NCBI GenBank assembly: GCA_916048055.1 | Contig: CAJZHL010000019.1 | Location: 868,001-932,000 of the forward strand | Reading direction: 5' to 3' | From: Pedinophyceae sp. YPF-701 | Lineage: Eukaryota; Chlorophyta; Pedinophyceae | DNA length: 64,000 bases | Part shown: positions 1 through 64,000 of the stretch, one piece after another | Layout: every line of letters starts with the position of its first letter | Position numbering within the stretch: the first letter of the stretch is position 1 | The notes under the pieces: model-generated | Told to the model about the DNA's origin: nothing | The model's database searches: none | Seen by the model: only the letters and a program-made list of their open reading frames with translations | Program-made: the position numbers and the translations under genes

Positions 1-68
1 GGCGCTCGGCTTCGCGGAGCCGCTGGGCGGGGAGCGGGGGCGCGTGGGCTGGGTGGTTCGCGGGGCGG
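1..68. other. Window edge, no supported gene
   Basis: GC-rich sequence at the left edge. A short open frame runs off the window on the plus strand, but nothing in it is recognisable. Confidence 0.3.
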
Positions 69-679
69 TCAGGCTGCGGTGAGCGTACCAGCCAGGATGA
101 CGGTGGGTCTGTGGGTGCCCGAGGCTTTGACGATGGCGCGAACCACGAAGACGCGCGAGATGTCTGCGATGAGGACGGGCCGTGGGACGGAGCTGTGGCG
201 CAGCGGGCGCCGGTGCCGGCTGGGGGCGGTGGAAGCAACAGTGGAACACAGCAGGGCGAATGAGTCGGAGCGCGCAGAAGAGTCCGGTCGCTTGTGTCGA
301 TTCGGATCGCATCTTCCTTGCGTGGATGCACGAGAATATGCACGCGGCGGGACAAATGCCCTCCTTCGCGCGGAGGACGGGGGTCGGATGGGCACGGCGC
401 GTCTGTTTCGCGCTGCCCCGCGCGCGCTGGGGCGAAAACGGATCGGATTCGTTATGAAACCGACGGACCTGGAGAGGATTCACCCTTGGACGATCCGGCC
501 GCGGCGTGAACACCCCCATCTGGCCCTCCCACGGCGCCGGTTGCACCATTGCTCGCTGACTCCGCGACCGGGTCGTCCGCCATGAGAGACTTATACTGCT
601 TCGTGGGACCCGAGGACCCACGCGACTTCGACTTCGCGGAGGACCGCGCGGAGCGGTTGCGCTTGCTCGACTTGCCCAT
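69..679 (-). CDS. Hypothetical small Lys/Ser-rich protein, two exons
   Basis: I do not recognise this gene. The N-terminal exon begins at the ATG at 679 and reads MGKSSKRNRSARSSAKSKSR, a basic Ser/Lys-rich start of the kind seen in nuclear or ribosome-associated proteins. The rest of the exon is low complexity. A second exon from 163 (acceptor TCGCAG) to the TGA at 69-71 encodes a more ordered stretch containing ISRVFVVRAIVKASG. Two donors fit the phase: after 469 (GTCCGT) or after 484 (GTGAAT). Both leave one base that the second exon completes as an Asp codon. The product would be about 100 residues. Phase closure and the change in composition between exons favour a real gene. No function is inferred. 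Confidence 0.4.
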
Positions 680-1620
680 CGCTGTACCTACCTCACCCTG
701 CTGCCTCCTTCCTGCCGCCTCTGCGCGACCGCCTCCGGCGCGCAACGAGACTCAAAGCAGCCCGAACCTACGCGTGTGGCTCCAAGGCGCCGTGGCTGCC
801 AAATGACGCGCTCACAGCCACGAACGCGCACGTCTGGTGCACACGTATCAACAGGGTGCGTGCCACGGCGACTTGGATGTTCGTCGCACGGTCGCACCGT
901 CACACCAGCTGCGTCTCCGCGGCCCGGACGCGAGCCGATGTCGCGCCTTCCGGTGAAACCGGACCTGACGCAAGCAGGGGCGACTAAGTCCAGGAGGCCT
1001 CCGCAGTCGGGCGCGCACGCGAGCCCGTCAGGGCTCACTTGTGGCGCCCGTGCGCACAGCTGCGTGTAGACACAGAGGTCAAGGTCTGGTTCGCGTGCCC
1101 AACAGCCCCTCATCGTCCCAGTTCCGACGTCGACACGACTCGGGCGCTCAGCTTAGCACACCGCGTGACGCGTCCGCGTGACGGCGCGGGACGCGGAGAA
1201 CCGCCCGAAACTCCGCAGTGAGCGGTCTGGCGGAGCAGCTACGATTCGCTCTCAGCACGTGAGTGCGCGCACTCCCCGAACGTCCCCCCGCGGAGGTTGC
1301 CACCCGCTGCCCCTCATGGCCGCGTCCGAGCGGTCGGCGCGCGAACCCGTCGTTGCGAGCCACTTGCGCGCATGGACGGCCACGTGACCGCCGTACTGGA
1401 TCCTCCGGACGCGAGATTCCGCAGATCGCTGCCGGCCGCGCGCCGTCAAGGCATCCGGGCCAGCACAGGGCGGTGATCGACGCAGCACGCTGCCCCGATG
1501 CCACGCAGATCTCGATCTCCTCGGCGCGTCGACGCTCTGAGCATCTCGCCGCGCTCGTCTCGCTCCGCTGCGGACGCATCCTGAGCGCCGGGACAGGTGC
1601 AACAGACGCGCGGCGGAACA
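680..1620. other. Divergent intergenic region
   Basis: About 0.94 kb between two genes transcribed away from each other, so it should hold both promoters. It has only overlapping short frames with no family resemblance. I see no clear TATA box. Confidence 0.4.
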
Positions 1621-2591
1621 ATGGGGGCATCTGCGTCCAAGGCGCTCGGCGGCCTCGAGGCCGAGCGCATCGACGACGCGGAGATCGTGCTGGACCCATC
1701 GCACGTCGCGTCGCGGCCGACCGCGTTCTTGATCGACTACAAGAAGCTCAGAGGCAAAACCATCATTCAGCCCGTGGACGCAGCGGGGCCGAGCATGTCG
1801 TACGTGATCGACAACTTCGGCACCGCCAAGCTCGACACGTACACGTACACGCTCGAGGTCCGTCGCCCCGCAGGTCGCCGCACGCCTCCTCACCGACCAC
1901 ACACACCGCACGCTCGTCCTCACACACCGCACGCTCGTCCCTCGCCCCGCTGCCCGCACACCCGCAGCAGCAGGCTGCCCACGACCTCGATTTCGAACCG
2001 CACGTCGAGCGCCGTCCGTTGCGCAGAGCGGGAAGGGCAAAGGCAAGGTGGTGTTCCTGCGTGCGCAAAAGGCAGTTGCGGGCGCGGAGGAGGAGATCGA
2101 GGACGTCCGCACGGGGCGGCGCTTCCACGTCACGTCCCCCAAGGGCATCTCATACAACGGCCCGCTGAGCAAGGACTGTTTGTACGTGTATGACAAAGCA
2201 ACGGGGAAGGAAGTCATCCGCGTCAAGCTCAAGTGGACCGGCGCCGCGGACATTCTGCGGATCGATGGCGCGGGCGCGCCGCGGAAGATCGGGTTCGTCG
2301 TCGCGAGCGGCAACCCGTTTCACCACGCCAGGTGCGCAGATACACAACAACGCAAACAAAGACGTTGTTGTTGTCGTTGTCGTTCCACGTGCGCAAGGGA
2401 CCTGTGCGGGCGTTGCGGCGCGGCGTGCGCGTGTGGCGAGACCTGCTGCGGGGGCTGGTGCGTGCAGGAGCTTCGTCGCGGTGCCGGCGGGGGCCGACGC
2501 GGCGTTCCTGGCGCTCGTAGCGTCGCTGGCGCACGACGAAGTGCACGCCGCCAAGATGCCCGTGGGCGCGTACGGGCCGTCTTCGTACTAG
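1621..2591 (+). CDS. LURP-one-related (LOR, tubby-like fold) protein
   Basis: Three exons, 1621-1857, 2027-2331 and 2468-2591, join in phase to give 221 residues, close to the usual LOR size of about 200. The core shows the family pattern: an N-terminal strand block around KLRGKTIIQPV, a central block with FLRAQKA and an ITSPKG-like repeat, and the C-terminal block FVAVPAGADAAFLALVASLA, which matches the conserved end of LOR proteins. Introns begin GTCCGT and GTGCGC and end GCGCAG and GTGCAG. The ATG at 1621 was chosen over an upstream non-ATG start because it gives MGASASK, a good N-myristoylation sequence (Gly2, Ser6). LOR proteins share the tubby C-terminal fold and may bind membranes. The exact role is unknown in algae. 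Inference: a lipid-anchored membrane or ciliary protein. Confidence 0.82.
1900..1941 (+). repeat. Tandem duplication, 21-bp unit, in LOR intron 1
   Basis: A 21-bp unit beginning CACACACCGCACGCTCGTCC occurs twice in direct tandem with a single change at the last base. It lies wholly inside intron 1 of the LOR gene. Confidence 0.85.
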
Positions 2592-3161
2592 CACGGCCGT
2601 CCCTGAGCGGCGTGCGGACGCCCCCGCGCCCGCGTCCCCGCGAGCGGCGATCGACTCTGCACAGTGTGGCTGGTTGGCGCTGGAGCGGGCGGCGGCGGTC
2701 CGAACGTACCTTTTGTGGCCCTGAGAGCGGGGCCGTGAAGTGGGCTGCTGGTTCGGTCGGCGCGGTGTGCAAGACGTCGCGGAAGGGCGGGGGACGCTGG
2801 GCCACACAACAGGTATCATGGGCCTTACGCTTTTCCCGCAACCTGGGCCACCGCACGCACCGGTGCGGCGGCGCGTTCGCTGGCCGGATATGATGCGTGT
2901 CCGATGTCGCGGTCGATTCCAAACGCCCCGGCGCGTCGGCTTCTGTGACCGAGCTCACGTAAGCAGGGGAGTCGCCCGGCACGGCGCACGGAGGCCGCGT
3001 GCAATGCCTCGCGGCCGCGTGCAGTCCCTGAACTCGCATGGACCCTGTGTGGGTAGGTGAGAACCAGCCACGTTCACGCCCCGCCTCTCCGTCGACCTTC
3101 GAGTGGAGCCCGTCGCCTCGGGGCAGCCGGGCCGTTGAGGCGCGGTGCGGCGTCTGCAACG
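2592..3161. other. Intergenic region between two plus-strand genes
   Basis: About 0.57 kb holding the 3' end of the LOR gene and the probable promoter of the next. I see no feature in it. Confidence 0.35.
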
Positions 3162-4975
3162 ATGGGGGCGTGCTCCTCGAAGATGGTCCGTCCCCTCCGC
3201 CGGAGCTGCGTCGTAACTTCCCCCCTCACGCGGCCAGCCGCCCAACTAGTTCCCCGCATCGTAGCGCTTTGACCCCGCCCTTGCTGGGGGGCGTGGGCCA
3301 AGCGCGAGCGCAGCTGCTCGCCGTGAACTAACGAGCTATTCTGCCAAGGGCTCGAGCGGCAGCTTCGGCCCGCCCTCGGCGCCCAGCCAACGACTGGGCG
3401 TCCCCCTGCCACTCGGGTCCGCAATCGCTGTGGGGTGCACAACTTGGCTCGACCTCCAGGGGGCCGGTTCCTGTTCTATTCGACGCGCGGAACGCCGCAG
3501 TGTCCGCTCTCGAAGCTCCACGTCGAGCGCCCCGGGGCCCTCACAGAGCAGGGGCACTCAGGGGCGCGGCAGCACTCCGGGCGCATCTTGAACCTAGCCG
3601 TTTGCCCTTACAGACGAACCATGCACGTCGTCGTGCGTATCCGCCCCCCAGAAAGCGCCGCGGGTCCGCGACAGCCCCCCCTGACGCGATCCTAGGGATC
3701 AGCTTCCCTGGCAGTGAGCGCAGTTCGCGCCTCACGCCACGAGGGCCTCGGCGCGCCCGCGGACCCCTCTCCCGTGCTACCCTCCGGCCACACGGCAACT
3801 GAGCGAGCCCGCCGCCGTTGGTGCGCAGGAGGTTGTGGGGGGCGCGACGGTAGCACCGGAGCCGCGGGCGTCGCAGGGGAGCAGCAACGCGTCTGCGCGG
3901 GGACTGTCCCCGAAGACCACCGCGAGCGACAGATTCATGGCGCACGTCAGCAAGAACAGCACGGCTGAGATGTTCCTGGAAGGCGCCGGCAGCGCCGGCG
4001 CCAGCCCCCAGCGGCAAAGCCGCAAGTCCGTGCGGCTGGGCGACGTCATCGAACACGAGTTTCAGACACCGGTGAGCGCCTCGCAGCCCGTCGCCCGCGT
4101 GACCCGTCCTCCTCAAGCCAGCGGCGCACCGCGCCATGCCAAGCCCGCGCACCCACTACGTACGTCGAGCAGCAGTTGCGACGAGCCTGCGCCGCGCCCC
4201 TGGCCGCGCGAGCCCACGGCGCGCGCCGTTCCGCCTCTGCGACGTGCAGCAAGCCAAGGACGCGTTGGCGCGCAAGGCGATGATGAACAAGAACCGTCAG
4301 CGCCACCTGACGACGCAAGTGTCGGGCAGAGGCCGCACCTCCGAGGGCCGCCGCAGCTCGGGGCGCCGGTCCGAGAACTTCGCGGCCCCCTCGCCGCGCT
4401 CGAAGCGCGTGAACCTCAACACGTCGATCGCGGAGGCGCATCAGCAGGAGGTGGAGGCCTACGACAGGCGCATGGGCCGCCGACCCGGGGTGGACCCCAC
4501 GGACGAGGACGGGGACGGCGTCGCGAGGGCCGTGAGCGGCGTGAAGACGCACGAGGAGCTGCTCGCGGAGGCCAGGAAGCGCAAGGGCGGCGGCGGCCGC
4601 AACAAGAGCAGGAAGGATCTGGCGGGGAAGACGTCGGCGGTGTCGAGCAAGTCGATGGACCTGCGGTCAGGGAAGAGCCAAGTCGCGATGGGCGTGCTCG
4701 CGATGAAGGAGGAGTTCGCGGAGAAGGCGCAGGCGCGCGCCAGCATGGCGGGCGTCACCAACGTGACGGACGCCGTGTCGCTGCGGCCGACTCTGCCGCA
4801 GCGCGCCATCGAATCGATGTCGCGCAGCAACGTGATGAACAGCGGCCATGCCGACGCCGGCCTCCTGGACGACGACTTCCTCGACGACCTGGACGACGGC
4901 CGGGGCGGGCGCTGGGCCACTCAGGTCGTCGACCAGGACACCCGCAACGTGGCCATGGGAGCGATCGCCGTCTAG
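3162..4975 (+). CDS. Hypothetical disordered protein with a lipidation-type N terminus
   Basis: I do not recognise a family. The two large exons are solid: 3829-4071 and 4250-4975, joined in phase 0 across a GTGAGC...GTGCAG intron, ending at a TAG. They encode a Ser/Arg/Lys-rich, probably disordered chain with basic patches, an acidic DDDFLDDLDD segment near the C terminus and the end MGAIAV. The first exon is inferred: the ATG at 3162 gives MGACSSKM, followed by a GTCCGT donor at 3186 that joins exon 2 in phase 0. MGACSS carries Gly2 for N-myristoylation and Cys4 for palmitoylation. With it the protein would be about 330 residues. The first exon is less certain than the other two because the intron would be 643 bases. 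Possibly a membrane-tethered scaffold. No function assigned. Confidence 0.55.
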
Positions 4976-5816
4976 CGAGGCACCGACGAACCTCGCCAAA
5001 CACGAGGCCTGCGAGTGTCCCCTCGCGCCCCCTCCAGGTGCGGCCCTGGACGGAACCGCGCAGTCGTCGCGCTCTGCGCCTCCGCGCAGCGACGGAGTCA
5101 AGCTCTCTGTGCCACGCCCGCCATCGCGTTCACTATCACGGGCTAAGCACCAGCCTCCCCGTTCCGTTCTGCCGCGAGTGCAGGGCCTCTTGACCATCTC
5201 GGACATCGCGGAATGTCACGCCACGGGCAGTGCATTAGCAGGCAATGCGGCCGAGATCTCCAGCAAGCACCAGGGCGTGCCCCGCACTGGAGCGGCCACC
5301 GGCATCATGCAGCTTCGTACCACATGGCACCCCATCGCAGTCGCCACGCACCCGAACGTGGAGCACTCGCATCATCACATGACTCCTTTTTGTCTCCCCA
5401 TCCCCACCCTACCCTGCGCCGCTCCCCCCCCTACCACCGGAAGTGAGCCCTTGAGCCCCCCGGGCCCTGCTGTACAACAGGGCTGCATCAGGCGTTTCAA
5501 AGAGACACTAGGCCTTTCGTGTCGCGAGCTGGACACGCAGCGATCCCAGAAGACCGGAGACGCCGCTCAGCGGCCGGAGAGTAGACGGGCGCGTCTTCAG
5601 AGACGCGCCGCGCTGAGTCACAGTACGCACTGTGAGAGCGACTTCAGCTCACGGCCGCGGGCTGCCCTGCCCTGCGTCAGCGCGTCGCTATGCCGCGACG
5701 CGTGCGCACGTCGACTGACGCCCGTGCTCTTCCAGGATGCCCCGCTGCCAGACAGCAAGGTGCACAGCGCAGCTGATCCCCAACCTCCAACTTCCGGCGT
5801 TTCGCGGAGCGGTTTC
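4976..5816. other. Convergent intergenic region
   Basis: About 0.84 kb between two convergent genes. Long open frames crossing it are low-complexity by-products of high GC. I see no supported feature. Confidence 0.35.
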
Positions 5817-7390
5817 TCACTCGTCGGCCTCGCAAAGCTCGAACACGACAAACACGTTCGCCGCCACGGTCTCCTCGCCGCCCTGCAAGGCACAGGGGAG
5901 CAGACACGCGCCTGTCGCACGCGCGCGTGCCACTGGCTGCCTCGCCTGCCGCCGCGCCGGCGCAGCGCATCCCGAGAGATGGCAGGAACAACCTCGCTCG
6001 GCCGTCCGCCGCGGCGACGCACTCAGCGTGAACAGCAGCAGTGGGCCCGCACCCCCGCCAGCGGCGTATCAACGAACGCCTCGTCCGCCATGGCCATCTC
6101 CGGCCCGCCCGCGCGCGCCATGGCCATCTTCGGGGCCACGTCCATGCGCGGCGCCGGACCCGTGTCGCCGGGCATCCACTCGGAAATCTTGAGCACGCGG
6201 CCGACGGTGGTGTCGAGCTCCTCCGCGTACGCCCGGGCCTTCCTGCGCGCGTCCTTGGCCGCCAGCGCACGGACGCGGCCCTCGACGCTCCGTCTACGGC
6301 CGCGGCTGAGGCCGAAGCCCACGTGGTTGACCCTGACGTCATCCCCGCCCGCTGTCAGTGCCGCGTCGACAACCTTGCTCAGGACGGCGTTGCCGTCCGC
6401 GGTGTCGACGTCCTTCACCTTGACCGTGAAGCTGTTGTGCACGACGTACCCCGCAATCACCTGTTTGTAGTTGTTCTCCCCCCGCACGCGCACGCTCTCG
6501 TAGTGCGGGTACACGTTGACGAAGTTCTGCGTCAGGTCCCGCTGCTGGAGGCCCTCGATCGCCAGGACGGCCTCGTGGACCTGCGGGGACCGGGCGGGTG
6601 GAACCGCCTCGTGGCCGCGAAGCGCAGGTGAAAGAGGGGGGTCGTGTTGGGGAGGGGTCAGCGCGGAGCGGTGGGCTGCCCGCGGCGGGCCGTTTCAGTG
6701 AGTGGGCGTGATGACGGGAGCCCGTCGCGCCGATCTGTTGTTGTTGGAAGTCGCGGAGCGGACAGATATGATGTGGTGTCTGCGAGCGCACCTTCTGGAC
6801 GGTCGTCGCAGCGTCCTCGCGGGCCTCCTGCGACGTCTCCCGCTGAACCTGCACCGCGAGCTGCACGTTCGCCTCGTCCCTCGCTTCCTGCTCGTCCGCC
6901 TGCGCACCGATCGTGGAACAAACACGTGTCACGTTTCGTGACCGCTGGAGGCCGCTTGCGCGAAGATCCACACCGTGCTTGCTGGCGGGACGGATACGGC
7001 GAGCCCGAGGCGACGGACAGCGCCGCGTCGTGGCCTTGAAGCGGGGCAGCGGAAGAGGTGAGAACGACAAACAGGGCCCAACTGCAATGCTGCGTCCTGC
7101 AACGCGTGCTTCAGCGCGTGAAGGAAACGGCTCCGCTACTGTACCTGACCCATGATCGAAACCGTCCCCACGCAGTTCGACCCCGGATACGGCAACGCCA
7201 GGCCGGGCTCCGCGCCCACCGCCTCGCCAGTCGCGGTCTCCGAGGCCGGCGCGCCGACGCCTGGCTGGCCCTGCGCGCTCGTCTCGGCGTCCACTGCGCG
7301 ACCGTCCCAGCGCGTGCTCGCCGCTGCGCCGGCGAGGAGCGACACAAGCGCGACGAGCGCCAGGGCGCGGCCGCTGCTGCTGGTCCACAT
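5817..7390 (-). CDS. SIMPL (DUF541) domain protein with signal peptide
   Basis: Four exons on the minus strand, 7390-7145, 6899-6792, 6580-6053 and 5882-5817, all join in phase 0 to give 315 residues. The N terminus, MWTSSSGRALALVALVSLLA, is a clear signal peptide or signal anchor followed by a small-residue cleavage region. The remainder follows the SIMPL pattern: an Ala/Glu-rich first helix block (QEAREDAATTVQK), then NFVNVYPHYE, then VIAGYVVHNSFTVKVKDVD, then the DDVRVNHVGFGLS block, an Ala/Lys-rich helix and the final strand ANVFVVFEL. Known members are bacterial periplasmic or outer-membrane proteins of oxidative-stress defence and animal SIMPL adaptors. Family assignment is strong. Function in the secretory pathway or an organelle lumen is inference. 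Confidence 0.85.
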
Positions 7391-7822
7391 CGTGTCCGAG
7401 CGAACGCCTCTGCGCGCGCTCTCGTCGTACGAATACGACTGATCGAATACCAGCCTGCTTTTGCGAGGGGCTGCAGGGCTCAGAAATGGCCGTTGAAGCT
7501 CTTGCGACGACGCAACCAGCTGCTGGTCTGTAGAGGGGGATCTGTCGGTTGACGCCCCCAGGGGCCAAAGAGGTCCCCCCCGCGACGGCCTGCCTTTGCC
7601 GCAGTGTGAAGGCGGGCGCCTGCACGGTGCTACGGGCATTCATGTTCGGATTCGGCGACAGGAGAGCGGGACAGATCGCCCCGCAATTTTCTAGTGCGTT
7701 CGAGGCGTGCAGGGTGCCGTGTCACGGTTTTTGCGGTCGTCTCGCGCGACGAGATGCGGAGAGGAGCCGAGATGGCGTGAGTCACGGCCTGGTTCAGGCC
7801 TGGGACGGCGCGTGGGCCAGTG
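7391..7822. other. Divergent promoter region, SIMPL gene and LSm10-like gene
   Basis: 432 bases between divergent starts. No recognisable motif beyond general GC richness. Confidence 0.4.
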
Positions 7823-8463
7823 ATGCCTCCGAGGTCGTTCAAGGCCGCCGAGCGCACACTAGTGTGCGTATTGCAAGCACTGTCACATAACCGGCTCGTA
7901 ATCGAACTCAAAAACGGATCCACAGTGACGGTGAGCCTTTTGTTTCCCGCATGCTCCCATAATGAAGCAACGAAGCCCCTGGTGATCATCATCGCTCGCT
8001 TGTCGACTCCCACGCACCTGCAGGGCCTCCTGACGCAAGTCGAGGAAGACATGAGCATGACTCTCGAGGACGTCGAGGTCCGCGATCCAAGCCAGGGCCG
8101 AGACGCTCGCGGTCGCTCACTTTCCATGCTGTATGTCAAGGCACGCGCCGCAACCCCACCCACCGCAGCAGCCCCGGCCGCAACCACACTGCGTGGCACC
8201 TACCGCCTCCTGGCCATGCCCATCGTTGCGTCGGCGATCCCTGCGGGTTTCGCGCCGATGTTGTGTCAGTTGCTAGTCGTTGTGTTCTTTGGTTGCAGGG
8301 GAGGACTGTCAAGTTCGTGCATCTTCCGGGGAACGTCGACGTGTCGGACATGGTCGAGCGGCACCGGCGCGCGACGGTGCAGAGGCAGCGCGAGGTCCTG
8401 ACGGCCGCCCACGCCCGCCTCCCCAAGGGCGACGGCGGAGCGGCAGCGGCAAACGACACGTAG
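7823..8463 (+). CDS. Sm-fold protein, LSm10-like
   Basis: Three exons, 7823-7930, 8024-8140 and 8299-8463, give 129 residues. Sm1 motif: RLVIELKNGSTVTG..., then EEDMSMTLEDVEV, the usual D-x-M-N-like stretch with Ser in place of Asn. Sm2 motif: LYVKGRTVKFVHLP, i.e. the conserved [ILV]xGxxV(R/K)[FY] block. The long helix after Sm2 (VSDMVERHRRATVQRQR) and the HLPGNVDVSDM stretch resemble LSm10 of the U7 snRNP more than SmD1. An SmD1 or other LSm paralogue remains possible. The second intron has a GC donor (AAG|GCACGC). A GT alternative three codons upstream would delete the conserved residues just before the Sm2 glycine, so the GC donor is preferred. It should act in an RNP in the nucleus. A histone-mRNA processing role is inference. 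Confidence 0.72.
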
Positions 8464-8654
8464 CGGCCGCAACGCCGCACGACGGTGCTCTTCTCACCGT
8501 GCGAGGAGGAGGGGAAGGGGGGGGGGGCGTACGTACTACGGTTGGTAGGGCAGCACGCAGTCGAGGCTGTCAGATTCATCCGCGAACATCGAATGCCAAC
8601 TGCGGAGTCGTTTTTCGTCACAGACTAAGCGGGCCACGTGCCCCGCGCACGTGC

Positions 8655-11235
8655 CTACGACGCAGCCGCGTACACGGCCTCCAGGCCGAGCGCGTGCGCC
8701 GCAGCGCGTAGCACCGCCGCCTCGCCCGACGCAATGCCCATGTTGACGCCGGCGCGGGACGTCGACCACCCGAGCGGCTCCCGCAGCACCGCCGACACGT
8801 GCCCGTCCGGCCGCACGACCACGGGCCCGACGCAGCCCGGCAGCCCCGGCCAGCGCGCCGCGACGTCGCGCACGCGCTCCGCCACCCCTGACTCCGCTGC
8901 GCGAGACTCCCCCTCCCCACTCTCGACCACCACCGCCTCCACGAGCCCCTTCAGCGGGCCCGCCTTCACCGCCGCGCACTCCGACGCCACCGCCTCGTCC
9001 CACGCGCACCCGCCGCGGCACAACACGAGCGCCACTGGTTTGTCGTTGCGCACCAAATCGAGGGTCGACATCTCTGTGATGCTTCCCTCCGCGCCGCGGC
9101 GCTCGATCGCGACGTGCGGCATCCGTCCGCCCATGCACACCTCCTGCACCCACGGCGCGCCGCCGCCGCCGCCGCGCTTGTGCCGCCCCTCGTGGACGGC
9201 GGGCCAGCCCCCTCGCCCGTACGTGTAGCCGAGGTCGTGCTCGGGGAACTGCAGCCGCAGCGAGGTCTCAGGGCCGAGGGCGCGGGAGAGCGCGGCGCGG
9301 CGCGCCGGCCCGAGGGGCCCACGTGTGCCGGAGAAGGCCTGCCCGACTGACAGCGCTGCGCTGAGGGCGCCCGACGTCAGGAACGAGGGGAGCCCGAGGT
9401 TCTTCGAGGCGGACTCGAGCGCGCCGCTGACGAAGGACGCGGCCCGCGGGTCCAGTCCGAGCGCGGCGGGGACGCGCGCCGCGCCCTGCCAGTTGGCAAC
9501 CGAGAGATCGCAGTTGGCACGGCCGATGGCGCGCCGCTCGACGACGTACGCGTCCAGGAGGGCGCTCGCGGGTGCGCCGTGGTGGAGGATCGCTGCGAGG
9601 CGCCACGCCAGCGCGTGCGCGTCCTGCGGTTGCGGCATCGATGGCGAAACACGCATGTCGGTGCGCGAATGCGTAGCTGATCTTGGGGGCGGCCTCGAGA
9701 GCACACGCGACGCACATCGGCGCGATGTATCAAGCGAGGATACGTTCCGGGTCTCCACGGCCATGCAAAGGCGCCGGAGCTCACGCAATCGATCAAGTGT
9801 GGCTGCAAGCACTCGCCTGGACGCCCGTGTTCATTCCGAAGCCCCCGGCCGGCGGGAAGCGGTGCGCGGCGTCGCCCGCGAGGACGATGTGCCCCGCGCG
9901 GTACGTCTCCGCCACCTCCGCCGACATCGTCCACGGCCGCACGTCCAGCACCTCGAGGTCGGTCAGCTGCGCGCCCGCCGCTGCCCGTACCACGGCCGCA
10001 ACCCTCTCCGTCGTGAAGTTCCGCTCGGGCGTCTGGTGCGGAGGGAAGTACGGTATCTGCACGACGAACTCCCCGCGCCGCAGGTCGTGCGCGATGAGCA
10101 CCGCGATCGCCGCGGGGCCGTAAACGAAGTACAACATCGCAGTCCTCCCTGACGTCAGCGCGGCGTCCGCGAGCTCCCGCGACACGACGTGCGCGCTGAT
10201 CAGGTGCTGCAGCGCCGGCTCGCCGACCATCTGGATCCCGGCCAGCCCGCGCACCGTGCTGTGCGCCCCGTCCGCGCCCACAAGGTACCGACACCGGAAC
10301 ACACGCCGCTCCTCGACCCCCCCCGCGCCCTGCCGCGCAGCCTCGACCTCGAGCAGCGGCCCAGGCCCCGCCCTGCCCTCCGGCGGCGCGTCCCACGGCC
10401 CCGCGATCCCGGCGTCCACTCCGGTGAGCGCCGCGATGCCCAGTGAGGCGTGCACGTGGCCGGCGTGGAGGTCCTTCGCGTCGGCGGGCGGCTCGTCCTC
10501 GCGGTCGGCGTCCGCGGGGACGTCCTGGGCGGCGCGGACGTCGAGGACGCGCCAGCCGCGGCGCACGGCGTCGGGCCCGCCGACGGCGGTGGCGTGCTGC
10601 GCCAGGAGCTCTACCAGCCGTGGCTGACTCAGGTGGGCCGGGGCGACGGGGCTGGCGGACGCGTCGGACTCGCGCGGCGCTCCCGGGGCCGGCGCGCCGA
10701 CGCGGCCGTCCGGGGGCGCGCCGGCGAAGTGATCGACGGTTGCCAGGGGCTCGTCAGACATGGTTTCGCAATATATGAAACGCCGCCACTGCTCGAGTGG
10801 CGGGGACTCGGCCGCGACGGCCGCGTCGAGGCCCCGCATGTGGCGCAGGACCTCCATGGTGCGGTTGTTCACGAAGTGCGCCGCGGGGTGCGTCGAGGGT
10901 GCTTGTTTGGCCTCCAGGACAACGGACGGCACCCCGTAGCCCGACAGGAGGCCGGACAGCGCGAGGCCGGTGGGTCCGGCGCCAGCAATGACGACGGGGA
11001 TATCTTCCGCGTCGCCCGCGGGGCTCGCGGTGGCGGACGCCATGCGCGTTCCGTGCGGGGCAACGGCCCCAGTGCGCGGCCGGCCACCAGGCGGGTGTGC
11101 CGCGCCGAAATCGCGGGCTGCCGCGGACGGGGCGATGCGGGAGAGGTGCTGCCGCTTCAGGACGGGATCGATCGCGTCGGAGAGCCACGGCAGCGCGCGC
11201 GACGCGGCCGCGGCGCAGCTCCGGTACAGGCCCAT
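8655..11235 (-). CDS. FAD-dependent aromatic-type monooxygenase
   Basis: Two exons, 11235-9817 and 9623-8655, give 795 residues. The three signatures of class A flavin monooxygenases are present in order: the Rossmann GAGPTGLALS near residue 85, the DG motif YLVGADGAHSTVR, and the GD motif HIVLAGDAAHRFPPAGGFGMNTG. The last continues across the intron into DAHALAWRLAAIL, exactly as in MhpA and phenol-hydroxylase relatives. The second exon has the usual variable C-terminal region. At 795 residues it is longer than typical (500-650), with about 80 residues before the Rossmann fold that could be an organelle presequence. The intron has a GC donor (CAG|GCGAGT) and GCAG acceptor; only this join restores the motif. 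Known relatives hydroxylate phenolic or quinone substrates using NAD(P)H. The substrate here is unknown. Confidence 0.85.
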
Positions 11236-11734
11236 GGCCCACTCGAGCCGTGAGGCTCGCAATTGCAGCCCTTCTTTTGGGTCTACCAGCGCACGTGGAC
11301 AGATAATCACGATACGCGACGAGACGTGCGCGGGAAGGAGACACGCTGGGCCTGAAACGTCCGCAGTGCGACACGGGCACGGCCGCGCTGCCCGCGCCCT
11401 TCGCTTCTATCGAACCGCGAGGGGGTCGAAACGAGTTTGGACGGCAGGGTGCGCTGCGATGCTGTCCGGCGCCCCGGGGCAACGAGGAGCCGCCCGTCAC
11501 CACAGGCCTGAGTCATGCGCGCCTGACATCGACAACTTATGACTAGAGTACAAGTCATGTTCCTGACAGCGGTTGTCGGGTAGCGCCGCGCGTCGTAGGA
11601 GGACGCCGGACTCACGGCAGTGCCAGTGGGCCCGGACGAAGACGTTCGAGATGTCGCGGACGCGGGTTGCGGGCTGGTAGCGATCTGGGTGTGCCGGAGA
11701 GAGGGCCGAGGCCAGGCAACCGCGCGCGTGGACG
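11236..11734. other. Divergent promoter region, monooxygenase and YaaA genes
   Basis: 499 bases between divergent starts. I see no clear regulatory motif. Confidence 0.4.
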
Positions 11735-12822
11735 ATGATCGTCCTGCTCAGTCCGGCCAAGACGGTCGACCAGAGTGATCCAGACTTCACGGTCCGCTCG
11801 GGCACCGAAATCACCGCGCGACTTGCCGCCGCGAGCGTCGCACCGTTGCCAGTCCTGGCAGCGGTGCAGCTGCCTCACCCACCGCTACCCTCTTCGTTCA
11901 ACTGTCGTCAACGTGCAGGAGAAGTCGAGCATTCCCTTTCCCGCCGAGACAGCCAAGCTCGTGGCCCAGTTGAAGGAGATGAGCAAGCAGGACTTGCGGT
12001 CCACTCTGGGCATCTCCGACAACCTCGCGGCGCTCAACCACGAGCGCTACGCCGGCTGGGAGGACCAGAAGGAGATGCAGTGCGCGTTGCTGTTCGACGG
12101 GGAGGCGTACAAGGGTCTGCGCGCCAGGACGCTCTCCCCCGAGGACCTGCGCTACGCCCAGGAGCACCTGCGGATCCTCAGCGGCCTGTACGGCATCCTC
12201 CGGCCGCTCGATGCCATCAAGCCGTACCGCCTTGAGATGGGCACGAAGCTCTCGGGCCCGCACGGTGCGCACACATTCCTTGCCTGCTGTGATGTCGTTC
12301 GCAAACACGTGGTGGCCCTGCGCGACTCACGCGCCCGACCATCCGCGCACGCCGCTCGCAGGCAAGGATCTGTACGCGCTGTGGGGCCCTCGGAACGCCA
12401 AGGAGATAAACAAGGCTTTGGCTGCGCAGAAAGACCCCAAATCTCGACTTGTGGTGTCGTGCGCCAGCGCAGAGTATCTCAAGTCGGTGCGCGTGGCCGA
12501 CCTGGAGTACCCGCTCGTGCACTGCGTGTTCCCAGGGCCGGCGGTGTACGCGAAGCAGGCGCGCGGGGCGATGGTGCGGCACATCATCGAGAACAAGATC
12601 AACGACCGCGCCGGGCTGGAAACGTTCACCGGCGCGAACGGGGAGTGGCGGCACGACCCGGAGGCGTCGGGCGAGCACGAGGTGGTCTTTGTGCGGGACC
12701 CGGGTGCGGCGAAGGGCGCGGGGCGGACGGCGGCGAGGGCGGCAGGGGGCGCGAAGCGCAAGGCGGGTGCGGCGCAGGCGGACGGCGGGGCGAGGAAGAC
12801 CAAGGCGAAGAAGAAAGCGTGA
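11735..12822 (+). CDS. yaaA: YaaA (UPF0246) peroxide-stress family protein
   Basis: Exons 11735-11791, 11919-12264 and 12362-12822 join in phases 0 and 1 to give 287 residues. Diagnostic features are the N-terminal MIVLLSPAKTVD, the central LSGLYGILRPLDAIKPYRLE followed by MGTKLSG, then GKDLYALWG across the second intron, LVVSCASAEYLKSV, and a C-terminal ARGAMVRHIIEN block. E. coli YaaA lowers free iron and limits DNA oxidation under peroxide stress, and the structure suggests a DNA-binding cavity. Unlike bacterial members, this protein continues with about 35 residues of Ala/Lys-rich tail ending KTKAKKKA, which resembles a nuclear localisation or DNA-contact tail. It lacks an obvious transit peptide. 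Family call is firm. A nuclear role in oxidative DNA protection is inference. Confidence 0.92.
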
Positions 12823-12956
12823 CGCCGTGTAACAGCAGGCCGATCCGCTGGAGCACAGGTGGTGGCGATGCCATGGCACTTTGGATACTCGCCACGCCCC
12901 GCAATGCGCAGAGGCATGTGTTGGTTGTTTGGGCGCTGACGTGTCGCATGTGCAGC

Positions 12957-15900
12957 CTACAGGAAGTCGAGCACGGGGCCGAGGTCGCGGGCCGTGCCGC
13001 TCGATGCGGCAGCCCCGGTCTTGGCGCGCTTGTGCGTCGGCCCGTCTCCGTCTCCGGCGGCGATTGCGTTTGGCGTGTGCGGTGCGCCACCGTCGCGCGG
13101 CGCGCTTTCGCCTCCGTGGCTCGCAGTCTGCTCCACAGGACGCAGGGTGGCGTGGTCGGAGGTTGGGCCTGCTTCGTTCGCGGCAGCTGGCAGCGGCTGG
13201 GGCACCAGGGTGGGGGGGGAATCCTGGTCCTCGTCAGCATCGCTGTCGTACTGAATCGTCAGGCAGTCGATGAGGCGCTGTCGGACGACCTCGGGGTCGT
13301 CGCGCTCTGCGGTGCAGTGGACCAGAACACTTGCTTTCTCGATCTTGATTCGATAAGACATATATTTTTGTCTTTCGTGGTATTCCTGACGGCTGTCACG
13401 CTGCCTGGGCTCCCTGGACGAGACACGGGGCAACGCACCTCGGTCGAAGGTGCGGGCGATCTGCTTCGCCTCGCGCATGCTCTGCTCGCGCAGCTCCAGG
13501 ACACGTGACTTGTGTTGGGGCGGAGGCACGGGCGCGCCGCTCTCGAGGCACGCCGCGATCTGCGCGGCGCGCTGGACGATCTTCTCGGGTATGCCGTGCA
13601 CCTGCACGCACGCGCGATGCACAACGCGCGGGATGGGGGACTCGAGGATTCCTCGAAGTAAATGCAAAACCTCACTGCCGAAACGACGACAGGTTGTTGC
13701 GTCTCTGCATCTGCGTGGCAGCACGCCGACGCCGAGCTCCTTACCCGCGCGCAGTGGATCCCGTACGACGGCGCGAGATGCCCCGGCACGAGCTTGAACA
13801 GATACTTGACCTCCGCGGGCAGGTATGACCCAGAAACATCCCCCCCGGCCCCCGACGCACCGCCGCGGTCCTGCTCCACGCGGTACGCCATCGTCAGGAA
13901 CTCCATGCTCGGCGTGCGCGGCAGCACGTCCTGACTCAGGAGCTCCTGGAAGTGCGTGACCACGAACGCGCGCGGAGCGGGAACGACGCCCCTGGCGAGG
14001 TACTGGATGCACCCGGCGAGCAGCGCCGCGCCGTCGCCGGCGAGCGTGCCCTTTCCGAACTCGTCGAGCACCACGATGCTCCGCGGCGTCGCCGCGCGCA
14101 GAATCGACCCCACCCGCGTCAGGTCAGTCAGGAACCAGCTGGACCCGATCTTCGCGTTCATGCCCACGCGCGCCGGCGTCTGCGCCGCGATGCGGTCCGC
14201 GAGCCCGACCACGGCCGCGTCAGCGGGCACAAACGATCCCACGTGCGCGAGATACGCGATTATTGCGCAGCCGCGCACGTGCACGCTCTTGCCGGACTGA
14301 TTCGGGCCGGTGACGACCTGCACGCGGCCTGCGGCGTGGTCCATGTGGCAGTCGTTCGCGACGAACGGGTCGCCGCGCTGCTCGACGGCGATCTGAGAGA
14401 GCAGGTGGCGCCCATTCGTGATTTTCAGGACAGGGTCTTCGACCACCTCCGGACGAACGAGGTTGTGCGCCTGCGCTGCAGGAGTCTCGACCGCGGAGCC
14501 AGACGCCATGAGCGCGCGTGCGGCTCCACGCCGGGCGCGACAGTCGCTGCGTGGTTGACACGAGGTCGCTGCAGTCGCGCTGTCAGTTGGGATGCGGCGC
14601 GCGTGCCTACCTGCGGACGCGAGCGCCAGGGCTGCGTCAACAGCGCCGACGGCCGCCGCGGACGCTTCGAGCGCCGGGCGCGACTCCGTGGACAGCCGCG
14701 TGACGAGCTCCGACAGCACCGCGCGCTCCACGTCACGGATGTTGTTCAAGACGTCCCCGAACTCCGCGTCCAGCTCGGCGCACGCTGCGCAGCAGCACAC
14801 GAGATGCGCGCAGCACGGTGACAGGAACGCTCGGGTCCCGAGCACCGGCATGGTGCAATCGGTTGCTTTCGAGCTGGCAATTGCATTGCAGTCAATTAGG
14901 CTTTTCAATTGAAGCTGCAACTAGCGCTTTGCGGCGGCGCACCGGCGGTGTAGTAGAACGTCGAGGGCTTGCCGCCCTCCTCGGGCCCCTGCATGACGAA
15001 CTGCCAGTCCGGCAGGTAATCGAGCACGTCCTGCCCGGGGATGGGGCCGCGCACCCGCATCAGGTACCCAGTCCCGGGACAGTACTCGCACGTCCACACC
15101 TGGCCCGCGCACCGACGCGCCGCGAGCGTCTCCGGCACGCGACGGACCTCGGCCTCCGCGACGCGCGTCATCACGTCGCCGAGCATCCCGTAAGAGCCCT
15201 GCAGCACGGACACCAAGTTGTATGAAACACAAGAGACACTCAGCGGATCGGATACCTACAACTCGCGCTGGCGCTTCGGCTCAGATCCCATGCATCCCTG
15301 CTGCGCCTGCCCTCCGCTGCGGGGCGCCGCCTCGCCGCCTCGCTGTCGGCATTGCCTCTTGACGAGAGGCGCACCTTGAGCCCGTCGAGCTCGTCGCAGA
15401 CGCCGTCGGCGATCACCGAGTCGTCCCCGTCCGTGTACTCCTCGCTGAGTATCGTGTGGAGCAGCGCGTGGGTCTGCGCGAGCGCGTCGGACGACAGCGC
15501 ATCGACCAGCTCCTCCAGCAGCGAGGGCGCGCTCGACGTCTCTGCGCGCGGGAAAGGGCCGGAACCCGCGTCGGCGCGAAAGCACGGCGTGCGGAGGCCG
15601 TGCCAAGGCTGCACGGGTGACACGCAAGCGCACACGCGCGTTTCCCGGAGGTCTGAGCTGCGTCATGATTCGTTGTCATGACGTCGTAGAAGTACAACGT
15701 CGTAGAAGTACAACGCGATGCGCGCAGTCGAGGTCGGCGGTGGGCCGGGGCTTTCGCTTCTATCGCGCTGCTGCTCACCGTCAAGGACGTCCCAGTCCCA
15801 CTCCGGGCTGCCCTGACTCAGGGCGGCGGGGGTGTTGCGCGGCCTGGAGGCGGGCGGGCTGAACGGGCTCGGCGCAGCGGGGCTGGCGGCCGGAGTTCTC

Positions 15901-17296
15901 CCGGACCGGTCCGCCAGGGTCTCGCTCGCGATGTGCAGCAGCGCGTGCTTCACCTCGAGGATGCTCGACACCGCCTGCGGGCACCGGGCTCGGCGACCGG
16001 TAACACATAAACACATGCGGGACGATGCTGTTCACGAACCGGAGCGTCCCGCGGGGCGCGCCTTGGCCAGGACGAAGAAGTCTTTGTTCTCGTAGACGCC
16101 CATGGACCGTTCCAGGCGCCGCAGGATGGCTACGACGTCCTTGCAGCCCTTCAGCTTGGGTCGCAGCGCCTCCCGCGCGTGCGCGAGCGCCTCCACGAGG
16201 TCCAGGCGCCGCTCGATCCTCGCCACGCTGTCGAGAGGCCGGACCATCCAGCTGCGCAGGCACCGCGCCCCGACCGGCGTGACGGTGGTGTTGAGCCACC
16301 CAAACACACTGAAGCCCTCCTTGGCCACGCCGATGCCCATGAGGGAGGGGGGGGGCTCCGACTGGAAGATCTGGAGGGAATGCAGCGTCTGCGGGTCGAC
16401 GACGAGGAACCCCTCCGGCGTCAGCTGCGAGAGGCGGGCCAGCACCGGCACACCGTTCTCCGTCTCCAGGGCGTTTTCCTGCGCAGAGAGGCGGCGAAAG
16501 CCCGGAAATCGGAGCTTCAATTTATGAAAGATGCCGTCATCGCGGAGTAAGGCCGCGCGGCGCGGCGCAGGGTGCAGTTGGCGCTTGCCCGTTCGAGGAT
16601 GCTGATGAGGCCGCCGAGGGCCGCGAGCTGCTGGTCCGCGTCCGTGTCGATGAGGGTGCGCAGGTACGCCCAGCGCTGGCGGGCGTCGACGAGGCCGGGC
16701 GGCATGCCCTGGCATTCGAGCGAGATGAGTTTCGCGTGCACCTCCTTCCTCCCGAAGATCCCGGGGCGCTCCCTCTTGACGACGTACTCCGCGCGATCTG
16801 CGGAGAACGATCCCAGGAACGTGGAAGGGCGGGTCGTGTCGAGCGAAGCAACGGTGCGGCAGCCAAGCGTGTTGCTCGAATAAAAACTACTCACATTGAC
16901 TTTTTGCGTTCTTTCACTGCGAGTCCCGTGCGACAGGGCCGCGGATCGGCACTACAGCCTTGTTATCAGCGTGTCGCGGCGCGGGCGGGTCCATCGCGGG
17001 CTTGCGGGGCACGTAATCGGGCCCGCACCAACAGACGGCGACTTGAGCGCCTCGACAAGGGCGTCCGAGGAGCCCGCGCTCGTCCAGATGAGATCGGGGG
17101 AGACGTGGAGTTTTACGAGCTGGACGGACTGCGTGCAGTCGACGGTGCTCGCAGCCAGGTCGTCGGGGGCCTGGAACACGGCCGCTGAGTTGCGGTTCGC
17201 GTCGTAGCACGCGAAGCCGATCGCGCCACCCCAGGCCACGCAGGCCATGTACATTCCCATCGCCAGGGCCTCCTGCTCTGGCACCGCACCGTCCAT
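12957..17296 (-). CDS. MSH5: MutS homologue MSH5 (meiotic)
   Basis: At least ten exons. From the 3' end: 12957-13306, 13439-13601, 13745-14475, 14611-14784, 14943-15198, 15375-15541, 15779-15974, 16062-16478, 16589-about 16874, and an N-terminal exon starting at the ATG at 17296. The join between the last two is unresolved; the other phases close. Visible domains: N-terminal GGAIGFACYDANRN; core block SLQIFQSEPPPS...GFSVFGWLNTTVTPVG, which matches MSH5 rather than MSH2-4 or 6; Walker A GPNQSGKS; Walker B VVLDEFGKGT; and the PSYGIHCARVHGIPEKIV end of the ATPase. A Ser/Asp-rich tail of about 80 residues follows. Known MSH5 pairs with MSH4 to stabilise crossover intermediates and has no mismatch-repair role. 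Two introns use GC donors (AAG|GCGCGC at 16061, CGG|GCAAGC at 16588), each required by phase and homology. Confidence 0.9.
15681..15712 (+). repeat. 16-bp perfect tandem duplication in an MSH5 intron
   Basis: The unit ACGTCGTAGAAGTACA occurs twice head to tail with no mismatch, inside the intron between the 15779 and 15541 exon borders of MSH5. Confidence 0.9.
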
Positions 17297-17730
17297 TATT
17301 GTTCCACAGGGCCCGGGAGCGAGTCGCCTTAACACATCGAATGACGCAACCTCTCGCGAAGCTCGCGGTTCGCAGCAGCGCGTGTGCGCGGCTATGCCCG
17401 CGGTCTGCTGGACATGGCGTCGATGTCGGCTGGCAGGGCTAGGCTCTCCCGGGGGACGACGGTGTGTTGACACGCCCCAGAGTCGGACTCAGTCCTCAGG
17501 AGTCCTTCGCGGCCTCTTCGGGGCCGAGTCGGTGGTGCTATCGACACAATCGGCGAGTCCAAACCACGCATTGATCGTAGACGCGACCGTACGCTGAAAA
17601 ACCCCACGAGCGGGAACGGGAGCGAGAGACGAGTCGCGGCAGGCCCGTGTGGAGGCCGGAGCGAGCTGTCGTTCGAGGGTTCGCGGGCGGAATTCTCCTT
17701 CAGGGTAAAGGTCGGACTCGGTGAAGCAGC
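17297..17730. other. Divergent promoter region, MSH5 and V-ATPase E genes
   Basis: 434 bases between divergent starts, one meiotic and one housekeeping gene. No motif identified. Confidence 0.4.
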
Positions 17731-19353
17731 ATGGGGCTCGACAGTGGGGAGGTCGAGCGGCAGCTCGCGCATATGATCCGTTTCATCAAGCAGGAGGCAG
17801 AGGAGAAGGCGAACGAGCTGCAATTCGAGGCCGAGGAGGAGTTCAACATCTCTAAGCTGCAGGTGAGGCGCCCCCCACGCCCCCTGCCCACCCCGCCGGG
17901 CCCAGGGCAGCGCTATGCCACCCTCTGCACACTCCTGCCTCGCGCGCCCGGCAGCTGCGCTTCCTGCTGCCACGGCTGCCACCGCCTCTATCCTGACAAC
18001 AGCCACGTGCTCGCCAGGGCCGGAATCCAGGCGCTCCGGCGCGCTTTCCGGCAGGATGGCGGCCTGCGGGACGCTGCCTCCTCGTGCGCACCGCACCAGC
18101 GTCCGGCGGTCTGCGGCGACCGCGGCGCAACCTCGCGCGAGGATCCATGCTCTCGCATGCCTCCCGCGCGAGAACCTGCCGCGATCCCCCAGCAGGCACC
18201 CAGCCGCTTGGCCCGAAGGCTTCCCGCTGCTCTCGCGCGCCCAGCAACCCCCCCGGGCCCTTCCTTCCCACTCCCCTCGCTCCCTCCACGGACACCATTT
18301 CATCCCCATGCAACAGCGCGCCTGACCCGCGCCCGGAGACCCCCCCCGCGGCACCCCCGCGCCCCTACGCCGCCACCGCACCCTCGCGCCCGCCCACGCC
18401 CTCCCTGCGCCCCCCGCTCCGCAGCTCGTCGAGGCCGAGAAGGCTCGCATTCGCAAGGAGTACGCGCGCAAGCAGCACCAGCTCGAGGCCAAGAAGAAAG
18501 TCGAGGCCTCCCAGCAGCTCAACGCAGTGCGGCTGCAGATGCTGCAGGCCAAGCACGCGCTGGTCCAGTCGACGGCGAGCGAGGCCAGGAACCAGCTCGT
18601 CGCGCTCACGCGCCGCCAGGCCGACTACAAGACCCTCCTGACCAGGCTCATTGCCCAGGCGATGACGCACATGGAGGAGAAGTCCGTCAAAGTGCGGTGC
18701 CGCGAGGTGCGTGCGACCCGACGCCCGCCGATCCTCGCCTGCCACGATCATGCCTCTCCCTGCTCGCGATCTCGGCGCGTTCGGCGCCCTGGCGGCGGCG
18801 CCGCGGCTCGCTGACTGACTGCCTGCGCTGGGGTGTTTGTCTGTTGCAGGTGGACCAGGGGCTCGTGCAGGCGGTGATCGAGAACGCCCGCGCGGAGTAC
18901 AAGAAGGCGGTTGGCAAGGAGGCGCCGGCAGCGACCCTCGACACGGCCAAGTTCTTGCCACCCCCCCCCACAGGTGCCACACCCCCCCGCGCCGCAGCCG
19001 CCCACGCACGCGACCCGCACGCATGGCACGCGCGCAGGAATGATGCCCCCGCGCGCGTCACTGCGCCGGCAACGCTCCCGCACTCGGGCCTCCCTATGCA
19101 ACCACCGACAACGAACGTGCGCCCCCCGCGCAGTCGCGCGTGACCTGTGCGCGCGTCCGCACACGCGCCCGCGCACACCGTTCCTCTGCTTGCAGGAAAA
19201 GAGGAGGAGGGCGCGAAGACGTGCCTGGGCGGCGTGGCGGTCACGTCGGAGGATGGGCGCATTGTGTGCAGCAACACGCTTGACCACCGTCTCGAGATCG
19301 TGCTGCAACAGAACCTGCCGAACGTGCGGTCGGCGCTGTTCGGGGACGAGTAG
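17731..19353 (+). CDS. VMA4: V-type H+-ATPase subunit E
   Basis: Exons 17731-17862, 18425-18706, 18850-18973 and 19196-19353 give 231 residues, the normal size for subunit E. The N-terminal helix, VERQLAHMIRFIKQEAEEKA followed by NELQFEAEEEFNISK, is strongly diagnostic. It continues into the long charged coiled coil and then the globular C-terminal domain with GGVAVTSEDGRIVCSNTLD and LPNVRSALFG. Subunit E forms, with subunit G, the peripheral stalks that hold the catalytic V1 head to V0 on vacuole and endosome membranes. The first intron is long (562 bases) and very GC- and C-rich, which creates large spurious frames on both strands. A Pro run lies at the third exon border. The genes for subunits A and F are in the same window. 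Confidence 0.95.
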
Positions 19354-20476
19354 GCGGGCGTCCGCGGCGCGCGGGCGGCCCGGAGGGCGCCTGCGCGGCG
19401 ATGCGCCGAGTCTCTGGGAAGATGTGAATCTCGATTCGAGGAACGGAGGTTATTGGTCCAAGTCCAAGTCGGTGGGTTTCGCGGCGCGCGGGGCCCGCGC
19501 GGCGCGCGTTCCCGCGGCGAGGAGCGCCCGCCCGTGCCGCCCGCGCCCGCGCGCAGCGCCGCTGGGAGCCGCGGCGGGCCTCAACGGCGACCGACCCCAT
19601 ACGGGAGGTTGCAAGCCCAACGCCCCGCCCCGCGCACCCCTCGACCTCCGCCGGCCGCGCCGACGGCACCGGGACCGCCAGCAGATACGTACAAGCGCAG
19701 ACGGCTGCCGCACAGGCGCGCGCGCGGGCCAGGTCGCGCTCCGCCGCACCCTGTTTGGTGGTTGGACAGGCTCTCCGGCGGAGAGTAACCGGGGCGAGGC
19801 GAGGCGCGCTCGGTGCTGGAAGAGCTCTTCCTGATCGAGTGGCGCGCCGGGGGCGCGGAAACGTGGCGCGTCCGGCGGCCGTTCGCGCGGGCTGTGTGCG
19901 CGCTGCCAGGGCCGAGGGTTTCGCATGGCTGGGAAGTCTTTGGCTCTTGCGCGCTTTCGCAGGCGTTTGTAGGCGCGGAACGCGGCGCGGACGGGATGCG
20001 CTGGATCACAAGATTGCGGCAGCGCGGGTCCGAGCGCGCCCGGCGGCAGGACGCGGCGCTCCGAGTGCCCCGCCGGCAGAGGTGTGGACAAGGAGCGCGC
20101 TGCGGCGTGTGAGACCTCGCTCGACGGCGCTCGGAGCGCGTTTCCCGATGAAATGGGGTATTAATTCCCCGCAATTGGCGGTAAAATCTGCGTTGCTTGC
20201 CGCCCGTGGTCCGCTGCCGCAGGAGATGCCCCCTATCGGCCCCGATGCGCGCGACGCGTGGCGATCACGGCCGAACGCGATGGTATGACGGGGAAGACGG
20301 ATACATTGCGGGCGTACGTGACGGCCGTTGCCGCCATGGGGCTCCCGTGCGGAGCGTGTACGGTCTGCCACACACACGGCGACGCCCCCAGGCCCGGTTT
20401 CGCCGCGCCCGGGGCTCGTAGGGCGGCCGCGCGGCCGCTCCGAGGTCATCTCAGTTCACAGAGGTAATCAGTCAAA
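19354..20476. other. Upstream region of rbcS-1
   Basis: About 1.1 kb without a supported gene, between V-ATPase E and rbcS-1. Around 20155-20170 it has an A/T core flanked by GGGG and CCCC, noted separately. It should hold the rbcS-1 promoter. Confidence 0.4.
20155..20170 (+). promoter_or_regulatory. A/T core flanked by GGGG/CCCC upstream of rbcS-1
   Basis: GGGGTATTAATTCCCC lies about 320 bases before the rbcS-1 start. It is one of few A/T-rich spots in a very GC-rich spacer and is nearly palindromic. Whether it is a core-promoter or factor-binding element is a guess. Confidence 0.25.
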
Positions 20477-21457
20477 ATGGCCGCCATCGCCCAGATCTCC
20501 ACCGCTAAGGTCGCCGTCAAGGCCCCCGTCGCCAAGGCTTCGGCCTCGGCCATGCGGGTGAGCGCCCCGCGCCGTCGAGACGCGCCTCCCCGGCCACATC
20601 AGTACCTGCTCTCGCGATCTGTCGCGCCGCGCCGCCCCGGGAGCCCCCATCGCGCGCGGCCGCCGCGCCTCTGCTCCCCAAGCCCTTGAGCGGCCCGTAC
20701 AGCGCGACGCGGGGGCACCCACGCTCGCGCTGGCGATTTCCCGCCTTCTCCGAACCAGATCGTTTCAGAAATGCGCGCCCCGGCGCCGGAAGTAGGCGCT
20801 GCGCGCCGCACGCGCGGGCTGTTGCTTGAAGGAGGCGACCCAGGGTCCGGCGGCTCAGCGCTGCGGCCCCTGGCGCGTCCCGCCCGCGTGCGATTGCATC
20901 TCTTGGTATCAAACGCGAAGGTTCTTGCGGCACCGGCGCTGATTCAGGCCTCCGTCGACCGCTGGCGCCGGTCGCCCGAGCGCGTGCGTTATCCGGGCCC
21001 CGTACTCACGACGTCGCGCGTCTCCGCGTCGCGTCCTGCGCAGGTGTGGACCCCCTTCAACAACCAGTTCTTCGAGACGATGTCGTACCTGCCGCCCCTG
21101 ACGGACCAGGAGGTCGCTCGCCAGATCGACTACCTGACCAACTCGGGCTTCGTTCCCTGCATCGAGTTCGCCTCGGAGGACCAGGGCATCGTGTCCAACG
21201 AGAACTGCATCCGCTTCGCCGAGGGTGCGTCGGTGACGTACCAGGACAACCGCTACTGGACCATGTACAAGCTGCCCATGTTCGGCTGCACGGACTCGCA
21301 GGAGGTCATCCGCGAGATCGCCAACTGCAAGAAGCTGTTCCCGGGCTGCTACATCCGCGTGGTGGGCTTCGACAACGTCCGCCAGGTGCAGTGCGCCGGC
21401 TTCCTGGTGCAGCGCCCGGGCTCGGCGCTCGCGCCGGAGGCTCGCTCGGTGGCCTAA
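20477..21457 (+). CDS. RBCS1: RuBisCO small subunit, copy 1
   Basis: Two exons, 20477-20557 and 21044-21457, give a 164-residue precursor. The first exon encodes a transit peptide, [20 protein letters not shown] followed by ASASA, and the mature start MR. The intron sits exactly between Arg and the [20 protein letters not shown] that opens the mature subunit. The rest shows the long chlorophyte-type loop after [10 protein letters not shown], then [12 protein letters not shown] and the C-terminal [10 protein letters not shown]. It assembles with the plastid-encoded large subunit into L8S8 RuBisCO in the chloroplast. The transit peptide, about 25 residues, is short for this family (about 45 in Chlamydomonas). 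It differs from the other two copies by Glu in place of Gly in the loop (RFAEG versus RFAGG). The 486-base intron is unlike that of the other copies. Confidence 0.97.
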
Positions 21458-22312
21458 GCTAATTGCGGCTGATGGGCCTCTGTGAACTGCAACAAGATGC
21501 GCGACTCACTCACGCCGGCGTCACCGTGCTCGCACACGCGGACAGCGCGTCGCGCGGACCGTTGCGCTGTCGAGCGCCCCGCGCACACGCTCCAGCTGTT
21601 GCCACTGCTTTCGCGCGGCGGCACGCGCCGGAGCCCTCCACCTCGCTGGACGAGTGGCGCCGGCGGCGTGTCGCTTGCGCGTCGTGGTGTGAGCCGTGCG
21701 GCCCGGCCCGTCGCCTGCTCCGGCGCTCGCCGCGAGCCTCGCCACTTGCCTCCCAACCCGAGGCGATGCGGGCTCCTTCCCGGCCGCTGCGTCGCCGATG
21801 CCAATGTGTGTTTGCGCGACGGCGACTCGGAGCAGCGCGAGACGCAGCCGTCGCGAGGATCGCGCCGCGTCGCCCCGTCCCCGCGCGTTTGGCGGCGCCG
21901 CAGCAAGCGCCCCCCGCGCCGCGAATCCAGCGCGTTGCCCGGACGAAATCACACGCCGACGCCTTCCCTGTTTCATAAACACGCCGATCCTCCGTGATTC
22001 AGATCGCATTTCGTCGGGAACGCTCGATCGCACCCCGCTGGGTTTCGGATGCCATCCTGGCCCCGCGCCCTGCGACCCGGCCGCGGCCCCGCTGGGCGCT
22101 GACCGGCCAGCGTGGCATCTCTTCTGAGCTAGGAGAGGAGGATCCGGGAGGTTGCGGCGGGGAGGCGACGTCCGCGCGTCACTGCGGGAGGCGTTGCACT
22201 GCCTAGGAGGGGTCGCCCGGAGCGGCCCGGGGACAAGGGGGCAGGCCCGGCCCTGTCGCGCGCAGCGGTGCTTGCTGCTTGTGTGCGCGTTTTCGGCGAG
22301 ACGGGAGCGAGG
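21458..22312. other. Intergenic region between rbcS-1 and OEP80
   Basis: About 0.85 kb with the rbcS-1 3' end and the OEP80 promoter. I see no feature with family support. Confidence 0.35.
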
Positions 22313-25300
22313 ATGGCGCAGGACGGGGCGCCTCAGGGCCAGCCTGGGCCGCTGCGTTGGCTGCGCCAGGCGCGCTCGGCAGCGGAGAACCTGGCCTCCG
22401 ACGGGCTCAGGAGCTTCCACCACGCGGTGGGCGAGGCGCGGAGGGCGATCTCGAACGGCAGCGGGCCCGCACGGGACTCCCTTGCGCGTCGTCGGCCACC
22501 CGGGCAGCGAAACGCGACCTTCACGGCGGGCTGGGCCGCGCCGCTGGCGTCCATCAGCGCGGGCGCGGCATCTGCGGGGCATGGATCCATGAGGTTCAGC
22601 TTCTCCGCGCAGCCAATCGCGGAAATCAGCGCCGCGGACCCGCAGAAGGAGCCACCGAAGAGCAGCGAGCCCAAACAGCCGACGCAGAGCAGCCCGCCCG
22701 GCGCGCAGACGGCCGGGAAGCCGGCGCCCGCGGCGCCCGCGCAGGCAGGGCCGTCCGAGCAAGCGACGCCGAGCCCTGAGCCCGCGCCACCGGCCGCGGG
22801 CGCCGCGCCCGGGCCCGCACCTGCTCAGCCGCCTCCGGCCAGCGCCCCCGCCCCCGCACAGCCGCCTGCGGCGCCGACGCCGCCGCCGCCGCCGCCCACA
22901 CGCAAGGAGGACCAGGCCCCCGCCCCGGCACCCGATGCGGATGCCAAGGAAACAGAGGAGCGCATTTTAATCAGTGAGGCAAGTCTCCCACCAAACCCGC
23001 CCAATGCCCGACCGCACAGCCCCACAAGCCGCCCCCATGCAGCCTCCCGGCCATACCACGCACAGAAACACCACGCGGCCCCCAGCTTCGCGCCTCTTCT
23101 CCCGCGACAGGCTCGCTTCCGGCCCACCAGCGTCTGCGGTCGCCAGATCCGCCCACGACAAGCTCGCGCCCGCTCCGCCGACGCAGGTGGACATCCAGGG
23201 CGTCGACGGCGCGCTCAAGGAGGCCGCGGAGGCCGCGCTGGCGACGCGCCCGAACTTCGCCTACACGCAGCGCGACATCCGCAACGACGTCGAACGTTTG
23301 TTCGAAATGGGGTACTTCTCGTCGTGCCAGCCCAAGGCCGAGGACACGCGCGACGGCGTCCGCATCACCTTCGTCGTGCAGCCGAACCCGGAGATCAAGG
23401 CAAGCGGCCGCACCGCCCTGCACGCGCGCGCCGCCCGCGGCGCCTCCCGCCCGCTGCCGTGCGACCGCGCGCGCCCTCAGCGCGCGCCCTCCGCCCGCAC
23501 GCGCTCGCAGGGCATCGTGGTGTCGGGCGCGAACGCGCTGCCGGTCAAGGTGCTCCAGGACGCGTTCGCGGGGCAGTACGGGCGCACGCTCAACTTCACG
23601 GACTTCTCGCGGGCGATCCAGGTGATCAACCGGTGGTACGAGAACCGCGGGCTGTTCGGGCAGGTCGCGGACGTGGAGATGGTGCGCGGCGTCGCGGAGC
23701 TGCGCATCGCGGAGGTCGCGGTGGGAAAAGTGGGGCTGCGGTTCCTAAAGGCGGGCTCCGGGGAGCCTGTGCGGGGCCGCACGCGTCCGGAGATCATCAT
23801 GCGGCACGTCACGACCAAACCCGGCCAGATCTACTCGCTGCAGCAGGCCCGTCGCGACATTGACTCGGGTGAGACCGCACGACCCTCGGCAGCGGCGCGG
23901 GGCTGTGCGAGCGCCCGGCGGGGCCGTGCGGTGCGCCAGGGAGACGCGCTGTCCGCACTCGACTTCGCTCGCTCCGTGTCTCTTCCCTCAGCATGCAAAA
24001 CACCCCCCCCTCCCCTTTGCAGTGTACTCAATGGGGCTGTATGATGACGTCAGCATGGTGCCGACGACGACGGAGGCGAACGGCCCGGGGGCGCCGCAGG
24101 TGGACCTCACGCTGAACGTCGTGGAGCGGCGCTCCGGCGGGCTCACGGCCGGCGGCGGCATCAGCGCGTCCGGCGGCGACGGCGGCGGCAACCCCGGCTT
24201 CATCGGGAACCTGGCGTACTCGCAGCGCAACCTGATGGGCCTGAACCAGAAGCTGACGGCGAGCGTGGAGCTCGGGCAGTCGGACGTGCTCTGCCGGCTG
24301 AACCACACGGACCCGTGGGTGTGGGGCGACCCGCACCGCACGTCGCGCACGGTCACGCTGCAGAACACGCGGACCTCCGCGGCCGCGCTGCTCGGGCGCT
24401 CGCGCGCGGACCTCGAGGACGCCGCGCAGGAGCGCCAGCGCGGCGGCGGCGGAGCGGCGCGCTCGCAGGGCGGCGGCAACGCTGCGTCGCAAGCAGCGCG
24501 GCGAGCGTCGCGAGAGCGCCGAGCTCGAGCGGGATGCGCGTGAGCGGCACCGGCGCGATGAGCGGCGCCGTCGTGGGCGCCGCGGGCGCCGGCGGCGGCG
24601 CGGCCTCCGCGCCGCCCGGCGGCTCCTCTGGCGCGCCGCGCAATGAGCCGCACCACCGCGACCTGATCATCGCGCGCGCGCTGTGCGGCGTGGAGTGGTC
24701 GCGGCCGATCCGCGAGGGCTGGACGGCCGGGGCCGGCGCGACGCTGTCGCGCGTGCGCTGCCTCGACGACGCCGGCGTGCCGTGTACGCGCGACCAGTAC
24801 ATGGCCCCGGTGACGTTCTCCGGGACGGAGACGGACCTGCAGGCGGTGTTCAAGGCGCAGGTGGCGTTCTCGCCCGTCGAGGGCGATGCGCAGCTGCTGG
24901 CGTCCGCGGAGTACGCGCCGCCCGGGCCGTCGGAGGCGTGGCTCAACTTTTGGCGCATGCGGGTGCGCGGGGAGCGGCAGCTCCCGATCGGGCCGTGCAC
25001 GCTCGTGCTCGCGGGCAAGGGCGGCACCATTAAGGTACGTGCGGGCGTCCGCGGACCGGAGGCCGCGGGTCGCCGCGAACGGGCATGTCTGCGAGCACGT
25101 GCGGCGACAGTGCGTGACGTTTGCGTGCCGCTCGCTGCTTGCAGGGCGATCTGCCGCCGTACGAGGCGTTCCCGATCGGCGGCACCAACTCCGTGCGCGG
25201 GTACGAGGAGGGCGGCGTCGGCACCGGGCGTCAGTGCCTTGTGGGCTCCGCGGAGCTGCGCTGGCCGCTGTTGGCGCCGGTGGCCGGCTGTGCGTTCATC

Positions 25301-25495
25301 GACGGCGGGACGGACCTCGGCACGGGCGAGAGCGTCAGCGGGGACCCCGCGGGCACGCGCGGGAAGCCCGGCATGGGCTACGGCTTCGGCGCCGGCCTGC
25401 GCCTGGACTCGCCCGTCGGGCCGCTGCGGCTCGAGTACGCGTTCAACGACCGCGGGCAGAGCCGGTTCCACTTCGGTGTGGGATCGCAGATGTGA
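22313..25495 (+). CDS. OEP80: Chloroplast outer-envelope OEP80 (Omp85/TOC75-V family)
   Basis: Exons 22313-22978, 23187-23399, 23511-23868, 24023-about 24488, about 24563-25034 and 25145-25495 give roughly 840 residues. A disordered Pro/Ala-rich N-terminal region of about 200 residues is followed by POTRA repeats ([58 protein letters not shown]), each matching plant OEP80. The 16-strand barrel has [30 protein letters not shown], the signature [13 protein letters not shown] and the C-terminal [21 protein letters not shown]80 is essential for inserting beta-barrel proteins into the plastid outer envelope. Two introns start with GC (GAG|GCAAGT at 22979, AAG|GCAAGC at 23400). Frame changes between 24430 and 24563 in a variable loop; a 74-base GC-AG intron (24489-24562) would explain it, but an indel is possible. 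Confidence 0.92.
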
Positions 25496-25855
25496 CGGAT
25501 GACGCGCACAGTGCTGTTGAGACGTCGAAACGCGCTGCTGCAGCAAGCATGGTCGCTGGCGGGCGCATCCTTGGGCGGTGCACGGCTGCCGATCCCGCGG
25601 AGAGAGCGCTGCGCTTGAGCTCGCAGGAGGCCGTTGCGGGTCGCGAACGGTGGCCCGCGGCAGCTGGGCCAGAGGTCGTGTGTGCATGGAGGTGTTGTAG
25701 GACACTTCGCTTGAGACACGGGATTCGAGTCACGGCTTTGGGTACATTTTGTTACATCAGGCACCGTCGCTTCCACCTCGCAGCGTCAGGCGAGCGAGCC
25801 GCGACTCGTTTCAATTAACGTGAGTCGCAGAGCTGCCACCGCCGTCGTGGACTGC
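25496..25855. other. Convergent 3' region, OEP80 and rbcS-2
   Basis: 360 bases between two stop codons. It contains the short inverted repeat at 25801-25828 listed separately. Confidence 0.4.
25801..25828. repeat. Short inverted repeat (possible stem-loop) in a shared 3' region
   Basis: GCGACTC at 25801-25807 pairs with GAGTCGC at 25822-25828 around a 14-base A/T-rich loop, 28 bases downstream of the rbcS-2 stop. It could be a 3'-UTR hairpin for rbcS-2, or chance. Confidence 0.35.
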
Positions 25856-26948
25856 TTAGGCCACCGAGCGAGCCTCCGGCGAGAGCGCCGAGCCCGGGCG
25901 CTGCACCAGGAAGCCGGCGCACTGCACCTGGCGGACGTTGTCGAAGCCCACCACGCGGATGTAGCAGCCCGGGAACAGCTTCTTGCAGTTGGCGATCTCG
26001 CGGATGACCTCCTGCGAGTCCGTGCAGCCGAACATGGGCAGCTTGTACATGGTCCAGTAGCGGTTGTCCTGGTACGTCACCGACGCGCCGCCGGCGAAGC
26101 GGATGCAGTTCTCGTTGGACACGATGCCCTGGTCCTCCGAGGCGAACTCGATGCAGGGAACAAAGCCCGAGTTGGTCAGGTAGTCGATCTGGCGAGCGAC
26201 CTCCTGGTCCGTCAGGGGCGGCAGGTACGACATCGTCTCGAAGAACTGGTTGTTGAAGGGGGTCCACACCTGCGGGGCGACGGGCGGGTTGTTGTGCGGC
26301 ACAGAGGTGAGCTCGGGCGCGACGTGGCGGCTTCGCGTGCAGAGCTGGCGGACGGAGAGGGCTCTCAGCAACTACGAGAACGCTGTCGCGTGCAGCTGAT
26401 CCGCAGGGAGCGGCGGCGCGCACGCTGCCGCGGGGTGGAAAGCGCGGCGGCCAAATCCACGGGCCGAGGCTCGCGATGCCCCTGATGGCCGCATCGCTCG
26501 CGCGCACCGGTCTATAGGAGTTAGGTTGTGGCCGGGTGTTCGCCGGTGCGCGGCGGAAATCCGCCACAACGGGGAAAAGGGGGCGGATTGCAGCCCAAAT
26601 CGACCCTGGGCGGCAACGCGGCGACGGGCACGCCCCGCGACGGAACGTGCGCGCACTTGGTCAGGAACGTAACTGAGCGTGCGGAAATGCGCTTGGTTAC
26701 GCGATTGAGCCGGGCCACGGGCCGGGAGAGGCGGCCAGCGGAGTCGATAGGCGGATCCGGCGCGGCGCGCATGGAGGCGCGATCGCGGGTGATGGCTGCG
26801 CGAGGCCGCGACATCAGGTGACAAGGAGCGCGGAAATCGGGGGGAGATGGCCGCCTGAGGGGCCGGGACGCACCCGCATGGCCGAGGCCGAAGCCTTGGC
26901 GACGGGGGCCTTGACGGCGACCTTGGCGGTGGAGATGACAGCGTTCAT
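25856..26948 (-). CDS. RBCS2: RuBisCO small subunit, copy 2
   Basis: Exons 26948-26874 and 26269-25856 give a 162-residue precursor. The mature part is almost identical to copies 1 and 3, with the same intron position after MR and the same 414-base second exon. The transit peptide begins [20 protein letters not shown] and is two residues shorter than in the others. The C terminus reads [11 protein letters not shown], with Ser where the other copies have Ala. The 604-base intron starts GTGCGT and shows no obvious similarity to the introns of the other copies. Oriented opposite to copy 1, with OEP80 between them, so this is not a simple tandem array. Plastid stroma, Calvin cycle. Confidence 0.97.
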
Positions 26949-28154
26949 TTTGCCTGATGTAACTTTCCTGCGAAGGTGACGTGCCCGGTCGGCGCGCGCG
27001 GCAATGAGCCGCGCCGCGGCGAGGCTCGAAGTCAACATCCCACCCCCCCCTGGCCCACGTAAGGTCGCCACACGCCTGCGAGCACGCTCATTGGACGGGA
27101 ACTGCCGTCAACTTACGTGGCTCGCTGCGCCGCCCGCCCTTCTAGCGCGCAAAATCGCGGTTGCGCCCCTCGAGCAGCGCTGGCAAGATGGGAGCTGACC
27201 GTCGCGATCCGGGCGGCCCAGGTCTGTGTGTCGGGACGGACAGAATAGTCTGGTGCAGGGCCTATCGCCTGTTTCCGGCGACGGGCCGGTTCCGCCTACG
27301 TGTGCGCGAGAAAGCCGAGCTCGGTGGTGCCTTGGCCTCCAGCCGATCGCGGGCCGCCCCATTCGATTCCTCGCATGTGGCACTGGGACTTTCAAGATAT
27401 AATGTCTCGCTTGAAGCCGCGCAATCTCAACGTCTAGACGCCGCAGGGCCTGCGCGGCGCAGCTGTCTCTGCTGCAGGGCACCTGCCCGTCCGCGACGTC
27501 TCCGCCGCGCAAAGCGCCATGTGCTGCCAGGAAACGAATAGCACGCAGTCCAACAAGCCGGGTATCGCACGGCAAGGAGCTCCAGGAGCGACACCTGCGG
27601 CCGGGCGCCGCACTTCGGCCCAAAACAACTCGCAGCAGGCGCGCTGCGGACAACGCGGCACTCCTGTGCGATCGCCGACCTGACTCCCGTCCGATGTGAT
27701 AGCTCGAGCACGTCCTCCTCAAGACACACACGCACACTCCGAGACACCAGCCCCAGGCCCCGCGGCCGCGCCGCCCCCACCGCACCGCCTGCGCAGTGGC
27801 GGCATCCCCGACCGGCGCGCGACGCCCCGCGGCAGCCGCCAACTCGCCTCACCGACCCCTGGCTCGCGGCTCCCGGCGTCTGCCCTCGCTCGCGCACGTT
27901 GTCGCCCCCCGCTCTCGCGCAGACTCCCACTTGCGCTGCGTTTCGAGCGCGCGGGGCACGCCGCCCCGGCCAGGCTCCGAACGCGCCGGCCTGAGCCCAA
28001 CGCCGCGCAGCATGCGCACTCGCGGACCTCGCGACCTCGTTCCCGGCCCCCGCGTGCGCCCACGGCGTGCAAATGCAAATGACGCACAACGCACAGCACG
28101 TCACGGTGCAAGCAGCAGAGTCACATGTACGCGTCCCCCGGCGCGCCGCGGGCC
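26949..28154. other. Upstream region of rbcS-2 and 3' region of the complex I gene
   Basis: About 1.2 kb. It should contain the rbcS-2 promoter. A long minus-strand frame crossing it is a read-through of neighbouring introns, not a gene. Confidence 0.4.
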
Positions 28155-29220
28155 TCAGCGGGGCTCCTCCTTCGTCGACAGCGCGGCGAACGGCCGCTGC
28201 TGCATCGCGGTGGTCCCGGGGAGCACTCCGCCCGCCAGCGCGCCCAGGAACGACTGCCGCAGCGACAGGTCCGGATTGTTGGCGACGAACTGGTCGCGGT
28301 CCCGCTCGATGAGCTCGATGACCTCGGCCTTGTTGGACTTGCGGCCTGCGAGGCGGGCGCGGGCGCTGGTCAGCCTGTGCATTGCGTCCGCGTACGCAAG
28401 CGGTGCGGGCGGGGCGGAGGAGGAGGACGTACCGGTCAGCCGAGCCCACGACTCGTGGTAGGAGCCGGCGGCGCCGATGAACATGGCGTACGTCGCCAGG
28501 GTGCACGCCGCGCGGAGGCGCCCCGCGGTGCCCGTCGCCCACCTGCGGGAGAGGTGCCGGGAACAGGGGTTCAGGGGCGTCCTGGGGGTCCGTCGGAGGG
28601 ATCAGGCATGTCCGCACTCGTGTCGTGCGCTTGGCGGCCCGGGACGTGGCGCTGGTGCACGCGCAGGGCCGCAGGCGGGTCGCTTTGTTGTTGCCGAGGC
28701 AGGGAGCTCGCCTCATGTCGCTGCGGCCAGTCCACCAGCCCGCGAGCCAGCCCACGGTCGTCCACTTCGCGATGCGGAAGTAGTCTTCCACGTTCGCGTT
28801 CGACACTGCGGCACAGAGACGGCGGTGGCGGTGAGGAGGTCCCAGAGGAAGGACGGCGACCGCGCCTCGCCACCCGCCCGAAACGGCACGCGAGGACGGC
28901 CAGCCCATCATGGCAGGTGCGGTGCGCCAGAACGACGCGCAGGAGGCTCGCGCGCGGCACCTCAGGGGACACGGCGAGCGATTCAGGTGCACTGGACCCA
29001 AAGTTCCCGTCTGGCAGCTCAGGGAAAGGTCCAGGGGCGTACAGACTGCCGTGAAGGACGGGTCTTGATCCACCACAGGGAACTCCGGGTACCTCGCCGA
29101 CATGCGTGGCCCGTGGAAGCGAGCATACTCGCCGCTTGGGTGGAAGCCCCTGTAGTTCTCCTGCTGCGGGCCCTTCTCCCGCAGATAGCTATTGATCGGC
29201 GCATTGCCGTCGCCCGACAT
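28155..29220 (-). CDS. Mitochondrial complex I 20.9 kDa subunit (NUXM-like)
   Basis: Three exons, 29220-29043, 28805-28712 and 28542-28155, give 219 residues. The block YPEFPVVDQDPSFTAVL...NVEDYFRIAKWTTVGWLAGW matches the plant 20.9 kDa subunit and fungal 21 kDa (NUXM) subunit pattern of YPvvDxxPxF..V followed by a DY motif and a first membrane helix. The second helix, AACTLATYAMFIGAAGSYHE, ends in the WARLTG stretch equivalent to AGRLMG of plants. A C-terminal extension of about 80 residues, which plants lack, holds a char­ged helix (EVIELIERDRDQF). It is an accessory, membrane-arm subunit of NADH:ubiquinone oxidoreductase. The second intron needs a GC donor (AG|GCGAGC at 28711). Only that join keeps the second helix in frame. 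Family call is good but rests on a short motif. Confidence 0.75.
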
Positions 29221-29593
29221 AATTCCCTGCACGGGTCCCGGGCGCAAACGGCGGCCCAGACCCCCTGCCGCGACAACGGCGCGTCGAAACGACCTCGCGA
29301 CGCTCTTCCACGCTATCTACGCGCGCACCCGTCCTATCTAGCTCCGCGGGAGAATGCCCAGCGCACTTCTGCTCGGGTCACGCGTGCGGTCGCGCCGACG
29401 TCGCCCGAGCGCCCGTCCTCCGGTACAAGTGCAATGCACCCCACGATGCGGGCCGGGCGGCGAATGCGCTCAATGCAGCGCCTGCCGCGCGGGCCTCCCG
29501 ACTTCTCTCGCATGCGCAGCAGCGTGTCGTCAGCCTGTTGAAGACCGACGCGCCCCAGACGCCGCACAAATCCACCGCGGAGGTGGGAGCACC
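29221..29593. other. Divergent promoter region, complex I subunit and MED11
   Basis: 373 bases between divergent starts. No recognised motif. Confidence 0.4.
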
Positions 29594-30204
29594 ATGGAGG
29601 GGCCCGAGCCCGCTGCTGCGGCGGACGGGGAGCAGGGCGGGTCGCTGGCGAGGCTCGACGTCGTCGAGCAGAGCATCATCGAGGCGCTGAAGCTCGCCGG
29701 GGGCGTCATGGCCGAGCTGGCGAAGGGCAGGTGTGGCACGACGCAGCAACTGCACCACACCGGGCGCCGGAGACGCGCAGCCACGTCCCCGCGCGGACCC
29801 ACCAGGCCGCGTTCGACAGGTTATTCGATTGATCCTTCATGAGCAATGCTCCCCCGCGCCCTCCACCTGCAGGGACGCGTCAGGCGTGGAGGCTGGGCGG
29901 CTCGCCACGGAGGCGCTGCACCGCGTGCGGAGGTGTCAGGATCTGCTGAGGAGCGAGTACAGGTCCGCGCAGCACCCGCACGACCGCTGCCTGCTGCGTC
30001 TGCAGCCACTTCTCGGCGCCGCCGGTGTTGACACCATGCAACGACCCGCGAGCACCACTCAACTGGCGCAGGTCCACATCGACCGTCGTCATGCCGCGCG
30101 CGACGGCCTACGTCGACCAGCAGCGCGTCGATGTCGCGAAGGAGCGCATCCAGATCGCGCAGGAGCAGCTGCGTCACATCGAGCGCGTCCTGTCCGGAGC
30201 GTAA
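29594..30204 (+). CDS. MED11: Mediator complex subunit 11
   Basis: Exons 29594-29730, 29873-29962 and 30072-30204 join in phase 2 at both introns to give 119 residues, the family's usual size (about 115). The first helix, LARLDVVEQSIIEALKLAGG followed by VMAELAKG, is the hallmark of MED11. A second helix (ATEALHRVRRCQDLLRSEYR) and a third (VDQQRVDVAKERIQIAQEQL followed by RHIERVL) complete the coiled-coil arrangement that pairs with MED22 in the Mediator head module. It acts in the nucleus, linking activators and RNA polymerase II. Assignment rests on helix pattern and length because the family is short and divergent. MED22 or another small coiled-coil protein is the alternative. Confidence 0.72.
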
Positions 30205-30331
30205 CGTGACGTCGCGCTCACCAGCCGCGCGGTCGCGCCATGGCGCCTGCGCCGCGGAGGATCCCATGCGACAGGCAACGCTGACGCCGGGCGACGCCGG
30301 GCGGCCCGGCGGCGCTGTCTGGGACGCGATT

Positions 30332-31250
30332 TCAAGTCCTGCCGTGCTTCAGCGGGGCCTGTGGCGCGTGCGGGACGGTTTCCGGGGTCCGCGGGGTCTT
30401 CTTCGCCCTCGTCTGGCGCTGAGGAGTGACGGAGTCCGGCGCAACGGGCGCGGCGACCGCGGCACGCCCCTCGAAGGGCAGGAGGCTCACGAGTCGAAAG
30501 CTCAGGTACGCCGCGGCAACGACCCGGGCGGCCCAAACGAGGCCCGCCACGAGGAGGTGCTTCGGCGAGTGGATGTGTATCATGATGGCCTCGAATGACG
30601 GTGGCGCGGGCTCAGGAGGCGGCGTGGTGGCGTTCTGCACTGGCTCGCTTCGCAGCCGCCCCACGCGGAATGTCCGCGGCGACGCGCGACACCAGTCCCG
30701 GCACCGCACAGACGCCTGCGGGTGCGACGGGACGGTTGCTTCGAGGAGTGAGCGGCCGGCCTGGCGAGGCCTGCCCGGCGCTCTTGCTGTTTTTTTTTTT
30801 TCCATTCTCGACGCGCGTCTTTGCACGAGGGCGGACGGGACTCTCGCCTCCAGGGATGTGATCCTGCCACGCACGACGACCACGTTCTCCCGCTCGAGGC
30901 TGGCGATCGTGCCGTCGCTGTGCACGCCAGCGGGCATCGCTTCGCTGCCCTCCACGAACGAGAAACGGCATTTCCCGTCGCAGAACGCGTCCACGCGCGC
31001 GCTCACCCGCACGACGTGGACGTCATCGACCTGCAGCGTCGCGGTGGCCATGGCACGGGCGTCAGGCGGCCCGCACCAGCGCGCCCAATGGTCGTCGCTC
31101 AAGCGGCTTCAGCAGCGCGCTTTCGGCGCCGCGGGGGCTCGTGGCGCTGCACAAACGCACGTTCGCGCCCTCACAATATCCGCCGCCCTGGAACACGAGT
31201 ATCGACAGCACAGCCGTCGCCGCCGCGAGCCAACGCGAGGACACTGACAT
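30332..31250 (-). CDS. Hypothetical type I single-pass membrane protein
   Basis: Not recognised. Three exons, 31250-31161, 31030-30875 and 30634-30332, join in phase 0 with GTGCGT donors and GCAG acceptors to give 182 residues. Residues 2-25 form a signal peptide (SVSSRWLAAATAVLSILVFQ). A small extracytosolic region has alternating beta-type sequence (VDDVHVVRVSARVDAFCDGK) with two closely spaced Cys and a possible N-glycosylation site (NAT). A membrane helix near residue 105 (LLVAGLVWAARVVAAAYLSF) is followed by a basic, Pro/Thr-rich cytosolic tail. The layout is like small secretory-pathway subunits such as those of the translocon-associated complex, but no motif confirms it. It converges on MED11 with a 127-base gap. 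Confidence 0.5.
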
Positions 31251-31513
31251 CTTGCTGCGACGCGGTGTCGGCGAGCAGGCCGTGCTGGTTGCCGCCCAGG
31301 CAGCGCTGCGGGGCCAGGGAGTTCGAGCGGCGGTGGGCGCAGCTGCCTCTGACGTCGCGCAGGCCCTGATGCGCCGTTGACAGGACACGGTGTGAGGGGG
31401 GGAGATGCACCTGATTGCAGGTCGCTCCTCACCACTGCCGCGCACGAGCCCGGTCGCGCGGGCCATGAGCGGTCAGGATCGCCAGTACCTCGCGACGTCG
31501 GCAGCGTTGCGTC

Positions 31514-31768
31514 ATGCTGCCGCGCAGCAAGACGAAGCGGGCCCTAATAGGGCTGGGCGCGCTGCTCGTGGCAGGCCTGGCGGGTTTGGCGGTGTACGCG
31601 CTGAACCCGTCTAACAGCGAGCTGGTGGCGGGAGAATATGTGTACGGGATGATTCCTGGGCGCTCGCGGCTGACGTTCGGGCCCGAGCTGCTCCAGGGCC
31701 GGGAGGTCACGATGTGTTGTGCATCCAGCCGGTACGGGCCCATGCGCGCGCAGTGCAGGCCGAGATAG
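31514..31768 (+). CDS. Possible small membrane protein or first exon
   Basis: A short frame of 84 codons. The N terminus is basic and is followed by a convincing membrane helix (ALIGLGALLVAGLAGLAVYA), then a possible extracytosolic stretch (LVAGEYVYGMIPGRSRLTFG). It could be the first exon of a gene that continues into the frame at 31835-32662, but I could not find a convincing phase-consistent splice. No family recognised. Confidence 0.3.
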   Translation: MLPRSKTKRALIGLGALLVAGLAGLAVYALNPSNSELVAGEYVYGMIPGRSRLTFGPELLQGREVTMCCASSRYGPMRAQCRPR

Positions 31769-31834
31769 CATGCCACACGTATTTCGATTCAAGGACATTC
31801 TAGTCACGCGCGTTGGCTTCGAGCGGGCGCCCCG

Positions 31835-32662
31835 ATGTGGCCGACCGCCTCGCCCACCCAGCATGGTGGGGACGCGCTGCCACGCATCTTGAGGGCGTTC
31901 GCGCGCCTTGAAAGGCGCGCGCCGGCGCGTGGCATGTGTGGAAGTGCAGTTCTGCCAGAGCGCAGACGTACTTCACCGCGCGCCTCCGGGACGCGCAGGG
32001 CGCAACTCCATCCAGCGGACCGCACCACGAGCGCCGAGTTGTGCGCTTCCTTGCTCGGAACCGTCACGATATCTGTCCTCTCTTGGTGCCCTGCGCGTCG
32101 CAGCCCCGTCCAAGTGTGCGTCCGGCAGCACTCCCTGGCAGAACCCAACTTGAGCCCGGCGCTCGAGCTGGCGAAACGCGCTGCGGACTTCTTCCAACTC
32201 GGCCCCTTCGTGGCCCCGCCAGGCCCTTACGGCAGCCACCCACGCAGCTACAGTCGCTGCAAGACCGCGAGGCCCGTGCATGAGTTGGCAGGGGGGAGTG
32301 ACAACCAAAAGTGCGCCACCTTCCGCCGGCTGCTTCCGGCCTCGACGACGTACCTGCGGGCGGAGGCCGTGCCCGTCGCTGAGGGCTGGCGGCTGAGCTC
32401 CCTCATCGGCGTCTGGAACCGGACCACGGAGAGCGAGGAAGACGGCGAGGACTTTTCGTGCGACGTGATGCACAAGGACACTTTCAGGCGCCGGAGGCCG
32501 CTGGTCATCGTTGCTGCGATCCTCGCGACGCTGTTCTCGGAGAAACTCGCGCACAGCCAGCCCGCGCGCGTGGCGCTGCTGGCACTGGCCGGCTTCGGGG
32601 TTGTTTGCGTCGGGGCGATGTTCGCCCTACTGGTCATCGTCGCCCTCATCTTCTGCAAGTGA
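31835..32662 (+). CDS. Hypothetical membrane protein, uncertain 5' end
   Basis: Not recognised. The last 190 codons look protein-like: ALELAKRAADFFQLGPFV, several Cys, and then two closely spaced C-terminal membrane helices (RPLVIVAAILATLFSE and ALLALAGFGVVCVGAMFALL) ending VALIFCK. The first 80 or so codons are low complexity and may be intron or 5' UTR. It lies just upstream of the intronless gene at 32815 in the same orientation, with a 152-base gap. Together with the frame at 31514, it may be one multi-exon gene. Confidence 0.35.
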   Translation: MWPTASPTQHGGDALPRILRAFARLERRAPARGMCGSAVLPERRRTSPRASGTRRAQLHPADRTTSAELCASLLGTVTISVLSWCPARRSPVQVCVRQHSLAEPNLSPALELAKRAADFFQLGPFVAPPGPYGSHPRSYSRCKTARPVHELAGGSDNQKCATFRRLLPASTTYLRAEAVPVAEGWRLSSLIGVWNRTTESEEDGEDFSCDVMHKDTFRRRRPLVIVAAILATLFSEKLAHSQPARVALLALAGFGVVCVGAMFALLVIVALIFCK

Positions 32663-32814
32663 GCGGCCCGATCCCTCGGCCGTCAGTGCCGTCGCTCGCA
32701 TGGCGGAGGGACGTGAGCGCCGGCGCGTTTCGTCGCGCCCCGACTCCTGTCCCTGAGTCATGGATTGTGGCTTGCGATGTACGCAGGCTCGCGCTCCAAA
32801 AGGGCAGGAATATC

Positions 32815-33588
32815 ATGGCAGTGGCGTTCGCGCCGAGGGATCTAGCGGCGATGCATCTCGGGGGCGTGTCGCGGACCGCTATGTTGAGCACCGTGGTGGG
32901 CTGCGCCGTCACTGTCTCCGGTGTCGGCGGGCAGGTGTTGCAAATGTTCATGAACACCACACAAGGTGTCGGCGTTTTCGCCAACGTGCTGAGCTTCGTG
33001 GGCTTTGCCACCATGGAAGGCGTGGACGACGGGCTGCAGCTCCACGACTACATCGACTACTTCTTGGAGCGGCCCGTGGCGTCCTTCTTCTTGCTCAGCA
33101 CTGTCATCGGGATTTTCGCCGCGGCAGCTTGGTTCGAGGCCCAGCAGGGCGACTGGAAGATCATTTGTTCCGAGTTCACTCTCTGCTTCCTGGCCATTTT
33201 CGGCAATTTCTTCTTCGGGCCATCCGACCGCGTCGTCGGCGCGGCTCTGGGGGCAGTGTTCGCCCTCGTGCCGCTCGTGCGCTGGCGGTCGGCGGAGCGC
33301 ACGGGCGCACCAGGGGGTGGCAGCGACGACGACGACGACGACGATGACGACGACGACGAAGATGGCGGCGGCGACGATGGCGGCGACCGGACGCCCGTTC
33401 TGCTTATTCCGCGCCACGATGTCTACGTGGAGAACCCGCTCACGGGCAGAGCTATCAAGGTTGGTGCAGGTACGCATAAGAAGCTGGTGCAGGACGGCTG
33501 GGTCCTTCACAGCAACGGCAAGTGGACGAGGCCACAAGGCACACCGCAGGGTCGCGCGGCGACCCCGCGGAAGCTCCGCCTCGATTAG
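32815..33588 (+). CDS. Intronless membrane protein with a C-terminal giant-virus-type motif
   Basis: A single exon of 257 codons, starting MAVAFAPRDLAAMHL. At least four hydrophobic helices are visible: LSTVVGCAVTVSGVGGQVLQ, VGVFANVLSFVGFATM, VASFFLLSTVIGIFAAAAWF, and CFLAIFGNFFF with a further helix VGAALGAVFALVPLV. After the membrane part comes an Asp run of about 11 residues and a Gly/Asp spacer, then VYVENPLTGRAIKVGAGTHK and KLVQDGWVL. The pattern NPxTGRxIKxGxxxxKKL is common as a short C-terminal or linker motif in nucleocytoplasmic large DNA viruses of algae and amoebae, and rare in cellular proteins. This and the lack of introns in an intron-rich region suggest transfer from a virus (inference). 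Function unknown. Confidence 0.7.
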   Translation: MAVAFAPRDLAAMHLGGVSRTAMLSTVVGCAVTVSGVGGQVLQMFMNTTQGVGVFANVLSFVGFATMEGVDDGLQLHDYIDYFLERPVASFFLLSTVIGIFAAAAWFEAQQGDWKIICSEFTLCFLAIFGNFFFGPSDRVVGAALGAVFALVPLVRWRSAERTGAPGGGSDDDDDDDDDDDEDGGGDDGGDRTPVLLIPRHDVYVENPLTGRAIKVGAGTHKKLVQDGWVLHSNGKWTRPQGTPQGRAATPRKLRLD

Positions 33589-33709
33589 GCGCACCCTCGT
33601 GGTGCGCACTGGGGACGTGCGTCGAGGGCCGAGCCGGGTGCAAGCGCGTGCTGTCCGGCGCACGAGGCGACGCGCGAGACCGGCGTCGTGTGATTGCGTT
33701 ACAGCAAGC

Positions 33710-34800
33710 CTAGGCGGCCTTCTTGTCCCCGTACGAGTGATGCACCCAGTCTGTGTCGCCGTCGATGTACCACCACTTGCCGTCCTCGCGGACGAACCTG
33801 CGTTGCAAACTGGCCATCCACCTGAACCACAGTCCAGATGCCGCGCCGGGCGTCATTCGAACAGTGGGTTGCGGTCCCGCTAGCAGCTGTCGCACGCAGC
33901 GCAGCGCGCGTGCAAGGCGGTCGGACGATGTGACGCAGTAGGAGCGGACCTGCTGAGCTCCTGGATCGTCTCCGTCTTCGACCCCTTCGCCCGCTGCCCC
34001 TTCTGGCCCGTCACGCGGCCCCACACCGTGAACCCCACGTACGCCTCGTCCTCGTCCTTGCCCTCGCGCACCTCCTCGACCTGCAGCACGCGGCGGCCCG
34101 AACGCGCCTCCGCCCGTCACGCGCACGTCCGGCCCCGCACGGCTCACAGGGCCCGCACGGCTCCGCTCCGCGGCGTGCGCGCACCTTGAGCTTCTCGAAG
34201 TCGAAGATACGCGAGGTGGCGATAACGTCCTCGCGCAGCGTGCTCGAGTGCTCGCCGTCCGGCGTCTTGCTGCCTTCGTACGCCGGATTGTCGGGGTGCG
34301 TGGTGTCGACGATGTAGTCGGCGAGCTTCTTCGCGTACGCGGTGTACCTGGCGCGCATGAGCGCCTCGGCGGTTGGCGCTGCCTTGCCGTTGTGGTAGAC
34401 CTGACAGCACTCCCCGTAGGCCTGGCCGGACCCGCACGGGCAGGGCTTGCTGTCCGCGCGGAGCTCGGCGACCAGCCTCCTGCGTGCGGTGCGGGCGCGC
34501 GCAGCATGTCGGTGCGCGAGCTCGTTGTTGAGGCGGAGCGCGGGGGGCGAGGGACCTGCGAGCGCACCCGCCGAGGCCCAGGGAGGTCTCGCTCATTTCC
34601 TTGAGGAAGGTCTTCCCTGATTTCCCGGCCTTGGCCTGCTTCTTCCCGAAGCCAGCAGCTCGGCACACCTGCGTGCACGAGGGGCCGCAAATACGACTAT
34701 TCTCGCCGAAATCGCATGTGCACTTCTCGGGCACTGGGTTGGTCGGCGTCTGCGGCTGCTGTCGTCTGAGTCGACGCGCAGCGCAGCCCAACTGCTGCAG
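33710..34800 (-). CDS. SEC-C / YchJ-like (UPF0225) protein
   Basis: The 3' exons are firm: 34185 upward, 34080-33950 and 33797-33710. They encode the SEC-C zinc motif PCPCGSGQAYGECCQVYHNG, then ALMRARYTAYAKKLADYIVD TTH and the FDFEKLKV...AYVGFTVWGRV strands, and end FVREDGKWWYIDG. This is the YchJ arrangement of a SEC-C motif plus an NTF2-like domain. The 5' part is unresolved. A second frame between about 34575 and 34790 has a Cys-rich run (CTCDFGENSRICGPSC) and a Lys-rich stretch that looks coding, but the frame changes before the SEC-C exon and no clear intron explains it. The true ATG was not found. YchJ-type proteins bind zinc; their role is poorly known. Confidence 0.75.
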
Positions 34801-35304
34801 ATCAGCCTAGCCTTCGCGCGGGCACGCGGGCCGCAGATACACCGTTGTGACGAGCGCATCTGCTCAACAAAGAGCATCCGGTCCGAAAAATCGTACCTGG
34901 TGCTCCCCGCGGTCGCAGCGGTGCCGCGGCGCGGGACATGCCCGGATAGCGCTTTGCATGCCCGCGCGCGCACGCACACCCGCGGGCGTCAGAGGTCCGA
35001 CTACGGCAGCATTCATGGCAGATCCCTTGTCGTTCTGCTCCGCCACCCGCCGAGCCCCTCCCGATGACCCGCGCGCCCGAGAAGCCTGCGCTGTCATCCA
35101 CAGGCCCCTACGTCCCAGGGGGGGTTCGCCCGGCGCCTCGAAACGACCCGCACGGGCGCCAACGACCACGCTGACCTAAGGAACCACGCGCGCGCCCACC
35201 GCGCCCCAGCACGCCACGACGCGCCGCCCCACGGACGCGCGCACGCAGCGTCCCTGTCACGCCGCCGCGACCGCGCCAAAGCTCGACGCAAGCTCACACG
35301 CCCC
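34801..35304. other. Intergenic region between the SEC-C and proteasome genes
   Basis: About 0.5 kb. It may include the first exon of the SEC-C gene. I see a possible donor (CAG|GTACGA near 34895 on the minus strand) but no linked coding exon. Confidence 0.3.
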
Positions 35305-36425
35305 TCACGCCGCCGCAGGGATCGGCAGCTCCTCGTGGTACAGCGGGATCTCGGACCCCAGCACCGTCCGCTTGTGCACTCCCTCCTTGTTGATGGTCAC
35401 CAGCCGCAATAGACCCCCCGAGGACCCGTCCCTGCACGCAACGCACCGCGCACGCCGTCGGAACACCCGACACCGCACCGCGCCGGACGAACCAGCCACG
35501 CTCGCAGCGACCGGGCGGAGACGTGAGCGAAATGGGTTGCGTCGAGACGCAGGGCCGCTGCCGCACCTGGCCATCGCTGCCGAGACGGCCGAGATGGCGA
35601 ACGTCTCGGCCTCGTCGCGCGTCATCCCCTCGCGGTACTCCGCGTCGCACAGCCCCCAGATGTAGGTGCTGCCGGACCCGTCCACCGCCCAGTTCTGCGG
35701 CACGAGCGTGCCGCCGATCGGGATGCCGTACACCTGCCCGCCGCGCAGGTCGTCGTACCCGGCGATGATCATCGCGGCCATGAGGTGCTGGTTGTTGTAG
35801 TTCATCTGCACGCACCAGGAACCGCGCTACTACTTTCAGAAAGAGGCAAAACGAGCGGCGGGGCGCGTCTCGCGGGGGCGCGGCGGGCGCGGACCTCCTT
35901 GACGAGGTTCGCGGCGGTGCGGACTTTCGGCTCCGACCCCAGTTCCATGGCGTGCTGGTTCAGGAAGTGCGCCACGTAGTCGCCGACGGCCTGCGTGTCC
36001 GCCGCGGAGCCCGAGCGGCACAGGAACACGCGCTCGCCGAGCGGTGCGATCTTGTTCGACGCGCGGTTCGACACGTAGGAGCCCATGGACACCCTGCGGG
36101 CACGCGCGGCGCTCAAACGCTCGCGGTGGTGGGTCTCGGTTGGAGTGGGGCGCTGAACGGGCCCGCGCGTGGGCGGAGGTTCGCCGCAGGCGCGCGTGTG
36201 GCATCCCCGAGCACGTCGTATCGCGCACGTCGCGACGAACGGCGGCAATGTCCGCAGAGCGCTGTGAGCGGGAGCCCGTCATGGGAGCAAGCGAGGACGG
36301 GCGCGAGGCACGTACCGCGAGTCTGCTGCTAGAACGACCCCGCCGTCGTATACGATAGCCAGGATCGTCGTCCCTGTGTGCGGGCTGCACGAGTTCGGGC
36401 CGTCGGAGGGGCCCTGCGCGGCCAT
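35305..36425 (-). CDS. PBA1: 20S proteasome subunit beta-1 (type 6)
   Basis: Exons 36425-36316, 36093-35895, 35805-35567 and 35431-35305 close in phase and give 224 residues. A short propeptide ends at His-Thr-Gly, and the mature chain starts at Thr19 (TTILAIVYDGGVVLAADSR). The beta-1 identity is shown by SMGSYVSNRASNKIAPL, FLCRSGSAADTQAVGDYVAH and SSGGLLRLVTINKEGV. The catalytic set of Thr1, Asp17-equivalent (ADSR) and Lys33-equivalent (NKI) is present. This subunit carries the caspase-like (post-acidic) activity of the 20S core in cytosol and nucleus. The ATG at 36425 was chosen over an upstream TTG because it gives the expected short propeptide. Confidence 0.96.
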
Positions 36426-37328
36426 TCTGCTTTCTTCAGGTACCAGGACCCGCGGACGAGCTTGCGGCTTCACTTCAAGCGCCAAACTAGCGCGGAACCC
36501 GCTCAGCGCCGAAGATCCTGGCCCGAGAGGGCGACGCGGACGTGCCTAGTGCCGCGCAGCGGTGCTAGCGCGCTTCCCTTCGTGCTGTGCCTTCTTGGGA
36601 GTCACGCAGGGCTGGCAGCGTCTCAATTCCTCAGGCCTCACAAGAGCACATGCAAGAACTGCTCGTGAGGCGTCCGCAGCGACGCACAGGAGCCGCCCGC
36701 CACGCCTCCCATCGCTTCCGGACCGCCAGGCTCAGTGCCGAGTCCCCAACAGCCCCCCTCACTGCGCTCCCCCCTCCAGGGCGTGCGCGCCGCGACGCAA
36801 GTCCGACGAGCACGGGCCACGCCGTCGCCGCGCAGTGATCGAGACGCACGCCGGCCGCACCCGCTGCGCATGACGCCACCTCGGCACACTGCGCCGTGCT
36901 GCCGGGCGACGCCGGTGCGGAGAGGCGTCGGTGTCGCCGCGGACGCGGCCAGAGCAACCGACAGCGAGTGCAGGATGTGGGCTCGTTGCGCTTGCGGCCA
37001 CCGCGCCGTGGACGAGCAGTCGTCCGGCGATGATGGCTGAGGGCGGCGACGACGCAGCGTCACGTGCGCGGTGGATTCGGGGCCAGGCACGAACGTCGCG
37101 GAAGCAGCAGGGCGGCGTGAGAGTCTCTCCGACAGCGCGGCGCAGCGAGCGGCAGGTAGGCGATCGGCGGAGGGCCTCCGCTGGGGTGGTGCAGGCGGCA
37201 CGTGGGTGGTCCATCTCGCATCACAGAGCGCCAGCGTGTCCGCCGGAGCTGATGTGTTCGTCAGCGATCAGTCAAGAAGTCCGCGACGCATAGAAGTCTA
37301 CGCGTGCGTTCCGTCATGGACGTGGAGC
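36426..37328. other. Intergenic region, proteasome 5' end and rbcS-3 3' end
   Basis: About 0.9 kb between two minus-strand genes. No supported gene or motif. Confidence 0.4.
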
Positions 37329-38338
37329 TTAGGCCACCGAGCGAGCCTCCGGCGCGAGCGCCGAGCCCGGGCGCTGCACCAGGAAGCCGGCGCACTGCAC
37401 CTGGCGGACGTTGTCGAAGCCCACCACGCGGATGTAGCAGCCCGGGAACAGCTTCTTGCAGTTGGCGATCTCGCGGATGACCTCCTGCGAGTCCGTGCAG
37501 CCGAACATGGGCAGCTTGTACATGGTCCAGTAGCGGTTGTCCTGGTACGTCACCGACGCGCCGCCGGCGAAGCGGATGCAGTTCTCGTTGGAGACGATGC
37601 CCTGGTCCTCCGAGGCGAACTCGATGCAGGGAACGAAGCCCGAGTTGGTCAGGTAGTCGATCTGGCGAGCGACCTCCTGGTCCGTCAGGGGCGGCAGGTA
37701 CGACATCGTCTCGAAGAACTGGTTGTTGAAGGGGGTCCACACCTGCGTGAGGATCGAAGGGCGGCGGGACGCTGTGTGAGACGGGGCCGCGTCGCGCGAT
37801 ACGGGCGGGCGATCGTCGTGCAGTCGACTTTCCTCTCCCCGCGCGCACGGGTCGAGTTGGCGGCGGCAGCGCGTGCGGGCTCGCTGATCTTCGCCGGTAA
37901 CGCGCGTCATCGGCGAAGGAAGCCGCGGACTGGCCCGGGATCGCGCGGGGGGGCGCGGATGAGCAGCGCCCTTGACATTCCGCGGCGCAGCGCGTGCGGG
38001 GCCCAAAACGCAACGAAACTGGGCGTGATGGGGCTAGTGCGGAAAGGACGATCGAGAGAAGGCGACGAAACGGCGCGGGCGGGCCGCGGAAGGCCGCGCC
38101 GGGGGCCGCCAGCACATCGAGTCTATCTCTCGAAGCGCAGGCTCGCGGCGGTGCGGCGCGGCGCCTGACGGGCGCGGAAGCAGTCGGCTCGTGCCACAGA
38201 GCCCGCTAGCTTGCGCAGAGAGGGCCGCGGGCGGCTGTGGAGAGGCAGGGCACGCACCCGCATGGCCGAGGCCGAAGCCTTGGCGACGGGGGCCTTGACG
38301 GCGACCTTGGCGGTGGAGATCTGGGCGATGGCGGACAT
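37329..38338 (-). CDS. RBCS3: RuBisCO small subunit, copy 3
   Basis: Exons 38338-38258 and 37742-37329 give a 164-residue precursor. Exon 1 differs from copy 1 by very few bases (Ser replaces Ala at residue 2), and exon 2 is almost identical to copies 1 and 2, with RFAGG in the loop like copy 2 and [11 protein letters not shown] at the end like copy 1. The mosaic of shared differences points to gene conversion. The 515-base intron begins GTGCGT, like copy 2, but its body is different. Same orientation as copy 2, opposite to copy 1. Plastid stroma. Confidence 0.97.
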
Positions 38339-39249
38339 CTTGACTATGATGGACTGCGACTGGGTGACGAAGTGGCGCGCGCGGCGCCGCCAGCTGGCAA
38401 TAGGCGGCTTCGCGACTTGGAAATTTTAGTCCCCCCTCGCCACGCGCGTCGGCGGAGTCAGGACGGAAGATTCCTCCGCATCCACGGGGGGAGAATCGCT
38501 CCTCCTCGCACGTTGGCCGCGCTGCTCCGCTGCTGGGGCACAGTACGACGCGCTCGCGGCCCTTCGAGCAACCGACCTAAGCTCCTCGGCACCGATGGTT
38601 CGAAGGCGCCTGGCCCGCCGCCCCGCCCCCCTCACGCGCAGACGTAGCAATGCGGGGGCCGCGGCGCGAAAATGAGGCGCGCGGGGCCTGCCTCGGCTTC
38701 GCGCGCCCGAATGCTGTGTGAGGCCTAGCTAGGGTCTCAACTCGCGCGCACTGCCCGTTCCGGCGTCACCTGGCGCATCTGCGGCGCAATTCGCCACAAC
38801 CGTCGCCGCCCAGCTCTCCCACACCATTCAGAGCGGCAGCCTCGCACCGAGCGACGCACCGTGCGGGGCCCGCCCTGTCACCGACTGTGTCACATCCCCA
38901 TGATGACCCATCGCACCCCTCCGCCGCGCCCAAGGCCCATCGCCGTCGCCGTCGCGGGCAATCCTGGCGCGGGGGCTGCCCGGAACTGTCCGCCGGCACG
39001 GCCGAGCAACCCCTGGTTGGCGGCAACGAAGTAGTGGCGCAGTCCCGGGGCGTGCGGCGGCCCATGCTGTCCCTCCGCCGCGGCGCGCAAATCCTTCGTC
39101 TGATCCCCGACGGCCTTGCGAGACGGCACATGATGCGAGACGCCGCGCCAGCCGCCCCGACGCATGCTCCGGCAGCGTGCAGAGTCTTCAGTGCTGCCCG
39201 GCGCGTCCGAGCACGCACGGCCCACGCACGGCAGCATGGCAGGGGGGAG
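38339..39249. other. Divergent promoter region, rbcS-3 and RqcH-like gene
   Basis: About 0.9 kb between divergent starts. No supported exon. The RqcH-like frame is open upstream of 39250, so part of this could be its coding sequence. Confidence 0.35.
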
Positions 39250-41903
39250 ATGTTTGAGAGTGCTAGGGGAGGCCGCGCCATGCTGGCAAAAAAGGGCATC
39301 GCGTGCCGCGCTGCGCGCGCCCAGGGGGGGACGGGCTGGGGCGCGGCACTCACCGTGCGCGCATTCGGCGCGACGCCAGTCACGAGACGGCCGCGCGCGC
39401 CGGCCGGCGAACGGGGTCCCTGCGCACGGCACATCGCCGCGAGTGCCGCCGTCACGCCTTCGGCCGGGGACCGGCGACGGGCCCTGGACGAGGCCGCCAA
39501 ACAGTCCTTCGACTATACCCTCCTCGAGGCCGTCTGCACCGAGATTCGGTCGGGGTGGATTCCGTCCAAGGTTCAGAGCGTCCAGCAGGTACAAATCGCG
39601 GCGCGTTCACGCGGGAACACGCGGCACGGCGCAACTGACATCCACCCCGCTCGCACCACGACCTTCGCGCGACGCCGCGCACGCACACCCGCTTGCCGCG
39701 ACCCCGCCTGTCTCTGCGTGTTCTCCGCATCCGCCGGCCGCGCGCCCTCCAGGCGCCTGTCCGCTCCGCGACTGCTCGTGCAGCGCTGGGGGGCGCACGC
39801 ACGTCACGTCTCGCGCTCCTCTGGCCGTCCAAACGCGACGCGCCCGGTCCGCGGCCCCCGCAGGTCGACGCCGTCACCGTGAGCGTGCGGCTCCGCGCCC
39901 TCGAGGGCACGGCGAACCTCATCGTGTCCTGGGGTGCGAACAGCGCGCGCGTCACGCTGCAAGCGCGCGACGGCTCGGCGGCGACGACGGAGCCCTTCGC
40001 GTTCGCGCAGACGCTCGCTGCGAAGCTCAAGGACCTCGTCCTCACGGGCGCTGACGTCGCGGTGCCGTGGGAGCGCGTGGCGCGCCTGGAGTTTGCCCGC
40101 CGCCCGGACGAGCCCCCGTGCCTGTCGCTGGTCGTGGAGCCGATGGGCCGGCACTCGAACGTCTTCCTGCTGGCGGAGGACGGCGAGACGATCGTCGCGG
40201 CGGCGAAGCAGATCGGCGAGGGGCAGAGCCGGGAGCGGCAGGTTCGCGTCGGCGAGCGCTACGTGCTTCCGCCGCCAGCGGCCGGGCGGGAGCCGTCCGA
40301 CGCGCTGGACGCCGCGGACCTGCGCGACGCGGTGCTGGCAGTGAAGGACGATGTGCGCGGGGGCGCGGTCGCCAAGTGCCTCGCGCGGGCGCTCCTGGGG
40401 GTGTCGCCAGCGCTGGGGGCCGAGCTGTGTTGTTCCGCGGGCGTCGACCCGACGCAGGACGCGGGGACGATCTCGGACGCGACGTGGCTGCGGCTGCGGA
40501 CCGAGGTGGCGCGCTGGGTCGCGGCGGTGAGGACGGGCGCGTTCCGCGCGGGACTGTGCGTTCCTGCGAGGTGCATTTCAGCGATCAGTGACGGGAGGAC
40601 GGGGGTGTACGAGGACGCTCCAGGGGGGCCTGGCGCGACCGTGTCGGATGCGCTCGGGGCGCTGCGGCCCGGCGAGTCCGGCCAGGTGCGCCTCGTCCGC
40701 TCCGTCGACGCGCATGCCTCCGTCCCTGTCTGTACGCGCGCTGTCCCTGTGGCGTTGTCGCCGCACAGTGCGCGCCGCTTGTGCGCCGTTGCGTTCGCAG
40801 GAGCAGCACGCGGCGGTGCGTGCGGTGGTGGACAGGGCGTTGAAGTTCAACCTCAAGCGGGCACGGGGCCGCGTGGCCGCGTTGGAGGAGCAGGAGCGCG
40901 CGGGGTACGACGCGCCGAAGGTGCGCCACCAGGGCGAGCTGCTGGTGGCGAACGTGTGGCGGATCAAGCCCGGGATGAAGGAGATTGAGGTCGATGACTG
41001 GGAGACGGGGGAGAAGGTTACGGTGAAGTTGGAGGCGGACAAGAAGCCGCACGAGCAGGCCGAGGCGATCTTCAAGAAGGCGAAGAAGCTGCAGCGCGCG
41101 CTCGAAACGCTCGGACCTCTCATGGAGGTGCGCCTGGCGTCGCTGCGCACTTGCATTCCATGCCGTCGTGGCGCTGATCGCGGCGCTTCCTGAGCTTGCG
41201 CGCACCCGCGGTCCTCGGATCACTCGCTCGCACGCATGACGCTGCCGCTCCGGGCGGTCTTGGCTGCACGTAGGAGGCGAAGAACACCATTTCCTATCTG
41301 GAATCGATTCAGTCGGCCGCGGACCAGCTGTGGGAGTACCGCGGCCCGGAGGACCTCGCGGCGCTGCGGGAGGTCCTCGCGGAGCTGCGCGACGGCGGGT
41401 ACGTCAAGGACGAGGAGCAGCGCGTGAGATCGCAGCTCAACCTCAAGGAGTCCAAGGCCTCGCGCAAGGCCCGGCAGAAGCAGCAGGGCGCGAAGTCGGC
41501 CGGGGGCGGCGGCGGGTTCCGGCAGTTTGAGTCCCCCGGGGGCCTGAAGGTCCTCGTCGGGCGCAACAACCGGCAGAACGACGAGCTGAGCATGCGGGTG
41601 GCGCGCGCCAACGACGTGTGGATGCACGCGCGCGGGTGCCCCGGGGCGCACTTGGTGATGCGGGTGGAGCCGGGGGACGACGTGCAGGATGCGGACATTG
41701 CGTTTGCTGCGGCGCTGGCCGTGCACTACAGCCGGGCGCGGCAGGAGGCGCGGTTCGATGTGTCGATGTGCCGCGGGAGGGACGTGGGGAAGCCGAAGGG
41801 GGCGAAGCCCGGTATGGTGGTGATCAAGGGCGGGGAGCAGGTCGTGATCGGGAGGCCCGCGGACGCCGCGGACGCGATCGCCGCCACGAGCGACACGGAC
41901 TAG
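39250..41903 (+). CDS. Bacterial-type RqcH / NFACT-family protein, probably plastid
   Basis: Exons about 39250-39588, 39864-40685, 40801-41127 and 41274-41903 give about 705 residues, all in phase 0. The N terminus is Arg/Ala-rich and resembles an organelle transit peptide. The start is uncertain, with in-frame ATGs at 39064, 39250 and 39280. The NFACT-N domain has FDYTLLEAVCTEIRSGWIPS, and LSLVVEPMGRHSNVFLLAEDG matches RqcH (EIMGRHSN). A central coiled coil follows (FNLKRARGRVAALEEQE), then the NFACT-R domain with LKVLVGRNNRQNDELSMRVA, DVWMHARGCPGAHLV and KPKGAKPGMV. Length and motifs fit bacterial RqcH, not the roughly 1000-residue eukaryotic NEMF/Rqc2. RqcH recruits Ala-tRNA to stalled 50S subunits and adds C-terminal tails. 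A plastid location is inference. Confidence 0.88.
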
Positions 41904-42064
41904 CGCGCCTTGGGTCGGACCAGGCGCACTGCTGAGCGGTTCCAGGGCTCATAGCCTGTGACAGGGCGGTCGCTGCGTGGGACGCAAGTCGCTCCTGAAT
42001 CACACCGGCGGGGCGTGGGCATGCAGTCCGCATCCCCTGCGGCCGCGGCGTCCGTCGCCGCCGA

Positions 42065-44801
42065 TCAGCGGCACTCGTCCTCGAGCATGCGGAACGACTC
42101 GTTGAGCTCCTCGTTGATGGCGGCGAGCTTTTGCCGGATGCTCGCCTCGCCCTGCGAGGGGTCCTCGAACTTTTGGCTCGACACCTTGTAGAGCAGCTCG
42201 TTGAGGCGGGACTTGATCATGTTGTACGTGACCTTGGTGTCCATGCTCGCGGTGCGCGCGATGGCGCGCGTGGCGAGCTCGTGGAACGTCACGATGTTCC
42301 GCAGCATCTCCACGCTCTTGTAAAAGGGGCAGTACTTGTCGTATGGCGTGTACGAGTTCTGCTGCAGGAAGTCCTCCTTCAGGAAGCGCGCCGTCTCCAG
42401 CACGATCTTGTCCGCCTCCGCGAGCGAGTCCTTCCCCACGAGCTGCACGATCTCGTTCAGCTCGTCCTCCTTCTGCAGCACCTCGCGCGCCGTGGTGCGC
42501 AGCCGCGCGAAGTCCGGGTCGAACTGCTCGTAGAACGGCTCGAGGTGCTTGCCGTACTTGCTGTACGAGATCAGCCAGTTCACCGCCGGGAAGTGCTTGC
42601 GCTGCGCCAGCTTCTTGTCCAGCCCCCAGAACACCTGCACGATCGACAGCGTGGCCGCGGTGACCGGGTCCGAGAAGTCGCCGCCGGGCGGGGACACGGC
42701 GCCGACGATCGTCACGCTGCCCTTGCGGTCCGGCGAGCCCGCGCACTGCACGCGCCCCGCGCGCTCGTAGAAGCTCGCCAGCCGCGCGCCCAGGTACGCC
42801 GGGTACCCCGAGTCCGCCGGCATCTCCGCGAGGCGGCCCGAGATCTCGCGCAGCGCCTCGGCCCAGCGCGACGTCGAGTCGGCCATCATCGAGAAGTTGT
42901 ACCCCATGTCGCGGTAGTACTCGGCCAGCGTGATGCCAGTGTAGATCGAGGCCTCGCGCGCCGCGACGGGCATGTTCGACGTGTTGGCCACGAGCGTCGT
43001 GCGGAGCATGATGGACTCCTCGCGGCCGTCCGGCAGCGTCATCGTCAGCTCCGGGAAGTCCTTGAGCACCTCGGCCATCTCGTTGCCGCGCTCGCCGCAG
43101 CCGACGTAGATGATGCCGTCCGAGTTGGAGAACTTCGACAGCGCCTGCGAGATGACCGTCTTGCCGCACCCGAACGCGCCCGGGATCGCGCACGTCCCGC
43201 CCTGGACCGACGGGAAGAGCGTGTCCAGCACGCGCTGCCCCGTCAGGAGCGCCGTGTCCGCCATGAGCTTCTTCGCCACGGGCCGCGGCGCGCGCACGGG
43301 CCACATCTGCGTCATCGTGTACTGCTTCTTCTCCCCGTGGAACTCCACCTCGATCACCTGCGCAACGGAAGACGACGGATCCCGTCTGGTATTGCTTGAC
43401 TCATTCGCGAGCTCTCGAGCAGCGCCGGCGCATGGCACCGCGACGCACGGCCGCGCGCACCTTCTCGTTGTTCGTGTAGTCGCCCGAGGGCGCGAGCCAC
43501 GTCACGGTGCCGCGCGCGCTGGGCGGGAGCATCACGCGGTGCTCCATCAAGCTGTTCTCCTGGACGATGCCGAACACGTCGCCGCCCGTCACGCGGTCCC
43601 CGACCTTGAACTTCGCCGGGTGGAACTCCCACGGCTTGCTCGTGTCGAGCGGCGACACGTCCACGCCGCGCGGGATGAAGCACGAGCGCGCCCGCGCCGC
43701 AATCTCGTTCAGCGGCCGCTGGATGCCGTCGAAGATGTTGCCCATGATGCCCGGGCCGAGCGCGACGGACAGCGGCTGCCGCGAACGGAGCACCGGGTCG
43801 CCGACGATGAGCCCAGACGTGTCCTCATACACCTGCGCGCAGGGGTGGGGAGCAGCACCAGGGGGGAGTGTGAAGGAGGGAGGACCCGCGCTGCGCGCGG
43901 GAGGTAGAGCTGGCTGTCGCGGGGGTGGGAGCGGTGCGTCGGAGTGGTCCGGCGCAGGGGCGGGCGGCACCTGGATGGTTGCAGTGTCTCCCTCGAGCCG
44001 AATGATCTCTCCGATGAGGTTCTCGGCGCCTACGCGGACGAGCTCGTACATGGCTGCGCCGGACATGCCGCTCGCGACCACCACGGGCCCGGACACGCGC
44101 TTGATGTGCCTGCAAGACCACGCGGTTGCTCAGCTGGATGGGACGGCTGCCGCAGAGGGCGCCTGGCTCGACGCCGACGACCGCGGACGGCGCGGGCTCG
44201 CGAATCGTTCGTCAGGGGTGGCCGCAGCGCCGCCCGTGCGGGCGGAAGGGGTGCGAGCAAGCGACGGCGGGCGTGCAACGGGGAGGTGGGCAAGGCGCGC
44301 GAAAGGCGGCCTGGAAGGAGTCTGGCGCGAGCTTGCGCTGTCAGGTGGATAGACAGGATGCTGGGAAGCGAGAAGGGGGTGATGAAAATGTACGCGAACC
44401 GCTGTGTTGCTGGCGGAGAGAGCAGGGGGAGGCCAACTGAGGTCGAGGGCGGGTTGGCTCGACCCAAATGGGGTGGAACGTAGCGCTCGCGCGCGACTGC
44501 GTGGTCCTGGAGTCTCGAGGAACGGGATCCGATGGAAGAAGAGCAGAAACTCGTTTGGGGTCCGAAGGCGAGGACCAAGGAAGAGCCAAGCCAGCTTGCC
44601 CGGCTGCCAGGCCAGCATTCGGCGTGATCCGTCGGACGAAACGATGCAAACGATATCTCGGTTTGAATATATGCGCGGGAAAAGGTCGCTTCGGGCGCCG
44701 TGCGAGCGGCGCAGCGCCAGACCGTGGCCTGCGCACACACGGCTGGACGGCCGCGCTGCTTACCCATAATCCGACTCCCTCTCCCCCAGCTCTGCCACCA
44801 T
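42065..44801 (-). CDS. VMA1: V-type H+-ATPase catalytic subunit A
   Basis: Four exons, 44801-44764, 44109-43971, 43832-43461 and 43357-42065, close in phase to give 613 residues, the normal size. The first exon encodes only [13 protein letters not shown], matching the plant start (a KESEYG-like stretch), with a strong GTAAGC donor. Motifs: [33 protein letters not shown], the P-loop [39 protein letters not shown] and [15 protein letters not shown]. There is no intein. It is the ATP-hydrolysing subunit of the V1 head, acidifying vacuoles and endosomes. The first intron is 654 bases. Convergent with the RqcH-like gene, gap 161 bases. Confidence 0.97.
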
Positions 44802-45417
44802 CGTGTCCACGCACCGCCGCAGCTAGGCGCGCCTGCTCGACCTCCCCAGAGAACACACGCGCGCTGAAGAGCAAGGACACAGAGCAAGAGGGATGTCGCA
44901 GACGTCGCGGAAACACTCCGAGGCTCCGTGCTCGCCACGATGGGGACCGACTGCGCTGGGCCATGCGGTGCTGCGCGCCTACGAGACGCGACGGGCACTG
45001 CGTGCGCGGTGCCCGACTGCCCCACGCCCCCCACGCCGCTCACGACCCGGGGGCACCCCGGTGGCGCGCGGACACGCGCTCAATGGATGGCTGGGCGGCA
45101 GCGCTGGCCTCACCCGCGCCTTGGTGCTGCGTTGAGAGGCAGAACGACCAGGATCGATCAGGCCACGGCGCCCTTGCACAAGTCAAGTTAGTGTCAAACG
45201 TTGTGTGCCGCACAGGGGCCGCTCGCCGCGCATCCGCGCGCGCTTCTTCCTTTCCGACTACAATCCGTATCTGGCCGCGCGCAGACGTCCTTCACGTGTC
45301 CCACAACCTCGATTTAGAAGCGCTGCGGGCCCCTCCTCCTCGGGCTCGTTTCGGGCCGTCAGCGCTCACCCCCGGCCTCACCAGCCCGTGCCTTGCCCCT
45401 GCGACGCGAACACGGCC
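44802..45417. other. Divergent promoter region, V-ATPase A and TLC protein genes
   Basis: About 0.6 kb. Only low-complexity frames. No motif identified. Confidence 0.4.
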
Positions 45418-46747
45418 ATGTTCGATGCATGGAAGGGCGCCATCGCGTCCATGAACGGCGCTATGCAGCACGTGGCGACTAGCCTCCCTGGTGCTCGCGC
45501 TGCTGCCTACCTCGGCGCCCCGGGAACGGAGGCGAACTTGCGAGCCCTCGCGATCTCCACGGGCGTGTTCCTCGGCATCCACCTCCTCTTCTCTCTCCGT
45601 ACGTGACCCCCCCCGCGCCACGCAGCGCTCCCCCTCCCCACCTCTCCCGCCATCGATGCAGGGCCGCCGCGCCCTCGCACCGCCACCGCGGCACCGCGCC
45701 TCCCGCGACCGCGTACCCCATCGCATCGAGCTCCCCGCGGCGCCCCCGCAGCCCCGGCGACGGCCTTCTTCAAGTGGTACTTCGGCCGCAACCCAGACAT
45801 GAGGCGGCACAAGGGGCGGCTCGGGGAGGCCGTGGCGATCGCGCCGTGCAGGATCGCCGGGTTCGTCCACCACGTCCACCAGATCGTCCTCTCCGCCGCC
45901 ATCCTCACGGGCGCGCACGCCAGCGTCATCTCCACCAACCCGTTCATGTATGCCACGGAGCTGACGCGCACCAACCTCGCCATCTCGACAGGTGACGCGC
46001 CGCGCGCCCCGCTCTAGGCAGACCACTCTCTCGCGCGCCCCTGCTCTCGCGTCCGACGGGTTCGGCCTCGAACCGCCTCCGTTGAACACCCCCCTTCCTG
46101 CAGGGTACTTTTTGTACGACATGGGCGTCGTGGCGTACCACTACAAGATCGAGGGGCCCGCGTTCCTCATCCACTCCCTCGCCTGCTCGTCGTCGTTCGC
46201 GCTCATGCTCCTGTACGACCGCTGGCACTACTGGGCGTCGGGCTTCTTGCTGTACGAGGTGTCGTCGCCTATCATCGTGGCGCGCTGGTTCATGAAGGAG
46301 GGCGGCGTGCACACCGAGTACGGCGCTGCGGGCCGCGTGCTGTACGCGCTGAACGGCGCATGCGCGCTCGTCGCCTTCCTGGGCTGCCGCATTGTGTGGG
46401 GCACGTACTTCACCCTCCAGCTGTTCGACAAGCTGGGCATGGCGGAGCGGGGCGAGGTGGTGAACGACGCGCCGAGCTGGGCAGGTGCGGCGGACGACGA
46501 GCCGCGGCGGGCGCGACCGCGTTCGGGATCGCTTCGGCCGCGCGAGAGCATTGGCCCTGGTAACACGCAGCACCACTGTGCGCTAAAACGGCGATACTGT
46601 GTCGTGCGCGCAGGACCGTTCGGGCGGGTGAGCACAGGGACGCTGCTGGCGTTGAACTTCTTCTGGACGTACAAGCTGGTCGTGCACACCTCGAAACCGG
46701 CGCGGAAAAGCGGGTCGCTGGAGGCCAACGGCAAGAAGCAGTCGTGA
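45418..46747 (+). CDS. TLC-domain membrane protein (TMEM56/TLCD4-like)
   Basis: Exons 45418-45598, 45752-45991, 46104-46484 and 46614-46747 join in phase 1 at every intron to give 311 residues. Several membrane helices are visible: ISTGVFLGIHLLFSL, VHHVHQIVLSAAILTG, FLIHSLACSSSFALMLL, LNGACALVAFLGCRIVWG and GTLLALNFFWTYKLVV. Family marks are the DMGVVAYHYKIEG segment, a His in the FLIHSL helix, and LYEVSSPIIVARWFMKE, which fit the TRAM-LAG1-CLN8 fold of the TMEM56 group. The ceramide-synthase Lag1 motif is absent, so ceramide synthase activity is not implied. The tail is basic (KPARKSG...NGKKQS), as in ER-retained proteins. It probably affects ER or plasma-membrane lipids. Confidence 0.85.
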
Positions 46748-46894
46748 GGGCCGTGGCACAGCGAGGGGGGTCTCGAGCGCAAGCTTGCGGACCGTGCGCG
46801 TGAACGCAGGTCGCGCGCATCGTTGTTACGTCCTGGCAGGGCCAGGAGCGAGACGACCGAGTCGAAACAAACAGCTGTAGTTCCAATGCCACAG

Positions 46895-49800
46895 TTACAG
46901 GCCGTCGTTCGCGAGGAGCTCGTGCATGGCTTGGCCGACGCGCGAGTTCGACACGTCGGTCGACGGGTCGCGGACCTTGTTGGCCAGCATCGTTGACACG
47001 CGCGCCTGCAGCTCCCGCACCAGCACCGCCACCTTCCCAGGCGCCTTGAACTCCGCGAAGCCGTCCACCTTGATCAGACCCTCGTCGTGGTGCACCGTCA
47101 GCTCGCCTCCGAACAAGAGCACCGCGTACACCGGCACCATCGAGCTCTCGCGGATAAACACCTTGCTCGTTTGAACGCACTCTGCACACGAGGACGGGCA
47201 GCGCTCACCGCGTAAGCGAAGCGCAGTTCGATGCGAGCACGCAGTCCGACGCCGGCGCGTCTCAGGACGCGCGTCTCACCTGTGTACACGAGCCAGCCGC
47301 TCTCGAACTTCCCTTGCTTGAAGTTGCAAGATGCTGGGTGCAAAAACACCCTCCCTTTGTCCTTCGTGAAGAACTTGAGCTGGCGCGGATCGTCCCCCTT
47401 CTTCGACTCCACGACCACGCCCTCCCGGATCTTCTCGTACTTGGTTGCCGGGTGCTTCACGCGCACCACCGAGGGGTAGAATCCCGCACACAGCGCCGCC
47501 TTGACCACTCGCGCACTCCGCGCGTGCCTGTCCGCGGGATGCTCGTCCGCGGCGTCCAGCGGCGTCCCCGACGCCACGCGCCGCACGTACCGCGCGTCCA
47601 CGAACCCCGCGCCCTGCAGGACGCGCGCCAAGTCCGCCCGCGCCGCCCTGATATGTTCCAGAGCTTGCAGAGATAGGAAAAACTCTTCTGCGACGACGTC
47701 GCCGGCGCCCCGGCCGCCCTCGTGCCGCGCGCGCTGCCACTTGTCGAACGCAGCCACGACGGCGAGGTGGTCACTCTTGTGCGCGCCGGCGAGCGCGGCT
47801 TTCGCCGCGTCCACTTCGCCACGCTTGTCGGGGGGCGACAGAAACAACGACCGCCCGTACGACAGCGCGGCGGCGATCGTGAGGGCAGGGTCGAGCGCCT
47901 GCAGGACGGCCGCGACGAGGAGCATCTTGCCCACGTGGGGGTCCAGCGGCATCCCCACGAGGTGGAGTCCCAGCGGCAGCAGAGACTCCCCCGGGGGGAC
48001 TTCCGCGCCGCCGTCGGTCTGGCGATGCCGCCGCAGCGCCCGCATGGCCTCGAGCAGCGCAAGGGCGTTCTGAACGGCCTCGGCGGGCGGCGGGGTCATC
48101 GCGCGGCCGAGGGCGGCCTCAACCGCCATGGTGGGCAGAGCGGCCTTGACGCGGAGACACAGGGAGGGCAGCGGCGTGCGCGTCATCTCGGGCTGCTGGT
48201 GCTCCTGCATGACGTCGTTCCAGGTCGTCCGCGAGTAGAGCTTCAGGCAGACGCCGGGGCGGACGCGGCCAGCACGCCCGCGGCGCTGCGTGGCCGCGGC
48301 GCGCGACACCCACGTGAGCTCCAGGCGGGACATGGAGCGGTCGTGGTCGTAGCCCATTTCCTTGGCGCGCCCGGTGTCGATGACGAAGGAGCAGTCGTCG
48401 ATCGTGATCGAGGTCTCCGCAACTGCAAAGTGCAACATACCTCGCGTCGGCTGTGAACGCAAGCCACGGCGGGCGGAAGGACAAATGCAGGTGGACAACG
48501 ATAACTGGCGATCTGTGTCGCATAGCAGAGGGCGACGCTCTTCGAACCACCGCAAAAGACGACGACAGCCGCGCACGCACCGTTCGTGGCCAACACCACC
48601 TTCCTGGTCCCTGCGGGGGGGCGGTCGAACACGCGCCCCTGCTGCGACGGCGGGAGCGATCCGTGCAGGGGCAGCACGTGCAGCGAGCCCCGCGGCACGC
48701 CCCTGTTCGCCGCGATCGCCCGCGCGGTTTTGTTGATCTCCTCCACCCCGGGCAAAAACACCAAAATCGCGCCCCCGGAGCCCTCCGCGGCCCTCGCGCC
48801 CTGCCCGCCCGCCAAGCCGTCCCAGCCAGCGAGCAGCGCGCTCTCGCCGTGCTTCGACGTCGCGCGCACGATGTGCGCCACGGCCTCCGCGATCAGGTCG
48901 TAATTGATTTGTGACTCGTCGATGTTGTGGATCGAAGCCTTCGTCGCATCGGAGAGCTCGGTCGGAGCTGGTGCGCCTGGGGCCGCGCCGCTCGCCCAGC
49001 GCGACGGCACGACGTGCGACGGCAGCGGCCGCAGCTCGCCTCCCCCTTTCTTTGCGTACTTGGACGATCGACCGATCGTGACTCCCGTCATCTCCAGAAC
49101 CTCTTCTAAGAAGAGGTCGCGGACGGGGTGCGCGAGGCCCGGGATGTCGACCATCGCGCTGCTCGGAGCGCGCATGTCGGAGAGGCAGGGGTCGAAATAC
49201 GCGGAGAAGAGTTTCGCATCTGCCGTTGCTGACATCAGGACGACCTTCAGGTGCGGCAGCTGCGGGAGGAGGTCGCGCAGGAGCAGAAGCAGCAGGTCTG
49301 AGTCCGCGGAGCGCTCGTGGACCTCGTCGACGACGACGTGCGTCACGTGCTGCAGCGCCCCCGCTGACGTCAGCTGCCGCAACAGAACCCCCGTCGTGCA
49401 GAACAGCAGCCGCGTGGCGTCCGACCGCTTGCTGTCCAGCCGCACGCTGTACCCGATCGTGCCGCCAACGTCCTCGCCGCGCTCCTGCGCCACGCGCCGC
49501 GCCAGCCCCACTGCGGAGATCCTGCGCGGCTGCGCACAGATGATGTTGCACTCGCCGCCGCGGCCCGCCGCGACCCACGCGTCCAGCAGCGCCTGCGGAA
49601 CCTGTGTGCTCTTCCCGCAACCCGTCGCGCCGCTCAGTACCACCACCCTCGCGTCCTCCACGAGGCGCACAATGCTGTCGCGTCGCTCGAATGCCGGGAG
49701 CGCCTGCTGCACGCGCCGAACCGACGAAAGCCGCGCGTCCGTCGCGATGCGCTTCGCGTGTGCGGCGAGCGCAGCGGACTGGCGCTGCGCCTCCGCAGCG

Positions 49801-52123
49801 CTGCGCTGCGGTCGCCGCCGCTCCTTCCGCCGCGGCTGCGGCGCACTGCGCTGCTCGCTCCCCGCACCCTCCTCGTCGCTCATGTCCGCCATCTGGTCCT
49901 CGATGCTATCCAGCGGCGCAGCATCCATCGCCAGCGTCGCCTCGCTCGCAGCGTCGCCGGCTTCGCTGGCCTGGCTTGGTGTCGGTGCCTCGCTGCCTGC
50001 CTTCGTGGCAGCGCGTGCCGGCTCCGGCGCGGCTCCCGGCGCGGAGATGAAGCTCTGCGGCGCGTGTGCGTGGTGCTTGGCCAGCGCAGCGTCGTCGGAC
50101 AGCACGCCCGACACATGCGACGCGATTTCAAAAGCCATAGGTTGCCCAAGAAGGCGAATGGCAGTCTCGGCGAGCTCCCTGGTGATGGACCGCAGCGCCT
50201 CCCGCGGAACGGCAACGGACGTGATACCGACGGCGGGCAGCTCGGCGGGGTAGCGCGAGCCGCGCGGGACGCGGAAGTGCAGGACGACGGTTGGTACGTC
50301 CCCCCCGCCTGCGTCGGGGCCGAGCGTCAGGTCCATGCCGCCGTCGACGAAGCTCGCGGCGTCCGGGAAGATCGCCTCGATCGCCTCGCGCTCCTCCTGC
50401 CACGCCGCACCGCCCGTCGGACCCTCCATGTCGCCTGTTGCAGCCAAAGACACCCCCCCCGCTGTCGACTCGGCCATCTTGCAGAACAGCCACGCCAGCG
50501 CGGCGTCCCGCAGCCCGGGCATCTCCGCCAGCGCGCTCTCCGCCTCGTGCGCGAAGTATCCCATGTCCGCAAGCGCCGCAACGTCCGCGGGGGTCTCTTT
50601 CGGGACCCCCCAACCCCCCGCAGCGCAGCTCCCCGCGCCCGTCCGCTTCGCCCGCAGCACCGTGATCTGCGCCCCCGCTTCCGGCCGCAGCTCCTTCGGC
50701 AGCCGCGCCTCGGGAACGTGCAGGCACGCCCAGTCCGCGGCCCGACCCACCGCTGCGGCAACGTCCTCCTCCTGCGTCGCGCCCACCCCCTCCGCGGCCG
50801 CCCGCGCGTCCGTCCACGTAAACCCCATCGCCTGCAGCTTCGCGACGACCTCGGGCGCCGCAACCGCGCCCTCCTCGAGCCCCGACGGCCCTGCCCCGCC
50901 CGCGTCCTCGCGCACCAGCGACTCGACTGCGCGCAACTGTTTCGACGACAGCTGCACGCTCTGGGTGTTGCGCGCCTGCTCGGCCTTGATACGGGCGTCC
51001 CTGGCGCTGCGCGCCGCGCGGGCTTCCTCGCGCTGCCGGCGCTGCTCGTCGCGCTGCGCGCGCTGGGCCTTGTCGGCGCTGAGGCGCTGCCAGAGAGGGA
51101 GGAAGTCGGGGGGCAGCACGCGGTCGAGGTTGCGGTCGCCCTGGACGGCGTGGAGCGCGACGAGCGCGGCGTCCTGGATGGCCTCCTGGTCGGACGCGTA
51201 GGTCTTGTCCTTGGGGGCGAAGCAGACGATGTCCTGCGGCGGCGCAGGGCACGGTTGCGTGCAAACATGATTCCTGCCTGAATAGACATCATGATCTCGC
51301 CCATCCGTGGGAACAGATGCGAGACAGGAGAGCAGGGCTCGTCGTGCGGGCCGGCGCGCACCTTGTTCGTGTCTTTCAGGTCCTTGAGGACGGCTTTGCA
51401 CGTGACGCCGCCGTCGTCAGTTTTCCGCGCAGTGAACCTCGGCGTGGGGCGCTTCTGCTGCAGACACCACTCGTGCAGGATCATGCGCGGCGTCTTTCCA
51501 TCGTAGTACCCGGCCTTGGATCCCACGTCGAAGTACTTCTTCTCCTGCGCGATGATTGTATATCTTGAGCTTTTGTTGTGTGTAGCGCCAAGTGGGAGCG
51601 GGGCAGGCTGCCTCGTGCGCATCGCTGCAAGCAGGGTATGGTCGCTCGCAGGGGCGAGAGCGGGATTTCGCGCTTCCTCGCCTTGGTCTGCGCGGCGGAC
51701 GTGGACTCGGCAGCCTCCTCAGTTGCGGCGGCCTCCTCCTCCGGGTGCTGCTTCTTGATGTGCTCCGTCAGCCGCTGCTTTTGCTTGAATATGCGGTCGC
51801 AGTGCGGACACGGCAGCTCCTGATTCCTGCGACACCGGGCGCGAGGTGGCGACGGACCTCGGCGGGGAAGAGAAGGCGTGGCCCCGCAGCACAGCCTCGC
51901 GAGATCCGGACGGTGAGGTGTGCATGCGCGGCGGAATCGAGCCATTGTGTCGCGGCTTGGTGGGGTTTTGGTGCATTACAGCGCTGCATGCGACCGCGCA
52001 CAGGGCGTTGGCGCTGCGTCACCTCTTGTCGACGACCGCCGGGCCTTTCGTGCCGCCGCCGCCTCCTCTCGAGAAGACCTTAGCGGCCTTCTTCTTCTCC
52101 TCGAGGTTCTTCACCTTCCCCAT
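46895..52123 (-). CDS. DExH-box RNA helicase, DHX57-like
   Basis: Six exons, 52123-52023, 51826-51682, 51544-51362, 51233-48581, 48422-47280 and 47181-46895, close in phase to give 1503 residues. Order: basic start MGKVKNLEEKKKAAKVFSRG; a C2H2 finger (CPHCDRIFKQKQRLTEHIKK); KTPRMILHEWCLQQKRPTPR as in DHX29/DHX57; a UBA domain (VVAKLQAMGFTWTDARAA); an RWD domain (EREAIEAIFPDAASF...); then the helicase core with GATGCGKSTQVP, VVDEVHERS (DEVH variant), MSATADAKLFSAYF, ETSITIDDCSFVIDTG and QRRGRAGRVRPGVC; then HA2 and OB-fold regions ending LVRELQARVSTML. The UBA plus RWD pair points to DHX57. Likely cytosolic or nuclear, RNA remodelling or translation. The second intron has a GC donor (AAG|GCGAGG at 51681). 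Confidence 0.9.
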
Positions 52124-52657
52124 CGCGCCCAGTCACACGTCTCGAACCCACAACACTCTCAGCACGAAACGGCCGCAGCATGTGCCGATGTCAGCGTGTC
52201 ATGATCGTCTACAGCCCTCAAACGATCCACATACAGCGTGACATCCGACCGGTCCCCCAGGATGGCCTAGTACGCCCCGCCACGCCGTGCCTGGACCGAC
52301 TCAAGCCCTGCGCCAGGCTGGAGCGGGGAGTGTCGCAGCTCTGGCCCCATGCGGCCTTTTTGGCCGCCCTCGATGCGCGCGGCGGCACACGCAAGCTTGC
52401 TCCGTCGATCACAAATTTCGTGCGAGTTACTATTGCCGGAAGAGGACGGCGTGGTGGTCTGGGAGCGGTTGCTTCTCTGCTAGCCCTGTACCGCTGCACG
52501 CCGCGACTTGGGCGCTCGCTTCTAGGTGCCCGTGTGGCCCTAAGCACTGGGGGCATCGTCCGATCGCGACTTCCTCCGGTTGACCGTGGTTGGGGAGCCG
52601 TGCTCGACAACTTGCACGGTGTTTGGGGCGGCGTAGTGAGCCCCGCGGCCACGCGCG
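52124..52657. other. Divergent promoter region, DHX57-like gene and membrane protein gene
   Basis: 534 bases between divergent starts. A GGGTTCGAG stretch near 52142 on the minus strand resembles a tRNA T-loop but no tRNA fold can be made. Confidence 0.4.
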
Positions 52658-54112
52658 ATGGTCAAGACTCGCTTGCAAGCCACACGCAAGAGTGACCAAG
52701 AGGAGGGCACCAGTCCGCCGTCCCCAGAACGCCGCAGAGCGAGGTCCCCGGCGACCGCCAGAACTGCAGCAGAAGACAAACGTCGCGTGAATGCGGGCTC
52801 ATCCGGATCGAAGGAGAAGGAGTCACGGACAAGGTGGGACCTCACAGTATAGGACCTCAACGGCGCGCGTAGCGAAGTCCTCTGGGTGCTCGTGGCTGTC
52901 GGGCACGTCGCCCAGTGCGCTGCAACGTTGCGGGTGTCCCGTGTGTCTGTCAGCGTGCCGTTTTGCGCCACAACGCCACCTCGCCCTCTCTGCCGCGCTC
53001 GCTGTGCAGGTCGCCGGGTCCGCCCCGCCGTCCGAGGGTCCCCAGGAAACCGCTGAGCCCGCATGACAGACCGGGGCCTCAAAAGTCCCCCGCAACGTCG
53101 CCCCGGCCCGCGACGGACAAGTCAGGCGCCCAGGCCAAACGGCCGCCGCCCCCCCGTGCGACCCCCCCGAGGCCGGCCGCGCGCCGGGCCGGCCTCTGTA
53201 CCCGCATTGCACGCACACTGCTTCTGGTGCTCGTCCCCGCTCTGGTCGCGGCAGCACTGCACCGACCTGCACGGGACCAGCTCGTCCGTCTCATCGCGAG
53301 CATCAGCGGCGGCGAGTGGCCAGGGGTGCCGGAAACGACCCCGGGGGGGTGTGTCGCTGAGATTGACCCCCCCGGGCTCGCGGGGGCGTTCGGGGGCGGG
53401 GAGGCGGCGGAGGAGCTCGCGGACCTGATTGCGGCGCACAGGGAGCGGGCGCAGAGCGGCGTGGTGCACGCGAAGGCGACGACGGTGGCGATCTGGTCGC
53501 GTGTCGGCGGTCGATCTGGTCGCGCGGCGCGGGACGCAGGAACAGCGGTTGTGGCGGAGGGGGTGACGTTCGAGCCACGCGGGTGCGCGAGGGAGTGCAC
53601 GCTGGTCGTGGACGGCGGGGAGTACTTGGGCGAGCGCGCGGCGTCGCACCTGCAGAGCGACCTCGTGCTGGGTGTGCTGGCGCGCTGCCAACGGCCCGTG
53701 GTGCTGGTGCGGGACGTGCTGGCCATGGCTCCGCGGGCGCTGTTCGGCCCGCTGCATACGCTGACGTCCGAGGGTGGCGTGTTTCACCACGAGGGGCGCC
53801 CCTACGAGGCTGGAAGGGCACTGGTGTTTCTCACTGCTGACGGTGCGCGCCTGTGTGCCGCTGACGTGAGCACGAACCGCACTTGCTGGCGACCTCGTTC
53901 GTGCCGCCCCTGCATGATTTCAAGCGCCGCGGACATGGAGCGCAGGGCTGGATACGCGCGGGCAGGCGGCCGATCTGTCACGCCAGGGGCTTGGGCGGCG
54001 GGAGGCGCGCACGGCGCTCCAGCGAGCGCTGAGGGAGGTGGAGCTGCTGGAGGGCAAGGCGGCTGCGCTGGTGGACCGCGTCGACTTCTTCGCGGAGGTG
54101 CCGGGATCCTGA
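52658..54112 (+). CDS. Single-pass membrane protein with a torsin-cofactor-like layout
   Basis: Exons 52658-52833, 53010-53842 and 53946-54112 close in phases 2 and 1 to give 391 residues. The first 130 residues are basic, Pro/Ser/Arg-rich and without a signal peptide (MVKTRLQATRKSDQEEGTSP). A single membrane helix follows (ARTLLLVLVPALVAAALHRP), then a globular domain: an Ala/Glu helix (AAEELADLIAAHRERA), a strand VVHAKATTVAIWS, CTLVVDGGEYLGERAASHLQ, CQRPVVLVRDVLAMAPRALF and GRALVFLTADG. The strand order resembles an AAA+ fold without Walker A, and the type II layout is that of LAP1/LULL1, the torsin activators. A catalytic or torsin link is not proven. A C-terminal coiled helix (TALQRALREVELLEGKAA) ends the chain. 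Inference only. Confidence 0.6.
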
Positions 54113-54445
54113 CGCAGCACGGGGGGTGTGATGTTTCATAAACATGAGAGTCAGGCACGGGGTCCGGGACGACCGCCGACTTCGGCGCGTCCGGGACGTC
54201 GCGGGGGAACTCCCCTCGCTGCCAGAAAGACAGCCGTGCGAAGCCTCTCAGCGAGGAGCGCGCAGCATCATTGAACTGAGCGTTGCCGTAGTGGCTTCTG
54301 CCTGCTCCCGGGGTTTGCTCTTGTGGCAGAGAATTAGGCGTTTCGCGGTCTTCGATGACATAACATGCGTTTTCGATGACGTTCGACTTTGAATCGGTCC
54401 TCTAGAGTGCGGGGCGCCCCCCGACTGTGCTCGCGCCTGCCCAGC
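54113..54445. other. Intergenic region upstream of GWT1
   Basis: 333 bases between two plus-strand genes. No motif identified. Confidence 0.4.
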
Positions 54446-56179
54446 ATGGGCTCGTCACGCGCAGACCGGGAAGCTTTCGTCAGCGGCTTGGCCGGAGGGC
54501 GGCCTCAGGAAGTTCTTGCCTTGGTCCTGCTGTTCCCGGTTCTCGAAGCAATAGCGACATGCGCAAGCGCCGCAGCTGGCGGGGCCCAAGACCGTGTTGA
54601 GACCCGGCGTGCGAGCAAGGCTCGCGCGAGCAGCGCTCGAAATGTCATCCTCGTCCCGTGTCTGGAGTTTTGCATCCTGTTTCTACCGCTCATCGCAGTG
54701 CTCACAGGTTCGGACGCGCGCCAGGCCGCACATTCCGCCCAGTGCCATGACAAGCCCGCACACTGCTCCCCTCATGCACGACAAGCGCGCCACGACCTCG
54801 CTCGCGTCCCCGCAGACCTCGTCAGCGCGTACTCGGGTCTGGCGGGCGCCGTTACAATTCTTCTCATCATCAGAGCCCTAAAGGTGCCCTGGCAACACAC
54901 CGCACTTGCACGGCCTCGCTCGACGCTCGCAGCCGCACCGGCCCTGGTGCGCGACGGCCGCTACGTCTGCCTCTCCAAGGCGCGCGCGGCGCTGCTCGCG
55001 CTAACCTCGGTGTGCATCCTGGCAGTCGACTTCCACGCCTTCCCGCGTCGGTTTGCAAAAACAGAGCACTGCGGGTGGTCTCTGATGGACGCGGGCGTCG
55101 GACTCTTCGTCGCGGTCCTCGGCTGCGGAGCCAGCGGCCGGCGTCGCGCGGCGAGCGCCGTGCTCCTGCGGGCGCTGCCGCTCGTGGCTCTGGGCGCTGT
55201 GCGGCTGGTGTCGCTGCGCGCCGTCGACTACCAGAGCCACGTGAGCGAGTACGGCGTGGAGTGGAACTTCTTCCTGACGCAAGCAGTGCTCGTCGCAGTG
55301 ACGGAGCTCGTCGGGCGGCCGCCACCGCGCTGGAGCCTTCCAGTCGCGTCGCTGGTGTTGACGACGCACCAGGCGGCCTTGTCACTCGCTGGGATGGGGG
55401 AGTTCCTGCAGTCGGAGGACCGATGGGGCTCCGGAACCACCGTCTGGCACACATCGTATCTCGCCGGGTTCGAGCGATTCGTCGTGCGCAACAAGGAGGG
55501 CGTTTTTACTATCGTGGGATATCTCGGCGTCTTCTACCTGTGCAGCGCCGTCGAACAGCTCGTGCTGGCGCCGGCGCGGCGCCCACGCGGTCGCGTAGAT
55601 GCTTGGGCCCTGCTGAGGCGCATGGCCGGGGCGTCGGCGGCGCTGCTGTGCTGCACCGTGGTGCTGCACGCTGCCATTGACCCAGTGTCGCGGAGGGCCT
55701 GCAACGCCGCGTTCGCGACGTGGACGGCGCTGCTCGCGACCCTCGTGATGGCTACGCACGTGGCGGCGGACCTGGTGGTGGAGGCGCGCGGGGCGTCGAC
55801 CGTGGTCGCTGCCCTGTCGCAGAACTTGCTCGTGACGTTCCTCCTAGGTAAGATGCCGCCATTGGAGAATGGTGAACCTCGAACTCTGCAGCAGCAATCG
55901 GGCACGTCTAGGTTCTGCCTTGACCTGGACCATGAGTGCTCTGCAGAGGACCAGCGCCATGCTTTCGGTCACGTGTGTGGATGAAACACCTACTGCTATG
56001 ATAGCTTGCAACTGCGTTGTTGGTTGACTGCAGCGAACTTGGGGACCGGCGCGGTGAATCTCTTCGTCGACACGCTTGCGGCATCGCACTGGGCGGCACG
56101 GGGTATTCTGGTGACGTACACAGCGGGCGTCGTGGTTGCTGCTCTCCTTTTTCGAGGTCGAAACCTCAAAGCATGGTGA
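54446..56179 (+). CDS. GWT1: GPI-anchor inositol acyltransferase (GWT1/PIG-W)
   Basis: Exons 54446-54707, 54816-55847 and 56034-56179 join in phase 1 to give 479 residues, the family's usual length. Many membrane helices are present, from EVLALVLLFPVLEAIATCAS onward. Diagnostic motifs are YQSHVSEYGVEWNFFLTQAV, the NKEGVFTIVGYLGVFYL block and the final exon NLGTGAVNLFVDTLAASHWA followed by RGILVTYTAG. Near the N terminus, CLEFCILFLPLIAVLT precedes the first intron. GWT1 adds an acyl chain to the inositol of glucosaminyl-phosphatidylinositol in the ER, an early step of GPI-anchor synthesis. The enzyme implies that this organism anchors surface proteins by GPI. Confidence 0.93.
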
Positions 56180-56512
56180 CGGGACAAGCACCCAATACAG
56201 ACGCCGACACCTGTGCGGATGAGATGGCGGACTCGTCCTGCACCCAAACCTCGGCCGTCCGGCACGACGTGCCCAGGGGGCAATTCGTCGCATGGAGCCG
56301 ATGAGAATGTTTCCGGTCAGCCGATGACTCACATGGCCGCTGCTTGATAGCGACTAGGTGCGTGTGGGGATATCTAGCCGTGTGATCCTTCGCACCCTCG
56401 TGTCGCGCGAAGGCACGGGCGTGCCGGTGGGGTTGTGAGCTCCCGCGCAGCACCCGTGGCGCGCGGGGCTGCGCGCGATCTGGTCTGCGTTGCCTCGCCG
56501 AGATCGCGGGCT
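56180..56512. other. Convergent 3' region, GWT1 and Lys-rich protein
   Basis: 333 bases between stops. Nothing recognised. Confidence 0.4.
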
Positions 56513-57485
56513 TCACGCCATGAGCCATTTCGGGAGGATCGACTTGAGCGCAGCCTTGACCTTGCTGCCGAAGCTCTGCACAACAACAGCATGCGGAACG
56601 CGCGTTGTTGCTGGCGGCCGAGACAGGCACTGATCGCTGCAGGCGCGATCTGTGCAGGCGCATCCATGCCAGGCCCGCGTTCCGCCCGCTGCATCCGACA
56701 GGACGGCGTTGCGCACCTGACTGCCGCTCTTCCCGCGCGTGCTCTTGTTGGCGAGAATCATCTCGTTCACGTCGGCGACGCTGACGGTTCCGCGCGTGCT
56801 CGCTGCATCGTGGGGCACGCGCGCTCGCACAGCGATCGTCTCGCATCAGTCGTGCGCGCGACTCGGATGGCAACAACAGCCTGTGCGTGTGTGTGGCAGC
56901 TGGACATGCCGCGTCTGTGCGGAGAAGGCGCACCTCGTGTCGGGCGCGTGGGCGTCCGACCTGATGGCAGCGCGGGCTCCTCCGGCGCGCCTGCGGAGGC
57001 CCTCTTGCCCGCTGTGCCCGGGGTCCGGCCCCGCCTGGCGGGCGTGCGGCGCGCGCTCGCGACCATGCGCGCGGGCGTCGGCTTCCCAGATCCAGGCGAC
57101 TTCGCCTTCGCCGGGGTCTTCGCCGGGGTCTTCGTCTTGGCGGGTGTCGTCTCCTGGACGGGCGCCTCTGCCTTGACAGGCGAGCTGTCTTTGGCAGGTT
57201 CAGCCGCCCGCTTCTGAGCCCTCGACTTCGACTTCTTCTTGCCAGTGTGCTTGCCCAGCTTGATCGGCTTCGCGGACAGCGCAGCGTTCTGCACGCACGG
57301 CGTAGGAACAGCGGCAGTCGGGCGTCAGAGCAGCATCCGCGACGTAACCAGCGCAGCAATCCGCTCTTCCGTCGACAGCACGACGCTTCTGCGCCTGCGA
57401 CGCCGACCTTCTTGACAGCAGGTCCTGTAGACCGGCCAGCCTTGATCTTCTTGGCGCGCATGTGCCCTTTGTTCGCCTTCGTCAT
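56513..57485 (-). CDS. Hypothetical Lys/Pro-rich basic protein
   Basis: Not recognised. Four exons, 57485-57408, 57288-56934, 56802-56717 and 56575-56513, close in phase to give 193 residues. The start is strongly basic (MTKANKGHMRAKKIKAGRST). The second exon has GKKKSKSRAQKRA and an internal repeat of a (K)TPAK unit, typical of nuclear proteins with histone-H1-like tails. A more ordered part follows (VSVADVNEMILANKSTRGKS), and the chain ends with an amphipathic helix, SFGSKVKAALKSILPKWLMA. It probably lies in the nucleus or nucleolus. A ribosome-biogenesis or chromatin role is possible but not shown. Convergent with GWT1. Confidence 0.6.
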
Positions 57486-58599
57486 CTTTGCTTGTCAGCG
57501 ACGTGCGCGCTGCTTTTCACGCAAGTGCGGCCTGAATCCTTATCAGCACTGCAGTTTCGGGAAAGCACCGCGGATTGAGCGACGTTCCGTGCGCTCATCT
57601 TCGACAATCGCGGCGGCTGGGGTGCGTGCGGTGGGCAGTTGTTGCGCGCATTACAGGTGCCGTTCCTGCGGCCCAGCGAGCCGCCGTGCAGCGAAAGCCA
57701 CACGGAACGAGACGCATCATCCATCTGCGATACAAGGATTGCATGCTCGAAGCCGTGCACGCCGACCACGGCCGCGCGCAAGATGTTGCGAGCATGCCCG
57801 CTGGGTAGGCATTCAAGCGCTTGTCCGCGGGCTGAGAGAGCGCCTCACGAGCGGCTGCTGGGGCACTGTGCCACACACTCTATCGTACATACATTTATGC
57901 GAGAAAACAACCACGACGCACAGCGCACCTCGCGGCGGGTCCGTCCTCCGACAGCAACCTGATGTCGCGCAGCGCGGCGTCCCTGACCTGTGTTCAGCGC
58001 ACGCACCAGCCGCGGACGTCACAATTACAAATGTCACGCACGGTGCCGCGGCGCATCGCCGCCGAAACGCAACGTGCGCGCGGGCGTCGACCGCGCTCGG
58101 CTCAGAGCCGTTGGTCACACCCCTTGTGTCAGCCTGAGGCCAGGCTCTTCCGGACGCACCTACCTAGCGCACTGCTAGCGACGACTGCACCGTGTCCGCG
58201 GTCGCGCCGGCGACGCAACTCTCCGGCGCCACTGCGACGAGCGTTTTGGTGCGTTGCGTCATGAAACCGCGCGCTGCTCCGCGGGAGTACGACCGGCCTA
58301 TTGCCGCTGGGAGCGCGCGACCAGAGGCGCGCCTGCGCGGTGCGAGGGCGGTGCCATGGACCGAGCGCGCGCTTGTTGGTGCTCGCACACAGAGTAGTAA
58401 TTGACCACCCGCACACCATCAGCAAGCTGCATGCGCCCCTGGCATAGGTCAGGATGTCCCGCTGGCACGCGCCGCGCGCGCGGCGCTAGCCCGAGGCACA
58501 GCGGCTTGCTGCGGACCGTGCTCACACGCCGTGCGTCAGCGTCACGGGCCTATCAAGAAGACGCTTGCGTTGCGTGTGATCGCCTCCGTGCGTGGCCGA
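57486..58599. other. Intergenic region without supported gene
   Basis: About 1.1 kb between two minus-strand genes. All frames are short, mixed and unlike any family I know. Confidence 0.4.
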
Positions 58600-59349
58600 T
58601 CAGCTGTCGCCGAACATGTACCGGACGCGGTCCAGCACCGAGTCCTTGCTTGGGTCGTACGGATGTTCCTTGCTCGGGATCTCCAGCACCGCGGGGAACG
58701 TCTGTGTCGCGCGACGGAGGACGACGATGACATGAGACGCGCAGCAACAGCGGGCGATCGCTGCTGCTGGGCCGCGGGCGCGGGGCGGCGGAGCGGGCGA
58801 CCTCAGGGCGCCTGTTGGCGTACCTTGTCGTAGGTGCTGACCATTGGCCGGATCATGTCGGCGATGAATTGGCTGATGAGGACAATCGAGACGTCCTCGC
58901 GGGTGGTGAACTCCCGGAACGCGTGCTCGATGTCCTTGACCTGCGTCTTCGAGTCAACGGACAGGAAGTTCGACCGCTTCCGCATGTCCACGTGCCCGAC
59001 GCCCGCCAGGAGCATGCCCGTGATGGTGTCCTGCAGCAAGGTGGCGGCCAGCGTCTCAGAGCGGGCGGCAGCCGCGAACGGAGGACCGAATCTGAGAGCA
59101 GGCATGGCTCGTGGCGGGTGTACGCGTGGTTGGAAGGAGACTGACACGCGTCTCGTGCGCGGCGAGCGTTGCAGGGTGCTGCGGGTGGCAGCTCCGCGCT
59201 GGCCGCCGGCCTCCCGCGAGACGACGCCGCATGCGCAGGTCTCTCGCTGTCGCTCTCAGCCACCCCAGCCTGTATGCTCTTGCAGCGGGGCGCACCTCGT
59301 CGGCAATCATCGCCAACAGACCATCCTGCTTCCCTCCCTCCTCTGCCAT
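58600..59349 (-). CDS. VMA7: V-type H+-ATPase subunit F
   Basis: Exons 59349-59296, 59030-58824 and 58701-58600 join in phase 0 to give 120 residues, the normal size. The N terminus runs [20 protein letters not shown] across the first intron, which is the diagnostic Rossmann-like start. [32 protein letters not shown] and the C-terminal [20 protein letters not shown] complete the family pattern. Subunit F sits on the central rotor with subunit D in the V1 sector and couples ATP hydrolysis to proton pumping. The introns begin GTGCGC and GTACGC. With subunits E and A it makes three V1 genes in this window. Confidence 0.95.
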
Positions 59350-59897
59350 CTTCAAGGTTCAGTGCGGGGCAGCCAAAGACACGTAGCTACTCGTTCAATG
59401 CGTGGATGAGCGTACGTCACGGGGTGCCTGGATGGCACGCTGCAGGGAACGCAGCGCCCAGAAGGAGTGTTCTCGTCCTTGCCTCCAGCCTCAGGATCTT
59501 TCGCAAGGTACGGCGCCCCGAATCAACTCAGCGGATCGCTGTGCTGCTCGTGTGCAAACCGCGATCCCGTTCAAGCGCGGGGGAGCCCGCGAATCACGCT
59601 CGCTTGTACTCAGGGGGTGGACTTCCCGAGCGGCACGGTGCGCCTGCGTGGAGCGATTACGAGACGGCATCGTGTCCGATCCCTCGAGCAGTGGACTGCG
59701 GCCGCGAGCATCTTACAAGTCAAGCGGTTTCCTCTTCAAACCTCGCGACAAGGAACACACTCCACCGACCTACCGAAGCGCCAGGCAGCGACCTGCGCAC
59801 CGCAGGGCGAGCCGGGCTGACCTGCCGCGACAGGAGGACTGCGCGGCCGGTATCGTTCACGAGGACACGGTCGGACTGGCGGATCGTGAGCGGGACC
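59350..59897. other. Divergent promoter region, V-ATPase F and small basic protein
   Basis: 548 bases between divergent starts. No motif identified. Confidence 0.4.
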
Positions 59898-60378
59898 ATG
59901 CAGCGCGCGGCGGCCCGTGCTCTAGCTTGGGTTCACGCGCTCTCCGCTGCCGAAGGCCCCGCCGCCGCCCGTTTCCAGGGTTGGGGGTCGGTATGGGATA
60001 GCATGCTGTGGGGGCGCGGCGATCGGAGGACGAAGAGGGGCAAGGCAAGCTCCCAGGGCCACACGCTGGTGTCGCCCGCGCTGCACCTCGTCGGCAGACT
60101 GCGCCCCTCCCTCTCCGCGCACCCCGTCGGATTCCCCAGCACGCCGTCCTCGAGCGACGCCTGCCAGGTCGCCGACAAGCGCGCTCGAGAGGGTGCTTGC
60201 GCGAGTGCAGGTGTGGCGGGGCAGCTTTGGAAAGTCGCGGCCACGGAAGAACAAGCTCGCGAAGCTCCTCCCCGCGCGCTGGGGCAACGAGGACAAGCTC
60301 GCGGGCGTTGTGCTGCCGGACTTGGGGCTGCCGGCGGGCGGGCGCTACGCGGAGCCTGCAGTGCAGTTCGCCGCCTAG
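59898..60378 (+). CDS. Small basic protein with organelle-type N terminus
   Basis: Two exons, 59898-59990 and 60211-60378, give 86 residues. The intron runs GTATGG to GTGCAG in phase 0. The first exon is Ala/Arg-rich with no acidic residue until late (MQRAAARALAWVHALSAAEG), typical of mitochondrial presequences. The second begins VWRGSFGKSRPRKNKLAKLL and ends EPAVQFAA. A compact, Lys/Arg-rich, Trp-containing chain of this size is like small mitochondrial ribosomal proteins, but I could not match one. An alternative acceptor at 60162 would extend the second exon N-terminally but does not fit the phase of exon 1. Confidence 0.55.
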
Positions 60379-60666
60379 CGATGGCGCCGTGGTGTGGCGC
60401 GGCGCAGGAGTCGCAGAGGAGCGTGTGAGCCTGCAGCGACGGCGTCGTGTGCGGCCACGTGGTCGTTCAAGCACGGAGCTGCCGTGACAATGTCATGCGT
60501 CGGCTGTTGCCGCGCGACAGGTCGGAGGCGGCCGTGCCGACCTGTCGCTGGTTCTCCAGGCAGACGCTCATGCTCTGATCCGACAGCGCGGCGCCGGCCT
60601 ATCTGCCAGAGCAACATCGACGATGACCGGCACGCGCGCGCCTCACATGCCAGTCTCCGCGCCCGC

Positions 60667-63290
60667 TCAGTACCACCGCTCCTCCGGGGGGTCCTCCACG
60701 CGCCCCATCTCCGCCTTCCACGCCCTGCGGTCCGCGGCCTCCTGCATCGCCTGCACCACGCGCCGCCGCGCAGCCTCCGCCCGGGACTCCTCCGCGGGCG
60801 CCTGCGTGGCGCGCCCCGCCGCCGCCATCTCCGCCTCGCGCCGCGCCGCCGCCGCCGCCGCCCGCTGCTGCTCCTGCCGCGCGTGCGCCGCCGACACGTA
60901 CAGCTGGCCCAGCTCCATCATGGCGCGCGCCATCTCCCTGCGGATCTCCCGCCGCTCCACGCCCGAGAACGCCTCGCGCGGGACGTCCGCGAGCACCGCG
61001 CGGCACGCCTCGCCCACCACCTGCCGAATGTCCACCTCCGTCGCCGCCCACAGCGCGTCCAGCACCAGCGGCAGCGAGTCCTCCTCCTCGCGCTGCCGGT
61101 GCCAGCTGCGGTGCGCCTCGCGCGCCCACGCCTCCGGCCCCACGCGCTGGCCCTTGCTGTCCTGGCCCTCGGCGCCGAGGTACGTGTCTTTCGGCCCGTC
61201 GCTGCGATCGGGACGCAGACGCTCCGTCGAACCCGACTCCTCCGCCTTCAGCCCGCCGTTCCGCTGCGCGCCGGCGCCCGCCCTTCCCTCGCCCGCTTCG
61301 TCCTCGTCCTCGTCCTCGTCGTCGCCGTTGTTCGCCGCGCCTCCCGGACTGGTCGTGAACACATTTGTGTACTCGCGCCGGATCTTGCGCGGCGACCGCA
61401 GACCACGCTTCGCGGACGGCTCGGGCGCCCACACGCCCGGCACCTGCGACGGCTGCTTCATCGACACCGCCTTGTTCGGGCCCGGCCGCTCCGGCGTCGT
61501 CGCCACCGACGGCGCCGCCGCCGCCGTCCGCACTGGGTCGTACCGCCCGTCCCGCAGACCCGCCGCTTCGTCCGCCGCGGCCTTCGCGATCGCATCCCGC
61601 GCCTCGCGCCGCTCGATGCGGTCCTGCTCGGCCTCCCACCGGTCCAGCTCCCGCTGCTTCTGCAGCACGCGGAACGCCGCCTTCGCCGCGCGCCACTGCG
61701 ACCCCACGCCCGCGCCCCACGACCGCACCCCCGCCACGAACCCGTCCCACCCGCCCAGCCCGCGCTCGCCCTCCACGAGGTACACCTGCCCGACAATCAG
61801 CAGGGTGTAGTCGCTGTTCTGCAGCGCGGCAAACGCCTCCGCCTGCTCCGTGAGCTCGGCGCGCGCGGCGTCGCCGTCCGGCCCGATGGTCCGCCACTTC
61901 TGGATGCGCTCCTGCAGCGCGATGATCAGGCGCGTGCGCCGGTTCTGGCGGTACGCCGCGATGGCGTGGTCCGAGGGCCGCCCGCCGTCCGCCTCGGCCT
62001 GCAGCCGCGTCACCGCCGCGACGGTGAGCTCCCCGACGAGCTCGTCCAGCTCGTCGAGCCCGAACAGCGCCGTGAAGAACTCCGACGGCTCGATGAACTC
62101 CACGTCCGCAGCCCCCGTGGTGTCGTACTCCCGCCGCCGCTTCGAGTCCGTCAGGACCTGGTACGCCTCCGCGAGGTGCTGGAACGCCTCGTGCGCAGTG
62201 GGATCGTCCGGATGCTTGTCCGGGTGGCAGCGCCGCGCCCGCAGGTAGTACTCGCGCTTGACCTCCTCGGCCGTGGCGCTGTGCGTCAGACCTAGAGCCT
62301 TGTAGTACCCTTTCGGGTCGTCCCGCGCGCCGCGGCCGACGGGCGCGCCCGCGACGCTGCGCGCGGACGCCCGGCCGGCGCGCGGCTCGGGCTCCGGGAC
62401 GAGGCGCAGCCGCGGATCGTCGTCCGTCCACTCGCGCTCGATGGGGTCCCAGAACCGCCCCTTGCAGTGGTTGTGGATGGCGACGGGGGTGTTGATGACG
62501 CCGCGGACGGTCTGGATGATGCCGACGGTGGCGCCCGTGACCGGGAGGAGCACGGCGCCGCAGATGCCCACCGTGGCGCCCTTGAGCGCGCCAACGAACC
62601 CGTCCTGCTGCGCGCCGAGGACCGGCGCGGCGACGAGCGCGACGGCGCCGGCCGCGGTGCCCTTCAGGAGGGACTTCGTGCCGGAAACCAGGCCGGAACC
62701 TGCGATGAAGCGACGGGGCGCGCGCCGGAAACGCTGTGAACATCCAAAGAGAGGTAGCGCGCGTGGACGCGGTCCCCGCGAAGGAGAACGGCTGCGTTGT
62801 TGCCGCAAGGGGCGGCGTCTGGCTCCGTGCGGGTCGCGTGCGACCGGAGGGCAGACGCGGGCGGAGACACGGCCCGCGCGGCCCGCTTGCTCCCAGTGAT
62901 CTGGCGCGGGCGTGCGCACGTCATGCGGGTTTCGTGGGCGCGCGACGACCACGCGGCACAGCTGCACTCGAACGGACCTAGGTGCTTCGGTCGTCGGAGC
63001 GAGAACACGTCCGTGAACGTCACCGCGTCCTGGTCGTACCGAGAGTCCACCATCGGGGCCTCCGTCTCCGTCCCAGAGGGCCTGGGGCGCGCGTAGCTGC
63101 TTCCCCCGTAGGTGGTCTGAGACGCCGTTCGCGCGTCGTGGGTGAGCGGGCGCGTCTCGGGCGCGGTGTGGCGGGACGTGGCCCTCTGAACTGGCGCTGG
63201 TGGAGGTCGCGGTGGCAGGGGCGCGCTGTGCTCCCCCGCGGAGTTCTGGAACTGCCTCCAGTGCTCATACTGGCTGCTGCTGTGCTGCAT
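60667..63290 (-). CDS. DnaJ-domain protein (J-domain with C-terminal X-type region)
   Basis: Two exons, 63290-62978 and 62699-60667, join in phase 1 to give 781 residues. The N-terminal 100 residues are disordered (MQHSSSQYEHWRQFQNSAGE). A Gly/Ala-rich block follows (GLVSGTKSLLKGTAAGAVAL, VAAPVLGAQQ, LPVTGATVGIIQTVRGVINT) that may associate with membranes. The J-domain has DPKGYYKALGLTHSATAEEV, the HPD in RRCHPDKHPDDP and YQVLTDSKRRREYD. The region after it (FIEPSEFFTALFGLDELDEL, VAAVTRLQ...) follows the DnaJ-X pattern of plant and fungal proteins. An acidic DDEDEDEDE run separates two charged helical parts. It should stimulate Hsp70 ATPase. Location unknown. Confidence 0.85.
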
Positions 63291-63736
63291 CTCGCCGTCG
63301 CACGCCGCCCCTCGGGGCGAGCCAGGGCTGGCCGCGCCTCTGCTTGGCCGCGTTCAATCAACGGGCGGTGACGCGGGCGCTAGCCTTCGCCAAACACGAA
63401 GAACGGACGCTGCGCGCGCATAACTGCGCGGAACACACCTCCGCGTGCGGTAATCAGCGTCGTCCGCCGGCACGCCAGGTCGGACCGGAGCCTTCATACT
63501 CTCAACTTCAACAGGGGTTGTCTTGCGTCACGCACGTCATCCCAGCGCTCTGGGCACCCATCGCGTCTAGTGCGCGCCCCGTCCCATCCCGCGAAACGCA
63601 CGCGCACGTGCAGCTGAGCGACGACTTCCAGTGGTGATGCGGGACACGTGCAACAGCGCGCAAGGCTGGGGGACCGAAACATCACCGTTGCGCTTGCCCG
63701 TCACAATCACGGCACCGTTCGGTCCCGTGCTGTGCC
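63291..63736. other. Intergenic region, DnaJ 5' end and ispD 3' end
   Basis: 446 bases between two minus-strand genes. No motif identified. Confidence 0.4.
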
Positions 63737-64000
63737 CTACGCGCCGACGCCCACCTCGTCCAGGAAGCGCTCCGCGATGAACATGTCCTCCGGGGTAGTG
63801 ACCTTGATGTTCGTGTAGTCCCCCACCGTGATGATCGCCGGCGCGCCGAGGTGCTCCACCACCGAGATGTCGTCCGTGACCTCCAGCCCCTCCGCATTCA
63901 CCTGCACGCCACAGCCCAACACGCCCCCCCGTGAGCAACAGACACCTCCCACACTCCCCCCGCCACGCCGCAGCGACCCCCGCACCTTCTCGAACGCCCG
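63737..64000 (-). CDS. ispD: IspD, 2-C-methyl-D-erythritol 4-phosphate cytidylyltransferase (3' end, partial)
   Basis: Only the last two exons are in the window: 63986-64000 (RAFEK) and 63901-63737, separated by an 84-base GTGCGG...GTGCAG intron in phase 0. The final exon reads [20 protein letters not shown], then [20 protein letters not shown], the conserved C terminus of IspD, including the Asp of the TDD motif and the TTPED motif. IspD joins CTP and MEP in the plastid methylerythritol phosphate pathway to isoprenoids. The rest of the gene, including any transit peptide, lies beyond position 64000. Confidence 0.92.

Follow-up and report, generated by a model that had tools for sequence, protein, structure and literature searches.

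The window analysed here is a stretch of 64,000 nucleotides (C19:868001-932000) of the 27.9 Mb genome of Pedinophyceae sp. YPF-701, which is assembled in 32 contigs; GC makes up 66-72% of the sequence per 4 kb. The current name of the strain is Akinorimonas japonica (PMC12574857). The window contains, among others, genes for an Sm/LSm-type protein, an FAD monooxygenase, MSH5, OEP80, a complex I subunit of the 21-kDa type and ribosomal protein Thx. In each of them at least one intron is predicted to begin with GC instead of GT. The GC-AG introns and candidates are as follows.

8141..8298, forward strand: GC-AG intron (aag/GCACGC) in the Sm/LSm-type protein gene, placed by homology of the LSM domain
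9624..9816, reverse strand: GC-AG intron (cag/GCGAGT) in the FAD monooxygenase gene, HMM posterior 1.00 and homology
15975..16061, reverse strand: GC-AG intron (aag/GCGCGC) in MSH5, posterior 0.9975 and deposited protein P0001
16479..16588, reverse strand: GC-AG intron (cgg/GCAAGC) in MSH5, posterior 0.995 and deposited protein P0001
22436..23186, forward strand: first intron of OEP80, three candidate GC donors sharing the acceptor at 23186, all in phase 0
23400..23510, forward strand: GC-AG intron (aag/GCAAGC) in OEP80 between POTRA regions, posterior 1.0 and deposited protein P0071
28543..28711, reverse strand: GC-AG intron (gag/GCGAGC) in the gene for the complex I 21-kDa-type subunit, posterior 0.99 and PF10785
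30716..30847, reverse strand: probable GC-AG intron (gag/GCGAGA) in a gene without a Pfam match, posterior 0.96
51545..51681, reverse strand: GC-AG intron (aag/GCGAGG) in a gene that an earlier, sequence-only reading of the window named DHX57-like (a putative name), posterior 0.97
56803..56990, reverse strand: possible GC-AG intron (cag/GCGCGC), posterior 0.71, or 0.57 with window-free training
60045..60210, forward strand: GC-AG intron (aag/GCAAGC) in the ribosomal protein Thx gene, posterior 1.00, Pfam and PDB matches

Posteriors are those of a gene HMM that covers both strands, with 3-periodic states for coding sequence, states for introns and intergenic DNA, and stop checks across split codons. 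The donor model spans 6 bases and the AG acceptor is mandatory, so that AG is assumed for every intron. The HMM trained itself from DNA only, without protein knowledge, in a GT-only round followed by rounds in which all 16 donor dinucleotides were free, and its training set consisted of the window plus 200 kb of contigs C1 and C5 chosen blind to content. A second sequence-only model was trained on 240 kb excluding the window, and in a third the donor context was fixed to that of GT sites. The last iteration of the free 16-way fit, window included, assigned about 304 introns to 239 GT, 31 GC, 9 AC, 7 CA and 6 CC donors, with fewer for each of the rest; beside GT, only GC forms a clear class of donors. 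The classes other than GT and GC (AC, CA, CG, CC, GA, AA and rarer ones, each with 0 to 12 expected cases per ~300 introns) are regarded as model noise. At least one such call, the CA donor at 7968, is a model error: read by eye, the full Sm/LSm protein results from an upstream exon joined through a GT donor at 7930. At a posterior of at least 0.9, 16 of 238 calls were neither GT nor GC, and the corresponding figure outside the window, with window-free training, was 12 of 202. Six simulated genomes with 1, 2, 10, 10, 16 and 24 planted GC donors returned 0.2, 3.3, 8.8, 8.8, 13.8 and 22.1, respectively; the estimator is therefore without upward bias if the model is correct. The HMM is violated more by real than by simulated DNA, to an extent that the decoy donor classes gauge.

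Splicing MSH5 at nine introns, seven with GT and two with GC donors, reproduces the deposited protein P0001 letter for letter. The model built by the unaided HMM is 94% identical to this protein across 100% of its length; measured against the deposited protein, its errors include a false GC intron at 13168 (in the run restricted to GT and GC) and a false GT intron at 15906-15844. The intron starting at 16061 is 87 nt long and contains an in-frame stop while that starting at 16588 has 110 nt and would break the frame, which argues against retention of either. Plant MSH5 proteins are ungapped at the first junction in 5 of 9 cases and at the second in 0 of 9, the length of the flanking region being variable there.

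The deposited gene models use GC at 16061 and 16588 and also at 23400 in OEP80. All 75 homologues that span the latter junction do so ungapped. The intron measures 111 nt and has no in-frame stop, so that its retention is excluded by homology only. The first OEP80 intron is placed differently by each source: the donor is 22436 (gag/GCGCGG) in the deposited annotation, 22745 (cag/GCAGGG) according to the HMM and 22979 (gag/GCAAGT) in the sequence-only reading. The posterior of 22745 is 0.92 with the window in the training set and below 0.5 without it. Judged from the sequence, the donor would be GC under all three placements, and a model confined to GT draws an intron with a different donor and acceptor, at 22753-23146.

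At the Sm/LSm gene, use of GC 8141 would join LSMLYVK to GRTVKFVHLP and extend the LSM match to positions 3-65 of the profile (46.8 bits), as against positions 3-42 (29.0 bits) with an in-phase GT at 8078. The sequence-only HMM nevertheless picks GT 8078 with a posterior of 1.0, thereby losing 21 residues; it is the homology of the LSM domain only that points to GC as the right donor here. A search of the deposited proteins with an Sm/LSm query found none, leaving 8141 without an annotation cross-check. The junction at 9816, GMNTGVQ/DAHALAW, reads through the flavin-binding motif and lies within the FAD_binding_3 match. A PDB match (9f5x_l) spans the 28711 junction with a one-residue gap adjoining it. 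The 137 nt intron at 51681 would disrupt the frame if retained; the flanking protein appears unconserved. A strong GC donor absent from the list of the sequence-only reading is 60045 in the Thx gene, where a PDB Thx protein runs ungapped across the junction RGK/VWRG. Two weaker candidates, 30847 and 56990, were also missing from that list; the posterior of 30847 falls below 0.5 under window-free training.

The sequence-only reading had named eight GC donors, and seven of them are supported at the very base proposed. The eighth, 22979, is one of the three GC sites that compete for a single acceptor. Six (9816, 16061, 16588, 23400, 28711 and 51681) were recovered to the base with posteriors of 0.97-1.0 by the HMM trained with the window and keep 0.96-1.0 when the window is excluded from training. 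We regard support as strong for 9816, 16061, 16588, 23400 and 8141 and as moderate for 28711 and 51681. That the bases following GC vary beyond the strict GCAAGT class was correctly seen; GCGCGC, GCACGC and GCGAGG are among the contexts present.

One might suppose that these donors are artefacts, the true donors being nearby GT dinucleotides, the introns being retained, or the C at +2 being an assembly error. By trimming or adding residues one can indeed fit GT-only models to the affected loci, and the choice of the HMM at the Sm/LSm gene would fit such a reading. They come at a cost, however. Besides the loss in the LSM domain, the Pfam Thx match drops from 40.9 to 31.8 bits and falls into two pieces, and the POTRA match of OEP80 drops from 54.8 to 49.8 bits; the decreases are small for MutS_III in MSH5 (77.5 to 75.0 bits) and for PF10785 in the complex I subunit (45.6 to 44.0 bits). 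Outside the window, homology of an AP-1 sigma protein continues across a GC junction for 144 residues ungapped and is broken into two halves by the GT-only model; in an ABC-F protein homology likewise spans a GC junction. With the two MSH5 introns speaking against retention and GC donors present in the deposited annotation, we consider it extremely unlikely that the sites are artefacts. Splicing of these introns in the cell as GC-AG introns is what the gene structures would predict: seven of the eight sites named in the sequence-only reading, 60045, and the AP-1 sigma and ABC-F junctions combine a GC donor, an AG acceptor (assumed by the HMM) and a conserved protein that is kept, as expected of U2-type GC-AG introns, with 51681 assigned by phase and model only.

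How common such donors are depends on where one looks. The expected introns in the window number 77.3, comprising 59.2 GT, 10.0 GC and 8.1 spread over 11 other dinucleotides, which we take as noise; by the window-trained model, 9 of 65 donors in the window are GC. Admitting GC as a second donor raises the log-likelihood of the window by 84.6 nats, compared with 38.0 for the best of 14 other dinucleotides, and GC is therefore above chance. The gain is 137.6 nats against 81.9 for the best decoy in C5 and 216.4 against 142.8 over all outside blocks pooled, but in C1 GC (54.7 nats) lies below AC (67.5 nats). Since decoy dinucleotides lift the likelihood too, part of the GC count must be noise.

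Outside the window, the fixed-context model found GC at 11 of 222 confident GT or GC donors in 270 kb (5.0%; 2.5-8.7%). One of the 11 sites, C1 96974, with an intron of 26 nt, is probably false; without it the count is 10/221. The window-free model gave expected counts of 213 GT and 17.7 GC, or 7.6% of the two together, which becomes 5.3% after noise is subtracted by dinucleotide frequency. Confident sites of this model (posterior at least 0.9) amounted to 181 GT, 9 GC and 12 decoys in C1, C5, C2, C8, C12 and C16 (n=202), to 15 GT and no GC sites in a 20-kb stretch of C19 located 8 kb from the window, and to none in C10, giving 9 GC of 205 (4.4%; 2.0-8.2%). An additional GC intron in the C19 stretch, whose posterior is divided 0.65/0.33 between two GC sites, was left out of this figure. 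Going by the decoys, about 2 GC calls in the set of 202 should be false, which leaves about 7 of 188 (3.7%; 1.5-7.5%). A share of 1% is rejected by the uncorrected count (p = 0.0003), and a share of 2% more weakly (p = 0.02). After noise correction 1% is still rejected (p = 0.003), and 2% no longer is (p = 0.09).

These figures bear on the possibility that GC donors have their usual share of about 1-2% throughout the genome, and that with many windows being read this one holds a cluster by chance. The window exceeds the rest with both models (7/50 vs 9/205, p = 0.020, with the window-free model; 8/58 vs 11/222, p = 0.034, with the fixed context), but both p values ignore that the window was selected for its GC donors. 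The survival of 2% after noise correction leaves some room for a chance cluster, and so do C1, with 1 GC of 78, and four blocks of 10 kb with 0/31. Against it stand the counts outside the window, including 8/81 in the 100-kb block of C5 chosen blind, and the rejection of 1% despite the correction. The explanation is in our opinion unlikely, if not negligibly so. The two 100-kb blocks themselves differ with the window-free model (1/78 in C1 vs 8/81 in C5, p = 0.034, a value that ignores the window's selection), but not clearly with the fixed context (3/86 vs 8/86, p = 0.21). The excess of GC donors is real, patchy within our sample and smaller than the share of about one in eight advanced in the sequence-only reading. 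That share holds for the window (~10/69), where it is a local high in a stretch flagged for that very share; for the genome as a whole 1 in 20-25 is the likelier figure, which is still a few times the plant average of 1.2%. Counting donor dinucleotides beyond the window, as had been suggested, thus bore out a fraction above 1%.

The GC introns do not differ from GT introns by their acceptors, 17 of 19 ending in GCAG compared with 252 of 261. They differ at the donor. With the GT-derived context model, positions outside +1 and +2 match U1 at 4.68 bases on average in the 19 GC donors and at 3.87 in the 261 GT donors (p = 0.0008); removal of the two doubtful sites 22745 and C1 96974 raises the mean to 4.82 (n=17, p = 0.0003). 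An A is found at +3 in 9/19 GC and 44/261 GT donors (p = 0.003), and at +4 in 11/19 and 72/261 (p = 0.007). The GT-derived context prefers G at +3 and C at +4, so that any selection exerted by the model should work against the excess of A observed. The remainder of the donor is thus closer to the U1-complementary consensus in GC than in GT introns. The U12-type donor motif is RTATCCTT, and the GC donors, being AG/GC(A/G)(A/C)G-like, are not of this type. A search of the genome for U12 RNA gave no match, with the control silent as well.

A single canonical U1 gene was found among the best 41 of 363 candidates scored (5′ end AUACUUACCUG, 70.2 bits for a cut-off of 69.5), and a single U6 gene with ACAGAGA among the best candidates scored (75.8 bits). 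The comparison of U1 5′ ends called for by the sequence-only reading thus revealed nothing unusual. A pattern search of the genome for a variant U1 able to pair with C at +2 turned up, besides one canonical U1, a CTTGCCTG match on C28, which we rejected as cmscan reports no U1 match there; the site resembles part of a coding gene. These results make it quite improbable that a dedicated or altered factor (a variant U1, or changed contacts of U1-C, LUC7 or U5/Prp8) eases acceptance of C at +2 in this lineage. Such a factor would account for a GC share above the plant average (1.2% in the portion of PMC6310983 cited), and the C at +4 in ~70% of GT donors, a position at which U1 does not pair, suggests a loose dependence on U1. 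On the other hand, only one LUC7 locus was found, and the extra U1 pairing of the GC donors looks as though U1 still counts.

It has also been proposed for mammals and nematodes that GC donors are maintained for regulated or alternative splicing. What recommends this view here is the precedent in the literature only (cited portion of PMC2490688). Against it, several of the GC donors belong to genes with housekeeping roles (those for Thx, AP-1 sigma and OEP80); we find it very unlikely as an explanation.

We think it likely that these are ordinary GC-AG introns of the major spliceosome, enriched in a GC-rich genome. According to this model they would be introns of the common type that have undergone a T-to-C change at their second base. 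They would pair with the normal U1 despite a single C-A mismatch at +2, which A residues at -2, +3 and +4 would offset by added pairing; the GC-AG introns that occur rarely in other eukaryotes offer a parallel. A normal spliceosome would tolerate C at +2 provided that the remainder of the donor is good, and GC-biased change would supply such donors, high genomic GC (66-72% in the blocks sampled) favouring T-to-C change until they accumulate to ~4-5% genome-wide and ~14% in the window. Recognition by the U1 and U6 found here is predicted from their sequences, and base composition is the presumed cause of the rise. Selection for T must still be strong, since an intron composition of 41% C and 15% T would yield mostly GC if the two were equal at +2. 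Across species, the GC content of splice sites correlates with that of the genome with r 0.24-0.43 (PMC7072748, in the section cited); in mammals a mutational bias was judged not to account for the accumulation of GC (PMC2490688, likewise in part). Within our sample GC content and number of GC donors showed no trend (C1 70.8%, C5 70.1%), although donors are few. The level does not depend on composition only, as this absence of a trend hints and as the haptophyte Emiliania huxleyi shows, which is less GC-rich (65%) and yet has 61% GC donors.

The latter figure comes from Cufflinks transcripts and was ascribed by its authors to the 65% GC genome, according to the passages of PMC4028052 used here. 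As far as these go, the two cases share a GC-rich algal genome, raised numbers of GC donors and nearly unchanged AG acceptors, but E. huxleyi belongs to an unrelated lineage and its 61% contrasts with 4-5% in the pedinophyte (~14% in the window). In the dinoflagellate Symbiodinium minutum GC is nearly as frequent as GT, and GA is used too (extract of PMC4083563). GC occurs beside GT in both organisms; the donors of the pedinophyte are dominated by GT, with no other class above noise. Eurytemora affinis differs in that its unusual donors are GA and GG, not GC; at ~12% they are enough to upset gene models (extract of PMC5714493). Akin to the introns described here are the U2-type GC-AG introns of plants and animals, which also start with GC, end with AG and match U1 more strongly outside +2; a closer adherence to the consensus is known for GC donors (cited portion of PMC2490688). 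Validated plant splice sites comprise 1.2% GC-AG on average (PMC6310983, same portion as above), compared to which the pedinophyte introns are commoner (~4-5% in the outside sample) and their donor context is more variable. GC donors neither equal nor outnumber GT donors, either outside the window (11/222) or within it (8/58). We found no report of GC-AG introns in pedinophytes among the titles and abstracts retrieved, a scope that did not extend to the description of the YPF-701 genome by Repetti et al. (2022, doi 10.1111/nph.17926), and the part of PMC12574857 cited above makes no mention of them.

What we describe is a mild to moderate case of a phenomenon for which a small number of other algae provide precedents, E. 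huxleyi and Symbiodinium being more extreme. We tentatively suggest, on a balance tipping slightly towards doubt, that it represents a stable middle stage, with ~5% GC donors, regional peaks above 10% and one unmodified U1, placing pedinophytes between the 1% level and the GC-majority haptophytes and dinoflagellates. The finding leaves the understanding of splicing unchanged. In practice, gene finders limited to GT would mis-model perhaps 1 in 20 introns here, and more regionally, dropping conserved residues. The small group of lineages in which GC donors are raised gains a green alga, which, if the middle stage is real, would allow composition and a loosened spliceosome to be tested against each other as the driver.

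The frequency of GC donors, that is of introns starting with GC instead of GT, was compared between two 100-kb blocks outside the window, C1:200001-300000 and C5:300001-400000 of the alga's genome (G000). With the gene model trained without the window, GC donors were unevenly distributed, with 1/78 in the C1 block versus 8/81 in the C5 block (p = 0.034), while the model using a donor context derived from GT sites gave a less uneven distribution (3/86 versus 8/86, p = 0.21). The two blocks did not differ in GC content.

Across the whole sample, 252 of the 261 GT introns carried a GCAG acceptor, as did all 13 introns checked in the deposited MSH5 and OEP80 genes. About 70% of the GT donors in the same sample had a C at +4, a nucleotide without the usual pairing to either U1 or U6. 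At L001:1145-1244 (- strand), some 250 bases away from the gene for U1, a long hairpin is predicted; it gave a weak Rfam match to MIR5534, far under the cut-off.

Three genes within the window were also looked at:

7821-8463, + strand, Sm/LSm gene
25856-26948, - strand, RuBisCO small subunit-like gene
37329-38338, - strand, RuBisCO small subunit-like gene

The closest PDB relatives of the Sm/LSm gene are SmD1, LSm2 and U7 LSm10. It may be unannotated, since none of the 72 word-sharing candidates from a large protein search reached E <= 0.001.

The remaining two genes, which we take from their sequence to encode the RuBisCO small subunit, share an intron position with introns of 604 and 515 nt. 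Because their exon DNA is 99% identical across 300 and 72 bases while the introns and 600-base flanks show no significant similarity, the comparison suggests homogenisation confined to the exons, for example via cDNA.
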